Source: Salinisphaera sp. LB1 (GTDB lineage: Bacteria > Pseudomonadota > Gammaproteobacteria > Nevskiales > Salinisphaeraceae). From it: a stretch of DNA of 64,000 bases. The notes beneath the pieces are model-generated. The model was not told the DNA's origin. It saw nothing but the letters and a program-made list of their open reading frames with translations, and made no database searches. Numbering within the stretch: position 1 is the stretch's first letter; every line of letters begins with the position of its first letter. Shown here in pieces: positions 1-64,000 of the stretch. The position numbers and the translations under genes were made by a program. Location of the stretch: contig NZ_CP029488.1 in the NCBI RefSeq assembly GCF_003177035.1, forward strand, positions 1,860,001-1,924,000. Direction: 5' to 3'.

Positions 1-1
1 G

Positions 2-631
2 CAGTGGCCGGTCGCCGCCGACGGCACCGATATGCCGGATCTTTATCCGGAACTCAAATTCCATTTCGATAACGGCCAGGCGAAATTCCATCCGGTGAGT
101 TGGACTGAACCGACCGACCAGGTCGACGACGAATACGATCTGCACTTGAACAATGGACGCCTGCTGGAGCATTTCCACGAAGGCAACATGACCGACGAGA
201 CCGACGGCATCATCTACAAGATCCCGCACGGTTTCGTCGAGGTCTCGCCGGAACTGGCCGAAGAGCGCGGGCTGGAAAGTGGCGCCGTGGTCCGGCTCAA
301 GTCGCGGCGCGGGGCGATCAAGGTCGCCGTCGAGGTGACCGACCGCGTGCAGGGCAAGCAAATGTACATGCCCATGCACGGCAAGAAGAATATCGAGGCG
401 ATCAACGTGCTCACCAGCTTCGAGGCCGACAAGGATACCGACACCCCGGCCTATAAGGAGCTGGCGGTGAACATGCAGGTGCTTGAGGACCATGGGCGGG
501 CGCCGCTCAAGCCGAACAATCAGCGCAACAAGAAGCGGCATCCCACCAGCGGCGTTCAGGTCAACCAGAAATGGGAGCGCGACGACTACAAGCGCCCGCC
601 CAAGATGCGCCCGACCGGCAGCGGTTTGTAG
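2..631 (+). CDS. Formate dehydrogenase alpha subunit, C-terminal part (5' end outside the window)
   Basis: This is the last 209 codons of a molybdopterin-dependent oxidoreductase whose start lies before the window. The visible part matches the C-terminal molydopterin dinucleotide-binding domain: the stretch beginning EHFHEGNMTDE, then VEVSPELAEERGLESGAVVRL, is typical of the capping beta-barrel in cytoplasmic FdhA-type enzymes (formate to CO2). The tail is basic and rich in lysine, arginine and proline. A DUF1641 gene follows 63 bases downstream, the arrangement seen for yrhE-yrhD-type formate dehydrogenases, and fdhD lies at 2.9 kb. The family call is good; the exact subtype cannot be fixed without the N-terminal Fe-S and Sec/Cys region. 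Confidence 0.85.
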   Translation, partial: QWPVAADGTDMPDLYPELKFHFDNGQAKFHPVSWTEPTDQVDDEYDLHLNNGRLLEHFHEGNMTDETDGIIYKIPHGFVEVSPELAEERGLESGAVVRLKSRRGAIKVAVEVTDRVQGKQMYMPMHGKKNIEAINVLTSFEADKDTDTPAYKELAVNMQVLEDHGRAPLKPNNQRNKKRHPTSGVQVNQKWERDDYKRPPKMRPTGSGL

Positions 632-694
632 CAGGCCTTGAATTCACGCCACGGCCGCGATGCATCGCGGCCGTGACTCGACAGGATTTTCCCG

Positions 695-1222
695 ATGGCA
701 GAACAGATTCACTATCGCCCGGAACAAGCCAAACGGCTGCGTCCGGAAACGGCCGACGAACTTGAGAAATTCGAGGGCCGCATCGCCGAAATCAATGACC
801 TGCTGGATCAGCTCTATGAATCCGGCCTGATGCGTTGGCTGAAGGATTTCGTGGGCGCGATGCCAGAAGTCTCGATGATCGCGCTCGACGGCCTCAATAC
901 TGAGCACGGCCAGGCCGGCATGCGTAATCTGCTGGTGCTGGCCAAGCAGTTGGGTAAGGTTGACCCCGACCAGCTGGAGCGCATGTTCAATGCCATGCAT
1001 GCCGGCCTGGACCGGATCGATGAAACCGCGACGGGCGAGCACCAATCGCCCTATGACCCGCCGGGCGTGACCGGCGTGTTCAAACTGCTACGCGATGAGG
1101 ACCTCTGGCGCACGCTGGCGCCGGTGATCGAGGGCGCCAAGGCGTTCTCGGCCGAAAGCCGTCGTCAACGCAACGATACCGGCAAGCAGCAAAACGGCGA
1201 CGGCAGCGATTCGAAGGGTTAG
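695..1222 (+). CDS. DUF1641 family protein, formate dehydrogenase partner
   Basis: A 175-residue soluble protein. Residues about 20-110 carry the conserved helical DUF1641 region (LLDQLYESGLMRWLKDF, then a GxxNLLVLAKQLGKVDPD-like segment). The C-terminus is a hydrophilic, probably disordered tail rich in Q, N, D and S. DUF1641 proteins are regularly encoded directly after fdhA-type genes and are thought to be an accessory or small subunit, but I know of no defined biochemical role. The 63-base gap to the preceding fdhA end, with no terminator visible, suggests one transcript. The first ATG of the frame is used as start. Confidence 0.85.
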   Translation: MAEQIHYRPEQAKRLRPETADELEKFEGRIAEINDLLDQLYESGLMRWLKDFVGAMPEVSMIALDGLNTEHGQAGMRNLLVLAKQLGKVDPDQLERMFNAMHAGLDRIDETATGEHQSPYDPPGVTGVFKLLRDEDLWRTLAPVIEGAKAFSAESRRQRNDTGKQQNGDGSDSKG

Positions 1223-1247
1223 GCCCTGGACCCTTTTCTATTTTCCC

Positions 1248-1440
1248 AAAGCATTTGTCCGCAGATGAGCGCAGATACGATGCGTTTTCTGCCGGCGTCG
1301 ATTCGCGTTCATTGGTGTACTTGATGATGTGTAAAGTTCAGTCAAAGGCTTGACGACGCGATTGTTCGCGCAGCTGAGCCTGACGCCAGCGGTGCCTTGA
1401 TCTTCCTTCTTATTTGCGCTCATTTGCAGACAAATGCTTT
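1248..1440. repeat. Inverted-repeat element with CGCAGAT-type arms
   Basis: The arms 1248-1277 and 1411-1440 are reverse complements at 27 of 30 positions and enclose about 130 bp with no gene. The same arm type, plus the preceding TTTTCCCAA, occurs again at 8895-8922 after another CDS. I read this as a dispersed non-coding repeat. Together with the family 1 element it fills the 1223-1797 gap; I see no gene there. Confidence 0.6.
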
Positions 1441-1530
1441 TGCTGATTCAGCCAGCTGCGTGTCGTACATAATCACGTTGGCGTATCGCTGCCGGCGCGC
1501 CGCGGATCGATAAAAGCGGAAAATGCTCTA

Positions 1531-1798
1531 GGGTCTGTTGCCGTTTCGTCCGAGTCCGCGCCAAGCGCTGTTTTGCGGCAAGACGAGGCGTAGCGAACGT
1601 GGCGTAGTCGTTCTACGCAAGAGAGCTACAACGCTGGATTGCCGCAAAACAGCGCTTGTCCCGAAGGGTTGGGCCGCAAATCGCGCCCGGCGGCGTTGCA
1701 AGTCTTGATCGTGGCACGCCACGATGCGGCGACTCGCGCCTTGCCGGACACGATTTGCGGTCTCCAACGCGGCGCTCGTACGAAACGGCAACAGACCC
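1531..1798. mobile_element. MITE family 1, copy 1 (full length, 268 bp)
   Basis: The ends are perfect 19-bp inverted repeats (gggtctgttgccgtttcgt at 1531-1549 and its complement at 1780-1798), flanked by TA, or CTAG if one overlapping base on each side is counted. No transposase is encoded. Two internal complementary pairs are visible: 1562-1581 with 1639-1658 (20 bp, perfect) and about 1674-1683 with 1751-1760 (10 bp). Near-identical or rearranged copies sit at 25584, 34769 and 43717. The element abuts the AEC gene, whose TAG stop lies in the right-hand CTAG. The TIR style and CTAG/TA target suggest mobilisation by an IS5- or IS630-like transposase elsewhere; this is an inference. Confidence 0.85.
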
Positions 1799-2745
1799 TA
1801 GATGATCCCGGCCACCCGCAGCACGAACACGCCGGCGGTCATGGTCAGGCTGGCGGCCAGCGTGGTCAGGGCCACGATATTGGCGGCCAGGCGCGCATCG
1901 CCGCCCATGGCCTCGACCATGATGAAGCTGGCGGCCGCGGTCGGGCAGGCGAAGTAGACAAACATCAGCCCCAGTTCGCGCGGCGGATAACCCAGCAGCC
2001 AGCCGCCAAGCACAGCCGCCCCGGGCAGAATCGTCATCTTGATCGCACTGGCCGAGAACGCGATGCCGCGTGCCTCGTAGAGCGCGCGAACCGACAGGGC
2101 GCCACCGATGCAGATCAGGGCCAGCGGCAACGTGAGTTGGGCGAAATATTCGCCGGTGGTCATCACCCACTTCGGCATCGGCATGCCGCTGGTGGCGACG
2201 GCCACCGAGGCCAGGGTTGCCAGAATGAGCGGGTTGGTGGCCACGCCGCGCGTGATCGAGCGCCAGTCCGCGCTTTCGCTCGGCTGGTACCAGGTCAGCA
2301 CGATCACGGCGAGGATGTTGTAGATCAGAATCACCTCGCCGACGAGAACGCTGCCCGCGGACAGGCCGAAATCGCCGTACATGTTTTGCGCCAGCGCCAG
2401 GCCCACGATGCCGCAGTTGCCGCGAAAGGCGCCCTGTACATAGACGCCGCGCTGAATCTCGGGCACGCGCCAGATTGCCCACAGCCAGATCAGTACAAAG
2501 CTGGCGACCGTGGCCAGGCCGAAGTAGGCGATCATCCCCGGGCGAATCGCGTCGCCGAGATTTGCGCCCACGATCGAGACGAAGATCAGCGCCGGCATGC
2601 TGCCCTTGAACACGATCTTCGACGCGGCCGAGACGAAGCGATCGTCGATCCAGCCGACCCGGCGCATGCCGATGCCCACGAAAACCAGCGCGAATACCGG
2701 CAGCGTGACGTCCAGTGTATGGATGAAAATCGCCGCAATATTCAT
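1798..2745 (-). CDS. AEC (auxin efflux carrier) family transporter
   Basis: 315 residues with about ten hydrophobic segments spread over the whole length, opening with a membrane segment (IFIHTLDVTLPVFALVFVGIG) as AEC proteins do. The family (PF03547) holds inner-membrane transporters for organic acids such as malate and malonate, besides auxin in plants; the substrate cannot be read here. The start is placed at the ATG at 2745, because the longer frame to 2841 adds only a basic, non-membrane leader. The stop codon is part of the CTAG that borders MITE family 1 copy 1, so the element inserted at the very end of the gene without truncating it. It lies divergent from fdhD. Confidence 0.85.
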   Translation of the reverse strand: MNIAAIFIHTLDVTLPVFALVFVGIGMRRVGWIDDRFVSAASKIVFKGSMPALIFVSIVGANLGDAIRPGMIAYFGLATVASFVLIWLWAIWRVPEIQRGVYVQGAFRGNCGIVGLALAQNMYGDFGLSAGSVLVGEVILIYNILAVIVLTWYQPSESADWRSITRGVATNPLILATLASVAVATSGMPMPKWVMTTGEYFAQLTLPLALICIGGALSVRALYEARGIAFSASAIKMTILPGAAVLGGWLLGYPPRELGLMFVYFACPTAAASFIMVEAMGGDARLAANIVALTTLAASLTMTAGVFVLRVAGII

Positions 2746-2910
2746 GGGCAACAGCCGGTGGCGCAGGAGTGAAAGGCCGTGGGGCGGCCGGCGGGGCGCC
2801 AGTATAGATTTCGATCCGGCCCGGATACAGCCGCGCGCCACGCCGAGCGCACCGGAAGGTGAGCCCAGGCTTTATGATGGCAGCATTCACATCGGCCACA
2901 CCAAGTGCCC

Positions 2911-3762
2911 ATGCGCCGATCCAACATCCCTGATTCGCCCGATCCCCGGGCGGCAGCCACCTCGGCCCGCGAGCGGGTGGAAATCGCCAGTTACCGTGAT
3001 GGTGGCTGGCGCACGATCGACGACACACTGGCGGTCGAGCGCGCGCTGGAAATTCATGTGGCCGGTGCGGAGCCGCTCATCACCATGCGCACGCCCGGCC
3101 ACGATCGCGAACTGGCCGCCGGCCTGTTGCATGGCGAAGGCGTGGTGCAAACGGTCGACGATATCGTCTATCTGCGCCACAGCCCGGATGAGCCCGACGT
3201 GATTCGCGCCATGCTCAAGCCGGCGGCCCGCGCGCGCCTCGACCGCATCGAGCGCAATACGCTGGCGACCAGCGCCTGCGGCGTCTGCGGCAAGCCGAGT
3301 TTCCGCGCGCCGGAGCCGCGCCGGGGCGATCCGGCCACGGGCGCTGCGTTACGCATCGAGCCCGGCTGGTTGTTGGGGTTGCCCGACCGGATGCGCGCCG
3401 AGCAGGGCGTGTTCGAAACCACCGGCGGCCTGCATGCAGCCGCGCTGTTTGCCGCCGGTGGCGATCTGATTGCGCTGCGCGAGGATGTCGGCCGCCACAA
3501 CGCCCTCGACAAGCTGATCGGTCGGGCGCTGCTCGAGGACGAGTTGCCGCTGGATCAGCAAGCGCTCATGCTGTCCGGCCGGGCGAGCTTCGAACTGTTA
3601 CAGAAGGCGATCGCGGCCGGTATTCCGGTCGTCTGCGCAATCTCGGCACCGAGCAGCTTCGCGGTGGAGCTGGCCCGTCGGTTTTCGACCACGCTGGTTG
3701 GTTTTCTGCGCGGCGAACGCTTCAACTGTTACAGCGGCGTCCATCGTCTGGGCCCGGCGTAG
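2911..3762 (+). CDS. fdhD: FdhD, sulfurtransferase for formate dehydrogenase maturation
   Basis: FdhD passes sulfur from IscS to the molybdenum cofactor of formate dehydrogenase and is needed for its activity. The protein of 283 residues has the active-site CGVC loop (within SACGVCGK, near residues 123-126) and the conserved GGLHAAALF and REDVGRHNALDKLIG blocks. A GTG two codons upstream (2905) is an alternative start. The gene sits 2.3 kb after the fdhA end; the AEC gene and a small mobile element lie between them. With moaA at 45 kb this shows a working Moco/formate dehydrogenase pathway. Confidence 0.95.
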   Translation: MRRSNIPDSPDPRAAATSARERVEIASYRDGGWRTIDDTLAVERALEIHVAGAEPLITMRTPGHDRELAAGLLHGEGVVQTVDDIVYLRHSPDEPDVIRAMLKPAARARLDRIERNTLATSACGVCGKPSFRAPEPRRGDPATGAALRIEPGWLLGLPDRMRAEQGVFETTGGLHAAALFAAGGDLIALREDVGRHNALDKLIGRALLEDELPLDQQALMLSGRASFELLQKAIAAGIPVVCAISAPSSFAVELARRFSTTLVGFLRGERFNCYSGVHRLGPA

Positions 3763-3885
3763 GCGGCATCGACTGGCGAGGTCGACTTATGCCCAATTGA
3801 CGGCGGCGGCCCGGGGCATAACGCTCTGCCGCTAATTCGCGGCCGTTGGGGGCCGCGGTGACACAATCGATATTGGGGGAAATAC

Positions 3886-4950
3886 ATGACCAGCCGAAAT
3901 TTCTGGGTCGCCAGCGCACTGGCGGCAGTGATGGCGCTCGCCGGCTGCGGCCAGTCGAGCAACGATCAGGATCAGGCCGCCAGCGGAAGCGCATCCGATA
4001 ACGCCGGGCAATCGGTGAACCTGATCTTCGGCACGGGCGGCACCTCGGGTACGTATTACCCGATCGGCGGCGCGCTCAAGGGCGTGTTCGAGAAGAGTGA
4101 TCGGATCGGCAACGTACAGGTGGTCTCCACCGGCGCTTCGGTGCAGAACATCAACAACATCATGGATGGCACCAACCAGATCGCCATCGTGATGAGCGAC
4201 GTGGCCTACGACGCGCTCAAGGGCAATAACCAGTTCAAGGGACGGCCGGCCAAGATCGACGCGCTCGCGGGCCTGTATCCGAATGTCGTGCAGATCGTCG
4301 CGCTCGACGGCTCGAACATCCACAGCGTGGCCGACCTGAAGGGCAAGCGGGTCGGCGTGGGCAAGGTCGGCTCGGGTGTGGAGGCCAGTGCCAAGAAGGT
4401 GCTGGAATCCGCCGGGCTGAAATACGACGATCTGGCACGTGTCTCGCACACTGGCTATGCCGACTCGGTCACCGACATGAGCAACGGCAATCTGGACGCG
4501 GCGTTTTTCACCTCGGGCGTGCCGAATTCGTCGATCACCGGCCTGATGCAGAACACCAAGGTGCATTTCGTCAACGTCGACGGCGCCACTGCGAAGAAAC
4601 TGCTGCAGGAGTATCCGTACTACGAAAACTACGATATCCCGGCGCACAAGAAGAACGAATACGATCTGGCCAACGACGTGCACACGGTCTCGATCCGCAA
4701 TCTGCTGATCGTGCCGGCGTCGATGGACAAGGCGGTCGCCAGGGATCTGGCCCAGCGCTTCTACGACTATCTCGGCTCCGATAGCGTTTCGGTCGCGGCA
4801 CTCAAGCAGTTCGATCGCAACAAGATGAACCAGAATCTGGTGTTGCCGGTGCATCCGGGCGCCAAGGCGTTCTACGACACGCTGAATCAGGGCGGATCGG
4901 GCTCGGACGGCAGCAGCAGCGGCGGCGCAAGCGACGCCGGTAAATCCTAG
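3886..4950 (+). CDS. TAXI-family TRAP transporter solute-binding lipoprotein
   Basis: A 354-residue periplasmic binding protein with a lipoprotein signal: basic N-terminus, hydrophobic stretch and lipobox LAGC with Cys at about residue 21. The mature part starts with a linker rich in S, N, D and Q, then the TAXI signature GTGGTSGTYYPIGGALKGVF. The rest is the NMT1/TAXI fold (about residues 45-330), and the C-terminus is a Gly/Ser-rich tail. TAXI binding proteins feed a fused TRAP permease; known ligands include glutamate/glutamine and other carboxylates, but the substrate here is unknown. It is the first gene of a three-gene operon: the next CDS begins at the base after its stop codon. Confidence 0.92.
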   Translation: MTSRNFWVASALAAVMALAGCGQSSNDQDQAASGSASDNAGQSVNLIFGTGGTSGTYYPIGGALKGVFEKSDRIGNVQVVSTGASVQNINNIMDGTNQIAIVMSDVAYDALKGNNQFKGRPAKIDALAGLYPNVVQIVALDGSNIHSVADLKGKRVGVGKVGSGVEASAKKVLESAGLKYDDLARVSHTGYADSVTDMSNGNLDAAFFTSGVPNSSITGLMQNTKVHFVNVDGATAKKLLQEYPYYENYDIPAHKKNEYDLANDVHTVSIRNLLIVPASMDKAVARDLAQRFYDYLGSDSVSVAALKQFDRNKMNQNLVLPVHPGAKAFYDTLNQGGSGSDGSSSGGASDAGKS

Positions 4951-5499
4951 TTGCCGCCGGCAGGGCGGCGCTGGCGGCTGCTGGTCGTCGGTGTCGGGCT
5001 GTTGGTCGCGATCGGTGCGGGTCTGTGGCTCGGCTGGCCGCGCGCCTGGCTGGAGATTCGCCACGGTAGCCGTGTGATCGCGGTCTATCCGGGCGCGTCC
5101 GGCACGCGGTTCGCGCTGCGCTGGATGCATTCGGTGGAGCTTGAAGACTGGATCGAATGTTTTCGCGTGACCGGCGACGGCGCCATCGATATCGCGGCCA
5201 CCCGCTTCAAGACGTTTGGCGCCGGAGTGCCGGCCCACGCCGGGCGGCATACGCGGCTCGACCACGGCTGGGTGGTGATGTCGGGCATCGATCGCGATGT
5301 CGATCCGCTCACGGTGCAGGCGGCCGCTGCCGAGCGCTATCGTTTCCGCTACGGTGGCGGCGCCTGGCACCGGCTGTCGTACAACGGCGCCGAGCCCATC
5401 CTGGTATTCACCATCATGCGTGCGCCGCTGATCGCCGTGGCCTGGTCGCGCCTGGCCACAATCTGGCGCGGCCCGGCCACGGATACAACCCGAGCCTGA
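4951..5499 (+). CDS. DUF1850 protein of TAXI-TRAP operon
   Basis: 182 residues with one N-terminal membrane anchor (about residues 8-28, LLVVGVGLLVAIGAGLWLG) and a DUF1850 domain; the block RWMHSVELEDWIECFRV is the characteristic HSVE-type motif. DUF1850 genes are nearly always found between TAXI binding proteins and their fused permeases; the molecular role is not known. The start is a TTG directly after the TAG of the upstream gene (no spacer), so translation is probably coupled by re-initiation. The permease ATG follows one base after its stop. Confidence 0.85.
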   Translation: MPPAGRRWRLLVVGVGLLVAIGAGLWLGWPRAWLEIRHGSRVIAVYPGASGTRFALRWMHSVELEDWIECFRVTGDGAIDIAATRFKTFGAGVPAHAGRHTRLDHGWVVMSGIDRDVDPLTVQAAAAERYRFRYGGGAWHRLSYNGAEPILVFTIMRAPLIAVAWSRLATIWRGPATDTTRA

Positions 5500-5500
5500 T

Positions 5501-7693
5501 ATGAGTACGAACGAATCGGCCGCCCTGGCCACCGAGCCCCACGGCACGCGCGAGACGCTGGAAAAATACGATCGCGAGTCGACCGTGCGCGACGGGCTGC
5601 CGCGGACGTGGATGATCGGCATCGCCACTGTCTGCGTGGCCCTGGCCCTGTTTCATCTGTACACGTCGTTCGCCGGGCCGCTGGTGGATGTCGTGCAGCG
5701 CTCGATCCATCTGTACACCCTGCTCGGGCTGACCTTCATCCTGTTTCCGCTCATGCGGTCCAGCGCACGCGACCGCGTGCCGTGGGTCGATGTGATTCTG
5801 GCACTGGCCTCGTTCGCGATCGGCATCTACATGATCGGCGTTTCGCATCGGGTGATCGAGACCGCCGGCCGTATCAACGACGTCGATATGGTCGTCGGGC
5901 TGGTTGCGATCGGTCTGGTCATTGACGCCGCTCGCCGCGTGACCGGCTGGGGCCTGCCGATCCTGGCCACGATCTTTCTGTTCTACGGCTTCTACGCCAA
6001 GTTGTCGCTGTATTCGGTGCTCTCCGAGCCGATCGTGATGGCGACCTGCCGGCAGGTGGTCTCGCATCTGGTTTATATCACCGAGGGCTTGCTTGGCACC
6101 GCGATCGCGGTCTCGGCCAGCTACATCATCCTGTTCATTCTGTTCGGTGCGTTCCTGGTCAAATCCGGGCTCGGCCAGCTGTTCAACGACCTGGCGCTGG
6201 CCATCGCCGGGCCGAGCCGGGGTGGGCCGGCGAAGGTGGCGGTGGTGGCCAGCGGTTTTCTGGGCTCGATCAACGGCTCGGCCATTGCCAACGTTGTCAC
6301 CACTGGCGCCTTCACTATTCCGCTGATGAAGCGTACTGGCTACAAGGCCAATTTCGCCGGCGCGGTCGAGGCCGCGGCCAGCGTCGGCGGCCAGATCCTG
6401 CCGCCGATCATGGGCGCGGCGGCGTTCATCATGGCCGAAGTACTGTCGGTGCCCTACACCCAGGTGATGCTGGCCGGCATCATTCCCGCGCTGCTGTATT
6501 ACCTCGGCATTCTGTTCCAGGTGCATCTGCGGGCGACCCGCAACGGGCTGTCCGGCATTCCCCGCTCCGAGCTCACGCCGCTGCGCCAGGTGCTGGCCAT
6601 GCGCGGGCATCTGCTGCTGCCGATGGTGATCCTGTTGTGGATGATCTTCGACGGCCGGGCGCCGTTCTTCGCCGCCTTCTGGTCGATCGCGGCGACCGTG
6701 CTGATCTGCGGCACGCCGCGGTTGGTGATCGGCATCACCGCGATTTTGGTGGCGCTGGTGTTGCAGCCGCAGTGGCTGGCGCTCGTCGACGGTCGCGCCA
6801 TGCCGGAACTGGCGTCGAGCCGGCTCTGGCTGTTCGGCGTGATTGGCTTGCCGATCGCGATCAACCTCATTCGCTCGCGGCTGCCGGTCGAGCAGTCGGA
6901 AGTGATGGATATCGCCGATTGCCGTGACGCGATGGTCGAGGGCGTACGCAATGCCATCCCGGTGGCGATTGCTTGCGGCGCGGTCGGCATCATTGTCGGT
7001 ATCGCCACACTCACCGGCATCGCCCTGGATGCGGCCGACTGGGTGGTCTCGATGGGGCAGGCGATCCCGTCCGAGATGGTGCGCCTTCTGGTTACGCTGG
7101 CGCTGACCATGGGCGCGTCCATCGTGCTGGGCATGGGCCTGCCGAGCATTCCCTGCTACATCATCACTTCGACCATGGCGGCCCCGATCCTGCTCAACCT
7201 GCCATTGTTCCGCGAGCTGGCCGGTTCGAACGACACGGCGATCTTCGTCGCGCACATGTTCGTATTCTATTTCGGGATCTTCGCCAATCTCACGCCGCCG
7301 GTCGCGCTCGCCGCCTACGCGGGGGCCGGTATTTCCGGTGGCTCGCCAAACGCGACCGGTGTACAGGCGATGAAGCTCGCCATCGCCGGCTTCGTAGTGC
7401 CCTATATGTTCGTGTTCGCGCACAGCATGCTCATGATCGATGCGTCCTGGTGGGATGTCATCGTGGTCGCGGCCACGGGCGCGCTTGGCGTGCTGTTGCT
7501 GGCGGTGGCGGTCGAGGGCTATCTGCGGGCGCCGCTCAATCCGCTGTTCCGGCTGGTCGCGCTGGTCGGCGCGCTGGCGCTGATCTTCCCGGGCTGGACT
7601 TCGGATGCAATCGGGGCGGTGATCGCGGTTCTGTTGTTCTTGATCCGGCCGGGGGCGACATCCGGGCGGGATACTTCGCTCGCGCCTGGATAA
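5501..7693 (+). CDS. TRAP transporter fused permease (DctQ-DctM, TAXI type)
   Basis: A 730-residue polytopic membrane protein. The first roughly 180 residues form the small 4-TM DctQ-like part and the rest the large DctM-like part, with conserved blocks such as LGSINGSAIANVVTTGAFTIP, GGQILPPIMGAAAFIMAE and GMGLPSIPCYIITSTMAAP. This is the usual arrangement for TAXI systems, where one polypeptide replaces separate M and Q subunits. It uses a Na+ or H+ gradient to import the ligand captured by the lipoprotein at 3886. It is the last gene of the operon; no T-rich terminator is evident in the 153-base gap that follows. Confidence 0.93.
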   Translation: MSTNESAALATEPHGTRETLEKYDRESTVRDGLPRTWMIGIATVCVALALFHLYTSFAGPLVDVVQRSIHLYTLLGLTFILFPLMRSSARDRVPWVDVILALASFAIGIYMIGVSHRVIETAGRINDVDMVVGLVAIGLVIDAARRVTGWGLPILATIFLFYGFYAKLSLYSVLSEPIVMATCRQVVSHLVYITEGLLGTAIAVSASYIILFILFGAFLVKSGLGQLFNDLALAIAGPSRGGPAKVAVVASGFLGSINGSAIANVVTTGAFTIPLMKRTGYKANFAGAVEAAASVGGQILPPIMGAAAFIMAEVLSVPYTQVMLAGIIPALLYYLGILFQVHLRATRNGLSGIPRSELTPLRQVLAMRGHLLLPMVILLWMIFDGRAPFFAAFWSIAATVLICGTPRLVIGITAILVALVLQPQWLALVDGRAMPELASSRLWLFGVIGLPIAINLIRSRLPVEQSEVMDIADCRDAMVEGVRNAIPVAIACGAVGIIVGIATLTGIALDAADWVVSMGQAIPSEMVRLLVTLALTMGASIVLGMGLPSIPCYIITSTMAAPILLNLPLFRELAGSNDTAIFVAHMFVFYFGIFANLTPPVALAAYAGAGISGGSPNATGVQAMKLAIAGFVVPYMFVFAHSMLMIDASWWDVIVVAATGALGVLLLAVAVEGYLRAPLNPLFRLVALVGALALIFPGWTSDAIGAVIAVLLFLIRPGATSGRDTSLAPG

Positions 7694-7846
7694 GGGCATT
7701 GCCTTGCGCTGGCCGCTATTTTGCCGGGTTCCCGTGCGGACGCATGCGCGCCGGGGCGGGCTTGGCGGCGTCGCCCGCTCACGGCCCTTGTCAGGCGGAT
7801 GCACAGCGCCTAACGTCGACATATCGAAGTCCCCTCAAGAGTTTTC

Positions 7847-8875
7847 ATGACCGACGCCATCGATAATCGTCAATTCCGCCTGGCCCGTCGCCCGAAGGGC
7901 CTGCCCGAGCGGGCTGATTTTGATCTGACCACCGAAACCTTGCGCGAGGCCCGCGACGGCGAGGTTCGGATCGCGGTCGAATATATCTCGCTCGATCCGG
8001 CCATGCGCGGCTGGATGAACGCTGGTAAGTCCTATATCAAACCGGTGGGCATTGGCGAGGTCATGCGCGCCGGGGCCGCCGGCACGGTGATCGATTCCAG
8101 GCATCCCGGCTTCGTCGCCGGCGACAAGGTGATCGGCAACCTGGGGGTACAGACCCATGCGATCTTCCCGGGCGACGAACTGCGTAAGGTCGATACCTCG
8201 CTGGCCGATCTGCCGGTGTATCTCGGCGCGCTTGGCATGCCGGGCATGACCGCCTATTTCGGCACGCTCGAGGTCGGCCAGCTCGCCGCGAGCGATGTCG
8301 TGCTGGTGTCGGCCGCCTCCGGCGCGGTGGGCGCCCTGGTCGGCCAGATCGCGAAGAAGAAGGGTGCTTCGCGGGTCGTGGGTATTGCCGGCGGGCCGCA
8401 GAAGTGTGCCTACGTCGTCGACGAGCTCGGCTTCGACGCCGTCATCGACTACAAGGCCGAGGAAATCAACGACGCAGTGCGGCGGGAATGCCCGGACGGC
8501 ATCGATCTGTATTTCGACAACGTCGGCGGCGAGATCCTGGATGCCGCCCTTGCCAATTTGCGCTGGCGGGCGCGGGTCGCCATCTGCGGCGCGATCTCGC
8601 AATACAACGTCACTGGCGAGGCCGGCGACACCACCTATGCGCCGAAGAATTATCTGTCGCTGCTCGTCAACCGGGCGCGTATGGAAGGATTCATCGTGTT
8701 TGATTTCGCCGATCGCTATCCGGAGGCGGCGCGCGAGATGGCGGGCTGGCTGTCGGCTGGCGATCTCAAGCATCGCGAGGATATCGTCGAAGGCTTCGAA
8801 ACCTTTCCCGAGACGCTGCTCAAGCTGTTCACCGGCGAGAACTTCGGCAAGCTGGTGCTGGCGGTCGAACGCTAG
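7847..8875 (+). CDS. NADP-dependent MDR oxidoreductase (CurA/PTGR type)
   Basis: 342 residues of the zinc-independent medium-chain reductase class. The N-terminal GroES-like half contains YISLDPAMRGWMN, a hallmark of the curcumin reductase / prostaglandin reductase (leukotriene B4 dehydrogenase) group. The Rossmann half begins with VSAASGAVGALVGQIAK and has DLYFDNVGG. No zinc-binding cysteines or histidines are visible. These enzymes reduce the double bond of alpha,beta-unsaturated ketones and aldehydes with NADPH. The gene appears monocistronic. The true substrate is unknown. Confidence 0.9.
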   Translation: MTDAIDNRQFRLARRPKGLPERADFDLTTETLREARDGEVRIAVEYISLDPAMRGWMNAGKSYIKPVGIGEVMRAGAAGTVIDSRHPGFVAGDKVIGNLGVQTHAIFPGDELRKVDTSLADLPVYLGALGMPGMTAYFGTLEVGQLAASDVVLVSAASGAVGALVGQIAKKKGASRVVGIAGGPQKCAYVVDELGFDAVIDYKAEEINDAVRRECPDGIDLYFDNVGGEILDAALANLRWRARVAICGAISQYNVTGEAGDTTYAPKNYLSLLVNRARMEGFIVFDFADRYPEAAREMAGWLSAGDLKHREDIVEGFETFPETLLKLFTGENFGKLVLAVER

Positions 8876-8894
8876 CGCGTTTTTCTGTTTTCCC

Positions 8895-8990
8895 AAGGCA
8901 TTTATCCGCAGATCAACGCAGAGTTACGCAGATCAAAAACGAGCCCGGTTACCGGGGCGCGAATCGCGTTCATTCGCTCCCCGGTAACGA
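8895..8990. repeat. CGCAGAT repeat plus stem-loop after the MDR gene
   Basis: 8895-8922 (AAGGCATTTATCCGCAG and onward) matches the arm of the inverted-repeat element at 1248 and is likewise preceded by TTTTCCC. It is followed by a second GCAGATCA unit. Downstream, gttaccgggg at 8948-8957 pairs perfectly with ccccggtaac at 8979-8988. There is no T-tract, so a classical terminator is not claimed. Confidence 0.5.
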
Positions 8991-9039
8991 GTCGGCAAAG
9001 CCGGAATGGCCGGTAGTTCGTGGTCGAGCCCGGCCCAGC

Positions 9040-9134
9040 CCGGCCGTTCTGCGGCGAAGACGCGCCGTTCACGGCACCGGTCACACGGTAGCGCACCGTG
9101 CGCAGAAACAGCGGCCTTCGAGTGTGCAGGTCAT
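9040..9134 (-). pseudogene. Remnant of a GFA (glutathione-dependent formaldehyde-activating) family gene, N-terminus only
   Basis: On the minus strand an ATG at 9134, 17 bases after the EamA stop, starts MTCTLEGRCFC and then loses frame. The next frame continues VRYRVTGAVNGAS. Joined, they read as the start of a GFA-fold zinc protein (the family pattern is G-S/R-C-x-C-G-A-V-R-Y). Only about 30 codons survive before unrelated repeat sequence. It was probably the second gene of the EamA transcript. The match is short, so confidence is moderate. Confidence 0.4.
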
Positions 9135-9151
9135 GGTGTGGTTGGCTCGGC

Positions 9152-10108
9152 TCAGGCGGGGTTGCGCGGCATGATCCGGCGGCGCCCGCGGGAGTTCACC
9201 AGCAGCAGTCCGGCCAGAATCGCCAGCCCGCCGAAGGCGAAGTTCAGCGAAATCGGGTCGCCCATCAGTATCACGCCGAAGCCGACGCCGAAAATGGGCG
9301 AGAGAAAAGCGAACACCCCGAGCCGGGAGGCCAGGTAGCGGCGCAGCAGCCAGAACCAGACCAGCAGTGCTGCGACCGAAACGATCACCGATTGGAACGA
9401 CAGACTGGCCCAGGCCAGTGCAGTCATGTGGATCGAGTCGAGATCGCCGAGCGCGGCGGCCGTCGGCAGCAACAAGACGCTGGCCACCACGAGCTGGTAG
9501 GCGATGGTGCGCAGCGGCGGGGCCTCCGATAAAGAACTGCTGCGCAGCGCGATGGTGGTGCCGGCCCAGGAGGCACCGGCCGCCACACCCAGCCCGTCGC
9601 CGAGCAACACGCGGGACGAGACGTGCGCGCTGGGTGCCAGCGCGATGACGAGCCCGGCGAAGGCGATGACGACACCCGCCCAATGGCGCGGCCCAAGCTG
9701 CTCGCCGGCGACGAACAGATGCAGCCCGATCGCGGCGAATACCGGCGCGGTATACAGAAATACCGACATGTGCGACGCGTAGGTGTAGTTCAGGCCGAGT
9801 GCCACGAACGCGAATTCCAGCGTATAGCCCACGCCGATCACCAGCCCGGGGCCGAATTGCTCCGGCACCCAGAGCGCAATGCCGCGAAAGCGCGCGATGG
9901 CCGCGATCACGAGCACGGCGATCAGCGATCGAATACCGATCTGGGCCAGCGGGCTGATGACGTCCGCGACAGATTTGATCGCGACCTGCTGTAGGCCGAT
10001 GACCAGGCAGAACCCAATCATGAGCCCGACGGCCCGCGCATCCAGCGGTCGCCGGATCGCCTGCGGGGCCTTCGCCGCGGTCGCTGCGCGCTCGGGTTGA
10101 TGGCTCAT
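9152..10108 (-). CDS. EamA/DMT family transporter
   Basis: 318 residues with ten hydrophobic segments in two EamA repeats (about residues 20-150 and 165-300); the second half has the typical GDGLGVAAGASWAGTTIALR. The drug/metabolite transporter superfamily exports amino acids, nucleobases and other metabolites; the substrate is not readable. The start at 10108 has a GGAG Shine-Dalgarno about 9 bases upstream, and the longer frame to 10144 adds a proline-rich leader without homology. The gene is divergent from a LysR gene (10204), a common regulator-exporter pairing, but that regulator is broken here, so control may be lost. Confidence 0.88.
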   Translation of the reverse strand: MSHQPERAATAAKAPQAIRRPLDARAVGLMIGFCLVIGLQQVAIKSVADVISPLAQIGIRSLIAVLVIAAIARFRGIALWVPEQFGPGLVIGVGYTLEFAFVALGLNYTYASHMSVFLYTAPVFAAIGLHLFVAGEQLGPRHWAGVVIAFAGLVIALAPSAHVSSRVLLGDGLGVAAGASWAGTTIALRSSSLSEAPPLRTIAYQLVVASVLLLPTAAALGDLDSIHMTALAWASLSFQSVIVSVAALLVWFWLLRRYLASRLGVFAFLSPIFGVGFGVILMGDPISLNFAFGGLAILAGLLLVNSRGRRRIMPRNPA

Positions 10109-10203
10109 GACGGGCTCCGGTGGGGTCGGGCGCCAGTGAAGCACCGGGTGGTAGCCGCGGCAAGCGATTATTATGAGGTGCGAGGCTTAGAAAAACTCAC
10201 TTC

Positions 10204-11103
10204 ATGATCGAACGTCTGCCTTTGAACGCCTTACGTGCCTTTGCGATAGCGGCGCGCCATGAGAGCTTCAAGCATGCGGCCGAACAACTGAGCGTGACCG
10301 CCGGTGCGGTTAGCCGGCAGGTCAAGCGGCTGGAAGGCAAACGGGGGTGTGCATTATTAACCCGGCACAAAAATAGATGATTTTTCGGGTTAATAGCGCG
10401 AGTATGCGACCGCATGCTCGCCGCGGCCATTGGCCGCGAAGCCTTTAAAAATAAAAGACGGACAGGCGCCGGCTTTTATTTTTGAAGGCTGTGAAAACAG
10501 CTGATGAAGTCAGCTGTTTTGGTGCCGGATTAATATTCCAGCGCCGGGCGCATGGGGTGCAGCTGAGCGCCGCCGGGCGCGCCTTGGCCGAACGGGTCGA
10601 GGTTCATCTTGAGGGGCTGGCAGCGGCTATGGCACAGGTCCGACACGATGACGGCGAGGCGCTGTCGGTCAGTGCGCCACCGTCGTTCGTTCAATACTGG
10701 CTGATGCCGCGGCTGGCCAGCTTCGATGCCGGCGACGCCGAAGTGGCGATCGAGGCCAGCCAATCGCTGATCGAGCCGACCTGGCAGAACGGTCGCAGCC
10801 GGCTCGCTATTCGTTTCGGGCCGGAACCAGCGCGCGGCGCCGGTTCATCAGAGCTACTCGCTGTTCAGTCTGGCTTCGGATCAAGCGATTGCCGGGCGCG
10901 GCGTGGCGCTGGCCACGCGTACGGTGGTGGCCGATCGTCTGGCCAGCGGCGTGTTGGTCGCCCCGTTTGGTGATCGCTACGCCATGCCGTCGCCGTTCGA
11001 TTACTGGCTGGTACGGCCGGCTACCGGTTCGCCGCCGCCCCTGGCGCATCGGTTTTGCGAGTGGCTGCGACTGGAAGCCGAGGCGTTCGCGCGGTCGGCG
11101 TGA
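10204..11103 (+). pseudogene. LysR-family regulator, interrupted by MITE family 2 and internally deleted
   Basis: The first 45 codons encode an intact LysR helix-turn-helix (LPLNALRAFAIAARHESFKHAAEQLSVTAGAVSRQVKRLEG). The frame reads A-L up to 10356 and is then broken by the 177-bp element; after it, FQRRAHGVQLSAAGRAL resumes in another frame. Removing the element and one TA restores GCA TTA TTC CAG exactly. A second lesion follows: after RLAIRFG (about 10820) roughly 70 codons are missing, and the end (FSLASDQAIAGRGVALATRTVVADRL to 11103) is in a third frame. A GcvA-like regulator of the divergent EamA gene is the likely ancestor. Confidence 0.85.
10357..10533 (+). mobile_element. MITE family 2, copy A (177 bp, TA-flanked)
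   Basis: The element has ends ttaacccggcac and gtgccggattaa, flanked by TA at 10355-10356 and 10534-10535. It is nearly identical to 53510-53686 in reverse orientation. The body is almost wholly stem-loops: an end hairpin with TTAACCCG/CGGGTTAA, a GC-rich CGCGGCCATTGGCCGCG palindrome, an AAAATAAAAG...CTTTTATTTT stem, and AAAACAGCTGA...TCAGCTGTTTT. It encodes no protein. TA target duplication is the habit of IS630/Tc1/mariner elements, so a mariner-type MITE is the best reading. Confidence 0.85.
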
Positions 11104-11198
11104 CCGCCCGGGCTGGGGGTCTTCCGGCGGCCGTAGTAGCATATCGACGCTGGCGCCGCGGCCGCCGGCACATCCTGAACCGGCTCTTGGGGAGAACC

Positions 11199-11831
11199 AT
11201 GGACGAGTGCGTCACCGTCGTCGATCATCCGCTGATCAAGCACAAGCTCACATTGATGCGGCGTGCAACCGCCTCGACCCAGAAATTCCGGTCGCTTTTG
11301 CGCGAGATCGCGCATCTGCTGACCTACGAGATCACCCGCGATCTGGAGTTGACTACCGAGCGCATCGAAACCCCGCTCGAGGCAATGGACGCGCCGGTTC
11401 TGGCCGGCAAGAAGCTGTGCTTCGTGTCGATCCTGCGCGCGGGCAACGGCCTGCTGGAAGGCATGGTCGAGCTGTTGCCTTCGGCGCGGGTCGGGCATAT
11501 CGGTATGTTCCGCGATCCCGAGACCCTGGAAGCGGTCGAATACTACTGCAAGATGCCGGATGACATCGCCGGTCGCCGCGTGATCGTGGTCGATCCGATG
11601 CTGGCAACCGGCAACTCGGCCGGTGCGGCCATCAGCCACCTGAAGAAACTGGGCGCGACGAACATCAAGTTCCTGTGCTTGCTGGCGGCCCCCGAAGGCG
11701 TGGCGGCACTGCGCGCCGAGCATCCGGACGTGCCGATCTATACGGCCGCCATCGACGAGCGCCTGGACGATCACGGCTATATTCGCCCGGGCCTGGGCGA
11801 TGCCGGCGATCGCATGTACGGCACCAAGTAG
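11199..11831 (+). CDS. upp: Uracil phosphoribosyltransferase
   Basis: 210 residues, normal length for Upp, which makes UMP from uracil and PRPP. Visible are the N-terminal [12 protein letters not shown], the conserved [15 protein letters not shown], the PRPP-binding loop [12 protein letters not shown] and the uracil-specificity region [17 protein letters not shown] at the C-terminus. The start at 11199 has GGGGAGA just upstream; the frame runs back to 11055 but without homology. uraA follows 31 bases later, so the two form an uptake-and-salvage operon. With the cytosine deaminase at 30.5 kb the cell can turn cytosine into UMP. Confidence 0.97.
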
Positions 11832-11862
11832 ATGCCGCACCGCAACAACCAACGGGGACACC

Positions 11863-13161
11863 ATGACGCAGATCGCCCACACAGCCCGCGCGCAGGATTA
11901 TGCGTTTCGACTTCGCGATGGCCTGCTGGGTGCGCAGATGCTGTGCGTGGCCTTCGGTTCGCTGGTGCTGGTGCCCCTGCTCACCGGGCTCGACCCGAAC
12001 GTGGCGCTGTTCACCGCCGGCCTGGGCACGCTGGTGTTCCAGATCGTCACCAGGGGCCGCGTGCCAGTGTTCCTGGCCTCGTCGTTCGCCTTCATCGCGC
12101 CGATCATCTACGGCGTCCAGGCCTGGGGCATTCCGGCCACCCTCGGCGGGTTAATGGCCGCCGGCATGGTGTATCTGCTGTTGTCGGCGTTGATCGCCTG
12201 GCGCGGTGTCGGATTGATCGAGCGTATTCTGCCACCGGTGGTGACCGGGCCGGTGATCATGGTGATCGGGCTGGTGCTGGCGCCCGTTGCGGTGAACCTG
12301 GCCACCGGCCATAACGGCACCGGCGACCAGACGCTGGTGGCCAGCACGCCCGCGATGATCGTCGCCGGGGTCTCGCTGCTGGCGACATTGACGGTTTCGC
12401 TGCTCGGCCGTGGCTTTGTCGCGTTGTTGCCGATCATCATCGGTGTCGTATCCGGCTATATCGCCAGCCTTTGTCTGGGTCTGGTGGATCTGTCCACCGT
12501 GACGAATGCGCCGTGGTTCACCATGCCGGATTTCGTCGCGCCCACCTTCAACTGGCAGGCGGTGCTGTTCATGTTGCCGGTAGCGATCGCGCCGGCGATC
12601 GAGCACTTCGGCGACATCATCGCGATTCGTTCGGTGACCGGGCGCGATTATCTGGTCGATCCGGGCATCCATCGGACCATGCTGGGCGACGGCCTGGCGA
12701 CCTCGCTGGCGGCCTGTTTCGGCGGGCCGCCGAACACCACCTATTCGGAAGTCACCGGCGCCGTGACGCTCACCGGCGCCACCAATCCGGCGCTGATGAC
12801 CTGGGCCGCCGGCTTTGCCGTGGCCTTCTCATTCATCGGCAAGCTGGGCGCATTCCTGGCCAGCATTCCCACACCGGTGATGGGCGGGATCATCGTGCTG
12901 CTGTTCGGCGCCATCGTGGTGGTGGGCATGAACAGCCTGGTGCAGTCGGGCGAAGATCTGACCGAGTCCCGCAACATGGCGATCGTCGGCCTGATCCTGA
13001 TCTGTGGCATCGGCGGGCTGCATTTTTCGTTCGGTCGTTTCTCGCTGGAGGGTATCGCCCTGGCCGGGGTGCTGGGCGTGATGCTGAATCTGGTGTTGCC
13101 ACGGTCCCGGTCGGCACACGACCGGGCCGCCGCCGACGTCGGAGACGACGAAACGGGTTGA
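11863..13161 (+). CDS. uraA: Uracil:H+ symporter, NCS2 family
   Basis: 432 residues, 12-14 hydrophobic segments. The conserved NCS2 region is present: PVAIAPAIEHFGDIIAIRSVTGRDY with the transport-critical Glu of AIEHFGD, followed by GDGLATSLAACFGGPPNTTYSEVTGAV. The last motif (GPPNTTYSEN-like) marks the uracil branch rather than the xanthine/urate branch. The start at 11863 has a GGGGA Shine-Dalgarno. Coupling to upp supports uracil import followed by phosphoribosylation. A strong GC-rich hairpin follows the stop. Confidence 0.94.
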   Translation: MTQIAHTARAQDYAFRLRDGLLGAQMLCVAFGSLVLVPLLTGLDPNVALFTAGLGTLVFQIVTRGRVPVFLASSFAFIAPIIYGVQAWGIPATLGGLMAAGMVYLLLSALIAWRGVGLIERILPPVVTGPVIMVIGLVLAPVAVNLATGHNGTGDQTLVASTPAMIVAGVSLLATLTVSLLGRGFVALLPIIIGVVSGYIASLCLGLVDLSTVTNAPWFTMPDFVAPTFNWQAVLFMLPVAIAPAIEHFGDIIAIRSVTGRDYLVDPGIHRTMLGDGLATSLAACFGGPPNTTYSEVTGAVTLTGATNPALMTWAAGFAVAFSFIGKLGAFLASIPTPVMGGIIVLLFGAIVVVGMNSLVQSGEDLTESRNMAIVGLILICGIGGLHFSFGRFSLEGIALAGVLGVMLNLVLPRSRSAHDRAAADVGDDETG

Positions 13162-13168
13162 GCGCAGC

Positions 13169-13207
13169 GAGCGCGGCCCGCCGGGGAAGGTTGGCGGGCC
13201 CGCGCTC
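13169..13207. terminator. GC-rich hairpin between convergent uraA and aminotransferase genes
   Basis: gagcgcggcccgcc (13169-13182) pairs with ggcgggcccgcgctc (13193-13207), with one bulged base and a 10-base loop. It sits between the uraA stop and the end of the convergent gene at 13221. There is no T-run, so it is either a GC-rich transcription stop or simply a stable 3' end. Confidence 0.5.
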
Positions 13208-13220
13208 GATGTGTGGCGGG

Positions 13221-14420
13221 CTATTGCTTGCCGCCGACGACGTCGGCGATGGCCTTGCAGACGTACTCGATGTTGTCGTCGTTCAGGCCGGCCACGTTGG
13301 CCCGGCCCGAGGCGACCATGTAGATGCTGTATTTCTCACGCAGCGCGTCGACCTGATCCTTGTTCAGGCCGGTGTACGAGAACATGCCGCGCTGGTCGGT
13401 GACGAACGAGAAATGATCCGCCAGGCCGTGCGGCTCGAGGCCTTCCACCAGCTTGCGGCGCACCGCGTTGATGCGGTCGCGCATTTCGTCGAGTTCGCGG
13501 TGCCAGGCGGCGGTCAGCTCGGCCGAACCCATGATCGTCGCCACGATCGCGCTGCCGTGCGCCGGCGGGTTGGAATAGTTCTCGCGCGCCGTGGTCGCCA
13601 GCTGCGAGCGGACGTCCTGCATGTCCTCCTCGTTCTTGGCGATGGCGATGAAGCAGCCGGTGCGCTCGCGGTAGATGCCGAAGTTCTTGGAGCAGGACTG
13701 GGTGATCACCATCTCGTCGAGATTCTCGGCCAGCAGGCGCACGCCATAGGCGTCGGCGTCGAGCCCGTCGCCAAAACCCTGATAGGCGAAATCGACCAGC
13801 GGCAGCAGCTCGCGGTTCTGCACGACCTCGAGAATCTGGTGCCACTGGTCCTGACTCGGATCGAAGCCGGTCGGGTTATGGCAGCAGGCATGCAGCAGCA
13901 CGATATCGCCCTTGGGGATCGACTTCAGCTTGGCGAGCATGGCGTCGAAGTCGAACTGGTCGTCGTCGTCGACATAGGGATAACGCTTGATCTCCAGCCG
14001 CGCGGCCTCGAACACACCGAGGTGGTTCGGCCAGGTCGGGTTCGGCAGCCAGATCGCCTTGCCGGGCAGCTGCGAGACGAGGAAATCCGCGGCCAGGCGC
14101 AGTGCGCCGGTACCGCCCGGCGACTGGGTCGCGCTCGCGCGGTTGTCAGCCAGCACCTTGCTGTCGGCGCCGAGCACGGTCTGCAGGATGTACTCACCGT
14201 ACTGCGGATCGCCGTGCGAGCCGATGTAGGCCTTGGTCTGTTCGCTGTCGATGAGCTTTTTCTCGGCATCCTTAACCGCGCGCAGAATCGGCGTATTGCC
14301 GTGTTCGTCGCGATAGACGCCCACACCCAGATCCACCTTGTTGGGATTGGGGTCGTCCTTGAACTGCTGGATCAGGCCGAGGATGGCGTCACCGGGGACG
14401 CGCTCAATCGATTCGAACAT
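13221..14420 (-). CDS. Aspartate/aromatic aminotransferase (class I, AspC/TyrB)
   Basis: 399 residues, the typical length for the gammaproteobacterial Ia subgroup. The N-terminus (DPNPNKVDLGVGVYRDEHGNTPIL) and the PLP-lysine block (TQSCSKNFGIYRERTG) are diagnostic; the lysine of SCSKN binds PLP. Also visible is HACCHNPTGFDPSQDQW. The enzyme moves amino groups between aspartate or aromatic amino acids and 2-oxoglutarate. AspC and TyrB cannot be told apart by eye. The gene stands alone, convergent with uraA. Confidence 0.93.
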   Translation of the reverse strand: MFESIERVPGDAILGLIQQFKDDPNPNKVDLGVGVYRDEHGNTPILRAVKDAEKKLIDSEQTKAYIGSHGDPQYGEYILQTVLGADSKVLADNRASATQSPGGTGALRLAADFLVSQLPGKAIWLPNPTWPNHLGVFEAARLEIKRYPYVDDDDQFDFDAMLAKLKSIPKGDIVLLHACCHNPTGFDPSQDQWHQILEVVQNRELLPLVDFAYQGFGDGLDADAYGVRLLAENLDEMVITQSCSKNFGIYRERTGCFIAIAKNEEDMQDVRSQLATTARENYSNPPAHGSAIVATIMGSAELTAAWHRELDEMRDRINAVRRKLVEGLEPHGLADHFSFVTDQRGMFSYTGLNKDQVDALREKYSIYMVASGRANVAGLNDDNIEYVCKAIADVVGGKQ

Positions 14421-14513
14421 GGCTTATCCTTTGCATTGCATCGAAGCCGCTTCAGCAGCCCACGGTAGTCTAACCGTTCGTCGATGCCCTGCCGAGACGT
14501 GGTTCATACGGAT

Positions 14514-15266
14514 ATGCGATTTTTTCTGGAACGGCTGGCCTGGTGCGCCGGTTTGGTGGCGATTCTGGCCGGCGCACCCGGCTGCGTGTTTCACCCGGGC
14601 GGTGCGCCGCTGCCCGAGGCGGTGACCGATCTGCCGTTGGTGGTGTATCCGCCGCCGGAGCGCGGATCGTCGAATACCGGTTCGGCCGCCGCCGATACGC
14701 TCGTCGTCATGCTCTCCGGCGATGGTGGCTGGGCTGGGCTCGACAAGTCGGTCGGCCACGCGCTGGCGCGTGCCGGTTACGGTGTCGTCGGCTGGGATTC
14801 GCTGCGCTACTACTGGCATGCGCACGCGCCGGACGATGCCGCCGCCGATCTGGATCGCGTGATCGAAACCTACCGCGCGCGCTGGCATCGGCGCCGCGTG
14901 GTGTTGATCGGCTATTCGCGCGGGGCCGATGTCATGCCGTTTGTCTACAACCGCCTGCCGCCCGCGACCCGGGCGCAGGTGGCGCATATCGTGCTCCTCG
15001 GGCTCGCCCGGCACATCACCTTCGGCTATCACCTGTTGTGGTGGATCGGTCTCGGGCCCGAAGGCCGGGCCATCATGCCCGAGGCGCGACGGTTGCCGCC
15101 CGAGCGGACGAGCTGTTTGTACGGCGTCGACGATCCGCACGCGAGTTGCGGCGCGCTGGCGGCGGCCGGCTTCGATGTGCTCGGGCTGCCGGGCGGCCAT
15201 CACTTCGATCGCAAGTACGCGCATCTCGCCGAGCTGATCCGCCAGCGTATCGCCGAGGCCAAATGA
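14514..15266 (+). CDS. AcvB/VirJ-like periplasmic hydrolase, probable lipoprotein
   Basis: 250 residues with an N-terminal hydrophobic signal ending GAPGC (Cys near residue 24), a possible but not perfect lipobox. The rest matches the VirJ domain (PF06057) of the alpha/beta hydrolase fold: LSGDGGWAGLDK, GWDSLRYYW and the nucleophile elbow GYSRGADVMPF, with a C-terminal GGHHFDR supplying the histidine. In Agrobacterium, AcvB acts on lysyl-phosphatidylglycerol; many relatives sit beside an MprF-type gene, which is absent here. The start is placed at 14514 to give the signal peptide; 14484 is also in frame. Confidence 0.85.
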   Translation: MRFFLERLAWCAGLVAILAGAPGCVFHPGGAPLPEAVTDLPLVVYPPPERGSSNTGSAAADTLVVMLSGDGGWAGLDKSVGHALARAGYGVVGWDSLRYYWHAHAPDDAAADLDRVIETYRARWHRRRVVLIGYSRGADVMPFVYNRLPPATRAQVAHIVLLGLARHITFGYHLLWWIGLGPEGRAIMPEARRLPPERTSCLYGVDDPHASCGALAAAGFDVLGLPGGHHFDRKYAHLAELIRQRIAEAK

Positions 15267-15315
15267 GCCGGCGGTGGGTCACGATCTGACCCACCGCCCG
15301 TGGCAGTGTGTTGCC

Positions 15316-17433
15316 ATGAGTGCGACCGTCATCGAATCCAGCGCGCCGGCCACCGCCGCCGATCATCTCGCCGGGCTCAACCCCGCCCAGCGCGCGGCCG
15401 CCGGCTTCGGCATGGCCGCGCCGAACGGCTGGGATGCCGACCCGCTGCTGATTCTGGCCGGGGCGGGCAGCGGCAAGACGCAGACACTGTCCCATCGGGT
15501 GGCGCATCTGGTGCTGGCGGGTGTCGATCCGCGGCGCATTCTGCTGCTCACATTCTCGCGGCGGGCGGCCGACGAGATGACGCGCCGTGCGCATGCGATC
15601 TGCGAATCGGCGATGGCGGCCCGCGGGCGCCGCGGCCAGGGCGTGCGCCTGCCGTGGGCGGGCACTTTCCACGGCGTCGGCGCCCGGCTGCTGCGCGAGT
15701 ACGCGCCGCGGCTCGGCATCGACGAGGCGTTCTCGATTCTCGACCGCGCCGATGCGGCCGACCTGCTCGACGTGGCCCGTCACGATGCCAATCTGGCCGC
15801 GCGGCCCGGGGGCAACGGCAAGCGTTTTCCGCGCAAGGACACCTGTCTGGCGATCTATTCGGCCGCCGTGAATCGGCAGGCGCCGCTGGCCGAGGTGCTG
15901 GACGGCTGGTTTCCCTGGTGCGCCGAGCACCACGACGACCTGAAGCGGCTGTTCGCCGACTACACCGCGCGCAAGCAGGCCCGCGCCACGCTCGACTACG
16001 ACGACCTGCTGCTCTACTGGTATCTGGTGATGCAAAACGGCGCGCTGGCCGACGAAATCGGCGCCCGCTTCGATCATGTGCTGGTCGACGAATATCAGGA
16101 CACCAACGGCCTGCAGGCGGCCATCCTGCAGGCGATGAAGCCCAGCGGGCGGGGGCTGACCGTGGTCGGCGACGACGCCCAGGCGATCTACGGCTTCCGC
16201 GCCGCCGAGGTCGACAATATCCTCGATTTTCCCAAGACGTACTGCGGCACGCAGGTCGTCACGCTCGAGGCCAACTATCGTTCGACCCAGGCGATTCTCG
16301 ACGCGGCCAATACACTGATGGGCGAGGCCAGGCGCGCCTATGCCAAGCAGCTCACCGCCACCCGGGGTGGCGGTGTGAAGCCGCGCCATGTGACCGTCAT
16401 GGACACCACCGCCGAGGCCCGCTGGGTGGTCGATGCGGTGCTGGCCCGCCGCGAGACCGGTGTCGATCTCAAGCGCCAGGCGGTGCTGTTCCGCAACGGC
16501 CATCACGCCAACGAACTCGAGATCGAGTTGATCCGGCGCAACGTGCCGTTTCGCAAATACGGCGGGCTCAAATTCCTCGAGGCCGCCCACGTCAAGGACT
16601 TTCTCGGCATGCTGCGCTGGGCTGACAACCCGCGCCACGAAATCGCGGGCTGGCGCACCATGCAGATCGTGCCGGGCGTGGGACCGGGCACCGCGCGCCA
16701 GGCGTTCGCAGCGCTGGAAGCCGCGGGCGACCGGATCGCGGCATTGGCCGATTTCCGCCCGGCCCGCGCCGATCGCGCCGCCTGGCGGGCGATGATCGAG
16801 ACCGTCGCCGCACTGGCCGGCGACAACGCCTGGCCGGGCGCGCTGGCGCCGGCGGCCACCTGGTACAAGACCCAGCTCGACAATCGCTTCGAGGCGCCGA
16901 ATACTGCCCGTGCCGGCGATATCGACGACCTGGCCCGCATCGGCGCGCGCTATGTCCGTGCGCCGGACTTTCTCACCGAGCTCACGCTCGACCCGCCGCG
17001 GGCCACCGGCGATCACAATGACGACGCGCTGGCCGACGAGGACTATCTCATCCTCTCCACCGTGCACAGCGCCAAGGGCCAGGAATGGGATGCCGTGCAT
17101 GTGCTGCATGTGGCCGACGGCACATTCCCCAACGAATTCTCCACCAAAACCGAGGCCAGCCTGGAAGAAGAGCGCCGCCTGCTCTATGTCGCCATGACGC
17201 GTGCGAAGAACGAACTCTCGCTCATCTCGCCGTTGCGCTATTACGTCACCCAGCAGGCCGCGCTCGGCGACGCCCACGTCTACGGCGCGAACAGCCGCTT
17301 TCTCACCCCCGCCGTCATGGCCTGCTTCGAATCGATCACCGATACCCCGGACGGTGCGCGCGATGCCCGCGGGCAAGCAGCCGGCGCTGCCACGCTCGAT
17401 CTCGGCGCGGCGGCCGCGGCGCTCTGGCAATAG
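15316..17433 (+). CDS. UvrD/Rep-family ATP-dependent DNA helicase
   Basis: 705 residues, superfamily 1A. Motifs in order: Q-motif LNPAQRAAA (about 21-29), Walker A GAGSGKT (about 49-55), motif Ia LLTFSRRAADEMTRRA, TFHGVGARLLREYA, motif II VLVDEYQDTN, motif III VVGDDAQAIYGFRAA, motif IV EANYRSTQ, motif V STVHSAKGQEWDAVHV and motif VI EERRLLYVAMTRAKNEL. The chain is shorter than UvrD and ends shortly after motif VI, as in the PcrA-like but non-UvrD helicases of many proteobacteria. Unwinding of DNA during repair or replication restart is likely. The start is the ATG at 15316; the frame extends to 15274. Confidence 0.93.
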   Translation: MSATVIESSAPATAADHLAGLNPAQRAAAGFGMAAPNGWDADPLLILAGAGSGKTQTLSHRVAHLVLAGVDPRRILLLTFSRRAADEMTRRAHAICESAMAARGRRGQGVRLPWAGTFHGVGARLLREYAPRLGIDEAFSILDRADAADLLDVARHDANLAARPGGNGKRFPRKDTCLAIYSAAVNRQAPLAEVLDGWFPWCAEHHDDLKRLFADYTARKQARATLDYDDLLLYWYLVMQNGALADEIGARFDHVLVDEYQDTNGLQAAILQAMKPSGRGLTVVGDDAQAIYGFRAAEVDNILDFPKTYCGTQVVTLEANYRSTQAILDAANTLMGEARRAYAKQLTATRGGGVKPRHVTVMDTTAEARWVVDAVLARRETGVDLKRQAVLFRNGHHANELEIELIRRNVPFRKYGGLKFLEAAHVKDFLGMLRWADNPRHEIAGWRTMQIVPGVGPGTARQAFAALEAAGDRIAALADFRPARADRAAWRAMIETVAALAGDNAWPGALAPAATWYKTQLDNRFEAPNTARAGDIDDLARIGARYVRAPDFLTELTLDPPRATGDHNDDALADEDYLILSTVHSAKGQEWDAVHVLHVADGTFPNEFSTKTEASLEEERRLLYVAMTRAKNELSLISPLRYYVTQQAALGDAHVYGANSRFLTPAVMACFESITDTPDGARDARGQAAGAATLDLGAAAAALWQ

Positions 17434-17492
17434 CGAACGGCGCCCCCGGCGCGCTACATTGCGTGTTGTTAGCTCCGGAGGGGAGTCAGGAG

Positions 17493-18116
17493 ATGTCTAT
17501 CAGCCTTTGGCTCGCATTCGTGGCCGCTTCATCGGTTCTACTGGCTATTCCCGGCCCGACTATTCTCACCGTCATCAGCTATTCGATGGCGCATGGTCGA
17601 CGCGCAAACCTGCCGCTCATCGCTGCGGTAGGTTTGGGGGATGCCACGGCCTTGACCGCGTCGATTCTTGGGCTGGGCGCGCTTCTCGCTACGTCGGCTT
17701 TCTGGTTTACCGTTGTCAAGTTCGCTGGTGGCCTCTATCTCGTATACCTCGGAATTCGGACTTTATTCGCAAAAATTCCATCTGAGGAAGTGGCGGCGCC
17801 CGTAATCAAGTCGCAAAGGAAACTCTTTCTTAATACTTATTTGGCGACTGCGTCAAACCCCAAAGGTATCGTATTTTTCGTCGTCTTCCTTCCTCAGTTC
17901 GTGAGGCCAGACTCGGCAGTTGGCGAGCAACTTTGGATACTGGCCATCACTTTCGTTGCCCTGGCAATAGTCAACGCGGCACTCTATGCGCTATTTGCTC
18001 GATCCGCTCGCGGGCTCTTCGCTTCGTCCGCCACGCGGACGCGCTTCAATGCGGGTGGCGGCACGTTATTGTTGCTGGGTGGATTATGGACGCTGTTGGA
18101 GAAGCGACCCGCCTGA
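17493..18116 (+). CDS. LysE/RhtB-family amino-acid exporter
   Basis: 207 residues with about six membrane segments. The start MSISLWLAFVAASSVLLAIPGPTILTVISYSMAHG holds the PGP signature of the LysE/RhtB family, and the middle has TASNPKGIVFFVVFLPQF, also diagnostic. The family exports amino acids or homoserine lactones. GGAGGGGAGTCAGGAG upstream provides a strong ribosome site. Its base composition is visibly lower in GC than its neighbours, which hints at separate acquisition. It stands alone. Confidence 0.92.
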   Translation: MSISLWLAFVAASSVLLAIPGPTILTVISYSMAHGRRANLPLIAAVGLGDATALTASILGLGALLATSAFWFTVVKFAGGLYLVYLGIRTLFAKIPSEEVAAPVIKSQRKLFLNTYLATASNPKGIVFFVVFLPQFVRPDSAVGEQLWILAITFVALAIVNAALYALFARSARGLFASSATRTRFNAGGGTLLLLGGLWTLLEKRPA

Positions 18117-18251
18117 CTAAGGCCGACAGCTCGCTGCAGTCGACCACCCGAAGCGCTGGCGTCGTCCCCCGTCCTCCGCGGCCTGCGGCTGCTGTGGCGG
18201 CCAGGTGTGAGCTCAGGCGATACGCGCATACCCTTGCCCGAGGTGCAAACC

Positions 18252-19097
18252 ATGCCCGACCCCGTAATGGCACCGGTCATCGACCTGGCTGTATTCGATA
18301 TCGACGGCACGCTGATGGATGCCCGCAACCCGCTTTCGGAGCGCACGATCGATGCCTTGCACGGGCTGCGTGAGGCCGGCATCGGGGTGGCGTTGGCGAG
18401 CTCGCGCCAGCACTCGTCGCTGGCCGAGATCGCCGCCGCCATCGGCTTCGAGATGCCGCTGATCTCCTTCAACGGTACGCGGGTCACCGCCGCTGACGGC
18501 ACCCCCATCGCCGCCGAAACCTTCACCCCCGACGACGTACTCATCGCCGCGTTGGCCCAGTTCGTTGATGTCGGCGGCTGTATCCATGCCTACGGCCCGG
18601 ATCGCTGGCACGCCTACGGCGACGAATATCGCATCGTGCGCGAAGCCGCGGGCGCCGACGTCACGCCCGATCTGCGCGCCGAACGTGTGGATGCTCGGTC
18701 CATGCCGGATCCGGCGCTCAAGATCATGTGCGATGGCGTGCACGATGGCCTGGCCGGGGTACGCGCTGCGGTCGCCGCCCGGCCGGAACTGGTGATTTCG
18801 TGGAGCGGCACCGAGTGCCACGACATTCATCTCGCCACCGCGACCAAGGGCCATGCCTTGTGCGTGCTCTGTGACTACCTTGGCGTCGAACTCGGGCGGG
18901 TAGCCGCCTTCGGCGATGCCGATTCCGACATCACCATGCTGGCCCATGCCGGCCACGGCTATGCCATGGGCGCGGCAGGCGAGCGCGTACGTGCTGCCGC
19001 CAACCATGTCCTCGCCGGGCCTGGGTCCGGGGCGCTGGAAGCCGTGCTGGACGACTGGGCGGCGCGCCGCCGCAGCGTGCTTCGGCAGGACTGGTAA
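18252..19097 (+). CDS. Cof-type HAD-IIB phosphatase (YbjI-like)
   Basis: 281 residues. Motif I is FDIDGTLMD, motif II VALASSRQ (about residues 53-60), and motif IV GDADSDITMLAHAGHGYAMGAAGERV, which is the Cof/YbjI pattern; a C2B cap lies between. Such enzymes dephosphorylate sugar phosphates, FMN or PLP with Mg2+. In E. coli ybjI is next to the MFS gene ybjJ, and YbjJ-like MFS genes occur here at 21.3 and 27.6 kb. A fragment copying its motif IV region lies at 20288. The start is the ATG at 18252. Confidence 0.9.
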   Translation: MPDPVMAPVIDLAVFDIDGTLMDARNPLSERTIDALHGLREAGIGVALASSRQHSSLAEIAAAIGFEMPLISFNGTRVTAADGTPIAAETFTPDDVLIAALAQFVDVGGCIHAYGPDRWHAYGDEYRIVREAAGADVTPDLRAERVDARSMPDPALKIMCDGVHDGLAGVRAAVAARPELVISWSGTECHDIHLATATKGHALCVLCDYLGVELGRVAAFGDADSDITMLAHAGHGYAMGAAGERVRAAANHVLAGPGSGALEAVLDDWAARRRSVLRQDW

Positions 19098-19183
19098 ACA
19101 CGGCCGACCGCCCCTATCAATAATCCCGGGCGTCCGCGGCGCCACAGTGTCGGACCCTTTGCCTTGGCAGCGGGGTGGGATGA

Positions 19184-20161
19184 ATGACCTATTCGACGCG
19201 TATCGACCGCCGGAAATGGCAGCGACACAACTGGCGCAACCGCGTGCAGTCGGTGCTGCTGCTCGCCATCATGGGCGGTTTTCTGGCCCTGCTGGGCGGG
19301 GTGCTGTGGGGGCGGTCTGGACTGGTCATGCTGCTGGCCGCGGGTGTGGGCGGGGCATTGTTCATGCCGGCATTGTCACCGGCGCTGGTGATCCGCTTGT
19401 CCGGCGCGCGCGCGATCACGCCGGCACAGGCGCCGGGCCTGCACCGCTGGGTCGCGGTACTGGCCGAACGGGCGGGTTTGCCGGCGCCGCCACGGCTCTA
19501 CTATCTGCCGAGCATGGCGATCAACGCCTTCACCGTCGGCACGCGCGGCGACGCTGCCCTCGTGGTCACGGCCGGCTTGGTCAACACGCTCGACGGCCGC
19601 GAGATTGTCGGCGTGCTGGCCCACGAAATCAGTCATGTCGCCCACAACGACCTTTGGGTGATGGGGCTGGCGGACCTGTTCAGCCGCATGACGGCGTTTC
19701 TGTCCTGGCTCGGCCAGTTGCTGGTGCTGGTCAATCTGCCGCTGCTGTTGCTGGGCGCGGTCGCGATCAACGGGTTCGCGATCCTGTTGCTGGTCTTTGC
19801 GCCGTTGTCGAGCACGCTCGCCCAGTTGGCCCTGTCGCGCACCCGCGAGTTCGATGCCGACCTGGACGCGGCCCGCCTGACCGGCGACCCGGATGCCCTT
19901 GCCAGCGCCCTGGCGCGGATGGAATGGCGCCAAGGCGGCTGGACGCGGGTGTTGTGGCCGGGCCGCCGCGGGGGCCTATGGTCGCTTCTGCGCACCCACC
20001 CGGAAACGCGCGAGCGCATCGCCCGGCTGCAGGCGCTCAAGGCGGTCGGCATGTCTGCCGACCATCCGCCGCCCGCCGTGCCCGACCCGTGGGAGCCGAT
20101 CGTGCCGCCGCGCCTTGCCGGCTGGCCGCCGCGCTGGTGGTGGAGCCGGCCGTGGCATTGA
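19184..20161 (+). CDS. M48-family membrane zinc protease (HtpX-like)
   Basis: 325 residues. Two membrane segments near the N-terminus (about 22-42 and 46-70), the zinc site HEISH (about 147-151), a further hydrophobic pair (about 170-215), then the third ligand region LSRTREFDADLDAARLTG. PSMAINAFTVG before the active site is the usual substrate-strand block. M48B proteases degrade misfolded membrane proteins. The C-terminus is a proline- and tryptophan-rich tail. The protein is somewhat longer than E. coli HtpX (293), and I would not call it HtpX outright. Confidence 0.9.
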   Translation: MTYSTRIDRRKWQRHNWRNRVQSVLLLAIMGGFLALLGGVLWGRSGLVMLLAAGVGGALFMPALSPALVIRLSGARAITPAQAPGLHRWVAVLAERAGLPAPPRLYYLPSMAINAFTVGTRGDAALVVTAGLVNTLDGREIVGVLAHEISHVAHNDLWVMGLADLFSRMTAFLSWLGQLLVLVNLPLLLLGAVAINGFAILLLVFAPLSSTLAQLALSRTREFDADLDAARLTGDPDALASALARMEWRQGGWTRVLWPGRRGGLWSLLRTHPETRERIARLQALKAVGMSADHPPPAVPDPWEPIVPPRLAGWPPRWWWSRPWH

Positions 20162-20186
20162 GCGGGTGCCACCGCGCGGTGCGTTC

Positions 20187-20280
20187 AGATCCCGATATCC
20201 TCGTTGCAAAGCGCGGGTGCATCGCGCATGAGCCGGGTCATGAGGGTGATGCCGCCCGGATCGTCGAGCACGCTCGGCGC
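20187..20280 (-). pseudogene. Fragment of a cytosine deaminase gene, C-terminal codons
   Basis: The minus strand reads VLDDPGGITLMTRLMRDAPALCNEDIGI and stop. The intact deaminase at 30477 ends VLDDAACKQLMADFMRDSP, ELWNEDIGT. Only about 28 codons remain, and the sequence then jumps to a HAD fragment in the opposite orientation. A third partial copy is at 24742. Confidence 0.7.
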
Positions 20281-20287
20281 CACGCAG

Positions 20288-20427
20288 TCGCCTTCGGCGA
20301 TGCCGGCTCCGACATCACCATGCCGGACCACGGCTATGCCATGGGCTCGGCAGGCGAGCGCGTATGCGCTGCGGCCGACATCAAGAAAAAAGAGGCGCAT
20401 GAACAATCGCGATCCGGGGTCGCCTGA
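20288..20427 (+). pseudogene. Fragment of a Cof-type HAD phosphatase, motif IV region
   Basis: Reads AFGDAGSDITMPDHGYAMGSAGERVCAAAD, almost the same as residues of motif IV in the intact HAD gene at 18252, with a 4-residue deletion (LAHAG reduced). It then runs into an unrelated lysine-rich tail and stops at 20427. The nucleotide match covers about 18905-19005 against 20288-20385. The rest of the 20162-20522 gap holds only the deaminase fragment and the upstream region of the next gene. Confidence 0.7.
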
Positions 20428-20464
20428 ACGCGATCTTTTGCCCGGTGCGGCGGGCGGCTCGGAC

Positions 20465-20515
20465 TGCATCATGCACGATTGTGCGTGTTGTTTTGCATGA
20501 AGATGCACGATATGC
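20465..20515. promoter_or_regulatory. Candidate DeoR operator: TGCA-centred repeats
   Basis: ATGCACGAT occurs at 20471 and again at 20503. TGCA cores stand at 20465, 20472, 20494 and 20504, the last two exactly 10 bases apart. This directly precedes the DeoR start at 20523. It resembles the 10-bp units before the second DeoR gene (26841-26890), so autoregulation is plausible. Confidence 0.4.
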
Positions 20516-20522
20516 TTGTCGC

Positions 20523-21329
20523 ATGCCAACAGATATTCCGCAATCGCGCCGCGAACTCATAGGTCAACGTCTGGCCGCGGGGTCACGTGTGGCCGTAACC
20601 GAGCTGGCGTCGGAGTTCAGCGTTTCGGATGACGCGATCCGGCGCGACCTGCGCGCGCTGGCTGCGGCCGGCGAGTGTCGGCGTGTATACGGGGGCGCGT
20701 TGCCGGTGTCGCCGGCCAGCGGCGCCATGAGCGATCGCATGGCACGCGATCGGCACCGCAAGCGACAGCTCGCCGAGGCTGTGGTTGGGCTGATCGCGGA
20801 TGGCGAATGTTTGTTCCTCGATAATAGCTCGACGAATCTGGCGCTGGCGGAGATATTGCCCGCCTCCTCGAATTTGACGGTGATATCCAATTCGGCAGCC
20901 ATTGTCGCAGCGCTCGCGGATCGCAACGATATCCGGCTGATCGCCATCGGCGGGGTAGTGGATCCGAACCTCGGGGCCTGTACCGGGCCCGAGGCGCTCG
21001 TTCAGGTTCAACACATCCATTTTGATCGTCTCCTTCTCGGCGCCTGTGCGGTGTCGTGCAGCCACGGCGTTTGTGTTTTCGATCCAACAGATATGGCGTT
21101 CAAGCAGCAATTGCTTGCGAGCGCGAATTACGTCGTCGTGCTGGCCACCAGCGACAAACTCGAGACGACCGCGCCGTTCCGTGTCGCGTCTCTTAAGGCG
21201 ATCGACACTGTTGTCGTCGAGTCCGATGCCGAGGGCGCGATCTGCTCGAATCTCGCCGCCGCCGGGCTAGACATCGTTCGGGCGGCAGGAACGTCGTCCC
21301 AGCCGCCAATTTCGGCAAAAACGGGTTGA
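20523..21329 (+). CDS. DeoR/GlpR-family transcriptional regulator
   Basis: 268 residues. The N-terminal winged helix (VAVTELASEFSVSDDAIRRDLRALAAAGECRRVYGGALP, about residues 20-58) is the DeoR fingerprint. The C-terminal half is the DeoRC sugar-phosphate sensor fold with FLDNSSTNLALAEIL and LGACAVSCSHGVCVFDPTD. These repressors respond to phosphorylated sugars or related metabolites. The stop overlaps a TTG start of the MFS gene (TTGA), so the two are translationally coupled and the MFS carrier is the likely regulated transporter. The ATG at 20523 is chosen; an upstream frame to 20445 has no homology. Confidence 0.9.
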   Translation: MPTDIPQSRRELIGQRLAAGSRVAVTELASEFSVSDDAIRRDLRALAAAGECRRVYGGALPVSPASGAMSDRMARDRHRKRQLAEAVVGLIADGECLFLDNSSTNLALAEILPASSNLTVISNSAAIVAALADRNDIRLIAIGGVVDPNLGACTGPEALVQVQHIHFDRLLLGACAVSCSHGVCVFDPTDMAFKQQLLASANYVVVLATSDKLETTAPFRVASLKAIDTVVVESDAEGAICSNLAAAGLDIVRAAGTSSQPPISAKTG

Positions 21330-22470
21330 CCGTATTGACCAACCGTGCAGAAACAAGAAGCGCGACCCGGCTGGCGTTTTTTGTCGCGGGTTTCGGAATT
21401 GCCTGCTGGGCGCCCCTGGTGCCGTATGCGCGGCAACGCTTGGGCGTGGACGAGGGCACGCTCGGTCTGTTGCTGCTGTGTCTGGGCATCGGTTCCGTTC
21501 TGGCCATGCCGTTGACGGGCGTGATCAGTTCGCGCCTCGGCAGCCGGCCGGTGATCATCGCCGGTGGCCTGGGGCTCGCGATTTTTCTGCCGTGGCTTTC
21601 GTTTGTCGATTCAGGCGTTGGTCTGGGCGTCAGCCTGTTTTTTTCGGCGCGTCGCTTGGCGCCATCGATGTCGCCATGAACATTCACGCGGTCGAAGTCG
21701 AGAAAGGCGCAGGCAAGCCGCTGATGTCGGGCTTCCATGCCTTGTTCAGCATAGGCGGCTTCGTCGGGGCGCTGCTGATGACCGGACTCCTGAGTCTGGG
21801 GCTCGGGCCGCTGCCGGCGACGTTGTTTGGCGCGGTGCTGATCGTGGTGGCCATGCTGCACGCCTCTTCTCGTCTGCTGCGCGGCCGACATGGTTACGCG
21901 GACGAGCCGTTGTTCGCGATGCCGCGGGGGATCGTTCTGATTCTGGCCGGGCTCGCGATGATCGGCTTTTTGGCCGAAGGCGCGGTGCTGGACTGGGGCG
22001 GGCTTCTGCTCGTGAACACGGACTTGCTGCAGCCGGCGCAGAGCGGACTCGGCTACGTGGTGTTCTCGATCGCGATGACCGCCGGCCGGCTCGTCGGGGA
22101 TCGCGCCACGGCTCGGCTCGGGGATCGCGTCATGGTTCGCTGGGGCGGTCTGATCGTGGTGGTCGGCTTTGCCGTGCTGTTGATCGCGCCGGTCGTACCG
22201 GTGGCGCTCCTGGGGTTTCTGCTCGTGGGCCTGGGAGCTGCGAATATTGTGCCGGTGTTCTTCCGCCGAGCCGGTGCGCAGGCGGCCATGCCTGCCGGTC
22301 TGGCGATCTCGGCGATCACGACTGCCGGCTATGCCGGTGTGCTGGTAGGTCCGGCCACCATTGGTTTTATCGCCCAACTGCTCGATCTTCGGATGGCATT
22401 CTGGCTGCTGGTGCTCCTGTTTTGTCTGGTGCCGCTGCTCGCCGGCCGGGTCACGCCGACACGCGGCTGA
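21326..22470 (+). pseudogene. YbjJ-like MFS transporter, frameshifted at a T7 run
   Basis: The first frame runs from TTG 21326 through FFVAGFGIACWAPLVPYARQRLG to GVSLFF, then ends falsely at 21679. The second frame carries GASLGAIDVAMNIHAVEVEKG and continues to 22470. The break is at the seven T at 21638-21644; eight T would give SLFFFGASLGAIDVAMN and one full MFS protein of about 380 residues, like the intact paralogue at 27560. This may be a true one-base deletion, phase-variable slippage or a sequencing error. The C-terminal part is otherwise undamaged, so the change is recent or artefactual. Confidence 0.85.
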
Positions 22471-22481
22471 TGATCTGGCCC

Positions 22482-22630
22482 GCTCCCGCAGATCGTGTCG
22501 GACGGCCTCTTCCGACACCCCTAAATATTCAGCCGCCTCCGCCGCCCCGATGCTGCCTTCTGCCTTGCGTTAACAGAGCGCTTTGGCGAGTGGTTTTCAA
22601 CATGGCGCAACGTATCGCGGGGTGGTTCAG
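22482..22630 (-). pseudogene. Remnant of a DeoR regulator gene, 5' end only
   Basis: This stretch aligns base for base, with small gaps, to the first part of the deoR gene at 26808 (window 26690-26832), including its start codon (ATG at 22603) and upstream bases. Translation begins MLKTTRQSALLTQ and then shifts frame because about 7 bases are missing. The body of the gene is gone; the remnant fills the gap between the MFS stop and the APC gene. Confidence 0.8.
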
Positions 22631-22645
22631 GTTCACCCGGGCCCT

Positions 22646-24265
22646 TCATCCGGCAGGCTGATCAGCCAGCACTTCATTCTCGTAATAGGCGAGCGCACTC
22701 TCCGGGGAAACCGAGACCTTCAGCGCCAGCCACATTATTGCGATGCTGAATACCACGATAATTGCCATATCAACGTATACGCCCAGTAAGCCGATGCCGC
22801 CCATGCTCTTGGGGCCCAGATAGCTAAGCAGATACATGCCGCCGAAATACGGGAACAGCCAGCCGAGCGATTGCCAGTTGATACCGCCGGTCTCGCCTTT
22901 CTTGAACACGGTGAAGTAGATCGCGAACACGATGAACACACCGAGCAGTAGCAGGAACATGAAGTTGTCGGTCGCAAAGCCTGCCCAGAACACCACGAAA
23001 TTAGCGGCGATGAACGCAAGCGGCGCCATGATATAGGGCGCGGGAAGCCGGAACGAGCGCAGTTCACTCTCCGGCAGGGCCTGACGCATCTTGAGCAGCA
23101 CAATCGGTCCGATGCCGTATGACAGAACGGTCGCTGCCGACGCATACGACACCATCTTCTGCCAGGAGGGTAACGGCAGAAAGAACAGCACCCCGATGAT
23201 GTAAACCACGATCAACGCCATCCATGGGGTGCCGTTATCGTTCACCCAGGCGACGGCCCGGGGCATGGTCTCGCTTTCGCCGCCGGCCATGATGATGCGC
23301 GAGCCGCTGGTTGACCAGATGAAGCCGCAAACGCCGGGCGAGACAATCGCATCCGCATAAAGAATCGTTGCCCACCAGGACGCGCCCAGGATAACCGCGA
23401 GTCCGGCAAACGGCCCGGAAATCCCGGTGAAGGTCAGCCCACCCCAGCCGTTTTTCGCCAGGATATCGTGTGGAATAGCGGTGACGAACGCATACTGCAG
23501 CAGAATGAATACCGCCGCACCGATGATGATCGTACCGAGCACGGCGATCGGCAGATTACGGCCGGGATTATCTGTTTCCCCCGCCAGGTCGATGGCCTGA
23601 CGAAACCCGAACAAGGCAAAGAACACGCCCGCGCTCGAAATAGCGGTGAACATCCCGGTGCTGTTGACGTGATGAACAACGCCCGACGTCGCGACATTCA
23701 GCGATGTGGCGGACAGGTTTGCGCTATGGTGCGCCAGGAACAGGAAGATGAAGATGGTGCCGATCGGCGTGAGCAGCTTGAACCAGGTTGCCACTGTGTT
23801 GATCGCCAGCACCAGCCGGATTGCCAGGAAGTTGAAGCCCACCATGATCGCCAGGAGCACGACCGAGGTCAGAAAGCCGAAACCCGTCAGCAGCCCGCTC
23901 GTGTGGACGAGCCCGGGAATGTAGTTGTTGGCGTAGTTGACGACCGCCATGGCCTCAACCGGAGGAATCGTCACGTAGGCCAGAAACAGAATCCATGTCC
24001 AGAAGTGGCCGAGTTGTACACCGTGGCTCACATGACTGATATGCACCACACCGCCGCTGCGCGGGAACATGGGTGCAAGCTCGGCATAGACCAGTGCCAG
24101 CAGCATGATGACCAGGGCTGCGATCGCCCATGAACCGATACTGAGCGGTCCGGCGTCGCGTGCTGCGTTGAGCGGCCCGAGCAGCCAGCCCGAGCCAATC
24201 ATGCCACCCACGCCGGCAAATAAAAGGCCCATAAGGCCGGCATCCTTTCTTAGTTTTCCTGCCAC
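22646..24265 (-). CDS. APC-superfamily amino-acid permease
   Basis: 539 residues with about 12-14 membrane segments. The opening block LMGLLFAGVGGMIGSGWLLGPLNAARDAGP is the APC family TM1 pattern with its G-x-G substrate-binding turn, and FALFGFRQAIDLAGETDNPGRNLP is the conserved TM6-TM7 part. The substrate is probably an amino acid; the neighbouring broken Asp/Glu-type racemase fits that. The GTG at 24265 is preferred because AAGGGGG stands 5 bases upstream; an ATG at 24322 adds 19 polar residues. No promoter is evident upstream. Confidence 0.9.
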   Translation of the reverse strand: MAGKLRKDAGLMGLLFAGVGGMIGSGWLLGPLNAARDAGPLSIGSWAIAALVIMLLALVYAELAPMFPRSGGVVHISHVSHGVQLGHFWTWILFLAYVTIPPVEAMAVVNYANNYIPGLVHTSGLLTGFGFLTSVVLLAIMVGFNFLAIRLVLAINTVATWFKLLTPIGTIFIFLFLAHHSANLSATSLNVATSGVVHHVNSTGMFTAISSAGVFFALFGFRQAIDLAGETDNPGRNLPIAVLGTIIIGAAVFILLQYAFVTAIPHDILAKNGWGGLTFTGISGPFAGLAVILGASWWATILYADAIVSPGVCGFIWSTSGSRIIMAGGESETMPRAVAWVNDNGTPWMALIVVYIIGVLFFLPLPSWQKMVSYASAATVLSYGIGPIVLLKMRQALPESELRSFRLPAPYIMAPLAFIAANFVVFWAGFATDNFMFLLLLGVFIVFAIYFTVFKKGETGGINWQSLGWLFPYFGGMYLLSYLGPKSMGGIGLLGVYVDMAIIVVFSIAIMWLALKVSVSPESALAYYENEVLADQPAG

Positions 24266-24741
24266 GATGACCCCCTTGTTTGTATTTGCTTGAGTTGACG
24301 CTGGGACAGCGTCTGCCGGCAATCGGCCGCTTTTCGTCGCCGAAATAGGACGTGACTCAAGTGTCCGCTGACGATTAGAGCCGGCGGCTCAGGCCACTAC
24401 CGCGGACTGTCTTTAACCTACACCCGCGGCTTTGCAGATGCCAGATTGCAAATTTCAAACCGGGGCGTGGCCGGGGCAGCGTGCGAGTGCCCCTCACAAC
24501 TATTGAGTGGACCCTCAGCCGAACGTAGCAACGGGATACGTGGAAAGCGATTCAGGACTTTAACAGTGCACAACCCGCGAGTAATCGGTAACCCCGGGGT
24601 GGTTCACTTGGCTCGCCGGTGGTCAGCACGAATAGAGCGAAATGGGAGCGAGTGCGCGTCTCGCCGACGCAGAGATGAATGACCGCTTTGGGCCGCAAGC
24701 CCGCATTCATGACAGCCGGTTCCAACCGTTTCATCCGCTCT

Positions 24742-24935
24742 CCTCGCTCTAGAGTTCCGGCGAGTCGCGCATTAAATTGGCCATGAGTTGTTTACAGGCC
24801 GCATCGTTGAGCACGGTGCGTTCGACGCCGTGTGCAGCCGGACGTGCTTGATAGCACAGGATACCAACAGCGGCATGCCGTAGCGCAGGATCGTGCCGGG
24901 CACATCGCGCCCGGCGGGAGCGTGGTGTAGAGGGG
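24742..24935 (-). pseudogene. Decayed partial copy of the cytosine deaminase gene
   Basis: The plus-strand sequence gagttccggcgagtcgcgca and following bases match the 3' half of the deaminase gene at about 30497-30700, then diverge with a deletion and frame breaks; GAGCGTGGTGTAGAGGG near 24919 realigns with the intact gene. The upstream 24600-24740 also resembles 30340-30480, so the duplication included the downstream flank. The remaining part of the gap 24266-24741 shows no gene that I can support. Confidence 0.75.
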
Positions 24936-24938
24936 ATA

Positions 24939-25898
24939 TCAAGCGAATCGAAACGCGGCGTCGCACTGTATTGTCAGAGGGTCGAGTAAAGGCAGGGGGC
25001 TGGTGCGTGCGTCGGTTGCCATGGGCAACTCGGTGCAGGCCAGCACGGCTGCGTCGCAATGGGAATGGCGCGCCGCAAGACTTCGAAAGTATTCGGGCGC
25101 ATCGCCGGGTTCCTTACCCGCGGCAATCGCCGACTGAATGCTTTGGATATGCTGGCGATCGCCCAGCGCCGGGATCTCGACTTCCAGCCCCGCGCTTTGG
25201 AGACGTCCGGCGTAGTAGCCATTTTCCATAGTGAACTGGGTGCCCAGCAAGAGAACCCGGCTGTAGCCGCGATCCAGGGCCACGCGCGCTGTTTCATCCA
25301 CGATATGGATGATTGGAATATGAGCCGGCCACCGGTCGGACAGTTCGTCGATGGCTCGATGAAGCGTGTTGCAGCACACGACCACGCAATCCGGGCGCAT
25401 CGCGAATAACTCGGCCAATTCCGGCTCGAATAATCGCAACACGCGAGCCCAATCATTGCCGTAGCAGCGCATGATCGGGGCGTAGTCGATACTCTTGAGC
25501 AGCAATCGTGCGGAATGCGTGTCACCGAATTCACGCTGAGCGAGTTGGTTGAGATAGCGGTAATATTCGATTGTCGAGGGCTGGGGCCTGTTGCCGTTTC
25601 GTTCGAGTCCGCGCCAAGCGCTGTTTTGCGGCAAGACGAGGCGTAGCGAACGTGGCGTAGTTGTTCTACGTGAGAGAGCTACAACGCTGGATTGCCGCAA
25701 AACAGCGCTTGTCCCTTCGGGTTGGGCCGCAAATCGCGCCCTGCGGCGTTACGAGTCTGGGTCGTGGCACGCCACGACGCGGCGACTCGCGCCTTGCCGG
25801 ACACGATTTGCGGTCTCCAACGCGGCGCTCGTACGAAACGGCAACAGGCCCCAGGCAGTGCCACCGAGAAGACCAATCGTTTTCATGTGTTTTCTCAT
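24939..25898 (-). pseudogene. Aspartate/glutamate racemase family gene split by MITE family 1
   Basis: Minus strand: after a GGAGGA ribosome site, ATG at 25898 starts MRKHMKTIGLLGGTAW, the normal N-terminus of this family (MKTIGLIGGMSW-like). The element at 25584-25851 then interrupts. Beyond it PSTIEYYRYLNQLAQREFG resumes, exactly where family members have STIEYY after the Trp. The remainder is intact, with both catalytic cysteines (VVVCCNTLH and VLACTELP). Neither frame passes through the element without a stop, so no complete racemase can be made from the ATG. It follows the same orientation as the APC permease downstream, suggesting a former uptake-racemisation unit. Confidence 0.9.
25584..25851. 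mobile_element. MITE family 1, copy 2 (full length, 268 bp)
   Basis: Same length and layout as copy 1, with ends gggcctgttgccgtttcgt and acgaaacggcaacaggccc. Both ends carry the same compensating T-to-C change (GGTC to GGCC), so the inverted repeat stays perfect. The internal 20-bp complementary arms are kept. It lies between the 12 or so first codons and the rest of a racemase gene. No clear target duplication is visible beyond the palindromic ct/ag edges. Confidence 0.85.
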
Positions 25899-26055
25899 GC
25901 TGTTCCTCCGGCCGACCCCAGCATTTTTCGCCGACACTTTTCGATGTGATGCGCGAGCGTGTCTCAGTCGCGGCTTTGCCGATGGGCGAAGGTATTCTGC
26001 CGGAAGAATGGGGCGTCCACTCGGTCGGGCTAGGTTGTTGTCCCAGGTGCGGCGA

Positions 26056-26808
26056 TTATCGGTGAATCGTTATTCCGAGACGCCGATAAGCCGCGAGCTG
26101 CTCTTCGGGCGTGTTCGCGTCCGTTACCAGGTCGGTGACCGTGTCGGCTGCGGCAACGACATAAGGGAAGGCTTTTCCCAGCTTGCCGGCGTCGGCCAAC
26201 GCGACGACCAGCGCGGACTGGTCGATCATCAGCCGTTTGGTCGCCAGCTCATCCGGCCCGGGAATGGTCAATCCGGCGTCTGGATCCAGCGCGCAGACAC
26301 CGATAAAGCTCATATCGGCCCTAAACGCGCTCAGAAAGCGGGTGGTCTCCGAGCCCAATGTGACGCCGAGTTCCTTATTGAGCGCACCGCCGGCCAAATG
26401 CACAGCAATGTGTGGATGGTCGATGAGAAGGGCAGCGACGGGCGGCGCATTGGTCACGACCGTGGCGTTCAAGTCGGGTGCCAGGTGGCGGGCGACATTC
26501 AGCGCTGTGCTGCCGCCATCCAGGAATAGCAATTGCCCATCGCGGGCAAGAGCGGCGGCTCGCTGGGCGATCGTTGTTTTGTCGGGCTGCCGGGCTTGCG
26601 AACGCTGCGCGTAGTGGGCGGGTTTAGCAGCCCGGGGGACGGCGCCGCCATGGACACGTTGCAGCTGGCCTGCGGCTTCAAGCGCCCGCAGATCGCGTCG
26701 GACGGTGTCTTCTGACACCCCCAAAGATTCAGCCGCCGCCGCGGCCCCGATACTGCCTTCGGCCTTGAGTTGGGTTAACAGAGCGCTTTGGCGGGTGGCT
26801 TTCAACAT
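26056..26808 (-). CDS. DeoR/GlpR-family transcriptional regulator
   Basis: 250 residues: winged helix MLKATRQSALLTQLKAEGSIGAAAAAESLGVSEDTVRRDLRALEAAGQLQRVHGGAVP at the N-terminus, then the DeoRC domain with LFLDGGSTALNVARHL (sugar-phosphate loop) and SFIGVCALDPDAGLTIPGPDE. It is divergent from the HAD-MFS pair that starts at 26902. Five tandem 10-bp units fill the shared 93-base promoter region, so it most likely represses both itself and the pair. It is a paralogue of the regulator at 20523, and a remnant of a third copy is at 22482. Confidence 0.92.
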   Translation of the reverse strand: MLKATRQSALLTQLKAEGSIGAAAAAESLGVSEDTVRRDLRALEAAGQLQRVHGGAVPRAAKPAHYAQRSQARQPDKTTIAQRAAALARDGQLLFLDGGSTALNVARHLAPDLNATVVTNAPPVAALLIDHPHIAVHLAGGALNKELGVTLGSETTRFLSAFRADMSFIGVCALDPDAGLTIPGPDELATKRLMIDQSALVVALADAGKLGKAFPYVVAAADTVTDLVTDANTPEEQLAAYRRLGITIHR

Positions 26809-26840
26809 GGCTCAACGTATCTCCGGGTCGGTCGCGCGAT

Positions 26841-26890
26841 TGCACTATAGCGCAATAACACGCAATGTAATGCAGAATAACGCAAAATCA
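26841..26890. promoter_or_regulatory. Five tandem 10-bp repeats: probable DeoR operator
   Basis: The region reads as consecutive units tgcactatag, cgcaataaca, cgcaatgtaa, tgcagaataa, cgcaaaatca, consensus YGCANNATAA, one helical turn each. It lies between deoR (start 26808) and the HAD gene (start 26902), in a locally AT-rich patch. This is the expected position for an operator that controls both promoters. Confidence 0.6.
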
Positions 26891-26901
26891 AGGAACCTCG
26901 C

Positions 26902-27537
26902 TTGGCTTATCCGTCTCCCATTGTCTTCGACTTGTTTGGCGTGCTGATACGAAAGCAGCGGTCGCCGGACCAGGACAGGCTGGCCGAACTCGCGGGGACC
27001 GACTCAACCGGGTTCAGTGCGGCTTATTGGCAGGAACGGCCGAACTACGACCGCGGCTGTTCACCCGGTGCGTACTGGAGCGCGGTGGGCGCAAGCCTCG
27101 GGTTGTCGTTCAACCAAGGCAAGGTCGAGCAACTCACGGCCCTCGACAACGAAAGTTGGTCCAACGTCGACCCGAGCATGGTGCGGATGTTGTACGAGCT
27201 GCGTCGATGCGATACGCCACTCTATCTGTTAAGCAACATTCCCGACCCGTTATTCACGTTTCTCGATGCGCGCCATGGCTGGCTCGCCGAGCTGTTCGAG
27301 CAGCGCTTCATGTCGTGCGAGATGGGCGTGGCAAAGCCGGAGATCGCGGCATTTGACAAGGCGTTTTCGTCGGTTGCTCGGCGGCACCCGGGGGCGGTGG
27401 CTCGGTTTGTCGATGATAGCCCGAGCAACATTGCCGCGGCCCGCGGCTTGTCGATCGTGTCGCATCGTTATCAAGGACTGGCGGCCCTGCAAGCCTGGCT
27501 TCGTGATTCAGACGAAGCGCAAGAATTAAAGGCTTGA
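26902..27537 (+). CDS. HAD-superfamily hydrolase (YihX/haloacid dehalogenase-like)
   Basis: 211 residues. Motif I is VFDLFGVLI, so the usual second Asp of phosphatases (DxD) is replaced by Phe, as in haloacid dehalogenases. Motif II is LYLLSNIP, motif III GVAKPEIAAF with Lys, and motif IV FVDDSPSN. A helical cap (about residues 20-90) lies between motifs I and II. The start is a TTG at 26902 with AAGGA upstream. The MFS gene starts 22 bases after its stop, so the two form an operon likely under the divergent DeoR. The substrate is unknown. Confidence 0.88.
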   Translation: MAYPSPIVFDLFGVLIRKQRSPDQDRLAELAGTDSTGFSAAYWQERPNYDRGCSPGAYWSAVGASLGLSFNQGKVEQLTALDNESWSNVDPSMVRMLYELRRCDTPLYLLSNIPDPLFTFLDARHGWLAELFEQRFMSCEMGVAKPEIAAFDKAFSSVARRHPGAVARFVDDSPSNIAAARGLSIVSHRYQGLAALQAWLRDSDEAQELKA

Positions 27538-27559
27538 CGACGCATGCGAGGCAAGCCGG

Positions 27560-28717
27560 TTGGAAGATCTGGCAGTACAACGGGTATGCGGCACTTCGAC
27601 CTTCCTGGCCAATGGCTTTGGCATGGGCGCGTGGTCGGTTCAGATTGCCAGCGTTCAAGCAGACAACGGCCTGTCCGATTTCATGATTGGCGTCGCACTG
27701 TTGGTCTTTGCCGTCGCTGCGTTGGGCGCCATGCAGATCAGTGGCAAGGCGGCGGCGCGGTATCCGGTCAACTATCTCTGTGCGGGCATTGGCGTGGCGT
27801 TCGCTCTCGCACTTGCAGCACTCGGCTTTGTCGTGGGTATTGCGAGTCTGATCGTGGCCCTGGCCGCCTTCGGTATGGCCCACGGTGCGCTGGATGTGGC
27901 CATGAACGCTCGTGCCAGCATGCTCGAAAACCGAGCGCAACGCCCGCTTATGTCCTCCTTCCACGCCGCATGGAGTATCGGTGGTGCTGTGGGGGCCGGT
28001 TTGGCCGGTATTCTGGCCGCGCATGGCTACGGGCCCGTCGTCGTCTTGCCTGCTACCGCCGTGATAGCGCTGCCCGCCCTGTTGCTGGCTCTGGGCGGCC
28101 ATCAAACCGCGAAGCCAATTTCGACAAGTGCGCCGGCAGAAACGACAGCAAGCACGCGGCGGCTGCGAACAATCCTGCTGCCGTTGCTTTGCGCCATTGC
28201 CTTTCTGGCGCTATTTACTGAAGGCGCGCTGGCCAACTGGAGCAGTATCTACCTCAAGGGCGCTCTGGCCGGCGTATCGGGTGGGTTCGCCGTTGGCTAT
28301 GTGGCGTTTTCGGTCGGGATGTCGATCGGACGACTGGGTGGCGACCCGATCGTGGCGCGATACGGTCGCCGCCGGGTTGGTGTCGCTGGTGCCACTCTGG
28401 CGGCCATCGGCCTGGCCGTCGTGTTGGCGATACCAACCCTTGCCTCGGCCTTGATCTGTTTTGCCCTCGTCGGTATCGGGATGAGCAACGTGGTGCCGAT
28501 CACTTTCGGTAGCGCCGGTCGTGTCGCCCGCTCCGAAGCCGCCGGTATCTCGCGCGCTGCGTCGGCCGGTTACGCCGGTTTCGTGATCGGCCCGCCGTTA
28601 ATCGGGGGATTGGCTGGCCTGGTCACCTTGCCCGTGGCCCTAACGACACTGGTTGCGGCGACGGCGCTGATCGCCACATTCGGGATGTTCGCCTACCGGC
28701 CGACAGAGCGTCTCTAG
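27560..28717 (+). CDS. YbjJ-like MFS transporter
   Basis: 385 residues, twelve hydrophobic segments. Family features match the E. coli YbjJ group: FGMAHGALDVAMNARASMLENRAQRPLMSSFHAAWSIGG in the middle of the N-terminal half, and an SRAASAGYAGFVIGPPLIGGLAG stretch in the C-terminal half. It is the intact paralogue of the frameshifted gene at 21326. It starts with TTG at 27560. Its TAG stop shares the CTAG at 28714-28717 with the stop of the convergent orphan gene. It probably exports or imports a small solute connected to the HAD enzyme. Confidence 0.9.
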   Translation: MEDLAVQRVCGTSTFLANGFGMGAWSVQIASVQADNGLSDFMIGVALLVFAVAALGAMQISGKAAARYPVNYLCAGIGVAFALALAALGFVVGIASLIVALAAFGMAHGALDVAMNARASMLENRAQRPLMSSFHAAWSIGGAVGAGLAGILAAHGYGPVVVLPATAVIALPALLLALGGHQTAKPISTSAPAETTASTRRLRTILLPLLCAIAFLALFTEGALANWSSIYLKGALAGVSGGFAVGYVAFSVGMSIGRLGGDPIVARYGRRRVGVAGATLAAIGLAVVLAIPTLASALICFALVGIGMSNVVPITFGSAGRVARSEAAGISRAASAGYAGFVIGPPLIGGLAGLVTLPVALTTLVAATALIATFGMFAYRPTERL

Positions 28718-29625
28718 CCAGCCGCTGCGCTTGTATCGAGCATATGAACCACCTTTTCCAACCAGACGTTATTGCTCTTATTTTGAGTAATTTCGCCCGC
28801 GGGTACGCTGATGAGTTGTGCGCTTGCGCTATCGTTCTTTGCGACAGCGAAAACGGAATCACGACTGCCTCCCAGGCCGCCGTCATAATTGGGCCTTGGA
28901 CCGGCGGGCGCGTGCTCCGGCGGCTTGATATCTGAATTATCCCATCCGCGCCATTGTTTTTCCGCATCAGACATGCCGGAGGCCAGGCGCGCATCCATCT
29001 CGCGCGCTAGATAATTTCTACCTTCCGCGCTTCCCGCCTGGGACGTGTTGCTGGCCAGATCAAAATACTTGTTCTGGAATTTCGCATCCTTCTCGGATAT
29101 TTGCATAAACGCAAGCACCCGTTCCGCAGGCGTGAATTTGTTGGATTTGTCAAATGCTACATTGGATAAATCCTTCCTGCTCAGTTGCGCGAACGGGTTG
29201 TCGGAAGAAGAGTTATCGGCATTCAGTCCCTTGATGCCGTAATATTCGGAAAGAAGGTAATTGGCCGCCTTGCCCGCAACGGCGTTTCGCTGCGCACTAT
29301 CACCGCCAGGCGTTTGCTGGAGTACCTGAGCCTTCTTTCCGTTTTCCAGGATCTGTTGGTTGAAGTCATGTATAAAGGCGCTGAAGCCGGTACTGGAGCT
29401 ATTATCAGCAGGCCCGGTTGGGATTGATGATGTTTTTGATAACGCTTTGGATTCCTGGGAGATATTAACGACAGCGCTCGGTTTTTCTGCCTTGTTACGT
29501 GAATTGCTGCCAACATCTTGGCCATTGTTCGCGAATGCAATATCTGGATTGCTCTTGTAAAGAGCGCCTTGCTTTATCTCGCGTGAGAAATTCAGTATAT
29601 ACGTTGCTTTAGACGTCGCGTTCAT
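28714..29625 (-). CDS. Orphan AT-rich protein of unknown function
   Basis: 303 residues; I do not recognise the family with certainty. The composition is rich in S, N, A, K and Q. There is no signal peptide, membrane segment or cysteine cluster. The first 110 residues look disordered; a helical core follows (about residues 120-210: NAVAGKAANYLLSEYYG, LSRKDLSNVAFD, FTPAERVLAFMQISEKDAKFQNKYFDLAS), then a proline/glycine-rich tail. Codon and base use is much more AT-rich than the neighbours, a sign of transfer. The ATG at 29625 is chosen because the upstream extension is basic and unlike the rest. A cytosolic or secreted effector is possible, but nothing proves it. Confidence 0.65.
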   Translation of the reverse strand: MNATSKATYILNFSREIKQGALYKSNPDIAFANNGQDVGSNSRNKAEKPSAVVNISQESKALSKTSSIPTGPADNSSSTGFSAFIHDFNQQILENGKKAQVLQQTPGGDSAQRNAVAGKAANYLLSEYYGIKGLNADNSSSDNPFAQLSRKDLSNVAFDKSNKFTPAERVLAFMQISEKDAKFQNKYFDLASNTSQAGSAEGRNYLAREMDARLASGMSDAEKQWRGWDNSDIKPPEHAPAGPRPNYDGGLGGSRDSVFAVAKNDSASAQLISVPAGEITQNKSNNVWLEKVVHMLDTSAAAG

Positions 29626-30476
29626 TTGTCGTCCCGGTTGCCGGATGAAGTCTTCTCGCAAAAGCGAAAAGACTTTGCAAGTCCTTGCGGTGGCTTCGTG
29701 GCTAATCGAAAGGCGGTAAGCGACCGGGCAGGTGCGTGGCCTCAAGTCGTGTACTCGGATAGTAGCGAGTGCCGTCGAACATAGTTGTTGACATATGATT
29801 TTTGATGAGTGCCCGAGAGTGTATTCGTGTCGGGAGGTATCGAATGGGGCGGGGTCACGATGCGAGGATTAGTAGATATTCGTCGCTGTTCGGTCTTCAA
29901 GCGCCCTATCGACCGATAACGCCATTCCTTTAACTCTCGGGCTGATGTTCGTGGCCCCAGTACCGGCCTGATTCGCTAGCGCGGTGGAATGCCGGTTGTG
30001 CGATTGGTAGGCGAGCGGGGGTGCGGCGCGCCTCCCGGCCGGGATCACAGGCGCCGTAGAAGGGATACGCCAAACTGCCGCACTTGATCATGCCCGACAC
30101 GCAGCGGGCCGAATAAGTCAGGGCATGTTGTCAGCCAATGCGCGCGAATGAGGGCAAACAAGCGGGAAGATTAGGGCGCTGTTGGCTTTATCTGTTTCGT
30201 GCGCGCCGGTCTCCGGATGTGAGCAGTCTGCTCAAAGGGCATGCCGAGTTACGCTGTTCGCAACGTGGCCGGTCTTGATTTCGTGATTGCGACAGGCGAT
30301 GCGCCTGCTTGTCGATCTACAGATCGCTTTGAAGCGGTCGTGACACGCGGCCGGCCCACTCGAATCGAGCGGAATGCGGGCGATTGCGCGTTACGCCGGG
30401 GCAAAGACGAATGGCCGCGTCGGGTCGTACGCCGATATTCACGACAGCCGGTTCCAACTTGTCCCTCTGCTCGTCG
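29626..30476. other. 850-bp stretch without a recognisable gene
   Basis: I see no gene here. The only structure noted is that 30340-30476 resembles 24600-24740, so both are the downstream flank of the duplicated deaminase gene. The first 250 bases are AT-rich like the orphan gene and may hold its promoter, but no clear -35/-10 pair stands out. Confidence 0.5.
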
Positions 30477-30920
30477 CTACGTCCCGATATCCTCGTTCCA
30501 GAGTTCCGGCGAGTCGCGCATGAAATCGGCCATGAGTTGTTTGCAGGCGGCATCGTCGAGCACGGTGAGTTCGACGCCGCGCTCGGCCAGATGGGCTTCT
30601 TCGCCCATGAACGAGGTGTTTTCGCCGATCACGACCCGCGGGATGCCATAGAGCAGGATCGCGCCGGAGCACATGGCACACGGCGAGAGCGTGGTGTAGA
30701 GGGTGACGTCCTTGTACCAGGCGCCGGGTTGGCGGCCGGTGGCTTCCAGCGCGTCCATCTCGCCGTGCAGGATGGCGCTGGATTTCTGCACCCGGCGGTT
30801 GTGACCGGCGCCAACGATCTCGCCGTTTTTCACCAGGACGCAGCCGATGGGCACGCCGCCTTCATTGCGCCCGCGCTGGGCTTCGTCCAGAGCAGCCTGC
30901 ATGTAGAAGTCGTGTGGCAT
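30477..30920 (-). CDS. Cytosine deaminase, yeast FCY1 type
   Basis: 147 residues of the CMP/dCMP deaminase fold. The zinc site is HGEMDALEATGR and TLYTTLSPCAMCSGAILLYGIPRVVIGEN, which follows yeast FCY1 closely, as does the end (LDDAACKQLMADFMRDSP and WNEDIG). Known FCY1-type enzymes turn cytosine to uracil, so uracil would feed upp at 11.2 kb. Bacterial CodA is an unrelated amidohydrolase. Start codon ATG at 30920. Two broken copies of this gene lie at 20187 and 24742. Relatives in bacteria may also act on other nucleobases; cytosine is the best guess. Confidence 0.87.
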   Translation of the reverse strand: MPHDFYMQAALDEAQRGRNEGGVPIGCVLVKNGEIVGAGHNRRVQKSSAILHGEMDALEATGRQPGAWYKDVTLYTTLSPCAMCSGAILLYGIPRVVIGENTSFMGEEAHLAERGVELTVLDDAACKQLMADFMRDSPELWNEDIGT

Positions 30921-31056
30921 GACAAATACTCATCTTCGTCGATAAATGAGCCAGTTTAAGGGCTTGGCGAGCCGCCGTGCGCGGTTAGGGGTAAGTGCGG
31001 ATGACGCGCCGCGCGGGGATCAGTTATAACGCAGAAACACCCGCGCGGAGACGGCC

Positions 31057-31671
31057 ATGGCTCGGGATCCGCTCAAGACCTATCGCGACAAACGACGTGC
31101 CGATGTGACGCCCGAGCCTTCGGGCCAGGGCAACCCGCGGCCGGATGACCAGCCGCCGATCTTCGTCGTGCAAAAGCATTCGGCGTCGACGCTGCACTAC
31201 GATTTTCGCCTGGAGATTGACGGCGTGCTCAAGTCCTGGGCCGTGCCCAAGGGGCCGTCGACCGACCCGCGCGAAAAACGCCTGGCGATCGAGACCGAGG
31301 ATCACCCGCTGGATTACGCCGATTTCGAGGGCGTGATTCCGGAAGGCGAATACGGTGGCGGCACGGTCATGGTCTGGGACATCGGGCCGTACGACAATGC
31401 CAAGCGCGATGACACGGGCCACGCGGAGAAATCGCTGTCGGCGTGCTGGGCCGATGGCCATCTCACGGTGAACCTGCATGGCAGTAAGCTCAGCGGCGGA
31501 TACGCACTCACGCATTTCCGTACGGAAGGCAACAAGCGCCAGTGGCTGCTGGTGAAGATCGACGACGAAGACGCCGATGCGCGTCGTAATCCGGTGTCGA
31601 CCGAGGATTATTCGGCGCTCAGCGCGCGTACGACCGGGCAGATCGCGGCCGCGGCGGGTGAGTCGTCATGA
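31057..31671 (+). CDS. LigD 3'-phosphoesterase domain as a separate protein
   Basis: 204 residues equal to the PE module of LigD, which trims 3' ribonucleotides and phosphates at breaks. The known catalytic residues of Pseudomonas LigD PE all have counterparts: His41, His47, Asp49 and Arg51 (within HSASTLHYDFRLE), His83 and Tyr87 (within EDHPLDY). WAVPKGPS and EGVIPEGEYGGG follow. The stop overlaps the ligase start by ATGA. It is the first gene of a three-gene NHEJ operon. It keeps the PE-Lig-Pol order of Pseudomonas LigD, but as separate polypeptides. Confidence 0.92.
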   Translation: MARDPLKTYRDKRRADVTPEPSGQGNPRPDDQPPIFVVQKHSASTLHYDFRLEIDGVLKSWAVPKGPSTDPREKRLAIETEDHPLDYADFEGVIPEGEYGGGTVMVWDIGPYDNAKRDDTGHAEKSLSACWADGHLTVNLHGSKLSGGYALTHFRTEGNKRQWLLVKIDDEDADARRNPVSTEDYSALSARTTGQIAAAAGESS

Positions 31672-32678
31672 ACAAGGCTTGCCTGGAAGGCCGTATCAAC
31701 GGCGACGATTGGGCCAAGGCCCAGAAGGCGCCGATGCCGCGGACCTTCGAGCCGATGCTGGCCACGCTGCACGACCGGCCGTTCTCGGACGAAAGCTGGA
31801 TCTACGAGCGCAAGCTCGACGGCATTCGCCTGCTGGTGTTTCGCGACGGCGAACACGTCGAGTTGTATACGCGCAACGGCCAGCTCCGCAATGATCATTT
31901 TCCCGAGTTGCTCGATCTGTTCGCCGCCCAGCCATGCCGGCGTTTCGTGCTCGACGGCGAGGTGGTGGCTTTCGATGGCGATGTGACCAGTTTTTCCCGG
32001 CTCCAGCAGCGGGCGGGTATTGCCGACCCGGCCGAGGCGCGCGCGTCAGGTATCGCCATCCATTTTTATGTATTCGATTCGCCCTGGATCGAGGATTACG
32101 ACATCCGCCGCGTGCCGTTGCGCCAGCGTAAAGCCCTGCTCCGTGACATCCTCGATTATTCCGGCCGTCTGTATTTCACCGCGCATCGCAACGGCGACGG
32201 CGAGACATTGCTGGCCGAGGCCCGGCGCAAGGGCTGGGAAGGTATCGTCGCCAAGCAGGCCGATAGTTGCTATCGCTGTGGCCGCTCGAAGCGCTGGCTC
32301 AAGCTCAAGTGCCAGGCCGGCCAGGAGCTGGTCATCGGCGGGTACACGGAGCCCGAGGGCGAGCGCATCGGGCTGGGCGCCCTGCTGATGGGCTACTACG
32401 AATCCGGCGAACTGCGCTATGCCGGCCGCGTCGGTACCGGTTTTTCCGATGCCGAGCTGCGACGTCTGCATCGCGTGCTTTCGGCCAGTGAGCGCGAGAC
32501 GCCGCCGTTTGCCGATCCGCCGGACGAGTGCGGCATCCACTGGGTGCAGCCCGAACGCGTGGCCGAGATCGAATTCACCGAATGGACCTGCGACGGCAGG
32601 CTGCGCCATCCCGCCTATCTGGGCGAACGCGATGACAAGGACCCGCATGAAGTGGTCCGGGAAGTGAGCGGAACGTGA
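31668..32678 (+). CDS. LigD ATP-dependent DNA ligase domain as a separate protein
   Basis: 336 residues: nucleotidyltransferase domain with motif I ERKLDGIR (Lys49 is the adenylated residue), DGEVVAFD (motif III area), EGIVAK (motif IV, about 192-197) and WLKLKC (motif V), followed by an OB domain to the C-terminus. It seals nicks and, with the other two modules, double-strand breaks by non-homologous end joining. ATGA start/stop overlap with the PE gene and GTGA overlap with the polymerase gene show strict translational coupling. The fold and order match LigD. Ku is not encoded in this window. Confidence 0.93.
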   Translation: MNKACLEGRINGDDWAKAQKAPMPRTFEPMLATLHDRPFSDESWIYERKLDGIRLLVFRDGEHVELYTRNGQLRNDHFPELLDLFAAQPCRRFVLDGEVVAFDGDVTSFSRLQQRAGIADPAEARASGIAIHFYVFDSPWIEDYDIRRVPLRQRKALLRDILDYSGRLYFTAHRNGDGETLLAEARRKGWEGIVAKQADSCYRCGRSKRWLKLKCQAGQELVIGGYTEPEGERIGLGALLMGYYESGELRYAGRVGTGFSDAELRRLHRVLSASERETPPFADPPDECGIHWVQPERVAEIEFTEWTCDGRLRHPAYLGERDDKDPHEVVREVSGT

Positions 32679-33562
32679 GCGTGCAAATCGACCATATCGA
32701 CAAGATGTTCTTTCCCGACGCCGGGATCACGAAGGGGGATCTGGCCAATTATTACCGCCGGATCGCGCCGGTCATGCTGCCGTATGTGAAGGACCGGCCG
32801 GTGACGCTCAATCGTTTTCCCGACGGCATCGAAGGCACCCATTTCATCCAGAAAGCGGTCCAGGACCATTATCCTGACTGGCTGGAACACGTGACGGTCG
32901 CCAAGGAAGATGGCGAGCTGGTTCAGCCGCTCATCAACTCGGCCGACGCGTTGGCCTATCTGGTCGGCCAGGGCGCGATCGCCTTCCATGTGACGCTGAG
33001 CCGCTACGACCGTCCCGAGCATCCGGATCGGCTCATCTTCGATCTCGATCCGCCGGGTCATGGCGGCGAAGGCGGCGATTTCGCGCCCGTCATCGCCGCG
33101 GCGCGCGCCGTGCGCGATGCGCTGGAAGCGGTGGACCTCACCTCGTTCGTGATGACCTCGGGCTCCTCCGGACTGCATGTGGCGGTCCCGCTTGACCGCC
33201 ATGCGGGTTTCGATACGGTGCGCGAGTTCGCGCAAGGCATTGCCGAGCGTGTAGCCGATGCCCATCCGGAGGAATTCACTACGGCGCACGCCAAGAACAA
33301 GCGCGGCGGGCGGTTGTATCTCGACACCCGCCGCAACGCGGTGAACCAGACCGCCGTGGCCCCGTATTCGGTCCGGCCCAGGCCGGGCGCGCCCATCGCC
33401 ACCCCGCTGGAATGGGACGAGCTTGCCGATGCGGACATCGGCCCGCGGCGCTTCCATGTTGGCAACATCTTCCGGCGCCTGGCGCAGCGCGATTGCCCCT
33501 GGTCGAACATCGCCCGCCACGGGCAGAGTGTGCGACGCGCCCTCGAACGGCTGCGTGATTAG
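32675..33562 (+). CDS. LigD polymerase (primase-like) domain as a separate protein
   Basis: 295 residues of the archaeo-eukaryotic primase superfamily as found in LigD. The catalytic pair is in IFDLDP (Asp about 123 and 125). SGSSGLHVAVPL and VAPYSVRPRPGAPIATPLEWDEL are the other conserved blocks, with NRFPDGIEGTHFIQK near the N-terminus. It adds nucleotides, with a preference for ribonucleotides, at broken ends. The GTG start at 32675 overlaps the ligase stop. The gene ends 31 bases before the IS110 transposase end, so anything that followed, such as ku, may have been moved or lost. Confidence 0.93.
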   Translation: MSVQIDHIDKMFFPDAGITKGDLANYYRRIAPVMLPYVKDRPVTLNRFPDGIEGTHFIQKAVQDHYPDWLEHVTVAKEDGELVQPLINSADALAYLVGQGAIAFHVTLSRYDRPEHPDRLIFDLDPPGHGGEGGDFAPVIAAARAVRDALEAVDLTSFVMTSGSSGLHVAVPLDRHAGFDTVREFAQGIAERVADAHPEEFTTAHAKNKRGGRLYLDTRRNAVNQTAVAPYSVRPRPGAPIATPLEWDELADADIGPRRFHVGNIFRRLAQRDCPWSNIARHGQSVRRALERLRD

Positions 33563-33593
33563 ATACCATCTTGCCGTCTCCGCACCAAGGGGC

Positions 33594-34577
33594 TCATGTA
33601 GCGCCTTGGGGTTGATAGGGCGTCTGGTGCTTAAGCACGCCATACGCGAGATGGACGAGCTTGCGCATGGCGCCGCCGAGGGCGCTCATATCGCTTTTAC
33701 CGCGTGCTGTTAAGCGTTGATACTGGGCCGCGATATCCGGGTTGTGTTTGGTGCTGACGATGGCGGCCATATAGAGCAGTTGTCGCAGTTTAGGATTACC
33801 GGCCTTGGATAGACGCGGCGGTCCATGGACCGAACTCCCCGAATCCCACGGCACCGGGATGACGCCGATGAAGGCCGCGGCTTGGCGGGCACTGGTGAAG
33901 TCGCGGCTTCGCAGTGTGGCCAGCAGGCGCCGCGATACGGTGGGGCCAATGCCGGGCACCGACTCTAATAAAGCGCGATCTTTTTTCAGCGCGGGATGGC
34001 GATCGATATGATCGTCAATATCGCGCGTCAACCGATCGCGTTCGGCCCGTAGCGCGTCGAGCACCGTATCGATCGACGCGATGATCTCTTCGGCCTGAAC
34101 GACCTCGGCCTTTTCCCGGCGATTGCGCTCGCGTTGAATATCCTTATCGAGCGCCTCAAGACGGGCGAGACGCGCTTTGAGTCCACGCACCGCCGCAGGT
34201 TCGGGCTGCCACAGCCGCGGGCGACGAGCCGCCCCATAGCGGGCCAGAACGACGCTGTCTTTCCGGTCGTTCTTGCCGCGCACTCCCAGGCTTTTGGCAA
34301 ACTCCCGGACCTGCGCGGGGTTCATCACGGACACGCCCAAACCGGCCTCATAAAGCGCCTGAGCCAAGGCTTCGTGATAAATCCCGGTCGCTTCCATGAT
34401 GATGTGGATTTGATCGGCCGGCGTGCCGGTCTGCTGCGCCAGCCAGTCCAATACAGCTGCGTGCCCCGCGGTGTCGTTGCCAAAGACCTTGGTCTTGACC
34501 TTGACCCGATCAGGATCCCGCAGCCAAGCACAGTCGAATTTGCGTTTACTGACGTCAATGCCGATGTAGACGGTCAT
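33594..34577 (-). CDS. IS110-family transposase
   Basis: 327 residues. The N-terminal RuvC-like DEDD domain shows Asp8 (YIGIDVSK), Glu62 (IIMEATG), and Asp104 and Asp107 (GKNDRKDS). A coiled region (about 125-195) follows, then the C-terminal Tnp domain with PGIGPTVSRRLLA and the serine-bearing SGSSVHGPPRLSKAGNPKLRQLLYMAA. IS110 recombinases are guided by a bridge RNA made from the element's own non-coding end. The ATG at 34577 has GAAGG upstream. The frame is intact, so the element may be active. It sits between the ligD operon and MITE family 1 copy 3. Confidence 0.95.
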   Translation of the reverse strand: MTVYIGIDVSKRKFDCAWLRDPDRVKVKTKVFGNDTAGHAAVLDWLAQQTGTPADQIHIIMEATGIYHEALAQALYEAGLGVSVMNPAQVREFAKSLGVRGKNDRKDSVVLARYGAARRPRLWQPEPAAVRGLKARLARLEALDKDIQRERNRREKAEVVQAEEIIASIDTVLDALRAERDRLTRDIDDHIDRHPALKKDRALLESVPGIGPTVSRRLLATLRSRDFTSARQAAAFIGVIPVPWDSGSSVHGPPRLSKAGNPKLRQLLYMAAIVSTKHNPDIAAQYQRLTARGKSDMSALGGAMRKLVHLAYGVLKHQTPYQPQGAT

Positions 34578-34768
34578 CTCGTGCCTTCTCCTTGTTCGTG
34601 CAGTCTCACCGCGCCAGCGGGGACTTGGAACCCATTCACGTTTGCGAGATGAAAAATCGGTCGGGCGCATGATCTAACGCGCAAGCTATAAGCTTCAGGG
34701 TCTGTGGATGCTCACCCGACCGAGCACCGCTGACTGGTAGCTAATCAGTCAGCTTCGGCAAGACACAA
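34578..34768 (-). ncRNA. IS110 left non-coding end, possible bridge-RNA region
   Basis: The 190 bases before the transposase start encode no protein but are structured: cggtcggg (34658-34665) pairs with cccgaccg (34715-34722), enclosing the short stem aagctATAagctt, and ctgact (34730-34735) pairs with agtcag (34747-34752). In the IS110 subgroup the bridge RNA comes from this side of the gene. That this copy does so is an inference, and the exact ends of the element are not defined. Confidence 0.4.
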
Positions 34769-35076
34769 GGGTCTGTTGCCGTTTCGTCCGAGTCCGCGCC
34801 AAGCGCTTCCTGAAAAATTACTTGGGGGCGGCAAGACGAGGCGTAGCGAACGTGGCGTAGTCGTTCTACGAGAGAGCACCAACGCTGGATTGCCGTCGTG
34901 TCGTCAATCGTTGGGCGCTTGTCCCGAAGGGTTGGGCCGCCCATAAAAAATTTACTAGGGGCGCCCTGCGGCGTTGCAAGTCTTGATCGTGGCACGCCAC
35001 GATGCGGCGACTCGCGCCTTGCCGGACACGTTTTGCGGTCTCCAACGCGGCGCTCGTACGAAACGGCAACAGACCC
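34769..35076. mobile_element. MITE family 1, copy 3 (308 bp, variant with three substituted segments)
   Basis: Same 19-bp terminal inverted repeat as copy 1 and near-identical backbone. In three places short segments of copy 1 (TGTTTTG, CAAAACA, AAATC) are replaced by longer unrelated stretches of about 19-22 bases. The first two replacements destroy the internal 20-bp pairing of copies 1 and 2. The right border carries TA, the left AA. It lies just beside the IS110 non-coding end. Confidence 0.8.
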
Positions 35077-35197
35077 TAGAAGGGGCAGGGTGAGTGTTCG
35101 TTTATCGCGTGGCTCTGCATCGGGCGCAGCGTCGGCAGCACGCGCCCGAGCGATAGTATTGACGACAGAGCGACTCGTTATTCCACGGCTTGCGCCG

Positions 35198-35716
35198 CTA
35201 CGCCGGCAGAAGACGGGGCCGGCCCTGCTCGTCCTTCTCGGGCGCGGTCGCGCCCGGCACCGATGTTTCCCGCGCGTCCTCGGTGGATTGATGCTCTTGT
35301 TCGGTGGTGCGAAACAATTTGACCGCCGTGGTCAGCGCCTCGGCCTCGCTCTGCAGCCCCGACACGGTGCGCTCCAGCGCCTGAACCAGTCCGCCGTTGC
35401 GCTGGCTGGTGTCGTCCCGTTGCTCCAGGGACGAGCTGATTTCCTCGGCGCCCTGCCTCCGATTGTTCGCTCGCCTTTGCTATTTCGCTGACCAGGCGGG
35501 CGAACTCCCGAATGGCCTCGGCGATGCGCGTCGACACATCGCGGGCATTCTCGACCAGAGATGCACCGGAGGCCATGTGGTGCACCGATTCAGCGATCAA
35601 CACCTCGATCTGATCGGCCGATTCGGCGGCACGCCGGGCAAGTTGGCGTACTTTGGCGGCGACTACGGAAAATCCGCGACCGTGCGCCGGTCTCGCCGGC
35701 ATCATGTCCGGCCGTA
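35198..35716 (-). pseudogene. Methyl-accepting chemotaxis protein, 3' fragment with frameshift
   Basis: Minus strand: from about 35716 the sequence reads GRGFSVVAAKVRQLARRAAESADQIE, the hairpin-tip region of an MCP signalling domain, then VLIAESVHHMASGASLVENA and further coiled coil. The frame is lost near 35455 after EQSE and continues in another frame as EEISSSLEQRDDTSQRNGG to a stop at 35198. The sensor, HAMP and first half of the signalling domain are missing. The remaining 35717-35941 stretch holds nothing I can name. Confidence 0.8.
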
Positions 35717-35941
35717 ATCCAGGGCGGGGCTCCCGGCTGGCCGCAGCCAATCCGAAATCCGTTGGAAGCGATCATTTTTGCTGCGTATTCGGCATTTCGA
35801 CGCCCGGAGGCCACCGTATGATGGGGTCGTTGTGAAGGCCGCTGCTGCGATGGCGTTGCGTCCGAATCGCCTGGATGCACGAGGGCCTGTGTCATCCATG
35901 GTCATAGGCCTGCCCTTAAATACCCGAGGTGTTTTCGCCTG

Positions 35942-37183
35942 ATGTCTTGTTTCGACCATGCTGCAGCCGAGTTTCTCGGGCTCGCTCCTTTTTTGCGCCA
36001 TAGCCTCAACGGGGACGATATGCAGCCGCTCGCCCGTGAATGGATCGCCCGCGCCGAAGCCGAGCCCGAGAACGCCATCCTCTGGATGAACCTGGCCACA
36101 CTCATGCTGTGTATGGGGCAACGCGGGCTCGGTCTCAATATTCAGGCGCAGGCGCTGGCGATGCAGCGCCGTTTTCATCTGGCGGCTGCTCGACAGCCGG
36201 CGCGCCTGCGTGTGTTGCTGCTGATGGCGCCCGGCGACCTGGCCGCCAACATGCCGCTGGATTGTCTGCTCGAGGATAGCGACATCGATCTCGAGTACTA
36301 CTTCGTCATGCCATCCGATGCCACGGAAAAGACGCCGTTGCCGGAACACGATCTGGCGATGGTGGCGATGAGCGACTCCGACGACAATCGCCCGAGCCTG
36401 GAGGCGATCAAACCCGTGGTGGCCGACTGGCCGCGGGCCGTGCTCAACACGCCCGAGGCCATCGCCAATACCGAGCGTGAGCGGGCGAGCCGATTGCTAC
36501 AAGGCGTCCCCGGGCTGGCGATGCCACCGACATTGTCGATCACGCGTGGCGAGCTGGAAGACATCGCGGGCGGCGAAAGCGCGATGACGTCCGTATGCGA
36601 GGGCATCGATTTCCCGTTGATCCTGCGCCCGCGCGATTCCCATGGCGGCCACGGTCTCGCCCGGTTGGCCGACCGGGACGCACTGGCGGCCTATCTTGCG
36701 GACGTCGAGGACGAACAGTTCCTGATTTCCCCCTTCATCGACTACACCGACTCGGATGGTTGGTATCGCAAGTACCGCGTCGTGCTCGTCGATGGCGAAC
36801 CCTTCGCCGGTCATATGGCGGTCTCGGACGACTGGATGATCCATTACCTCAACGCCGGCATGTACGACGATGCCGGCAAGCGCGCCAGAGAAGCGGCCTG
36901 GATGGCGTCGTTCGACGCATTTGCCAGCCGTCATCGCGCGGCGCTGGATGCGATCCACCAGCGTTCGGGGCTGGACTATGTCTGCATCGACTGCGGCCAG
37001 ACGCGCGACGGGGAACTGTTGGTCTTCGAAATCGGCAACGCCATGGTGGTACATGCCATGGACTCCGCCGAGCTGTTCCCGCACAAGCAAACGCATATGG
37101 CCAAGGTCAAGCATGCGCTGCGCGATCTGCTGCTGCAGCGCGTCGAAGAGGCAGACGCCCGATTGATGGACGAAACGACATGA
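35942..37183 (+). CDS. TPR-linked RimK-type ATP-grasp protein
   Basis: 413 residues. Residues about 25-75 form a TPR-like helical pair (EWIARAEAEPENAILWMNLATLMLCMGQRGLGLNIQAQALAMQ). A Rossmann-like part follows (LRVLLLMAPGDLAANMPLDCLLE and SDSDDNRPSLEAIKP), then the ATP-grasp domain (about 180-400) with FPLILRPRDSHGGHGLARL, FIDYTDSDGWYRKYRVVLVDG, MIHYLNAGMY and the metal-binding VFEIGNAMVVHAMD. ATP-grasp ligases join a carboxylate to an amine through an acyl phosphate. The substrate is unknown. The stop overlaps the serC start (ATGA), so the two products are probably made together. Confidence 0.85.
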   Translation: MSCFDHAAAEFLGLAPFLRHSLNGDDMQPLAREWIARAEAEPENAILWMNLATLMLCMGQRGLGLNIQAQALAMQRRFHLAAARQPARLRVLLLMAPGDLAANMPLDCLLEDSDIDLEYYFVMPSDATEKTPLPEHDLAMVAMSDSDDNRPSLEAIKPVVADWPRAVLNTPEAIANTERERASRLLQGVPGLAMPPTLSITRGELEDIAGGESAMTSVCEGIDFPLILRPRDSHGGHGLARLADRDALAAYLADVEDEQFLISPFIDYTDSDGWYRKYRVVLVDGEPFAGHMAVSDDWMIHYLNAGMYDDAGKRAREAAWMASFDAFASRHRAALDAIHQRSGLDYVCIDCGQTRDGELLVFEIGNAMVVHAMDSAELFPHKQTHMAKVKHALRDLLLQRVEEADARLMDETT

Positions 37184-38310
37184 ATGCGCGAAACGCCCTG
37201 AATTTCTCCGGTGGCCCCGGCGCCTTGCCGGAAAGCGTGCTGCGCGAGGTGCAACAGGCGATCGTCGAGGTGCCGGAGGTCGGCCTTTCGGTATTGGGGA
37301 TCAGCCATCGGTCCGACTGGTTCGCGGCCGTGGTCGACGAGCTGGAACACAATATCCGTACGCTGCTCGGCGTGGGCGAGAATTATCACGTGCTGTTGTT
37401 GCAGGGCGGGGCGACGCAGCAATTCACCATGGTGCCCATGACCCTGCTGCCGCCCGACGGCGCGCCGGCCGATTACCTGCATACCGGTTACTGGAGCGGC
37501 AAGGTCCTGCCTGCAGCGCGCCGTGAGGGCCCGATCCGGGTGGCCTGGAGCGGCGAGGCGGACGGCTTCCGTCACCTGCCCAGCGACGATACGCTTGCGC
37601 TCAGCGATACGGCGCCCTATCTGCACTACGTTTCCAACGAAACCGTGGAAGGGCTGCAATTTCATCGCGTGCTCGGGCACGACAACGTGCTCCGGGTCTG
37701 CGACATGTCGTCGGACTTCCTGTCGCGCCCGGTCGAAGCCGAGCGGTTTGGCCTGATCTATGCCCATGCGCAGAAGAACGTGGGCCCCGCCGGGGTCACC
37801 GTGGTCGTGGTGCGGGACGATCTGATTCAGGACGCGCCACAGGGTTTGCCCGATTTCCTCGATTATCGTTGCCACGTCCGCGCCCACTCCGTTCTCAACA
37901 CGCCGCCGGTGTTCGCGATCTACGTCGTGTTGTTGGTCACCCGCTGGCTGATGCACGACATCGGCGGCCTGGAGGCGATGGACGCCATCAATCGACAAAA
38001 GGCGGCGCGGCTCTACAGCGTGCTGGATGAAAGCGACGGGTTCTACCGGGGGTGGGCGGCCGAGCGCGACCGCTCTATCATGAATGTCGCATTCAACCTG
38101 CCGGACGAGACGCTGGAGCAGCGTTTTCTTGCCGAAGCCGAGGCCGCCGGCCTTTCCGGGCTGAAAGGCCATCGCGCCATCGGCGGTCTGCGGGCGTCGC
38201 TGTACAACGCGGTGACACTGGAAGCCGTCGAACAGTTGGCCGATTTCATGGATCGGTTTCGCGGTGCCCGGTCGATGTCGGCGCAGAGGGTGAGCGGCGT
38301 TCGAGGCTGA
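37180..38310 (+). CDS. serC: Phosphoserine aminotransferase
   Basis: 376 residues of the class V PLP aminotransferase family, close to SerC throughout: NFSGGPGALPESVLREVQQAI, LLLQGGATQQF, the PLP-lysine block YAHAQKNVGPAGVT, HSVLNTPPVFAIY and GLKGHRAIGGLRASLYNAV. SerC converts 3-phosphohydroxypyruvate to phosphoserine and also serves PLP synthesis. The ATG at 37180 overlaps the stop of the ATP-grasp gene. The partner is unusual, since serC commonly neighbours pdxB, serA, aroA or pheA. It may be the main SerC or a paralogue for the ATP-grasp pathway. Confidence 0.92.
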   Translation: MNARNALNFSGGPGALPESVLREVQQAIVEVPEVGLSVLGISHRSDWFAAVVDELEHNIRTLLGVGENYHVLLLQGGATQQFTMVPMTLLPPDGAPADYLHTGYWSGKVLPAARREGPIRVAWSGEADGFRHLPSDDTLALSDTAPYLHYVSNETVEGLQFHRVLGHDNVLRVCDMSSDFLSRPVEAERFGLIYAHAQKNVGPAGVTVVVVRDDLIQDAPQGLPDFLDYRCHVRAHSVLNTPPVFAIYVVLLVTRWLMHDIGGLEAMDAINRQKAARLYSVLDESDGFYRGWAAERDRSIMNVAFNLPDETLEQRFLAEAEAAGLSGLKGHRAIGGLRASLYNAVTLEAVEQLADFMDRFRGARSMSAQRVSGVRG

Positions 38311-38782
38311 CCCGCCGCGGGCGTTGCGCCTGCGGCCGGAAACATCGCGGCGCGGCGCTCGCTGGCGCCCGGGCTGAAGTTTGTCGCCCGACGCGCGCGG
38401 GTCAACAACCGTCAGGTGGCACGGCCGGCACGCCGGGATCGCACGTGCCGCCGATCGTGCAGGTCATTCGTGTTATTGGACGAAAGTCGTTGCCGGCGCG
38501 TTGATACCGTGCTTTAGTTCCCGATCGTAGCAGAACGGATGCGCTGCCCGGCCCGGCCGAGGCCTGTCTCGTTTGCCTAGCGCTTGCGGCCGTCCGAAGC
38601 GCCGATTGGAGTTCGATCTGATGGCTCTTTCGCGCGTTGTCATCCGTACCCGGGTCGGTTGCGGTGCCCTGGGTCGGGCCCGGTGCCGGCTCGATTCGCC
38701 CGGCTATTCCGGCGCGCAGGACAGGATCGGCCTGCCGGTCTCGCCGTGGCTGCGGCCCACGGTCGGCACCTGAGCCTCGCCC
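38311..38782. other. 470-bp intergenic region with no supported gene
   Basis: Between serC and the efflux operon I find no homology, RNA gene or repeat. A 66-codon frame at 38573-38773 has no features supporting it. Promoters for the efflux operon probably lie in the right half. Confidence 0.5.
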
Positions 38783-39988
38783 ATGCGCTCACAACGTTCC
38801 CCGTCGGACTCGCAAGGCGCGCCGCGCATGCCGGATACCGCCGGGCGTGGCCCCAGCCTGGTCAAGCGCATGATCGTGATGGTCGTGGGCGTACTCTTGC
38901 TGGTGGCTTTGATCGTCGGCGCGAAGGTTGGGCTGGTCATGCGCAAGATCGCCAGCCTGCCCAAGCCGGCGCCGGCAACGGTGAGCACCGCAGTGGCCCG
39001 CTATCAGGCCTGGCAACCGGCGTTGCACGCCGTGGGCAGCCTGCGCGCGGTGCGCGGCGCCGATCTGGCGCTGGACGTGCCGGGCCTGGTCAACCGGATC
39101 CACGTCCGATCCGGCCAGCACGTCAACAAGGGCGAACTGCTCTTGCAGCTGAATGACGCCGACGATCGCGCCCAGCTGGCACAGCTCGAAGCCGCCGCTC
39201 GACTGTCGCGGCTGAATTATCGTCGCGCCGACCAGCAGCGGGCCTCGCACGCCATCAGCACGGCCGACTACGACAGTGCGGCGGCCGACCTGAAGGGCAA
39301 GCAGGCGGCCGTCGCCGGGCAGAAGGCACTGGTTTCCAAGAAGCAGCTACGCGCGCCGTTTGCCGGGCGCGCGGGCATCATCACGGTCAGCCCCGGTGAC
39401 TATCTCAATGCCGGTACCGCGATCGTGACGCTGCAGCAGATCGACTCGCTTTATGCGGATTTCAGTGTGCCGCAACGCGCGATCGGCCGGCTGCAGATCG
39501 GCCAGACCATCCATCTGGCGGTGGATGCCTACGATTCCCGGCGTTTCGACGGGCGGGTCACCGCCATCAATCCGAAAGTGGATACGGACACCCGCAACGT
39601 GCAGGTTGAAGCTATCGTGCCCAACGCCGATGGCGCCCTGTTGCCGGGCATGTTCGCCAACATTCGTGTCGATGCCGGTCGCAGGCAGCGCTATCTGACG
39701 CTGCCGCAAGCGGCCATCGTCTACAACCCGTACGGCGACATGGTGTTTGTCGTCCAGCCGTCCAAGGGGAATAACGAGCAGGGGCAGCCGCTGCCCGCCA
39801 CCGTCCAGCAGACGCTGGTCACCACCGGCGAAACCCGCGGCGACCAGGTCGCGATCGTCAAGGGCCTCGCCGCCGGGGCGACCGTGGTTACCAGCGGCCA
39901 GATCAAACTGAGCAACGGCGCGCCGATCACGATCGACAACAACGTGCAGCCGGCGGACGCCGCGCATCCGACGCCGCAGGAACATTAG
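38783..39988 (+). CDS. RND efflux periplasmic adaptor (membrane fusion protein)
   Basis: 401 residues: a cytoplasmic basic leader, one membrane anchor (about residues 29-55, MIVMVVGVLLLVALIVGAKVG), then the lipoyl halves around an alpha-helical hairpin (VPGLVNRIHVRSGQHVNKGELLLQLND and LRAPFAGRAGIITVSPGDYLNAG), and the beta-barrel and membrane-proximal domains. It bridges the inner-membrane pump to an outer-membrane channel. The pump gene follows 165 bases on. The start could also be the ATG at 38828. The outer-membrane factor is not in the window. Confidence 0.92.
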   Translation: MRSQRSPSDSQGAPRMPDTAGRGPSLVKRMIVMVVGVLLLVALIVGAKVGLVMRKIASLPKPAPATVSTAVARYQAWQPALHAVGSLRAVRGADLALDVPGLVNRIHVRSGQHVNKGELLLQLNDADDRAQLAQLEAAARLSRLNYRRADQQRASHAISTADYDSAAADLKGKQAAVAGQKALVSKKQLRAPFAGRAGIITVSPGDYLNAGTAIVTLQQIDSLYADFSVPQRAIGRLQIGQTIHLAVDAYDSRRFDGRVTAINPKVDTDTRNVQVEAIVPNADGALLPGMFANIRVDAGRRQRYLTLPQAAIVYNPYGDMVFVVQPSKGNNEQGQPLPATVQQTLVTTGETRGDQVAIVKGLAAGATVVTSGQIKLSNGAPITIDNNVQPADAAHPTPQEH

Positions 39989-40153
39989 CGTGGCGATATT
40001 TTGTGCGCGGCCCATGCCGCAACGGCATTGCCGCAACACGTGGCGCAGCGCCCCCGGACATAGTCGCGCCACGCAAACCAGCCACAAAGCGGACGGGCGG
40101 CCCGGCCGCCCGCGCGACCGTCGCACGAGCGCGCTCCCGGTGCGGGCGGCGCC

Positions 40154-43100
40154 ATGAAGTTCACCGATCTTTTCGTCAATCGGCCGGTGCTGGCGATTGT
40201 GGTCAGTACGCTGATCCTGGTGCTCGGTTTGCGGGCGGTCACCGGCCTCACGGTGCGTCAGTATCCGAAAACGGAAAATGCCACGGTCACGGTGACCACC
40301 GCTTATTACGGCGCCGACGCGCAAACCATGGCCGGTTTCGTGACCCAGCCGCTGGAGCAGGCGATCGCCCAGGCCCAGGGCATCGACTATCTGTCGTCGA
40401 GCAGCGTGTCCGGTGTTTCCACCATCACCGCCACGCTGCGCCTGAATTACGACGCCAACCGTGCGCTCAGCGAGATCAACACCCAGGTCAATTCGGTACG
40501 CAACAAGCTGCCGCCGGCGGCGCAGCAGCCGGTGCTGACGGTGCAGACCGGCGAGACCATCGACGCGATGTACATGGGCTTCTACAGCGACGAGTTGCCC
40601 ACCAACAACATCACCGATTATCTGGCGCGCGTGGTCAAGCCCAAGCTGGATTCCATCGCCGGGGTACAGACCGCCGAGCTCCTTGGCGCGCGCCAGTTCG
40701 CCTTGCGCGCATGGCTGGACCCGGCGCGCATGGCCGCCCACGGGGTGACGGCCAGCGACGTGCATGCCGCGCTGGCGGCGAACAATTACCTGGCCGCGAT
40801 CGGCTCGACCAAGGGGCAGGCCGTGACGGTGGATCTGACCACCGACAGCGACCTGCACACGGTCGACGAGTTCAGGCAGCTCGCCATCAAGCAGCACAAC
40901 GGCGCCATCGTGCGCCTGCAGGATGTGGCCCACGTCACGCTGGGCTCCGAGAACTACGACGCCAACGTAGCCTTCGGCGGCAAGAGTTCGGTGTTCATCG
41001 GTATCAAGGTCGCGCCCGACGCCAACATTCTGGACGTCGCCCGGCGGGTACGCGAGGCGTTTCCGGGCCTGCAGCGCCAGCTGCCCAACAGCATGACCGG
41101 CGCGATCGTGTATGACGCCACCGCGTTCGTGAACACCTCGATCCACGAGGTGATCAAGACGCTGGTGGAGGCGCTGCTGATCGTCACCGCGGTGATCTTC
41201 CTGTTCCTCGGCAGCCTGCGCGCGGTGGTCATTCCGCTGGTGGCCATGCCGCTGTCGATGGTCGGCACCTTCTTCATGATGCTGGTGCTGGGTTACTCCA
41301 TCAATCTGCTCACGCTGCTGGCGCTGGTGCTGGCCATCGGGCTGGTGGTCGACGATGCCATCATCGTGGTCGAGAACGTCGATCGCCACATGAAGGACGA
41401 GGGCAAGACGCCGCGCCAGGCCGCGCTGCTGGCCGCCCGCGAGCTGGGCGGCCCGATTCTGGCGATGACCGTGGTACTGATCGCGGTCTATGCCCCGATC
41501 GGTTTTCAGAAAGGCCTGACCGGCGCGCTGTTCACCGAGTTCGCCTTCACCCTGGCGGGTGCGGTGACGGTATCGGCGGTGATCGCGCTGACGCTGTCGC
41601 CGATGATGTGTTCGCGTTTTTTTCGCGCCAGCGCGAACCCCGGCCGCTTGCCGGCCTTCATCGATCGCCAGTTCGAGCGCGTGAGCGAGCGCTACCAGCG
41701 CGCGCTGCACGGCGCGCTGGATACCTGGGTGGTGCTCGCGGTGATGGGGGGCCTGCTGTTTCTGGCCACCATCGCGCTCGGCATGACGGCGAGCTCGGAA
41801 CTGGCGCCGGAAGAGGATCAGGGGGTGGTGATCGGCCAGATCGTGGGCGCGCCCAACGCGACCGCGCAGCAGATGGATGTCTACGCCCACCAGATGTTCG
41901 ACAAGGCCCGCAGCCTTCCGGAGTACGATCAGATGTTCCAGATCACCGGCACGCCGACGATCAATCAGGGCATCGGCGGCGTGCTGTTCAAACCCTGGGA
42001 CCAGCGCAGCCGCAACGCCCATGTTCTGCAGACGGTGCTGCAGCAGAAGTGGAACGATATCGCCGGTGCGCGGGTGGCGGCATTCCAGTTTCCGGCGTTG
42101 CCGGGTGCCTCGGGGTTGCCGATCCAGCTGGTGATCACCACCACCGAGCCATTCCGGAATCTCTACGAGGTGGCCCAGGCGGTCAAGAAAAAGGCCCAGG
42201 CCAGCGGCAAGTTCTATTACATCGATTCCAACCTCAAGCTGGACAAGCCGCAGAGCACGATCGTGTTCGACCGCGATCTGATCACCGCCCTCGGCCTGAC
42301 CCAGAAGGACGTCGGCGCGTCGCTGTCGGCCGCGCTCGGCGGCGGCTACGTCAACTACTTCTCGATCGCCGGGCGATCCTACAAGGTGATTCCGCAGGTG
42401 CGGCAGGCCGATCGGCTGAACCCCGATCAGGTGCTGGATTACTATCTTGGCGTGCCGGACGGCGCGTTGATCCCGGCAGCAACCGTGGCCACGCTGAAGC
42501 CGGAGGTGGTGCCGCAGTCGCTCAACCGGTTCCAGCAACTCAACTCGGCGACCATCTCCGGCGTATCGGGCATGTCGCAGGGGGCCGCGCTGGCCTTTCT
42601 GCGTACCGCGGTCCACGACGTCGCGCCCGGCGGCGATTACCATGTCGATTATTCGGGCGCGTCACGACAGTTCGAGCAGGAATCCGGCGGTTTCGTCAAT
42701 ACGCTTCTGTTGGCCACCATCATCGTGTTCCTGGTGCTGGCGGCCCAGTTCAATAGCCTGCGCGACCCGGCCGTGATCCTGGTTTCGGTGCCGCTGGCCC
42801 TGTTCGGCGCCCTGATCTTCGTCAATCTGTTCACCAGTCTCAACATCTATACCGAGGTCGGCCTGGTGACGTTGATGGGACTGATCAGCAAGCACGGCAT
42901 CCTGATCGTCCAGTTCGCCAACGATCTGCAGCGCGCCGGCCTGTCCAAGCGCGAGGCCATCGAGCAGGCGGCCGGTGTGCGTCTGCGGCCGATCCTGATG
43001 ACCACCGCCGCCATGGTGCTGGGCGTGGTGCCGCTGGTGATTGCCACGGGCGCGGGGGCTGCCGGCCGGTTCAACATGGGGCTGGTGATATCCACCGGCC

Positions 43101-43186
43101 TGGCCATCGGCACGCTGTTTACCCTATTCGTGGTGCCGGCCTTCTACATGTTGCTGGCGGCGCGGCACGAGACGACTAGTCCGTGA
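40154..43186 (+). CDS. RND multidrug efflux permease (HAE1 type)
   Basis: 1010 residues, twelve membrane segments and two large periplasmic loops. Seen are the start MKFTDLFVNRPVLAIVVSTLILVLG, the TM4 proton-relay block ALVLAIGLVVDDAIIVVENVDRHM with two adjacent Asp, and the TM9-TM12 region LVTLMGLISKHGILIVQFANDLQ. The length and motifs fit proton-driven drug exporters of the MexB/MdtC class. It works with the adaptor at 38783. Its 3' end overlaps the convergent ybaK by 11 bases. The specific substrates cannot be read from sequence. Confidence 0.95.
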   Translation: MKFTDLFVNRPVLAIVVSTLILVLGLRAVTGLTVRQYPKTENATVTVTTAYYGADAQTMAGFVTQPLEQAIAQAQGIDYLSSSSVSGVSTITATLRLNYDANRALSEINTQVNSVRNKLPPAAQQPVLTVQTGETIDAMYMGFYSDELPTNNITDYLARVVKPKLDSIAGVQTAELLGARQFALRAWLDPARMAAHGVTASDVHAALAANNYLAAIGSTKGQAVTVDLTTDSDLHTVDEFRQLAIKQHNGAIVRLQDVAHVTLGSENYDANVAFGGKSSVFIGIKVAPDANILDVARRVREAFPGLQRQLPNSMTGAIVYDATAFVNTSIHEVIKTLVEALLIVTAVIFLFLGSLRAVVIPLVAMPLSMVGTFFMMLVLGYSINLLTLLALVLAIGLVVDDAIIVVENVDRHMKDEGKTPRQAALLAARELGGPILAMTVVLIAVYAPIGFQKGLTGALFTEFAFTLAGAVTVSAVIALTLSPMMCSRFFRASANPGRLPAFIDRQFERVSERYQRALHGALDTWVVLAVMGGLLFLATIALGMTASSELAPEEDQGVVIGQIVGAPNATAQQMDVYAHQMFDKARSLPEYDQMFQITGTPTINQGIGGVLFKPWDQRSRNAHVLQTVLQQKWNDIAGARVAAFQFPALPGASGLPIQLVITTTEPFRNLYEVAQAVKKKAQASGKFYYIDSNLKLDKPQSTIVFDRDLITALGLTQKDVGASLSAALGGGYVNYFSIAGRSYKVIPQVRQADRLNPDQVLDYYLGVPDGALIPAATVATLKPEVVPQSLNRFQQLNSATISGVSGMSQGAALAFLRTAVHDVAPGGDYHVDYSGASRQFEQESGGFVNTLLLATIIVFLVLAAQFNSLRDPAVILVSVPLALFGALIFVNLFTSLNIYTEVGLVTLMGLISKHGILIVQFANDLQRAGLSKREAIEQAAGVRLRPILMTTAAMVLGVVPLVIATGAGAAGRFNMGLVISTGLAIGTLFTLFVVPAFYMLLAARHETTSP

Positions 43187-43643
43187 TATCGGCGAATTGC
43201 CCGTCGGTGAGTGCCGCCAGATCGCCCGGGCTGAGACTGATTTCCAGCCCGCGCCGGCCGGCGCTGACATGCATCTGTTCCAATCGCAGTGCCGAGCTGT
43301 CGATGACGGTGGCCAGCCGTTTCTTCTGCCCGAGCGGGCTGACCCCGCCCAGCACGTAACCGGTCATCTTCTCGACAGTTGCCGGCTCGGCCATAAAGGT
43401 CTTTTTCGTGTTCATGGTGGCGGCGAGTTTCTTCAGATTCAGCCGGCCCGAGACGGGCACGATGGCGACCACGAACGCGTGCGTGCCGGTCTCGGCGACC
43501 AGCGTCTTGAAAACTTCCTGCGGCGACAGCCCCAGTTGATGGGAGGCATCGATGCCGTACTCGCCCGCGGCCCTGCTGGCATCGTAGCGCCGGACCTCGT
43601 GGGCGATGCCCGCGGCTTCGAGGATCTGGATGGCAGGTGTCAC
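43176..43643 (-). CDS. ybaK: Cys-tRNA(Pro)/Cys-tRNA(Cys) deacylase YbaK
   Basis: 155 residues, normal for YbaK/EbsC. Characteristic blocks are TPAIQILEAAGIAHEVRRYD, the catalytic-lysine region EVFKTLVAE, AATMNTKKTFMAEP and TGYVLGGVSPLGQKKRL. YbaK hydrolyses Cys mischarged on tRNA(Pro). It stands alone and overlaps the 3' end of the efflux permease by 11 bases, so no terminator separates the convergent genes. Confidence 0.93.
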   Translation of the reverse strand: MTPAIQILEAAGIAHEVRRYDASRAAGEYGIDASHQLGLSPQEVFKTLVAETGTHAFVVAIVPVSGRLNLKKLAATMNTKKTFMAEPATVEKMTGYVLGGVSPLGQKKRLATVIDSSALRLEQMHVSAGRRGLEISLSPGDLAALTDGQFADITD

Positions 43644-43716
43644 GGCCGGTGCGCTTCATGGACTAAACGATTGGAAATGGTAGCGCGCCGCCCCGGCGCC
43701 GGCGAGCGTGGCGCCA

Positions 43717-43878
43717 GGGTCTGTTGTCCCTTCGGGTTGGGCCGCCCATAAAATCAATCAGGGCGCCGATACGGCGTTGCGCGTCTTGCTCGTGGCACGC
43801 CACGACCGGCGACGCGCGCCTTGTCTCGACGGATTTGCGGTCTCCAACGCGGCGCGCGCACGAAACGGCAACAGGCCC
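43717..43878. mobile_element. MITE family 1, copy 4 (162 bp, internally deleted)
   Basis: Left end gggtctgttg joins directly to the inner sequence tcccttcgggttgggccgc, so about 130 bases of the full element are missing; the junction falls on a TTG shared by both sides. The right end acgaaacggcaacaggccc is complete with TA after it. At the third variable site it carries a CCATAAAA-type segment like copy 3. It lies between ybaK and trmO. Confidence 0.8.
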
Positions 43879-43916
43879 TAGACTGCCGGCACGTGCCCGA
43901 TCGACCCGATACCCGT

Positions 43917-44674
43917 ATGGACGAAAGCCTTCCACTGTCACTGACGCCCGTCGGCGTGGTCGCCAGCGACTACCCCGACAAGTTCGGCGTACCCCGCCAG
44001 CCGGGGTTGGTCGAGGCGGCGCGGGGCGTGGTGAGTCTGGTTGCGCCCTACGACGATCCGCTCGCCATCGAGGGCATCGCGGCCTACAGTCATCTGTGGC
44101 TGAGTTTTGTGTTCGATCGCAGCCCGGCAACCTGGCGCCCCCGCGTACGGCCGCCGCGGCTGGGCGGCAACGCCCGGGTCGGCGTGTTCGCCACGCGCAG
44201 CACGCACCGGCCCAACCGGCTGGGGCTTTCGGTGGTGCGCCTGCTCGATGTGGCTATCGCATCGCGTGCCTCGCCGGCGCCGTGGGCGTTGCCCGGCATG
44301 ACTGGAATGCGGCCGGCGCGGGTTCACCTGCTGATTGGCGGGCACGATCTGGTGGCCGGCACGCCGGTTGTGGATATCAAGCCGTATCTGCCCTGGGCGG
44401 ATGCGCGGGTCGCGGCGCGCGCCGATCTCGCGCCAACCGCGCCGCCGTCGCTCGCCGTGCATTGGGAGGCCGCGGCCGAACAGCGCGTGGCCGCGCGGGC
44501 GGATGCCGGCCCGCTCCGGGCGCTGATCGAGCAGGTGCTGGCCCAGGACCCGCGCCCGGCGTACCGGCGCGCCGATGGGGATCGCGTCTATGGTGTGGCG
44601 TTGCGCGATGTCGACGTGCGCTTCGTGGTCGAGGCGTCGGGCGTGGCCCGCGTGCTCGAGATCGTGCCGGCGGC

Positions 44675-44690
<16 letters not shown>
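43917..44690 (+). CDS. trmO: tRNA (t6A37) N6-methyltransferase TrmO
   Basis: 257 residues. The N-terminal TsaA/UPF0066 beta-barrel domain (about 1-150) shows FGVPRQPGLV, YSHLWLSFVFD, the SAM-binding GVFATRSTHRPNRLGLSVV and GHDLVAGTPVVDIKPYLPWAD. The C-terminal part (about 160-250), with YGVALRDVDVRFVVE, is the TrmO-specific extension known from E. coli YaeB. The enzyme methylates threonylcarbamoyladenosine in tRNA(Thr). The ATG at 43917 comes after the MITE right end, so the element lies just upstream and may affect its promoter. The stop region overlaps convergent moaA by 16 bases. Confidence 0.93.
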
Positions 44691-45709
<1,019 letters not shown>

Positions 45710-45822
45710 ACGATTGAGAATAACATCGCGCGCCCACGTCGATGGGCTGTCGAGGGTGGTTTTCTGTGTCGGAACGGTTAGCGATAGCCTCGTTTCATTG
45801 CCATAAGCCCTAGAATGAGGGC

Positions 45823-47235
45823 ATGAACCCTTCCCGATGGTCCGGCGCGCGCTGGCAACTCGCCGATTTGCTCGACTTCGAGGCCCTGTTGGCCGGCGGC
45901 GAGCGGGTGGATGAGCGCGAGCGACTGATCTTCGCGCGCGATATTCGCCCGCAACTGGCCGGGCTGCCGGACGATCGCCGTCGCGCCTTGGGTCTCCGGC
46001 TGTGGCTGATGCATTGTCGTGACCGGGCGCCGGACCGCATTTGGCCAAGCTGGGCCTGGTCGCGCCTGATCGACGTACTGGGCTGGCTGCTATTGGGCGG
46101 GTTCGCGCTGGCCGGCGCCATGCTGGCCTGGGGGTTGTGTCTCGGCAATGGCCAGCGTGTGCATGTGGTGATCTTCCTTGGCCTGACCGTGGCGTTGCCA
46201 TGGGCCGGCTTCGTGCTGTTCTCGCTGGCGCGTTTGATCGGCCGCAACGCTGGCGCGCCGTGGTTGATCCGAGTGCTCCGGCGTCCGGCCCTAGCCCGAT
46301 TGGCCGGCGATCGCGATCTGGCCCGCTGGGCGCAGGCGTTCACCGATTCGCGCGCCGCGCGCCGGGCGGCCACCGCGCGCGCCGGGCGCTTGCTGCAATG
46401 GGGCGGGCTCGGCTTTTCGCTGGGCGTGGTGTGTGCGTTCCTGATCAGTCTGATGATCTTCGACGTGCGCTTTTACTGGGAAGCCACGCCGAACAACACC
46501 GGGCTGATGAACAGCGCGGTGAGCACGCTGGCTGCGCCCTGGGCCGGAATCTGGCCCGCGGCGGTGCCCGGCGACAGCGACGTGCGCGCCAGCCGGTTGT
46601 CCGGCACGGCCGGCCAGCAACCGCCGGGCGGTGCGGTGGCGGGCGCCTGGTGGCGCTTCCTGGTGATGACCGTGCTGGTTTGGGGCACATTGCCGCGTTT
46701 GTTGCTGATCGCACTGTTTGCCGCGCGCGAACGGTGGGCGCTGGCGCGGCTTGATTTTCAGGCCCCGCGGCATCGTGCGCTGTGGCGTGCGCTGGCCGGT
46801 GTTACCCGCGGCGCGGTGGCCGAATCGAGCGCCGATGGCGCGCTCGTGCTCGATGTCGGTGGCCACGATATCGACGGCGGGGCGATTCGTGGGTTTCTTC
46901 TGCGCCGCCTGCGGCTGAACCCGCAAGCCACGCAGCGCGTGAGCGTACTCGATGCCGATGCCGAAGAGGCCGCCGACCGTGCTTTGGCCCACTCGCCCGG
47001 CCATGTCGTTCTGGTGGCGCCCGACTGGGCGTTGTCGCCGCGCTCGGCCGAACGCCTGCAGGCGCGCGTGCGCGCGACCGCCGGCCGGGCCACGCCGATC
47101 ACCTGGGTGATCGTGGCCGACGACGACGGCACGCCCGGCGCGCCCGAGGCCGGGAATATGGCCCGCTGGACCGCGTTCGTCGACGGCCTGCGCGATCCCG
47201 CCACCGAAATCACGGCCTATGATCCTGCCGCGTAA
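45823..47235 (+). CDS. DUF2868 membrane protein
   Basis: 470 residues. Two membrane segments at about 86-108 and 113-138, two more at about 190-215 and 285-305, then a soluble C-terminal part (about 330-465) with a Rossmann-like look (VVLVAPDWALSPRSAERLQARVRATAG, ITWVIVADDDG). The block RFYWEATPNNTGLMNSAVSTLAAPWAGIWPAAVP is typical of DUF2868. The function is unknown. It overlaps the following GTPase gene by 17 bases, and this pairing is conserved in proteobacteria, which implies that the two proteins form a membrane-linked GTPase complex. Confidence 0.85.
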   Translation: MNPSRWSGARWQLADLLDFEALLAGGERVDERERLIFARDIRPQLAGLPDDRRRALGLRLWLMHCRDRAPDRIWPSWAWSRLIDVLGWLLLGGFALAGAMLAWGLCLGNGQRVHVVIFLGLTVALPWAGFVLFSLARLIGRNAGAPWLIRVLRRPALARLAGDRDLARWAQAFTDSRAARRAATARAGRLLQWGGLGFSLGVVCAFLISLMIFDVRFYWEATPNNTGLMNSAVSTLAAPWAGIWPAAVPGDSDVRASRLSGTAGQQPPGGAVAGAWWRFLVMTVLVWGTLPRLLLIALFAARERWALARLDFQAPRHRALWRALAGVTRGAVAESSADGALVLDVGGHDIDGGAIRGFLLRRLRLNPQATQRVSVLDADAEEAADRALAHSPGHVVLVAPDWALSPRSAERLQARVRATAGRATPITWVIVADDDGTPGAPEAGNMARWTAFVDGLRDPATEITAYDPAA

Positions 47236-48754
47236 TCCGGATCGCGAAGCCGGGCCCGTCTGGGTATCGCCCGGGGTGCCGACCTTCGCCGTGGTCGGCA
47301 AGGTCAACATGGGCAAATCGGCCGTGCTCGCCACTCTGCTCGAGGAAGACGACGATGCGATCATCCGGATTTCGGCCGAGCCGGGCGAGACCACGCGCTG
47401 TCAGCGCCTGTCGCTGGTGCTGGACGGTATCGAGCGGCTGCGTTTCATCGACACGCCGGGGTTCCAGCAGCCGATCGAGGCGCTGCGCGCGATCCGGGCG
47501 CTGGCGGCCGATCCGGCGCGTGGTCCCGGGCCGGAAACGCTGGCCGCCTTCGTCGATCGTTATCGCGACTCGAACGAATTCGTCGACGAATGCCGACTGC
47601 TGGCGCCGCTGATCGAGGGCGCCGGCGTGCTCTATGTCGTGGACCCGGACGTGCGGCTACACGATGCCTTCATCGCCGAGATCGAGATCCTGCGTCTGTC
47701 AGCCGGGCCGCGGCTGGCGGTGCTCAACCCGCATCATCGCGAGACCGAGGTCCGGCCCGGGCGCCATGCCGAGGCCTGGCGGACCGAACTCGGCAAGTCG
47801 TTCAACCTGGTGCGAACCTTCGATGCGTTTGCCGCGCGTTTTACCGCCCGCCGCGAACTGCTGGCCGCGCTCAATCGCATCGATGAGCGCGACCACGATC
47901 ATCTGAATGCCACCATCGCGCTGCTCGATGCCGAGTGGCAACAACGACGCGAAGAGGCGGCGGAGCGTATTCAGGCGTTTCTACGCGCAGCGCTCACGCT
48001 GCGAGAGCAGGCCGATTACGCCGACGGCGAGTTGCCCGAGGCAGCCCGGCGCGCCGCCATCGCCGAGGCGGGACGGCGCTACTACGCTCGTATCGCCGAG
48101 TTGGAGCGTGATGCCGCGAATGCGTTGCTGGATTTGTACCGCCATCGGCATACGCGGGCGGCCACCGCCGCGGCGCCGGTCGGCGAGGGGCTGGATCTGG
48201 CGCACGATGAAACCTGGCGCCGTTTCGGGCTGACCCGACGCCAGCTCACCTTCGCCGGCGTGGCGGTGGGCGCCGGCGCCGGTGTTTCCGTGGACGCGGG
48301 CACGCTCGGCCATACACTCGGGTTGGGCACGCTGATTGGTGGCGGTGTGGGCGGTGCGCTGGCTTATTTCAAGGGCGATGCGCTGCCCACGCTCAATGTC
48401 TCGCTCGGCCGGCCGGGCGCGCTGGTGGGCGGCGGACGGCGGATTACGCTCGGCCCGCCCAAGAACCCCAACTTTGCGTGGATTCTGCTGGATTCGGTGC
48501 TGATCCGGTATCGGGCCATCATCGAGCGCACCCATGCTGCGCGCGATGTCGGTGAACTGGCGGCGGGCGCGGCCGACGGCGCCCGCCGCAAGGCCGGCGC
48601 CATCGTGCACCGGCTCGATTCGGATCGCCAGAAACGCCTGGCGCGCTGGTTTCGCGCCGTCGCCAAGAGCCGCGGCAGCGAAGAACGCGATGCCGAGGCC
48701 CGCGCCGTGATCGAAGCCACGCTGGCCGAGATCGAGGCCCGACCCGAGCCATAA
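47219..48754 (+). CDS. DUF3482 GTPase, partner of DUF2868 protein
   Basis: 511 residues. The N-terminal G domain (about 20-190) has P-loop GKVNMGKS (27-34), G2-like GETTRCQ, G3 FIDTPGF and the LNPHH region near the expected G4, which is not a plain NKxD. A helical middle (about 215-300) and a glycine-rich hydrophobic hairpin (about 345-385, AGVAVGAGAGVSVDAGTLG) follow. The last part is DUF3482-specific, with KNPNFAWILLDSVLIRYRAI. The glycine-rich segment suggests membrane insertion. Role unknown. Together with DUF2868 it may sense or remodel the inner membrane, as dynamin-like or YcjF/YcjX-type pairs might; this is inference. Confidence 0.88.
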   Translation: MILPRNPDREAGPVWVSPGVPTFAVVGKVNMGKSAVLATLLEEDDDAIIRISAEPGETTRCQRLSLVLDGIERLRFIDTPGFQQPIEALRAIRALAADPARGPGPETLAAFVDRYRDSNEFVDECRLLAPLIEGAGVLYVVDPDVRLHDAFIAEIEILRLSAGPRLAVLNPHHRETEVRPGRHAEAWRTELGKSFNLVRTFDAFAARFTARRELLAALNRIDERDHDHLNATIALLDAEWQQRREEAAERIQAFLRAALTLREQADYADGELPEAARRAAIAEAGRRYYARIAELERDAANALLDLYRHRHTRAATAAAPVGEGLDLAHDETWRRFGLTRRQLTFAGVAVGAGAGVSVDAGTLGHTLGLGTLIGGGVGGALAYFKGDALPTLNVSLGRPGALVGGGRRITLGPPKNPNFAWILLDSVLIRYRAIIERTHAARDVGELAAGAADGARRKAGAIVHRLDSDRQKRLARWFRAVAKSRGSEERDAEARAVIEATLAEIEARPEP

Positions 48755-48755
48755 G

Positions 48756-48775
48756 GCCCGGTGGTGCGACCGGGC
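48756..48775. terminator. Short GC hairpin between convergent genes
   Basis: gcccggt (48756-48762) pairs with accgggc (48769-48775) around a 6-base loop. It sits in the 20-base gap between the DUF3482 stop and the DsbA-like gene end, so it can serve both. There is no T-run. Confidence 0.45.
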
Positions 48776-49530
48776 TATTGCCCGGCGCTACCCTGCGAGC
48801 CGCCGTCGGCGCCTGCCGCCGACAGCGCATCGTCGATCGCATTCTTGAGCTTGTCGTAGCTGGGCCCGCCGATGAACTCGGTGTTGCCGACCAGTACGGT
48901 CGGCGTGGCGCGCAGCTTGACCAACTTGCCGGCGTCGCGCTCCTTGTTGATTGTGGGCAGCGGGGTATTGTTCTTCATACAGGCTTTGAGCTTGTCGGTA
49001 TCGAGCCCGACCTCCACCCCCAGATCCAGAAACATCGAGCTTGGGTTGGATTGCTCGGCCCACTTCGACTGGGTGTGATACAGCCGGTCGTGATACGGCC
49101 AGAACTTGTCCTGGCGCGCGGCGCAGCGGGCGGCGATCGCCGCGGCCTGGGCGTGTTGATGCATGGCCAGCGGGAAGTCGAAGAAGATGAAGCGCACCTT
49201 GCCCGGATCGACGTATTTCTTGCGAATACGCTCTGCCGTGGGCTCGAAGTTGCCGCAGGCCGGGCACTGATAGTCGCCGAACTCGCGGATCGTGACCGGG
49301 GCGTTCGGGTTGCCGATGGATTCGCCCAGCTTGTCGTATTGGTGGCGCAGCGTATTCATAGTGGATGCGCTGAGCTGGCGGATGTTGCTGTTCGGCGAGG
49401 GGGCCGTCCGCTTGTTGCCGGTATAACTCATCACCAGGATCGCGACGATGATCAGCACCCCCACCGCGAGTACCGGGAAAAACAGAACGCCGAACAGACT
49501 GCTCTGATTGTTGTTGTTCTGCGGACTCAT
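48775..49530 (-). CDS. Membrane-anchored DsbA-like thiol oxidoreductase
   Basis: 251 residues: an Asn/Gln-rich cytoplasmic start, one membrane anchor (about 11-34), a linker, then a thioredoxin-fold domain with helical insert. The active site is CPAC (Cys89 and Cys92, in FGDYQCPACG), and the cis-proline loop is RATPTVLVG. The layout fits the DsbA/BdbD (Thioredoxin_4) group that forms disulfides in exported proteins. A C-terminal Gly/Ser tail follows. No DsbB partner is visible nearby. Confidence 0.88.
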   Translation of the reverse strand: MSPQNNNNQSSLFGVLFFPVLAVGVLIIVAILVMSYTGNKRTAPSPNSNIRQLSASTMNTLRHQYDKLGESIGNPNAPVTIREFGDYQCPACGNFEPTAERIRKKYVDPGKVRFIFFDFPLAMHQHAQAAAIAARCAARQDKFWPYHDRLYHTQSKWAEQSNPSSMFLDLGVEVGLDTDKLKACMKNNTPLPTINKERDAGKLVKLRATPTVLVGNTEFIGGPSYDKLKNAIDDALSAAGADGGSQGSAGQ

Positions 49531-49618
49531 CCGCCGCTCCTTCGACTTGGGGTTACCGGATCGAGCGTTATTCTAGCCTGCGGCGCTCCCGGCGGTCAGC
49601 TACGTCCTGCCGTGCATG

Positions 49619-49642
49619 AAAAAGGGGCCGCGAACGGCCCCT
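49619..49642 (-). terminator. Rho-independent terminator of the PRC-barrel gene
   Basis: On the minus strand, GGGGCCG TTCG CGGCCCC forms a 7-bp GC stem with a stable TTCG tetraloop and is followed by TTTTT. It starts about 43 bases after the stop at 49685. This is the clearest intrinsic terminator in the window. Confidence 0.85.
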
Positions 49643-49684
49643 CGGTGCGGACGGTAAGCGTCCGTGACGTGCTTTGGCGTGTTA

Positions 49685-50383
49685 TCAGTTGTTGCCGGTC
49701 GCGTTGTCGACCTTGTTCGCGGCGTCGTTGGCGGCATTCGAGGCCTTGTCGCCGGCCTTGTCGGCCGCATTCGACATCTTGTTGCCGGCCTTGTGCGCGG
49801 CGTTGCTGGTAGCGCCGGCCGCCTTGTCGGCCTCGTTCTTGCTGCCGTTGACGATATTCGACGTGGTGTTTTCCACCTTGGTCCAGGCGCTGGAGGTCGC
49901 GTTCTTGGTCGCCTGCCAGGCCTGACCGGCCTGGTTCTGGGCGTTGGTCCACCAGGAGTCGCTGTAAACCGGTTCATTGCCCAGACCATTGCGCGTCATG
50001 TTGAGTTCGACGCGGTAGTCGGGCTTGGTTGCCTTGCCGGTCGTTTGGGTCCGTACCGTCAGCTGACTGGGTGCGACGACATAGCTCTTGCCGCCGAGCA
50101 CGCCGAACTTGCCCTTGGTTTCGATCACGAAGTCCTGGATCTGCATGTTGTTACCGAGCAGCACATCATCCACTTCACCGATGGCGTCTTTGTCGTTGCC
50201 CTTGGCATAGACCGGCGCATCGAGCAGGCGATTGGCGGAATACATGCCCTGGGCCTGGGCCTGGGCAGAGGCCATGCCCTGGTTGTCCGTATTCGATGTA
50301 TTGCTGTCGGCCAGGGCCGCGCCGGTGCTCGCGGCCAGTGTGAGTGCGGTCAGACCCGTGATGGCGGTGGTTTTAATGGTCAT
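49685..50383 (-). CDS. Secreted PRC-barrel protein with LEA-like C-terminus
   Basis: 232 residues with a signal peptide (MTIKTTAITGLTALTLAASTGAALA, cleavage near residue 25). A PRC-barrel (about 50-120: ANRLLDAPVYAKGNDKDAIGEVDDVLLG, FVIETKGKFGVLGGKSYVVAPSQL) follows. The last 90 residues are low-complexity, repeating A-x-x-K-A/N units (NAAHKAGNKMSNAADKAGDKASNAANDAANK), like late-embryogenesis-abundant stress proteins. Periplasmic or envelope location and a role in desiccation, osmotic or envelope stress are likely, though no target is known. The ATG at 50383 has GAGGGA upstream; a strong terminator follows. Confidence 0.85.
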   Translation of the reverse strand: MTIKTTAITGLTALTLAASTGAALADSNTSNTDNQGMASAQAQAQGMYSANRLLDAPVYAKGNDKDAIGEVDDVLLGNNMQIQDFVIETKGKFGVLGGKSYVVAPSQLTVRTQTTGKATKPDYRVELNMTRNGLGNEPVYSDSWWTNAQNQAGQAWQATKNATSSAWTKVENTTSNIVNGSKNEADKAAGATSNAAHKAGNKMSNAADKAGDKASNAANDAANKVDNATGNN

Positions 50384-50466
50384 GCTTGTCCCTCTCATTC
50401 TTTACGAGGTGTTAATTGATACGCTGTCGACCCTAATGGAAGCGGTTGAACAGCAGCTGACCCGAA

Positions 50467-51348
50467 TCAGTCGCTCAGGGCCTCGATCAGCCGCGCGATC
50501 AGGGGCGTGGGCCTGGCATTGGCGCGTTGTATCGACCACAGCGGCCGGGCGAAAACATGATCGCCCAGCGCGACGAAACGGATATCGCCGGCCGCGAGGG
50601 CGGACGCGGCAGCCGCGGCGCTGACGCACGCCAGGCCGGCGCCCGCGGCCACGGCCCGCACCTGGGCCCCGCTGTCGTCCACCACCAGCGCCGCGCCGGG
50701 GCGGGCCAGCCCGGCCAATCCCAGGCTCTGTTCGAATACGATGCGCGTGCCCGACCCGGCTTCACGCATCACCCAGGGCCAGTCGCCCAGATCGTCGGCT
50801 TCGATGCGCGCTGGCGCGCTCGGTGGGCCAATGATCTGCAGACGGTCAGTGCGCCAATGCGACGCCCACACATCCGCGCGCTGCGCAGGGCCTTCGATGA
50901 AGCCGAGGTCGGCTTCGCCGTCGGCGACACGCGCCTCGGCTGCCGCACTGTTGCCGGAACGCAAGGTGACGCGCAGGGCCGGGTTGGCCCGCGTCAGCCG
51001 GGCGATGGGCCCCGGCAACAGATAGCGGGCGATGGTGCTCGAGGCAGCGATGTGGACTGGGCCGCTCAGGGCGGCGCCCGGATCGCCATGCAGCCGAACC
51101 GCGAGCGTGGCGAGTTCGGCGCGCGTGGCCTCGGTGAGCGCCAGCAGTCGATGCGCAGTGGGCGTGGCGACAATCGTGCGGCCGCGACGTTCGAACAATG
51201 TAACGTCCAGCGCTTCGGCCAGTTCGCGCAGCGCCTGGCTGACCGCGGCCTGGCTCAGATGCAGGGTACTGGCCGCCGCACGCACCTGGCCGGCGTGCAT
51301 GACCGCGGCGAAGATTTCGAGCTGGCGTAGGGTGAAGCGAATCGGCAT
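50467..51348 (-). CDS. LysR-family regulator, CysB/YeiE-like
   Basis: 293 residues. The N-terminal HTH is FTLRQLEIFAAVMHAGQVRAAASTLHLSQAAVSQALRELAEAL, followed by the periplasmic-binding-like effector domain (about 90-290), with MREAGSGTRIVFEQSLG as the ligand loop. It is divergent from the TDT exporter at 51455, with 106 bases between, and most likely controls it. LysR regulators next to TDT exporters are often linked to sulfite or C4-dicarboxylates. Start ATG at 51348; the upstream extension is not homologous. Confidence 0.9.
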   Translation of the reverse strand: MPIRFTLRQLEIFAAVMHAGQVRAAASTLHLSQAAVSQALRELAEALDVTLFERRGRTIVATPTAHRLLALTEATRAELATLAVRLHGDPGAALSGPVHIAASSTIARYLLPGPIARLTRANPALRVTLRSGNSAAAEARVADGEADLGFIEGPAQRADVWASHWRTDRLQIIGPPSAPARIEADDLGDWPWVMREAGSGTRIVFEQSLGLAGLARPGAALVVDDSGAQVRAVAAGAGLACVSAAAAASALAAGDIRFVALGDHVFARPLWSIQRANARPTPLIARLIEALSD

Positions 51349-51454
51349 CCGTGGATAGTTTGGTAAAACCGAACGGATAGTCAATAAAAATTCGATTTTA
51401 TCGACGCGCCGCGCGGCGCATGATTCGTGCATCCATTCGCCGACGCATCCACCC

Positions 51455-52627
51455 ATGTCCCTTTCTCGGCCCCTGAACCAACTGGCGCGGCCCGGCGAGG
51501 TCGTGCGTCAGTTCACGCCCAACTGGTTCACCGCCACCATGGGCACCGGCATCCTGGCGCTGGCGCTCGACATGCTGCCCGGGCACCTGCCGTGGCTCGC
51601 CGCGCTCGCCGAGGGGCTGTGGTGGTTCAACATGGGGCTGTTCGCGCTGTGTTCGATTCTCTACGGCGCGCGCTGGGTGCTGTATTTCGACCAGGCACGG
51701 CGCATCTTCAGCCACGGCACCATGTGCATGTTTCTCGGCGCGATCCCGATGGGGCTGATCACGATCGTGAATGGCTTTCTGGCGTTCGGCATCGCGCACT
51801 GGGGCGGCATCGCGGTGCGTATCGCCGCCGATCTGTGGTGGCTGGATGCCGCCATGGCGCTGGCCTGCGCCTGGTTCGTGCCGTTTTTGATGTTCACGCG
51901 CCAGGACCATGCGCTGGAACGCATGACCGGCGTCTGGCTGTTGCCGATCGTCGCGGCCGAGGTGACCGCCGGCTCGGCCGGGCTGATCATTCCGCATCTC
52001 GGCGCGACCGCCGAGGCGCGAACGATGCTGTTCATCGGCTATGGCCTGTGGGCGACGTCGGTGCTGCCGGCGATGGGTATTCTGGTGATCCTGTTTCTGC
52101 GATTGGTGCTGCACCGGTTGCCGGGGCCCGACATGGCGGTCACCAGCTGGCTGGCGCTGGGTCCGCTGGGCACCGGCGCGCTCGGGTTGCTCACGCTGGG
52201 TGCGGCGGCGGGGCATGGACTCGCCGGCAGCGCCGGCGCCGCACTCGCCCAGGTCGCCCATGGCGCGGGTGTGATCGGCGCGGCGATTCTCTGGGGCTAT
52301 GGCCTGTGGTGGTGGGTGATCGCCATGCTGGCGACGATCCATCATCTGCGCGGCGGATTGCCGTTCAACATGGGCTGGTGGGGTTTCACCTTTCCGCTGG
52401 GGGTGTATGCGGTGGCCACGCTGGATCTGGGAACCGAAACCGGGCTGGCGATGTATACCGTGCTGGGCGTCTTTTTCGTCGGGCTGCTGGCGCTGTTCTG
52501 GCTGTTGGTGAGCGCGCGTACGCTGGCCGGCGCGTATCACGGCCGGCTGTTTCAGGCGCCGTGTCTGATGCCGGAGGCCGGCGGGCGTGAGTCCGCGCCC
52601 GGCAGTACGTTGGCATCGCCGGCCTAG
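51455..52627 (+). CDS. TDT-family exporter (TehA/sulfite or C4-dicarboxylate type)
   Basis: 390 residues with ten hydrophobic segments. [21 protein letters not shown] at the start holds the family's membrane motif, with later [11 protein letters not shown] and GLIIPHLGA blocks and [23 protein letters not shown] near the end, the typical W-W-x-x-x-F-P-L-G signature. TDT members include the tellurite-resistance channel TehA, the yeast sulfite pump Ssu1 and plant SLAC1 anion channels. An anion exporter is the safe call. The divergent LysR gene probably regulates it. Confidence 0.88.
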
Positions 52628-52787
52628 GCGGGCGAGAATACGGCATGCACACAGCGCACAAGTCTGCCGCGTGACCGATACGAGCAACGATTCGTACAGC
52701 GAGACGACCTACGACCCGCAGGCGCCGCATCCGCAGGGTCAGACTCGGGAATCGGAAAGCGGAGCCGAGTATGCCGAAGACAAGTCC

Positions 52788-53192
52788 ATGCCGTTGATTC
52801 ATTCCATGCTTGCCATCGCCCTGGGCGCGGCGATCGGCGCGAACCTGCGCTGGGCCATCGGGCTCGGCCTCAACAGCTATCTGCCCACGCTGCCTCCGGG
52901 CACGCTGGTGGCCAATCTGCTGGGTGCGTTTCTGATCGGTCTGGCGATCGCGACCTTCACCGCGATTCCCGAGCTGTCATCGTTCTGGCGGCTGATGATC
53001 GTCACCGGCTTTCTGGGCGCGCTGACGACCTTTTCCACTTTTTCCGCGGAAATATTCACCCAGATTCAGGACGGGCGGCTGTTGTGGGCCTTCGCCGGAA
53101 TCGCGGTCCACGTGGTCGGCTCTTTGATCATGACCGGGCTGGGCATGGCCACGTTTGCCGGCCTGCGTCATCTCACCGGAGCGACGTCATGA
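52788..53192 (+). CDS. crcB: Fluoride ion channel CrcB/FluC
   Basis: 134 residues with four membrane segments. The opening [42 protein letters not shown] and [17 protein letters not shown] (with the pore phenylalanines) are the FluC signature. The channel lets fluoride leave the cell and forms an antiparallel dimer. A GTG at 52671 in the same frame would add a 39-residue acidic leader, so the start is not certain. The ATGA overlap couples it to DUF190. I see no fluoride riboswitch in the 160 bases upstream. Confidence 0.93.
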
Positions 53193-53506
53193 AAGGATTC
53201 GAACTGATTTTCATCGCACCGCGCTCGCGTCGGCACAACGGCGAGCCGGTGCTCGATTCGATTGCGAGCCTGGCGCGCTCGCAGGGCATCACGCGCATGA
53301 CCCGGCGCGACGATATCGAGGGTGTTGGCGCGAACGGGCATGTGCATTCCGCGCATTTCTTCGAGGCCACCGACGAGCCCCAGGAGTTGATGTTCGTGCT
53401 CGACGGCGGCGAGACGGACAAACTGATCCGGGCGGTGGAAGAAGCTGAATTGCCGGTGTTCTGCATGCGCCGACAGATCGACTACTGGCAGTTCGGCGCG
53501 AACTGA
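53189..53506 (+). CDS. DUF190 protein
   Basis: 105 residues of a small ferredoxin-like alpha/beta fold typical of DUF190 (PII-like). Conserved traits seen are [22 protein letters not shown] and the ending [20 protein letters not shown]190 genes are frequently coupled to crcB and may modulate fluoride export; the mechanism is not known. Its ATG overlaps the crcB stop. MITE family 2 copy B begins 3 bases after its stop. Confidence 0.85.
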
Positions 53507-53509
53507 TTA

Positions 53510-53686
53510 TTAATCCGGCATCAAAACAGCTGACTTCATCAGCTGTTTTCAACGCCTTCAAAAATAAAAGCCGGCGCCTGTCCGTCTTTTATTTTCAAAG
53601 GCTTCGCGGCCAATGGCCGCGGCGAGCATGCGGTCGCATACTCGCGCTATTAACCCGAAAAATCATCTATTTTTGTGCCGGGTTAA
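53510..53686 (-). mobile_element. MITE family 2, copy B (177 bp, TA-flanked)
   Basis: Same 177-bp element as 10357-10533, in reverse orientation and differing at only a few positions, flanked by TA at 53508-53509 and 53687-53688. Its stems occupy the whole gap between the convergent DUF190 and HAD genes and probably act as a transcription barrier in both directions. The HAD stop codon TAA (53683-53685) lies inside the element end. Confidence 0.85.
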
Positions 53687-54339
53687 TAGCGACCGAGCAG
53701 GCGCGGCAGTTCGCCGAAATCGGTGAAGCGCACCAGATCGGCATCCGGATGATCGCCGATCGTGCGGCGATGATCGTAGCCGAACACGCGCATGCCGGCG
53801 CGGCGCGCGGCCTCGACCCCGGGGTCGCTATCCTCGATCACCGCACAGTGTTCCGGGGCGACGCCCAGGGCGTGCGCCGCGTGCAGGAACAGATCGGGTT
53901 CGGGTTTCCAGGCTTCGATGTCGTAGGCCGAAAACACCAGGTCACCGAAATAGTCGGCCAGCCCGGTCACGCGCAGCGCCGTGGCCAGCTTGCCCGGAGG
54001 CCCGGACGAGGCCACACAGCGTGGGCTGCCGATCGCTTCGATGGCCGCGTGAACCCCCGGAATCGCCTGCAGTTCGCGTTCGAACACGCCGCTGGCGTAG
54101 GCGCGGTAGCGCGTGGTGAAGTCCGCGCCGAGGTCGATGCCGTGGCGGGCCGCCAGGGTGTCGCACATGTCGGCAAACTTGCCGCCGCGGAACTCGGCTT
54201 CCACCGCGACCGCATCCAGATGGATGCCGTGGTCGGCCGTGATCATGTCCACCATGCAGCGGGCGTTGAGCAGTTCGCTGTCGACAAGCGTGCCGTCGCA
54301 GTCGTAGATGACGGCGGCGATGGGTCGGGCCTCGGCCAT
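53683..54339 (-). CDS. HAD phosphatase, beta-phosphoglucomutase/YieH-like
   Basis: 218 residues. Motif I YDCDGTLVDSELLNARCM, a four-helix cap (about 20-85), motif II VASSGPPGKL, motif III with AWKPEPDLFL and motif IV AVIEDSDPGVEAARRAGM are all intact, giving a working subfamily IA phosphatase. YieH (6-phosphogluconate phosphatase) and pseudouridine-phosphate phosphatase are the closest types by eye. The last residue and the stop codon are supplied by the inserted MITE, so a few original C-terminal residues may be lost without damage to the fold. Confidence 0.9.
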   Translation of the reverse strand: MAEARPIAAVIYDCDGTLVDSELLNARCMVDMITADHGIHLDAVAVEAEFRGGKFADMCDTLAARHGIDLGADFTTRYRAYASGVFERELQAIPGVHAAIEAIGSPRCVASSGPPGKLATALRVTGLADYFGDLVFSAYDIEAWKPEPDLFLHAAHALGVAPEHCAVIEDSDPGVEAARRAGMRVFGYDHRRTIGDHPDADLVRFTDFGELPRLLGRY

Positions 54340-54580
54340 GGTCGGCGGTCCTCGCTATGATGAAGCCGTAAAAGCGCCGGGGCAGTGTAGCCCTCCGCCG
54401 TGGCCGCGGCGAGTCCGCGGCCGCCACGACACTCCGATGAGGGGCACCAGGGCGGCCGCCATGGCGTGGTGATTCGGGGGCACGACATGGCGAAAACGGC
54501 CGCGACGCGCATCCGGTCGTGGGCAGGGGCGCGGCGTCCATCAATTGACGCATGGGCGGGCGGTCCATAATCTTGCCCGG

Positions 54581-55051
54581 ATGTCGGATGACGAACGCGC
54601 GATCTCGGCCTTTATCGAACGCATGGGCCTATCCGCCCAGGGCGACGGCATGCCGCGGATCGCAGGTCGTATTCTCGGGTATTTCATCGTGCATGGCGGC
54701 CCGACCAGCCTGTCGGCGCTGGCGCGTGAGCTGCGGGTGTCACGGGCGAGTATCTCGACCAATGCCCGCATGCTGCGCGATCTGGGCGTGCTCGAGGCCA
54801 CCGCCGTGCCGGGGGATCGCCAGGACTACTATCAGCTCGCGCCACGCCATTATCTGCGCGTGCTGGAAGGCTATATCGAGCGCATGGGCGTACTCAGCGA
54901 GTCATTGTCCACGGCCCAGGCCGAAATCGACGACAACCGCGAGGGTGCCCAGGCGCGTCTGGCCGACATGCACCGCTTCGTCGATGCCGCCCGCGCCCAG
55001 ACCCGGGCGCTGATCGACAACCTGCGCGCCGATCCGGCCAACGACGACTGA
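54581..55051 (+). CDS. MarR/GbsR-type transcriptional regulator
   Basis: 156 residues. A winged helix spans about 25-95 (RILGYFIVHGGPTSLSALARELRVSRASISTNARMLRDLGVLEATAVPGDRQDYYQL), matching the GbsR/MarR-like group, and a coiled-coil dimerisation helix follows (about 95-150). GbsR-like repressors govern choline/betaine uptake in some bacteria; in others they control efflux. No target is adjacent except DUF445 downstream in the same direction, 93 bases on. The start at 54581 is the ATG following a weak ribosome site. Confidence 0.85.
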   Translation: MSDDERAISAFIERMGLSAQGDGMPRIAGRILGYFIVHGGPTSLSALARELRVSRASISTNARMLRDLGVLEATAVPGDRQDYYQLAPRHYLRVLEGYIERMGVLSESLSTAQAEIDDNREGAQARLADMHRFVDAARAQTRALIDNLRADPANDD

Positions 55052-55144
55052 CGGACGTTCCCTCCGGGGCTGCTATGCTCGCCGGGCCGGTTTCCGGCAG
55101 GGCTGTAACCCCGCTTCCGGCAGGATTTTGACAATGAGCCGCGC

Positions 55145-56404
55145 ATGACCGCCGACTGGTTGCATCTGAGCGCCGATACCTGGCGATATCTGTCGCTGCC
55201 GGTGATCAGCGCGCTGGTCGGCTACGTCACCAATGTGGTCGCGATCCGCATGATGTTCCATCCGATCGAGTTCATGGGCGTGGCCCGGCCCTGGCTCGGC
55301 TGGCAGGGCATCGTGCCGCGCAGGGCTTCGAAAATGACCGGCATCGCGGTCGATACCATCACCCGGTCGTTGATCACCGAGGCCGAGATGTTCGGCCGGC
55401 TCGATCCGCGTGAAGTGGCCACCGAGATCGAGGGGCCGCTGCTGGCCATGGTCGATGACGTCATCGAGACCGTGATGCACCGGCATTATCCCGTGCTCTG
55501 GCCGGCTGCGCCGGATGCGCTGCGCCGCGCGATTCACTATCGGCTGCGCGCGGCCGCGCCGCGGGTGGTGGCCGGGGTGATGCTGGAGGTGCGCGCCAAC
55601 ATCCGTTATCTGTTCGACCTCAAGGGCATGATCACGCGCATCCTGGTGCGCGAGAAGACGCTGCTCAACCGGGTGTTCAAGCAGGTCGGGCGCGATGAAT
55701 TCATCTTCATCGGTCGCTCCGGGGCCTATTTCGGCTTCGCCTTCGGGCTGGTCCAGATGGTGCTGTGGATCTTCTTTCCGGCCTGGTGGGTGCTGCCCTT
55801 GTTCGGTTTGCTCGTGGGCTGGGCGACCAATTGGCTGGCGCTCAAGATGATCTTCCATCCCAAGCGCGGGTTCGATCTGGGGCCCTGGCGCATCCAGGGG
55901 CTGTTCTTCCGGCGCCAGAAACAGGTGGCGGCCGATTATGGCGGGCTGGTGGCCGATCACGTGATCACGCCGCACCATATCCTCGACGAGATCATGACGG
56001 GCCCCTACGCCGACAAGCTCATGGCCATCGTCCGGCACGAAGTGGGAGCCGCCATCGACGACACCATGCATTTTGCGCGACCGCTGATGCACTGGACACT
56101 GGGTGCGCGCGAGTACCGGCGGCTACGGGCCGATGCCGAGGGCGAAGTCGTCGCGCGCATGCCGGCCATCCTCGAGCGCCTGACCGGCTATGCCCAGCGG
56201 CGCATGGCGGTGCGCGAGACCCTGGTCACGCGGCTGCAGTCGCTCACGCCCGAACAGTTCGAGTCGATGCTGCGCCCGGCCTTCGAGGAGGACGAGTGGA
56301 TTTTGATCGCGGTCGGCGCCGCGCTGGGGTTCGCCGCGGGCTGGATCCAGCTGATCTTCGTGTTCTCCCGCGTGTTCGAACAGCATTTCGCTGCCCTGGG
56401 GTGA
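55145..56404 (+). CDS. DUF445 family membrane protein
   Basis: 419 residues. Two membrane hairpins flank a long helical middle: the N-terminal LSLPVISALVGYVTNVVAIRMMFHPIEFMG and the internal GWATNWLALKMIFHPKRGFDLGP repeat the DUF445 signature (T-N-x-x-A-x-R/K-M-x-F-x-P). A final membrane helix ends the chain. The family (PF04286, YjiN/YheB-like) has no settled function. It follows the MarR-like gene; co-transcription is possible. Confidence 0.88.
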   Translation: MTADWLHLSADTWRYLSLPVISALVGYVTNVVAIRMMFHPIEFMGVARPWLGWQGIVPRRASKMTGIAVDTITRSLITEAEMFGRLDPREVATEIEGPLLAMVDDVIETVMHRHYPVLWPAAPDALRRAIHYRLRAAAPRVVAGVMLEVRANIRYLFDLKGMITRILVREKTLLNRVFKQVGRDEFIFIGRSGAYFGFAFGLVQMVLWIFFPAWWVLPLFGLLVGWATNWLALKMIFHPKRGFDLGPWRIQGLFFRRQKQVAADYGGLVADHVITPHHILDEIMTGPYADKLMAIVRHEVGAAIDDTMHFARPLMHWTLGAREYRRLRADAEGEVVARMPAILERLTGYAQRRMAVRETLVTRLQSLTPEQFESMLRPAFEEDEWILIAVGAALGFAAGWIQLIFVFSRVFEQHFAALG

Positions 56405-56495
56405 TCGCGGGTGGGCTTGCAAGTTGTGGCCGGGGCGCCGACCCTGTCTCCATAGTCAGGGGGCGGCCGCGCCCCGCGCAACCGGTGTGAGGCCC

Positions 56496-57221
56496 ATGGC
56501 CGCGAGTCGCTTGCCGAAAAAACGGGGGCCCCGTGCGCTCGATCGCCTGATGGGCGTGATTCGCGATGCCGAAGACTGGCCGGTGGCCGGATCCGCGGTG
56601 CGGCGGATGGCGGACGCCGAGACCTGGGCGCTGATCGAACTCAAGCAACGGCTGGACGAGCTGGGCGATTCGTCGCGCCCGCCGCGCGAGGCAGACCGGC
56701 CTGCGAGCGCCGCCGAAATCCTGGCCGACCTGGTGCGCCGTTCGCGCGGCATCGATCCGGATGCCGCACTCGATGCCCTCTATCGCCAGACGCTGTCGCA
56801 GTTGGTGCCCGACCAGGTCGCCATGCTCGATGTGCTCGCCGAACGCCGGGTCGCGCCGCTGTGTCATCTGGGGGCCAGCCGCCTGCCGGCCGGGCCGGTC
56901 AGCATCACCGTGCTATCGAACGCCAGCTCGCTCGGGCGCGAGGCCGGTGTACTGCTGCGTGAATACGTGCCGCAGTACATGACCCAACTACTCGCGCTAG
57001 GTCTTTTGCAGGCTGGGCCCGAACAAGACACGCTCGAGCCCGAATATGAGCTGCTCATGGCCGACACTCAGCTACGCGAGATGCGCGAGCATGTGCGCGC
57101 GAGCCTGCGCCTGTACCCGCGGACCCTGCGTGCCTCGGTCAGCCTGAGCGACTACGGGCGTGCGCTGTGGCGCGACTGCCGGCCCGCGGCCGAGGGGCTG
57201 ATACAGCAGGGCCGGTACTAG
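56496..57221 (+). CDS. Hypothetical protein with an Abi-alpha/DUF4393-like region
   Basis: 241 residues, soluble, basic N-terminus. The half beginning LYRQTLSQLVPDQVAMLDVLAER (about 105 onward), followed by LSNASSLGREAGVLLREYVPQYMTQLLALGLL, looks like the Abi-alpha/DUF4393 type of protein, some members of which were named after abortive-infection loci. The resemblance is by eye only. There is no catalytic motif. The gene starts at ATG 56496 with a possible GTGAGG ribosome site. It lies between DUF445 and the acyl-CoA synthetase without obvious link to either. Confidence 0.6.
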   Translation: MAASRLPKKRGPRALDRLMGVIRDAEDWPVAGSAVRRMADAETWALIELKQRLDELGDSSRPPREADRPASAAEILADLVRRSRGIDPDAALDALYRQTLSQLVPDQVAMLDVLAERRVAPLCHLGASRLPAGPVSITVLSNASSLGREAGVLLREYVPQYMTQLLALGLLQAGPEQDTLEPEYELLMADTQLREMREHVRASLRLYPRTLRASVSLSDYGRALWRDCRPAAEGLIQQGRY

Positions 57222-57357
57222 AATGCAATCCACGGGCCCGGCGATCCACGCATGCCTGGACGACGGCCGCGATCGCGGACACACTGTCGCAGGTTACGGA
57301 AAATAATAATTTTCGGTTAGGTGCTGTGAAACAGCGCCGAGTCGGAGGAAGTGCTGC

Positions 57358-59181
57358 ATGAGCGACAGTCAACGCTCGATCGTCACTGCCTGGGATGTCG
57401 TCAAGCCCACGCGGGATCAGTTCGAAAATCTGGGGGCGGTGGCGCGTGGCATTGGCATGCTGGTGCGCTCGCGGTTTCGTGATCGGCTGACCATCGCCAC
57501 CCTGATCGAGGCCCATGCGGCGCACCGCCCGCAGCACCCGGCCCTGGCGTTCGAGGGGCGCGAATGGACTTATGCCGAGTTCAATGCCGCCGCCAATCGG
57601 TTGGCGCGTGTGCTCGCGGCGGCCGGCATCGGGGCGGACGATGTGCTGGCCCTGCTGGTCGACAACCGTCCGGAAACCCTCATGCTGGTCGCCGCCGCTG
57701 CCAAGCTCGGTGCGGCGGCGGCGATGTGCAACACCAAACAGCGTGGCGATGTGTTGGCCCACAGCCTGGCCACGGTCAAGCCAAGCGCGATCGTGGTCGA
57801 CACCGAGTTGGCCTCGGCGTTTGCCGAGGTGCGGGGCGATGCGCGGCTGACGGGCCTGTCCCGGGTCTGGCAGTTGCCGCAAGGCCGGGGCGATGCGGCC
57901 ATCGATGGCGCAACCGATATGACGGCCGCGGCGGCCGGCGAATCCGGCGGCAATCTCGACGCCTCGGTCGAGGTCGCCAGTACCGCCACCTGTTTCTATA
58001 TCTTCACCTCGGGCACCACCGGACTGCCCAAGGCCTCGCGCATGAGCCATCGGCGCTGGCTGCGTGGCGGCGCCGGGCTGGGCCTGCTCGGCCTGCGGCT
58101 GACGGCCGAGGATCGCCTGTATTGCGCCCTGCCGCTGTATCACAACAACGCCCTGACCGTGTCCTGGGCCTCGGTGTTGTGCGCCGGCGCGACGTTCTGT
58201 CTGGCGCGCAAGTTCTCGGTGTCGCGGTTCTGGGACGATATCCGGGCGAGCCGCGCGACGGTGTTTTCCTACATCGGCGAGCTGTGTCGCTATTTGCTTG
58301 CGGCCGATGACGGCACCGGCGATCGCGATCATCGGGTGCGTGCGGTGATCGGCAATGGGTTGCGCCCCGACATCTGGGACGACTTCAAGGCCCGTTTCGG
58401 GATCGAACGGATCTGCGAGTTCTACGGCGCCAGCGAGGGCAACCTGGTCTTCGTCAACGGTTTCAACATGGATCGTACGGCCGGCTTCTGCCCGTTGCCG
58501 TTCGCGGTCGTGGCCTACGATGCCGACACGGAACAACCCGTGATTGACGACAACGGGCGCATGCGCGAGGTCGGCCGGGGCGAGGTCGGGCTGTTATTGA
58601 ACAAGGTCACCGATTTCGCCCCTTTCGAGGGATACACCGACGATGCTGCCGGCGAGAAGAAGCTGCACCGGGGCGTGTTCAAGGCCGGTGACTGCTATTT
58701 CGATACCGGCGATCTGGTCCGACGCCAGGGCATGCGGCATATCGCCTTCGTCGACCGTCTGGGCGATACCTTTCGCTGGAAGGGCGAGAACGTGGCGACC
58801 ACGCAGGTCGAGAATGCGGTCAATGCCTTCGGCGGGGTGGCGGAATCGGTGGTCTACGGCGTGGAAATTCCCGGCGCCGATGGCCGGGCCGGCATGGTTG
58901 CAATCACCCCCGAGGGCGATCCCGAGCGTTTCGACTGGTCCGGCCTGGCGGCCCATTTGCATGCCGAACTGCCGGCCTACGCCGTGCCGGTGTTCGCCCG
59001 CTTCAAGCCCGAGGCCGATGTCACCGGCACCCTGAAGTACCGCAAGGTGGACCTCAAGAAGGACGGCTATGCGCCGGCATCCGGCGATACCGTCTATATG
59101 CTCACGCCCGGGCGCGATGCCTATCGCCCCCTGGATATGGCGACCCGCGAGCAATTGAACGCGGGCGAATTGTCCTTGTAG
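57358..59181 (+). CDS. Long/very-long-chain acyl-CoA synthetase (FATP/FadD6-like)
   Basis: 607 residues of the ANL adenylating superfamily. The P-loop is FTSGTTGLPKASRMSH, then CRYLLAADD, the A5 motif CEFYGASEGN, YFDTGDLVRR (A7), VDRLGDTFRWKGENVATTQVE (A8) and the C-terminal TGTLKYRKVDLKKDGY with the catalytic Lys. The pattern, especially FYGASEGN, is that of fatty-acid transport/very-long-chain synthetases. It activates fatty acids to CoA thioesters. A good AGGA ribosome site stands before ATG 57358. Its neighbours (TetR, FadE) fit fatty-acid breakdown. Confidence 0.92.
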   Translation: MSDSQRSIVTAWDVVKPTRDQFENLGAVARGIGMLVRSRFRDRLTIATLIEAHAAHRPQHPALAFEGREWTYAEFNAAANRLARVLAAAGIGADDVLALLVDNRPETLMLVAAAAKLGAAAAMCNTKQRGDVLAHSLATVKPSAIVVDTELASAFAEVRGDARLTGLSRVWQLPQGRGDAAIDGATDMTAAAAGESGGNLDASVEVASTATCFYIFTSGTTGLPKASRMSHRRWLRGGAGLGLLGLRLTAEDRLYCALPLYHNNALTVSWASVLCAGATFCLARKFSVSRFWDDIRASRATVFSYIGELCRYLLAADDGTGDRDHRVRAVIGNGLRPDIWDDFKARFGIERICEFYGASEGNLVFVNGFNMDRTAGFCPLPFAVVAYDADTEQPVIDDNGRMREVGRGEVGLLLNKVTDFAPFEGYTDDAAGEKKLHRGVFKAGDCYFDTGDLVRRQGMRHIAFVDRLGDTFRWKGENVATTQVENAVNAFGGVAESVVYGVEIPGADGRAGMVAITPEGDPERFDWSGLAAHLHAELPAYAVPVFARFKPEADVTGTLKYRKVDLKKDGYAPASGDTVYMLTPGRDAYRPLDMATREQLNAGELSL

Positions 59182-59190
59182 CCGGTGCTG

Positions 59191-59907
59191 TCAGCCGGGC
59201 GCTTGTTCGGCCGACGGCGCGTCGTCGGGCCGGTCCGTGGCTTCATAGTGCTGAGCGCCGAAGATCATGGCCCGGAACAGGATCTTGGCTTCGCGTGCCA
59301 TCTCGGCGGCGCTCAGCCCGGTGTCCTCGGTCAGCCACTCGGCGACCAGCTCGTTGAACATGCCCACGAGTGCCACCCCCGGCAGGCGGTAGTTGCGCTC
59401 TGGGAGCATGCCGGATTCGGCCATCAGTTCAGCGTAGCGCTGGATGATGTCGGCCAGCGCGTGCGTCGTCTCCCGGCGTTTTTTCTCCATCGCCTCGGAT
59501 ACGCCCACCGCTTCGATGCAGATGATGCGCCCGCGTCTGGGATCGACCAGCAGGTAATGAATCGCCGATTCGATGGTATCGGCCACCCGTTGGGTGAGGG
59601 TGTCGCGCCCGCTGGTCAGCGACGCGCGAATGATGGTCTCCATTTCCGCGACTAGCGCGTCGTACACCGCGTGCAGGATGGATTCCCGCCCACCGAACTG
59701 TTCGTAGAAATGGCGTGTCGAGACTTTCGCCTGGCTGCAGACCGCCTCGATCGGCGTCGCAGCATAGCCGCGTTCGCCGAACAGCGCGGTGCCGGCGGCA
59801 ATCAGCCGTTGGTGGCGTTGCCGGCGCAGTTCTTCGGCGGACAGGCCGCGATACCCGCGCTTGGGGCCGCGGTTCGAGGTCGTGCTTGTTCGGGCGGAGT
59901 CGGTCAC
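59191..59907 (-). CDS. TetR-family regulator
   Basis: 238 residues. The N-terminal HTH runs LRRQRHQRLIAAGTALFGERGYAATPIEAVCSQAKVSTRHFYEQFGGRESIL, followed by an all-helical ligand domain. It stands convergent with the acyl-CoA synthetase (9-base gap) and divergent from fadE, so a role as repressor of the fatty-acid genes, sensing acyl-CoA or fatty acids, is likely. An AT-rich patch at 59940-59995 before fadE is the obvious place for its operator. Confidence 0.88.
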   Translation of the reverse strand: MTDSARTSTTSNRGPKRGYRGLSAEELRRQRHQRLIAAGTALFGERGYAATPIEAVCSQAKVSTRHFYEQFGGRESILHAVYDALVAEMETIIRASLTSGRDTLTQRVADTIESAIHYLLVDPRRGRIICIEAVGVSEAMEKKRRETTHALADIIQRYAELMAESGMLPERNYRLPGVALVGMFNELVAEWLTEDTGLSAAEMAREAKILFRAMIFGAQHYEATDRPDDAPSAEQAPG

Positions 59908-60042
59908 GGGTGGGCCTGCTTGACGGCATTGATTCGGTTGGTATTATCTGAAAATCTGTCTTTTTGAAAAGGGCTTTCGACAAAATATTTGCCTGTATAA
60001 GGCATGCAAGCCCTTCGGTTTTCCTGTTTTGGCGAGGTCGCC

Positions 60043-62541
60043 ATGTTCGGACTGGTCACGGCGCTGATTCTCATCGGTTTGTATTGGGCCCTGTGGTATC
60101 GCGGCATATCCTTGGCCATCTTTACGCTTATCACGGCTGGCGTGTTGGCAGCGTATTGGGCGCTGGGCTTCTATGGCCTCACCGGGCTGGGTATCGCCGC
60201 GGTGTTGTTCGCCATCCCGGCGATCGCGTTCAACCTGATACCACTACGCCGCGCCCTGATGAGCCGGCCGCTCTATGGTGTTTTCCGGCGCATCCTTCCG
60301 GAAATGGGGGCCACCGAAAAAGAAGCCATCGAAGCCGGCCAGGTCTGGTGGGAAGGCGAGCTATTCCGCGGCCGGCCGGACTGGAACCAGTTGCTCGACC
60401 TCAAACTCACGAAGCTCACCGAGGCCGAGCAGGCGTTTCTCGGCAACGAAACCGAACAACTCTGCGCAATGATCGACGACTGGGAGGTCAATTTCGAACT
60501 CAAGGATCTGCCCGACCCTGTCTGGGACTATATACGCAACAACCGCTTCTTTGCGATGCTCATTCCCAGGGCGCACGGCGGATTGGGCTTTTCGGCTTAC
60601 GCGCAATCCTGTGTGGTGGCCAAGATCGCCACGCGTTCGCTGACGGCCGCGGTCACGGTCATGGTGCCGAACTCGCTCGGCCCCGGGGAGCTGCTGGTGC
60701 ACTACGGCACGAAAGCGCAACAGGAACAATGGCTGCCGGGCCTGGCCAGCGGTCGCGAGCTGCCGTGTTTTGCGCTGACCGGTGTGGAGGTCGGCTCGGA
60801 CGCCACCCAGATGCCGGATACCGGCATCGTCACAAAGCGTACGATCGACGGCGAGGACGTGCTCGGGTTGAGCCTGACCTTCAATAAGCGCTACATCACG
60901 CTGGCGCCGGTGGCGACCGTCATGGGACTGGCCTTCAAGCTCAAGGATCCGGATGGTCTGCTGGGCGATCCGGACAGGGTCGACTACGGCATTACCTGCG
61001 CGCTGCTGCCTACCGATACGCCGGGGGTCGAGATCGGCCGCCGGCATTATCCGGGGGCGGTGTTCATGAATGGCCCGATTCGCGGCCAGGACGTGTTCGT
61101 GCCGATCGATGCGATCATCGGCGGCCCTGAACAGGCCGGTAGGGGCTGGCGCATGCTGGTGGAATGCCTGTCGGCCGGGCGCGGCATTTCGCTGCCGGCA
61201 CTGTCGACCGCCACCGGCAAGGGCATGTACGGCATCACCTCGGCCTATGCCCGCATCCGGCGTCAGTTCGGCACCGAAATCGGCAACTTCGAGGGTGTGC
61301 GCGAAGGCCTGGGCGTGATCGGCGGCTATGCCTATATCCTGGAAAACGTCCGCAATCTCACCGCTTCCGGCGTGGACTACTGCACACCGAGCGTAGTCAC
61401 GGCGATGATCAAGTATCACTCGACCGAGATGATGCGCACGGTCATCAACCACGCCATGGACATCCATTCCGGGCGCGGCATCATCATGGGCCCGCGCAAC
61501 TATCTGGCGGCGGCCTACCAGGCGCTGCCGGTGGCGATAACGGTCGAAGGCGCCAACGTGATGACGCGCAGCCTGATGATCTTCGGCCAGGGCGCGATCC
61601 GCTGCCATCCCTACGTGCTGTCGGAGATGGAGGCGGCGCACAATCCGGACTTCAAGGCCGGCCTGCGCACGTTCGACCGGTTGCTGTTCTCGCACATCGG
61701 TTATTCGATCAACCGCATGGTGCGGGCGTTCACGCTGGGCCTGACCGGCGCGCGCCTCGCGAAGGCGCCGGTAGACAACGCGATGAGCGGCTATTATCGG
61801 CATCTGGAGCGTTTTTCGGCCGCACTGGCGTTCTCGGCCGATGTCGCCATGGGCAGCCTGGGCGGCGCGCTCAAGCTCAGGGAATCGACCTCGGCGCGTC
61901 TGGGCGACGTACTGTCGCATCTGTACATGGCCTCGGCCACGCTCAAGGGCTTCGAGGCGCATGGCGGCACCGAGGAAGACAGCGTGCACGCCACCTGGGC
62001 GCTGGAATATCACCTGCATGCCATCGAGAGCGCGTTCCACGATTTCGTGCGTAATTATCCGATTGCCGCGCTGCGGCCGCTGCTTTCGGTGGTGGCGTTG
62101 CCGACCGGCCGTCGTTTTTCCGGACCGAGCGATACCCTGAACGGCCGGCTTTGCGACATGATGTCGGCCATGACACTCGATTCGGCTTTCGGCAAACGCA
62201 TGAGCTACGACATATACGTCGGCCACGGCGAGAATGACCCGACCGGCCGGCTGATGGCCGCCTACGACAAGCTCCGGGAAGTCGACCCGTTCTATGGCGA
62301 TTTCCTGCGCGGCGTCAAACACGGCGAGATCGCGGGCGCGACCGTTGAAGCGCAACTTCAGGATGCCGTCGCCCAGGGTCGTCTCGACGCGCAGCAGGCC
62401 GACCAGATTCGGGAATACGACAAGCGGCGTTATGACGTGCTGCTGACCGACGATTTCTCCAAGGAGTATCTGTTCAACCCGCATTCCGAGGAAGCGCGGC
62501 GCGCCGAGGCCGAGGCATCCGCGTGGCGCAAGGTGTCATGA
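60043..62541 (+). CDS. fadE: Acyl-CoA dehydrogenase, FadE type
   Basis: 832 residues, like E. coli FadE (814) rather than the usual 380-residue enzymes. The N-terminal 75 residues form two or three membrane segments; then the ACAD fold with FFAMLIPRAHGGLGFSAYAQSCVVAK, SLGPGELLVHYGTKAQQEQWLPGLASG, ALTGVEVGSD, and a long C-terminal domain particular to FadE. It performs the first oxidation of beta-oxidation and passes electrons toward the quinone pool. The ATG at 60043 with GAGG upstream is preferred over 60004. The esterase gene starts inside its stop (ATGA). Confidence 0.94.
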   Translation: MFGLVTALILIGLYWALWYRGISLAIFTLITAGVLAAYWALGFYGLTGLGIAAVLFAIPAIAFNLIPLRRALMSRPLYGVFRRILPEMGATEKEAIEAGQVWWEGELFRGRPDWNQLLDLKLTKLTEAEQAFLGNETEQLCAMIDDWEVNFELKDLPDPVWDYIRNNRFFAMLIPRAHGGLGFSAYAQSCVVAKIATRSLTAAVTVMVPNSLGPGELLVHYGTKAQQEQWLPGLASGRELPCFALTGVEVGSDATQMPDTGIVTKRTIDGEDVLGLSLTFNKRYITLAPVATVMGLAFKLKDPDGLLGDPDRVDYGITCALLPTDTPGVEIGRRHYPGAVFMNGPIRGQDVFVPIDAIIGGPEQAGRGWRMLVECLSAGRGISLPALSTATGKGMYGITSAYARIRRQFGTEIGNFEGVREGLGVIGGYAYILENVRNLTASGVDYCTPSVVTAMIKYHSTEMMRTVINHAMDIHSGRGIIMGPRNYLAAAYQALPVAITVEGANVMTRSLMIFGQGAIRCHPYVLSEMEAAHNPDFKAGLRTFDRLLFSHIGYSINRMVRAFTLGLTGARLAKAPVDNAMSGYYRHLERFSAALAFSADVAMGSLGGALKLRESTSARLGDVLSHLYMASATLKGFEAHGGTEEDSVHATWALEYHLHAIESAFHDFVRNYPIAALRPLLSVVALPTGRRFSGPSDTLNGRLCDMMSAMTLDSAFGKRMSYDIYVGHGENDPTGRLMAAYDKLREVDPFYGDFLRGVKHGEIAGATVEAQLQDAVAQGRLDAQQADQIREYDKRRYDVLLTDDFSKEYLFNPHSEEARRAEAEASAWRKVS

Positions 62542-63803
62542 ATATTACGTTACCTGGTACTCGCCGGATGGCCCTGGCGGGTGATCCGGCCGATCTCGTC
62601 CGTATCGACCGGATGGCCGAAGTCGCACCGGCCGAGGCCGGCCTGAGCGAGTCAGCCGTGGAGTCGATCGCCGCGGCCATGCTTGGCGATATGTTCGCCA
62701 CCCGGATCTATCCGGCGGTTATTTTCTGTCTGCGCCGACACGGGCGGATCGTGCTCAATCGCTCGATCGGCTATGCGCGGGGGCTGGGGCCCGAGCGCCC
62801 GCTGGCGCCGGATGCGCGCATCGCCCAGCCGGATACCCCGGTGTGCCTGTTCTCGGCCAGCAAGGCCGTGATCGCCCTGCTGACGCACAAACTGGCCGAA
62901 GAGGGCGGCATCGATCTGGACCGGCCGGTGGCGCATTATCTGCCGGCCTTTGCCGCGCAGGGCAAGTCGCGTACCACGATTGCCCAGGTGCTTGCCCATC
63001 AGGGCGGTTTCCCGCGCTTTGCCGCCGACGATCGCGGCCCTGAGGTGCTCACGGACTGGAACGCGTGCATCGAGCGCATCTGCGCGACGCCGGCCGAGGC
63101 CGGCGGGCGGCGGCTGGCATACCACGCCTTTACCGGCGGCTTCATTCTCGGCGAGATCATCCGCCGCGTGACCGATGCCCCGGTCACCGATTATCTCGAT
63201 GCCAAGCTGCGCAAGCCGCTCGGCATGCGCTACTTTACCTACGGTCTGGATGGCCGTTCGCGTTCGCGCGTGGCCGAGAACCATGTTGCGGGTCAGCCCG
63301 TGCGCTGGCCGGTATCGCGCTGGGCCGAGGAGGCGCTGTCGCTGCCGTTCGAGGACGTGGTGGATGTCTCCAATCGCGATTTCTTCATGGACGCGGTCAT
63401 TCCGTCGGGCAACCTGTATGCAACCGCCGAGGAGTTGTCGCGCTTCTATCAGATGCTGCTGGATGGCGGCGTCTACCAGGGCCAGCGCCTGTTCGAGGCT
63501 GCCACGCTGGCTCGTGCCATCCGGCCGGCGTCGAACCCGACACTGGATCGCACGCTGAAAATTCCCATGCGCTACAGCGAAGGGCTCATGCTCGGCATGA
63601 ACCCGCTCGGCCTGTATGGCCCGATGTGCGGTTCGGCTTATGGCCATCTCGGTTTCATGAACATTCTCGGCTGGGCCGATCCGGCGCGTGGCCTATCGGC
63701 AGCCCTGATGACTACGGGCAAGGCGATTCTCGGCGGGCATCTGGTCACCTTCATGCGCAGTCTGGGCGTGCTCAATCATCATTGCGGCGGGTTGCGGGCA
63801 TGA
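62538..63803 (+). CDS. Beta-lactamase-fold serine hydrolase (esterase)
   Basis: 421 residues of the class C beta-lactamase/EstB group. The catalytic SxxK is in CLFSASKAV (Ser near residue 115), the tyrosine motif is likely YHAF, and near the end SAYGHLGFMN supplies the third motif (GHLG in place of KTG). RTTIAQVLAHQGGFPRF is also typical. Such proteins hydrolyse esters or small lipids. The ATGA overlaps with fadE and with the next gene make it part of the lipid-degradation operon. No signal peptide is visible. Confidence 0.88.
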   Translation: MNITLPGTRRMALAGDPADLVRIDRMAEVAPAEAGLSESAVESIAAAMLGDMFATRIYPAVIFCLRRHGRIVLNRSIGYARGLGPERPLAPDARIAQPDTPVCLFSASKAVIALLTHKLAEEGGIDLDRPVAHYLPAFAAQGKSRTTIAQVLAHQGGFPRFAADDRGPEVLTDWNACIERICATPAEAGGRRLAYHAFTGGFILGEIIRRVTDAPVTDYLDAKLRKPLGMRYFTYGLDGRSRSRVAENHVAGQPVRWPVSRWAEEALSLPFEDVVDVSNRDFFMDAVIPSGNLYATAEELSRFYQMLLDGGVYQGQRLFEAATLARAIRPASNPTLDRTLKIPMRYSEGLMLGMNPLGLYGPMCGSAYGHLGFMNILGWADPARGLSAALMTTGKAILGGHLVTFMRSLGVLNHHCGGLRA

Positions 63804-64000
63804 ATAGGCCGCGCCACACCACCACGGGATACGGCGTCTGGCTGCGCGGGGGTGTGGCCGCGGCGGCCGATGTCTATGTCGGCACCGTGGATCTGGTCGA
63901 GAATGTGCATCGCACGATCGCCGACACCGGTGCCGCCGTGAACCCGGTGGCATGGCCCGAGCGCGCGATCAGCGGCATCGCCTATGCCGGCGTGCGCGGC
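63800..64000 (+). CDS. Start of an esterase/lipase-like protein (3' end outside the window)
   Basis: Only 67 codons are seen, starting at an ATG that overlaps the previous stop. The sequence (DVYVGTVDLVENVHRTIADT, then ISGIAYAGVRG) resembles the N-terminal region that precedes the hydrolase domain of some PGAP1-like alpha/beta hydrolases, usually reading VTDLVEAMHRTI and ITGLVYRSVRG. No catalytic residue falls within the window. Operon position after fadE and the serine hydrolase fits lipid metabolism. Confidence 0.55.
   Translation, partial: MNRPRHTTTGYGVWLRGGVAAAADVYVGTVDLVENVHRTIADTGAAVNPVAWPERAISGIAYAGVRG

What the first reader, a model, noticed from the sequence alone, without database searches (positions are those of the whole stretch)
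1531..43878. Four-copy family of transposase-less elements (MITE family 1)
Four copies (1531-1798, 25584-25851, 34769-35076, 43717-43878) share a perfect 19-bp terminal inverted repeat (gggtctgttgccgtttcgt). Two are exactly 268 bp; one is expanded to 308 and one deleted to 162 bp. None encodes a transposase. Full copies hold a 20-bp and a 10-bp internal complementary pair, so they can fold into a large cruciform or RNA. Four in 64 kb implies a heavy load in this genome.
Basis: partly seen in the sequence, partly recalled or inferred. Interest (0 to 1): 0.7.

Follow-up and report, generated by a model that had tools for sequence, protein, structure and literature searches.

The report
Folded mini-transposon with RNA-guided hitchhiker
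The four repeats are copies of a small mobile DNA element that carries no enzyme, folds into two hairpins, shares its ends with a known type of jumping gene, and itself serves as the landing address of a second jumping gene that appears to find it with a short guide RNA.

Summary
The four repeats are real and belong to a MITE family: 42 TIR-bounded copies in the fetched loci of this 4.14-Mb Salinisphaera-type genome, matches in all 13 same-genus relatives searched and the exact TIR in Pseudomonas and Stutzerimonas. Mobility is shown by an insertion inside an IS110 copy; four other copies of that IS110 in the same genome lack it. No partner transposase was found in this genome, but ISPa67-like IS5-family elements elsewhere share the TIR. 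The body is not IS-derived; its two hairpins keep pairing while sequence turns over: 150 two-sided changes against 20.5 for shuffled partners. Both ends often change together, in part matching the resident IS5. Unexpectedly, an IS110-family element (33560-34768) sits flush against copy 3, and its 5' noncoding region contains 9 nt identical to the MITE end plus T. In 11 copies from five genomes this segment matches the insertion site exactly in 9 and with one mismatch in 2; 8 of 11 sites are MITE ends. I read this as a bridge-RNA-guided element homing on MITE ends. The parts are known kinds; this family and pairing did not appear in my searches.

The parts
1531..1798 (+). MITE copy 1, 268 bp (SSS form), both ends GGGTCTGTTGCCGTTTCGT, flanked by CTA / TAG; abuts the 3' end of a membrane-transport ORF (PF03547, 1798-2841 minus), whose TAG stop consists of the flanking TA and the last element base
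1563..1657 (+). hairpin A of copy 1: arms AAGCGCTGTTTTGCGGCAA / TTGCCGCAAAACAGCGCTT
   Evidence: folds; two-sided changes
1660..1668 (+). mini-hairpin CCCGAAGGG between the two large hairpins (CCCTTCGGG in other copies)
1669..1767 (+). hairpin B of copy 1 (limits approximate)
25584..25851 (+). MITE copy 2, 268 bp, both ends GGGCCTGTTGCCGTTTCGT; interrupts an Asp/Glu racemase gene (PF01177, minus strand) near its start
   Evidence: genes of two relatives lack the element
34769..35076 (+). MITE copy 3, 308 bp (LLL form); left end flush against the IS110 element
43717..43878 (+). MITE copy 4, 162 bp, internally deleted: left TIR broken after about 10 bases, right end intact
33560..34768 (-). IS110-family element, 1209 bp; recombinase ORF (PF01548 + PF02371) probably from the ATG at 34577 to the stop at 33594
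34578..34768 (-). 5' noncoding region of the IS110 element, 191 nt, candidate bridge RNA
   Evidence: sequence, fold of 34579-34768 z -2.36, alignment; no Rfam match
34697..34705 (-). candidate left-target guide ACAGACCCT, identical to the MITE end plus the T of the flanking TA
34627..34635 (-). candidate donor guide, ATGGGTTCC in this copy and 3 others, ATGGTATCC in 5 of 9 aligned copies (the IS right end reads ATGGTATCT)

Best explanation
The four repeats are members of a MITE family: non-coding units that a transposase made elsewhere cuts at the shared TIRs and inserts, usually at TA. The most likely transposase is that of ISPa67-like IS5-family elements (about 860 bp, PF13340 + PF01609), whose TIRs match those of the MITE. 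The body is not a shrunken IS: it is a long imperfect palindrome with two hairpins whose base pairs have been kept while the sequence changed, in lineages now found in several genera. I infer that the fold helps the element to survive or move, with templated repair between palindrome arms as a possible contributor. The junction of MITE end and TA is in turn the target of an IS110-family element whose 5' noncoding region carries a 9-nt guide matching it. Shown here: copies, empty sites, TIR sharing with IS5, pair covariation, guide-target match. Inferred: mobilisation in trans, a benefit of the fold, and RNA guidance.
For: Copies. Genus-wide (14 of 14 genomes incl. own) and wider (32 of 61 incl. 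own); exact TIR in Pseudomonas, Stutzerimonas and others: (capped list). Empty site: L020 (974598) lies in an IS110 copy; four other copies of that IS110 in the same genome (98% identical over 300 bp) lack the element plus one TA (five such places listed). Two-bp-shorter sites in relatives for the racemase copy, 223338 and 712118 and for 228986 (L039). IS5 partner: window copy 1 shares 17 of 17 terminal bases with one end and 15 of 16 with the other end of a P. oleovorans IS; a Halomonas IS and a MITE of another Halomonas strain share 18-22 terminal bases; one Azotobacter plasmid holds both an IS of this clade and a MITE. In 4 MITEs compared with 5 ISs every match with E below 0.1 lies in the terminal 24 bases. 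TIR variants: 9 of 12 sampled MITEs in G006 carry GTTGAGG at both ends as the IS5 copies there do; 5 of 6 in G001 carry GTTGATG at one or both ends, as one end of its IS5 does. Covariation. IS110: guide equals target in 9 of 11, one mismatch in 2; 8 of 11 sites are MITE ends.
Against: No ISPa67-like IS found in the own genome (PF13340 0 hits; protein search 0 at E<=1e-30; five PF01609 hits, none with such ends), and only 4 of 24 genomes taken from exact-TIR loci have one at E<=1e-40, so present mobility is not shown. IS and MITE TIRs disagree at the central bases in G003 and G005 (1 MITE each), in S. stutzeri 95A6 (G087) and in P. cuatrocienegasensis (G086). Several candidate empty sites in relatives did not align cleanly: L028, L014, L040, L038, L017, L009; three queried sites had no relative across the junction. 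The G.U versus A.C balance (98 to 78 after excluding three pairs, 223 to 80 with them) gives no clear sign of an RNA from one strand. Three of the 11 IS110 copies sit at sites that are not MITE ends (G000 4119674, G009, G013).
Confidence: 0.8

Rival explanations
1. Ordinary MITE whose paired arms are kept by a mutational process (template switching between the arms of a palindrome) and not by selection on the fold.
For: TIR pairs co-change as much as internal stems (38 versus 6.8 shuffled). Of ten elements with non-TA bases on both sides, three have flanking dinucleotides that are inverted and not direct repeats (TG..CA at window 25584, GA..TC at 223338, CA..TG in L273), though the last two also fit insertion between non-TA bases. 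The CCCGAAGGG / CCCTTCGGG alternation looks like loop inversion.
Against: A T.G mismatch at columns 166/207 persists in 58 of 62 elements instead of being repaired. L-type arms that pair poorly also persist in G000.
Confidence: 0.35
2. The fold is a host-useful RNA (bidirectional terminator or mRNA stability element) and the MITE has been domesticated.
For: Strong fold on both strands.
Against: No Rfam family over its threshold (inside the element only a sub-threshold microRNA-family match, E 0.04 at best); no strand-specific G.U excess overall once three pairs are set aside; copies interrupt a racemase gene and an IS110.
Confidence: 0.1
3. IS110 and MITE travel together as one composite, so the contact is descent and not targeting.
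For: Four of the five G000 IS110 copies found touch a MITE end.
Against: Outer flanks and MITE forms differ at each site; IS110 copies at three non-MITE sites still show the guide sequence at the junction (one with a mismatch); guide and target change together between genomes.
Confidence: 0.05
4. A transposase family other than ISPa67-like IS5 mobilises the MITE (an IS630-like TA-specific element, for instance).
For: No partner found in the own genome; of transposase families only PF13340 and PF01609 were scanned.
Against: IS5 TIRs match in several genera, down to shared variants.
Confidence: 0.1

Closest known systems
ISPa67-like IS5-family elements (NF033580 'transpos_IS5_3', PF13340 + PF01609)
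   Same: TIR of the pattern TAGGGnnTGTTnnnGTTT with TA at the ends; the name ISPa67 comes from one annotated record
   Different: about 860 bp with a transposase; no similarity to the MITE body found beyond the terminal 24 bases
ERIC / RU elements and other small structured mobile repeats of bacteria (ERIC features recalled; RU-1 127 bp, RU-2 168 bp, RU-3 103 bp seen in an abstract listing)
   Same: non-coding, multicopy, folded
   Different: 264-268 bp in its main form with two large hairpins, different ends, an identifiable IS5 partner in relatives; ERIC itself was not compared here
R0/R2 repeats of P. fluorescens SBW25 (PMC2718517, passages read)
   Same: inverted ends identical to those of resident ISs, read there as probable MITEs
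   Different: R0 89 bp and R2 110 bp; IS partners present in the same genome
IS621 and other IS110 elements with bridge RNA (PMC11208160, passages); IS1111 members aimed at REP, attC or Tn21-family TIRs (PMC11187229, passages and a reference title)
   Same: nine-base left target guide including a CT core; repeats or transposon ends as targets
   Different: the target here is the end of a MITE plus its TA; guides differ between genomes in step with MITE end variants

Membership tests
MITE | short, non-coding, TIR-bounded, many copies | tested here: met
   42 TIR-bounded elements, 38 of them of full length; TIR ends 113 against 0 in the control
MITE | target-site duplication / empty site | tested here: met
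   GTT--TAGG empty versus GTTTA|element|TAGG occupied, four in-genome copies. Caveat: only 98 of 153 elements have TA on both sides; 42 differ at one outer base on one side, at least 3 of these being IS110 junctions
MITE | TIR shared with an autonomous IS | tested here: met
   in relatives and other genera; not found in the own genome
MITE | internal-deletion derivative of that IS (some definitions) | tested here: not met
   BLASTN word 7, 4 MITEs against 5 ISs: matches with E below 0.1 only in the terminal 24 bases
MITE | movement in trans by that transposase | not testable with these tools
   needs an assay
IS5 family (partner element) | transposase model above cut-off | tested here: met
   NF033580 266.9 bits against cut-off 110; PF13340 and PF01609, for the L205 element
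IS110 family (window 33560-34768) | DEDD_Tnp_IS110 and Transposase_20 domains, no terminal inverted repeats | tested here: met
   PF01548 85.8 bits, PF02371 79.1 bits; ends TTGTGTC... and ...GGTATCTA, judged by eye
IS110 family (window 33560-34768) | 5' noncoding region with a guide matching left target plus core | tested here: met
   9 of 9 bases in 9 of 11 copies, 8 of 9 in 2; transcription not tested
ERIC/RU | ERIC sequence and size | not tested
   no ERIC sequence was compared; Rfam gave no match over threshold in the loci searched

The most novel reading that the evidence does not exclude
A three-tier arms race readable from sequence: a folded parasite DNA, long-lived across genera, rewrites both of its ends together to stay acceptable to whichever IS5 transposase is resident; its fold is kept because moving requires it; and a bridge-RNA-guided IS110 uses the MITE-TA junction as its address, rewriting its guide in step with the MITE ends of each species.
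Probability: 0.35. Interest if true: 0.78.

Novelty: new member of a known kind. Interest (0 to 1): 0.6.

Why it matters
Bacterial MITEs are usually treated as decaying fragments of an IS. This one keeps a fold while its sequence turns over across genera, so it allows a test of whether structure itself is selected in a non-coding mobile element. The IS110 case gives a natural series of guide-target changes (ACAGACCCT, ACACGCCCT, ACAGGCCCT) that follows changes of a multicopy target, useful for asking how bridge RNAs evolve new specificities.

Tried and rejected
Autonomous copy inside the family: among loci L062-L201 no TIR pair within 4 kb (one end with at most 1 mismatch) enclosed an ORF that I could call a transposase; four rows held ORFs of 200 aa or more, but each had a 5-mismatch end or spanned two elements, and those ORFs were not identified. 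The 2.2-kb TIR pair in L043 (870678-872901) holds ORFs that look by eye like LysE and aldo-keto reductase; an IS481-type transposase lies just outside it. L202 (G006:C13) looked like an IS5 with the exact TIR, but by eye its transposase has its own GAGCCTGTTTC ends and the TIR is a nearby solo end. A known RNA: nothing over threshold in Rfam. RNA signature from G.U versus A.C: inconclusive. Phages: no match; viral contigs: one exact TIR stretch, not followed. Literature: no paper held contains the 17-base T-type TIR string; of six shorter strings only one, in a paper on pentatricopeptide proteins; no paper with 'miniature inverted-repeat transposable' and Salinisphaera; none. In some searches I saw listings; none of the listed titles concerned this family or an IS110 aimed at MITE ends, but most listed papers were not opened and searches list 20 of 90 and 20 of 180.

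Rows dropped and caps: one search kept end pairs 150-340 bp apart with at most 6 mismatches between the ends and a score limit, which favours similar ends and so inflates concerted change; one search used 144 of the 162 elements by length; 146 (those plus Azotobacter and Halomonas), reduced to 62 below 90% identity; 153 of 162; 38 G000 copies; one search set three pairs aside for the G.U count. One search scored only 40 of 95 candidates and one search lists only the first 100 or so of 113 ends, so the copy number is a lower bound. One search scored only five candidates per genome, so IS110 copies may be missing; of its 13 places 11 have a readable leader and left flank, two of them (G006:C40, G013:C19) cut by a contig end.
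Full report
Observation. Copies 1 and 3 carry the stated 19-bp TIR exactly; copy 2 has C for T at position 4 at both ends; copy 4 has lost most of its left end. Chance expectation for the TIR in the window is 0.03 matches against 7 found. Both strands of copy 1 fold with z about -13.

Genome and relatives. The window lies in a single 4,141,708-bp contig. The genome holds 40 scored BLAST places of copy 1 (40 of 95 candidates scored), 113 TIR ends with up to 3 mismatches (0 for the reversed control) and, in the fetched loci, 42 TIR-bounded elements (43 rows, corrected for sub-pairs). All 13 same-genus genomes searched, and 32 of 61 genomes in all (own included), have matches.

Length forms. In 38 full-length own-genome copies, three sites each take a short or a long module: SSS 22, SLL 7, SSL 5, LLL 3, LSS 1. 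This looks like recombination between a 268-bp and a 308-bp type, and explains the 308-bp copy.

Mobility and target. Element L020 (974598) sits inside an IS110 copy. Four other copies of this IS110 in the same genome, one of them in this window, are 98% identical over 300 bp around the site and lack exactly the element and one TA. Sites in relatives are two bases shorter than the joined flanks for the racemase copy (two relatives), for 223338 and for 712118 and for 228986. Other alignments were not clean: L014 no gap, L040 three bases, L028, L038, L017 and L009 with further gaps or mismatches, L030 not covered; for three further sites no relative crossed the junction. Among 153 elements, 98 have TA on both sides; 42 differ at the outer base on one side only, at least 3 of them because an IS110 is there. 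By my count the outer base differs at 55 of 306 ends and the base next to the element at 13 of 306, so the inner A/T behave largely as part of the mobile unit. I cannot settle whether insertion at non-TA sites duplicates two bases.

Transposase. Same-genus genomes hold IS5-family elements of about 860 bp whose ends read TAGGGCGTGTTGCCGTTTC, TAGGGCGTGTTGAGGTTTC, TAGGGTCTGTTGAGGTTTCGT (one end) or TAGGGCCTGTTGATGTTTCAT (one end). The transposase of one of them matches NF033580 at 266.9 bits (cut-off 110). Related elements in Halomonas, Azotobacter, Aeromonas, P. avellanae, Methylomonas, P. oleovorans, P. ovata and S. stutzeri have ends of the same pattern. A P. oleovorans copy, its reading frame broken, shares 17 of 17 terminal bases with window copy 1 at one end and 15 of 16 at the other. 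An Azotobacter plasmid carries both an IS of this clade and a 265-bp MITE. Comparing 4 MITEs with 5 ISs, every match with E below 0.1 lies in the terminal 24 bases; the best elsewhere has E 0.14. No member of this clade was found in the own genome (five PF01609 hits without such ends), and only 4 of 24 genomes taken from exact-TIR loci have one.

Ends that change together. The two ends of one element differ at 0.93 positions on average against 2.55 for ends of different elements (the pairing rule favours similar ends). Variants are genome-specific and two-ended: 9 of 12 sampled elements of G006 carry GTTGAGG at both ends, as its IS5 copies do, and 5 of 6 of G001 carry GTTGATG at one or both ends (4 at both), as one end of its IS5 does. 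Against this, the single MITE sampled in G003 and in G005, and MITEs of S. stutzeri 95A6 and P. cuatrocienegasensis, do not match the IS of their genome. Tracking is therefore a pattern with exceptions.

Structure. In 62 elements below 90% identity, the consensus structure has 76 pairs, with 4210 of 4694 cells Watson-Crick. On a FastTree tree, 150 pair-branch cases change on both sides against 20.5 with shuffled partners (largest of 2000: 41) and 21-49 with slid partners; hairpin A 43 against 7.6, hairpin B 64 against 13.4, TIR 38 against 6.8; the short stretch between TIR and hairpins shows none beyond chance, 5 against 4.2. The consensus structure was derived from the same sequences, so the controls favour it somewhat. 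Fifteen copies from Pseudomonas-type loci, Halomonas and Azotobacter fold, by eye, into the same outline with different stem sequences. The two hairpins show a modest inverted resemblance (20.2 against 14.1 for shuffles and 15.3 for the same strand; larger than the same-strand score in 42 of 62). Selection on the fold and templated repair between palindrome arms both remain open.

IS110 at the MITE end. The 1209-bp IS110 at 33560-34768 ends flush at copy 3. The five full copies found in this genome (one search scored only five candidates per genome; one search gave the same five) stop at GGG(T/C)CTGT; four of these sites are MITE ends (in one, at 445624, the partner end was not found) and one, at 4119674, is not. 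In the IS110's own orientation the junction is ACAGACC-CT-A, the core CT being the last base of the MITE plus the T of its flanking TA. The 191-nt 5' region contains ACAGACCCT. Bridge RNAs of IS110 elements carry a nine-base left target guide, and the pairing includes the core (PMC11208160, passages). In relatives the same aligned position reads ACACGCCCT in G006, G009 and G013 and ACAGGCCCT in G012. The sites are ACACGCCCT in G006 (three copies, all at MITE ends) and G013 (not a MITE, by eye), ACAGGCCCT in G012 (MITE end, also a hit) and ACACGCTCT in G009 (not a MITE). In all: 9 of 11 exact, 2 of 11 with one mismatch, 8 of 11 at MITE ends; two more listed places had no readable leader. Three of the four MITE ends used in the own genome are GGGT-type, although these are only 10 of the 66 otherwise exact ends listed (counted by eye; P = 0.0096), as the guide predicts. 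The leader folds only moderately (z -2.36), and its transcription is untested. A candidate donor guide (ATGGTATCC in 5 of 9 aligned copies, against ATGGTATCT at the IS right end) reads ATGGGTTCC in the other 4, this one included.

Comparison. MITEs with IS-matching ends are known in Pseudomonas (PMC2718517, passages; PMC6053426, passages, where the partner is given as probable), and IS110/IS1111 elements aimed at REPs, attC sites or the TIRs of Tn21-family transposons are known (passages and a reference title). This family, and an IS110 aimed at MITE ends, did not appear in my ten paper searches, from which I opened four papers in passages. I rate it a new member of a known kind, with an unusually complete natural series of end, guide and target changes.

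Noticed in passing
window 10355-10538 and 53505-53688: A second, unrelated-looking structured repeat of 184 bp, two copies in opposite orientation, 97% alike, with several internal hairpins by eye and ends ATTAA(C/T)CCGGCA.
   Followed up: no
window 34627-34635 (minus) and the copies aligned: The candidate donor guide of the IS110 reads ATGGTATCC in 5 of 9 copies and ATGGGTTCC in 4, with both forms in G000 and in G006, although the IS right end does not change.
   Followed up: partly
L043:4224-5240: An IS481-type transposase gene (PF13011, PF13683) lies directly against a MITE end at a CTAG.
   Followed up: partly
L097, L106, L117, L119, L126, L163, L180 and others: TIR pairs only 48-58 bp apart occur in loci: minimal hairpin forms without the body.
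   Followed up: no
window 25584, L016:6320, L273:501: The dinucleotides flanking these insertions are inverted repeats of each other (TG..CA, GA..TC, CA..TG) and not direct repeats; in the first at least this looks as if flank bases had been copied across the palindrome.
   Followed up: partly
own genome, 24 unpaired TIR ends listed (two of them in fact parts of pairs), such as L049, L050, L054, L056: Solo MITE ends without a partner end in reach, some with a diverged interior.
   Followed up: no
L113 and G008: A record titled Endozoicomonas sp. G2_2 has a contig of 252,057 bp, the same length as a contig of G008, which is placed in the window's genus, so its title looks wrong.
   Followed up: no
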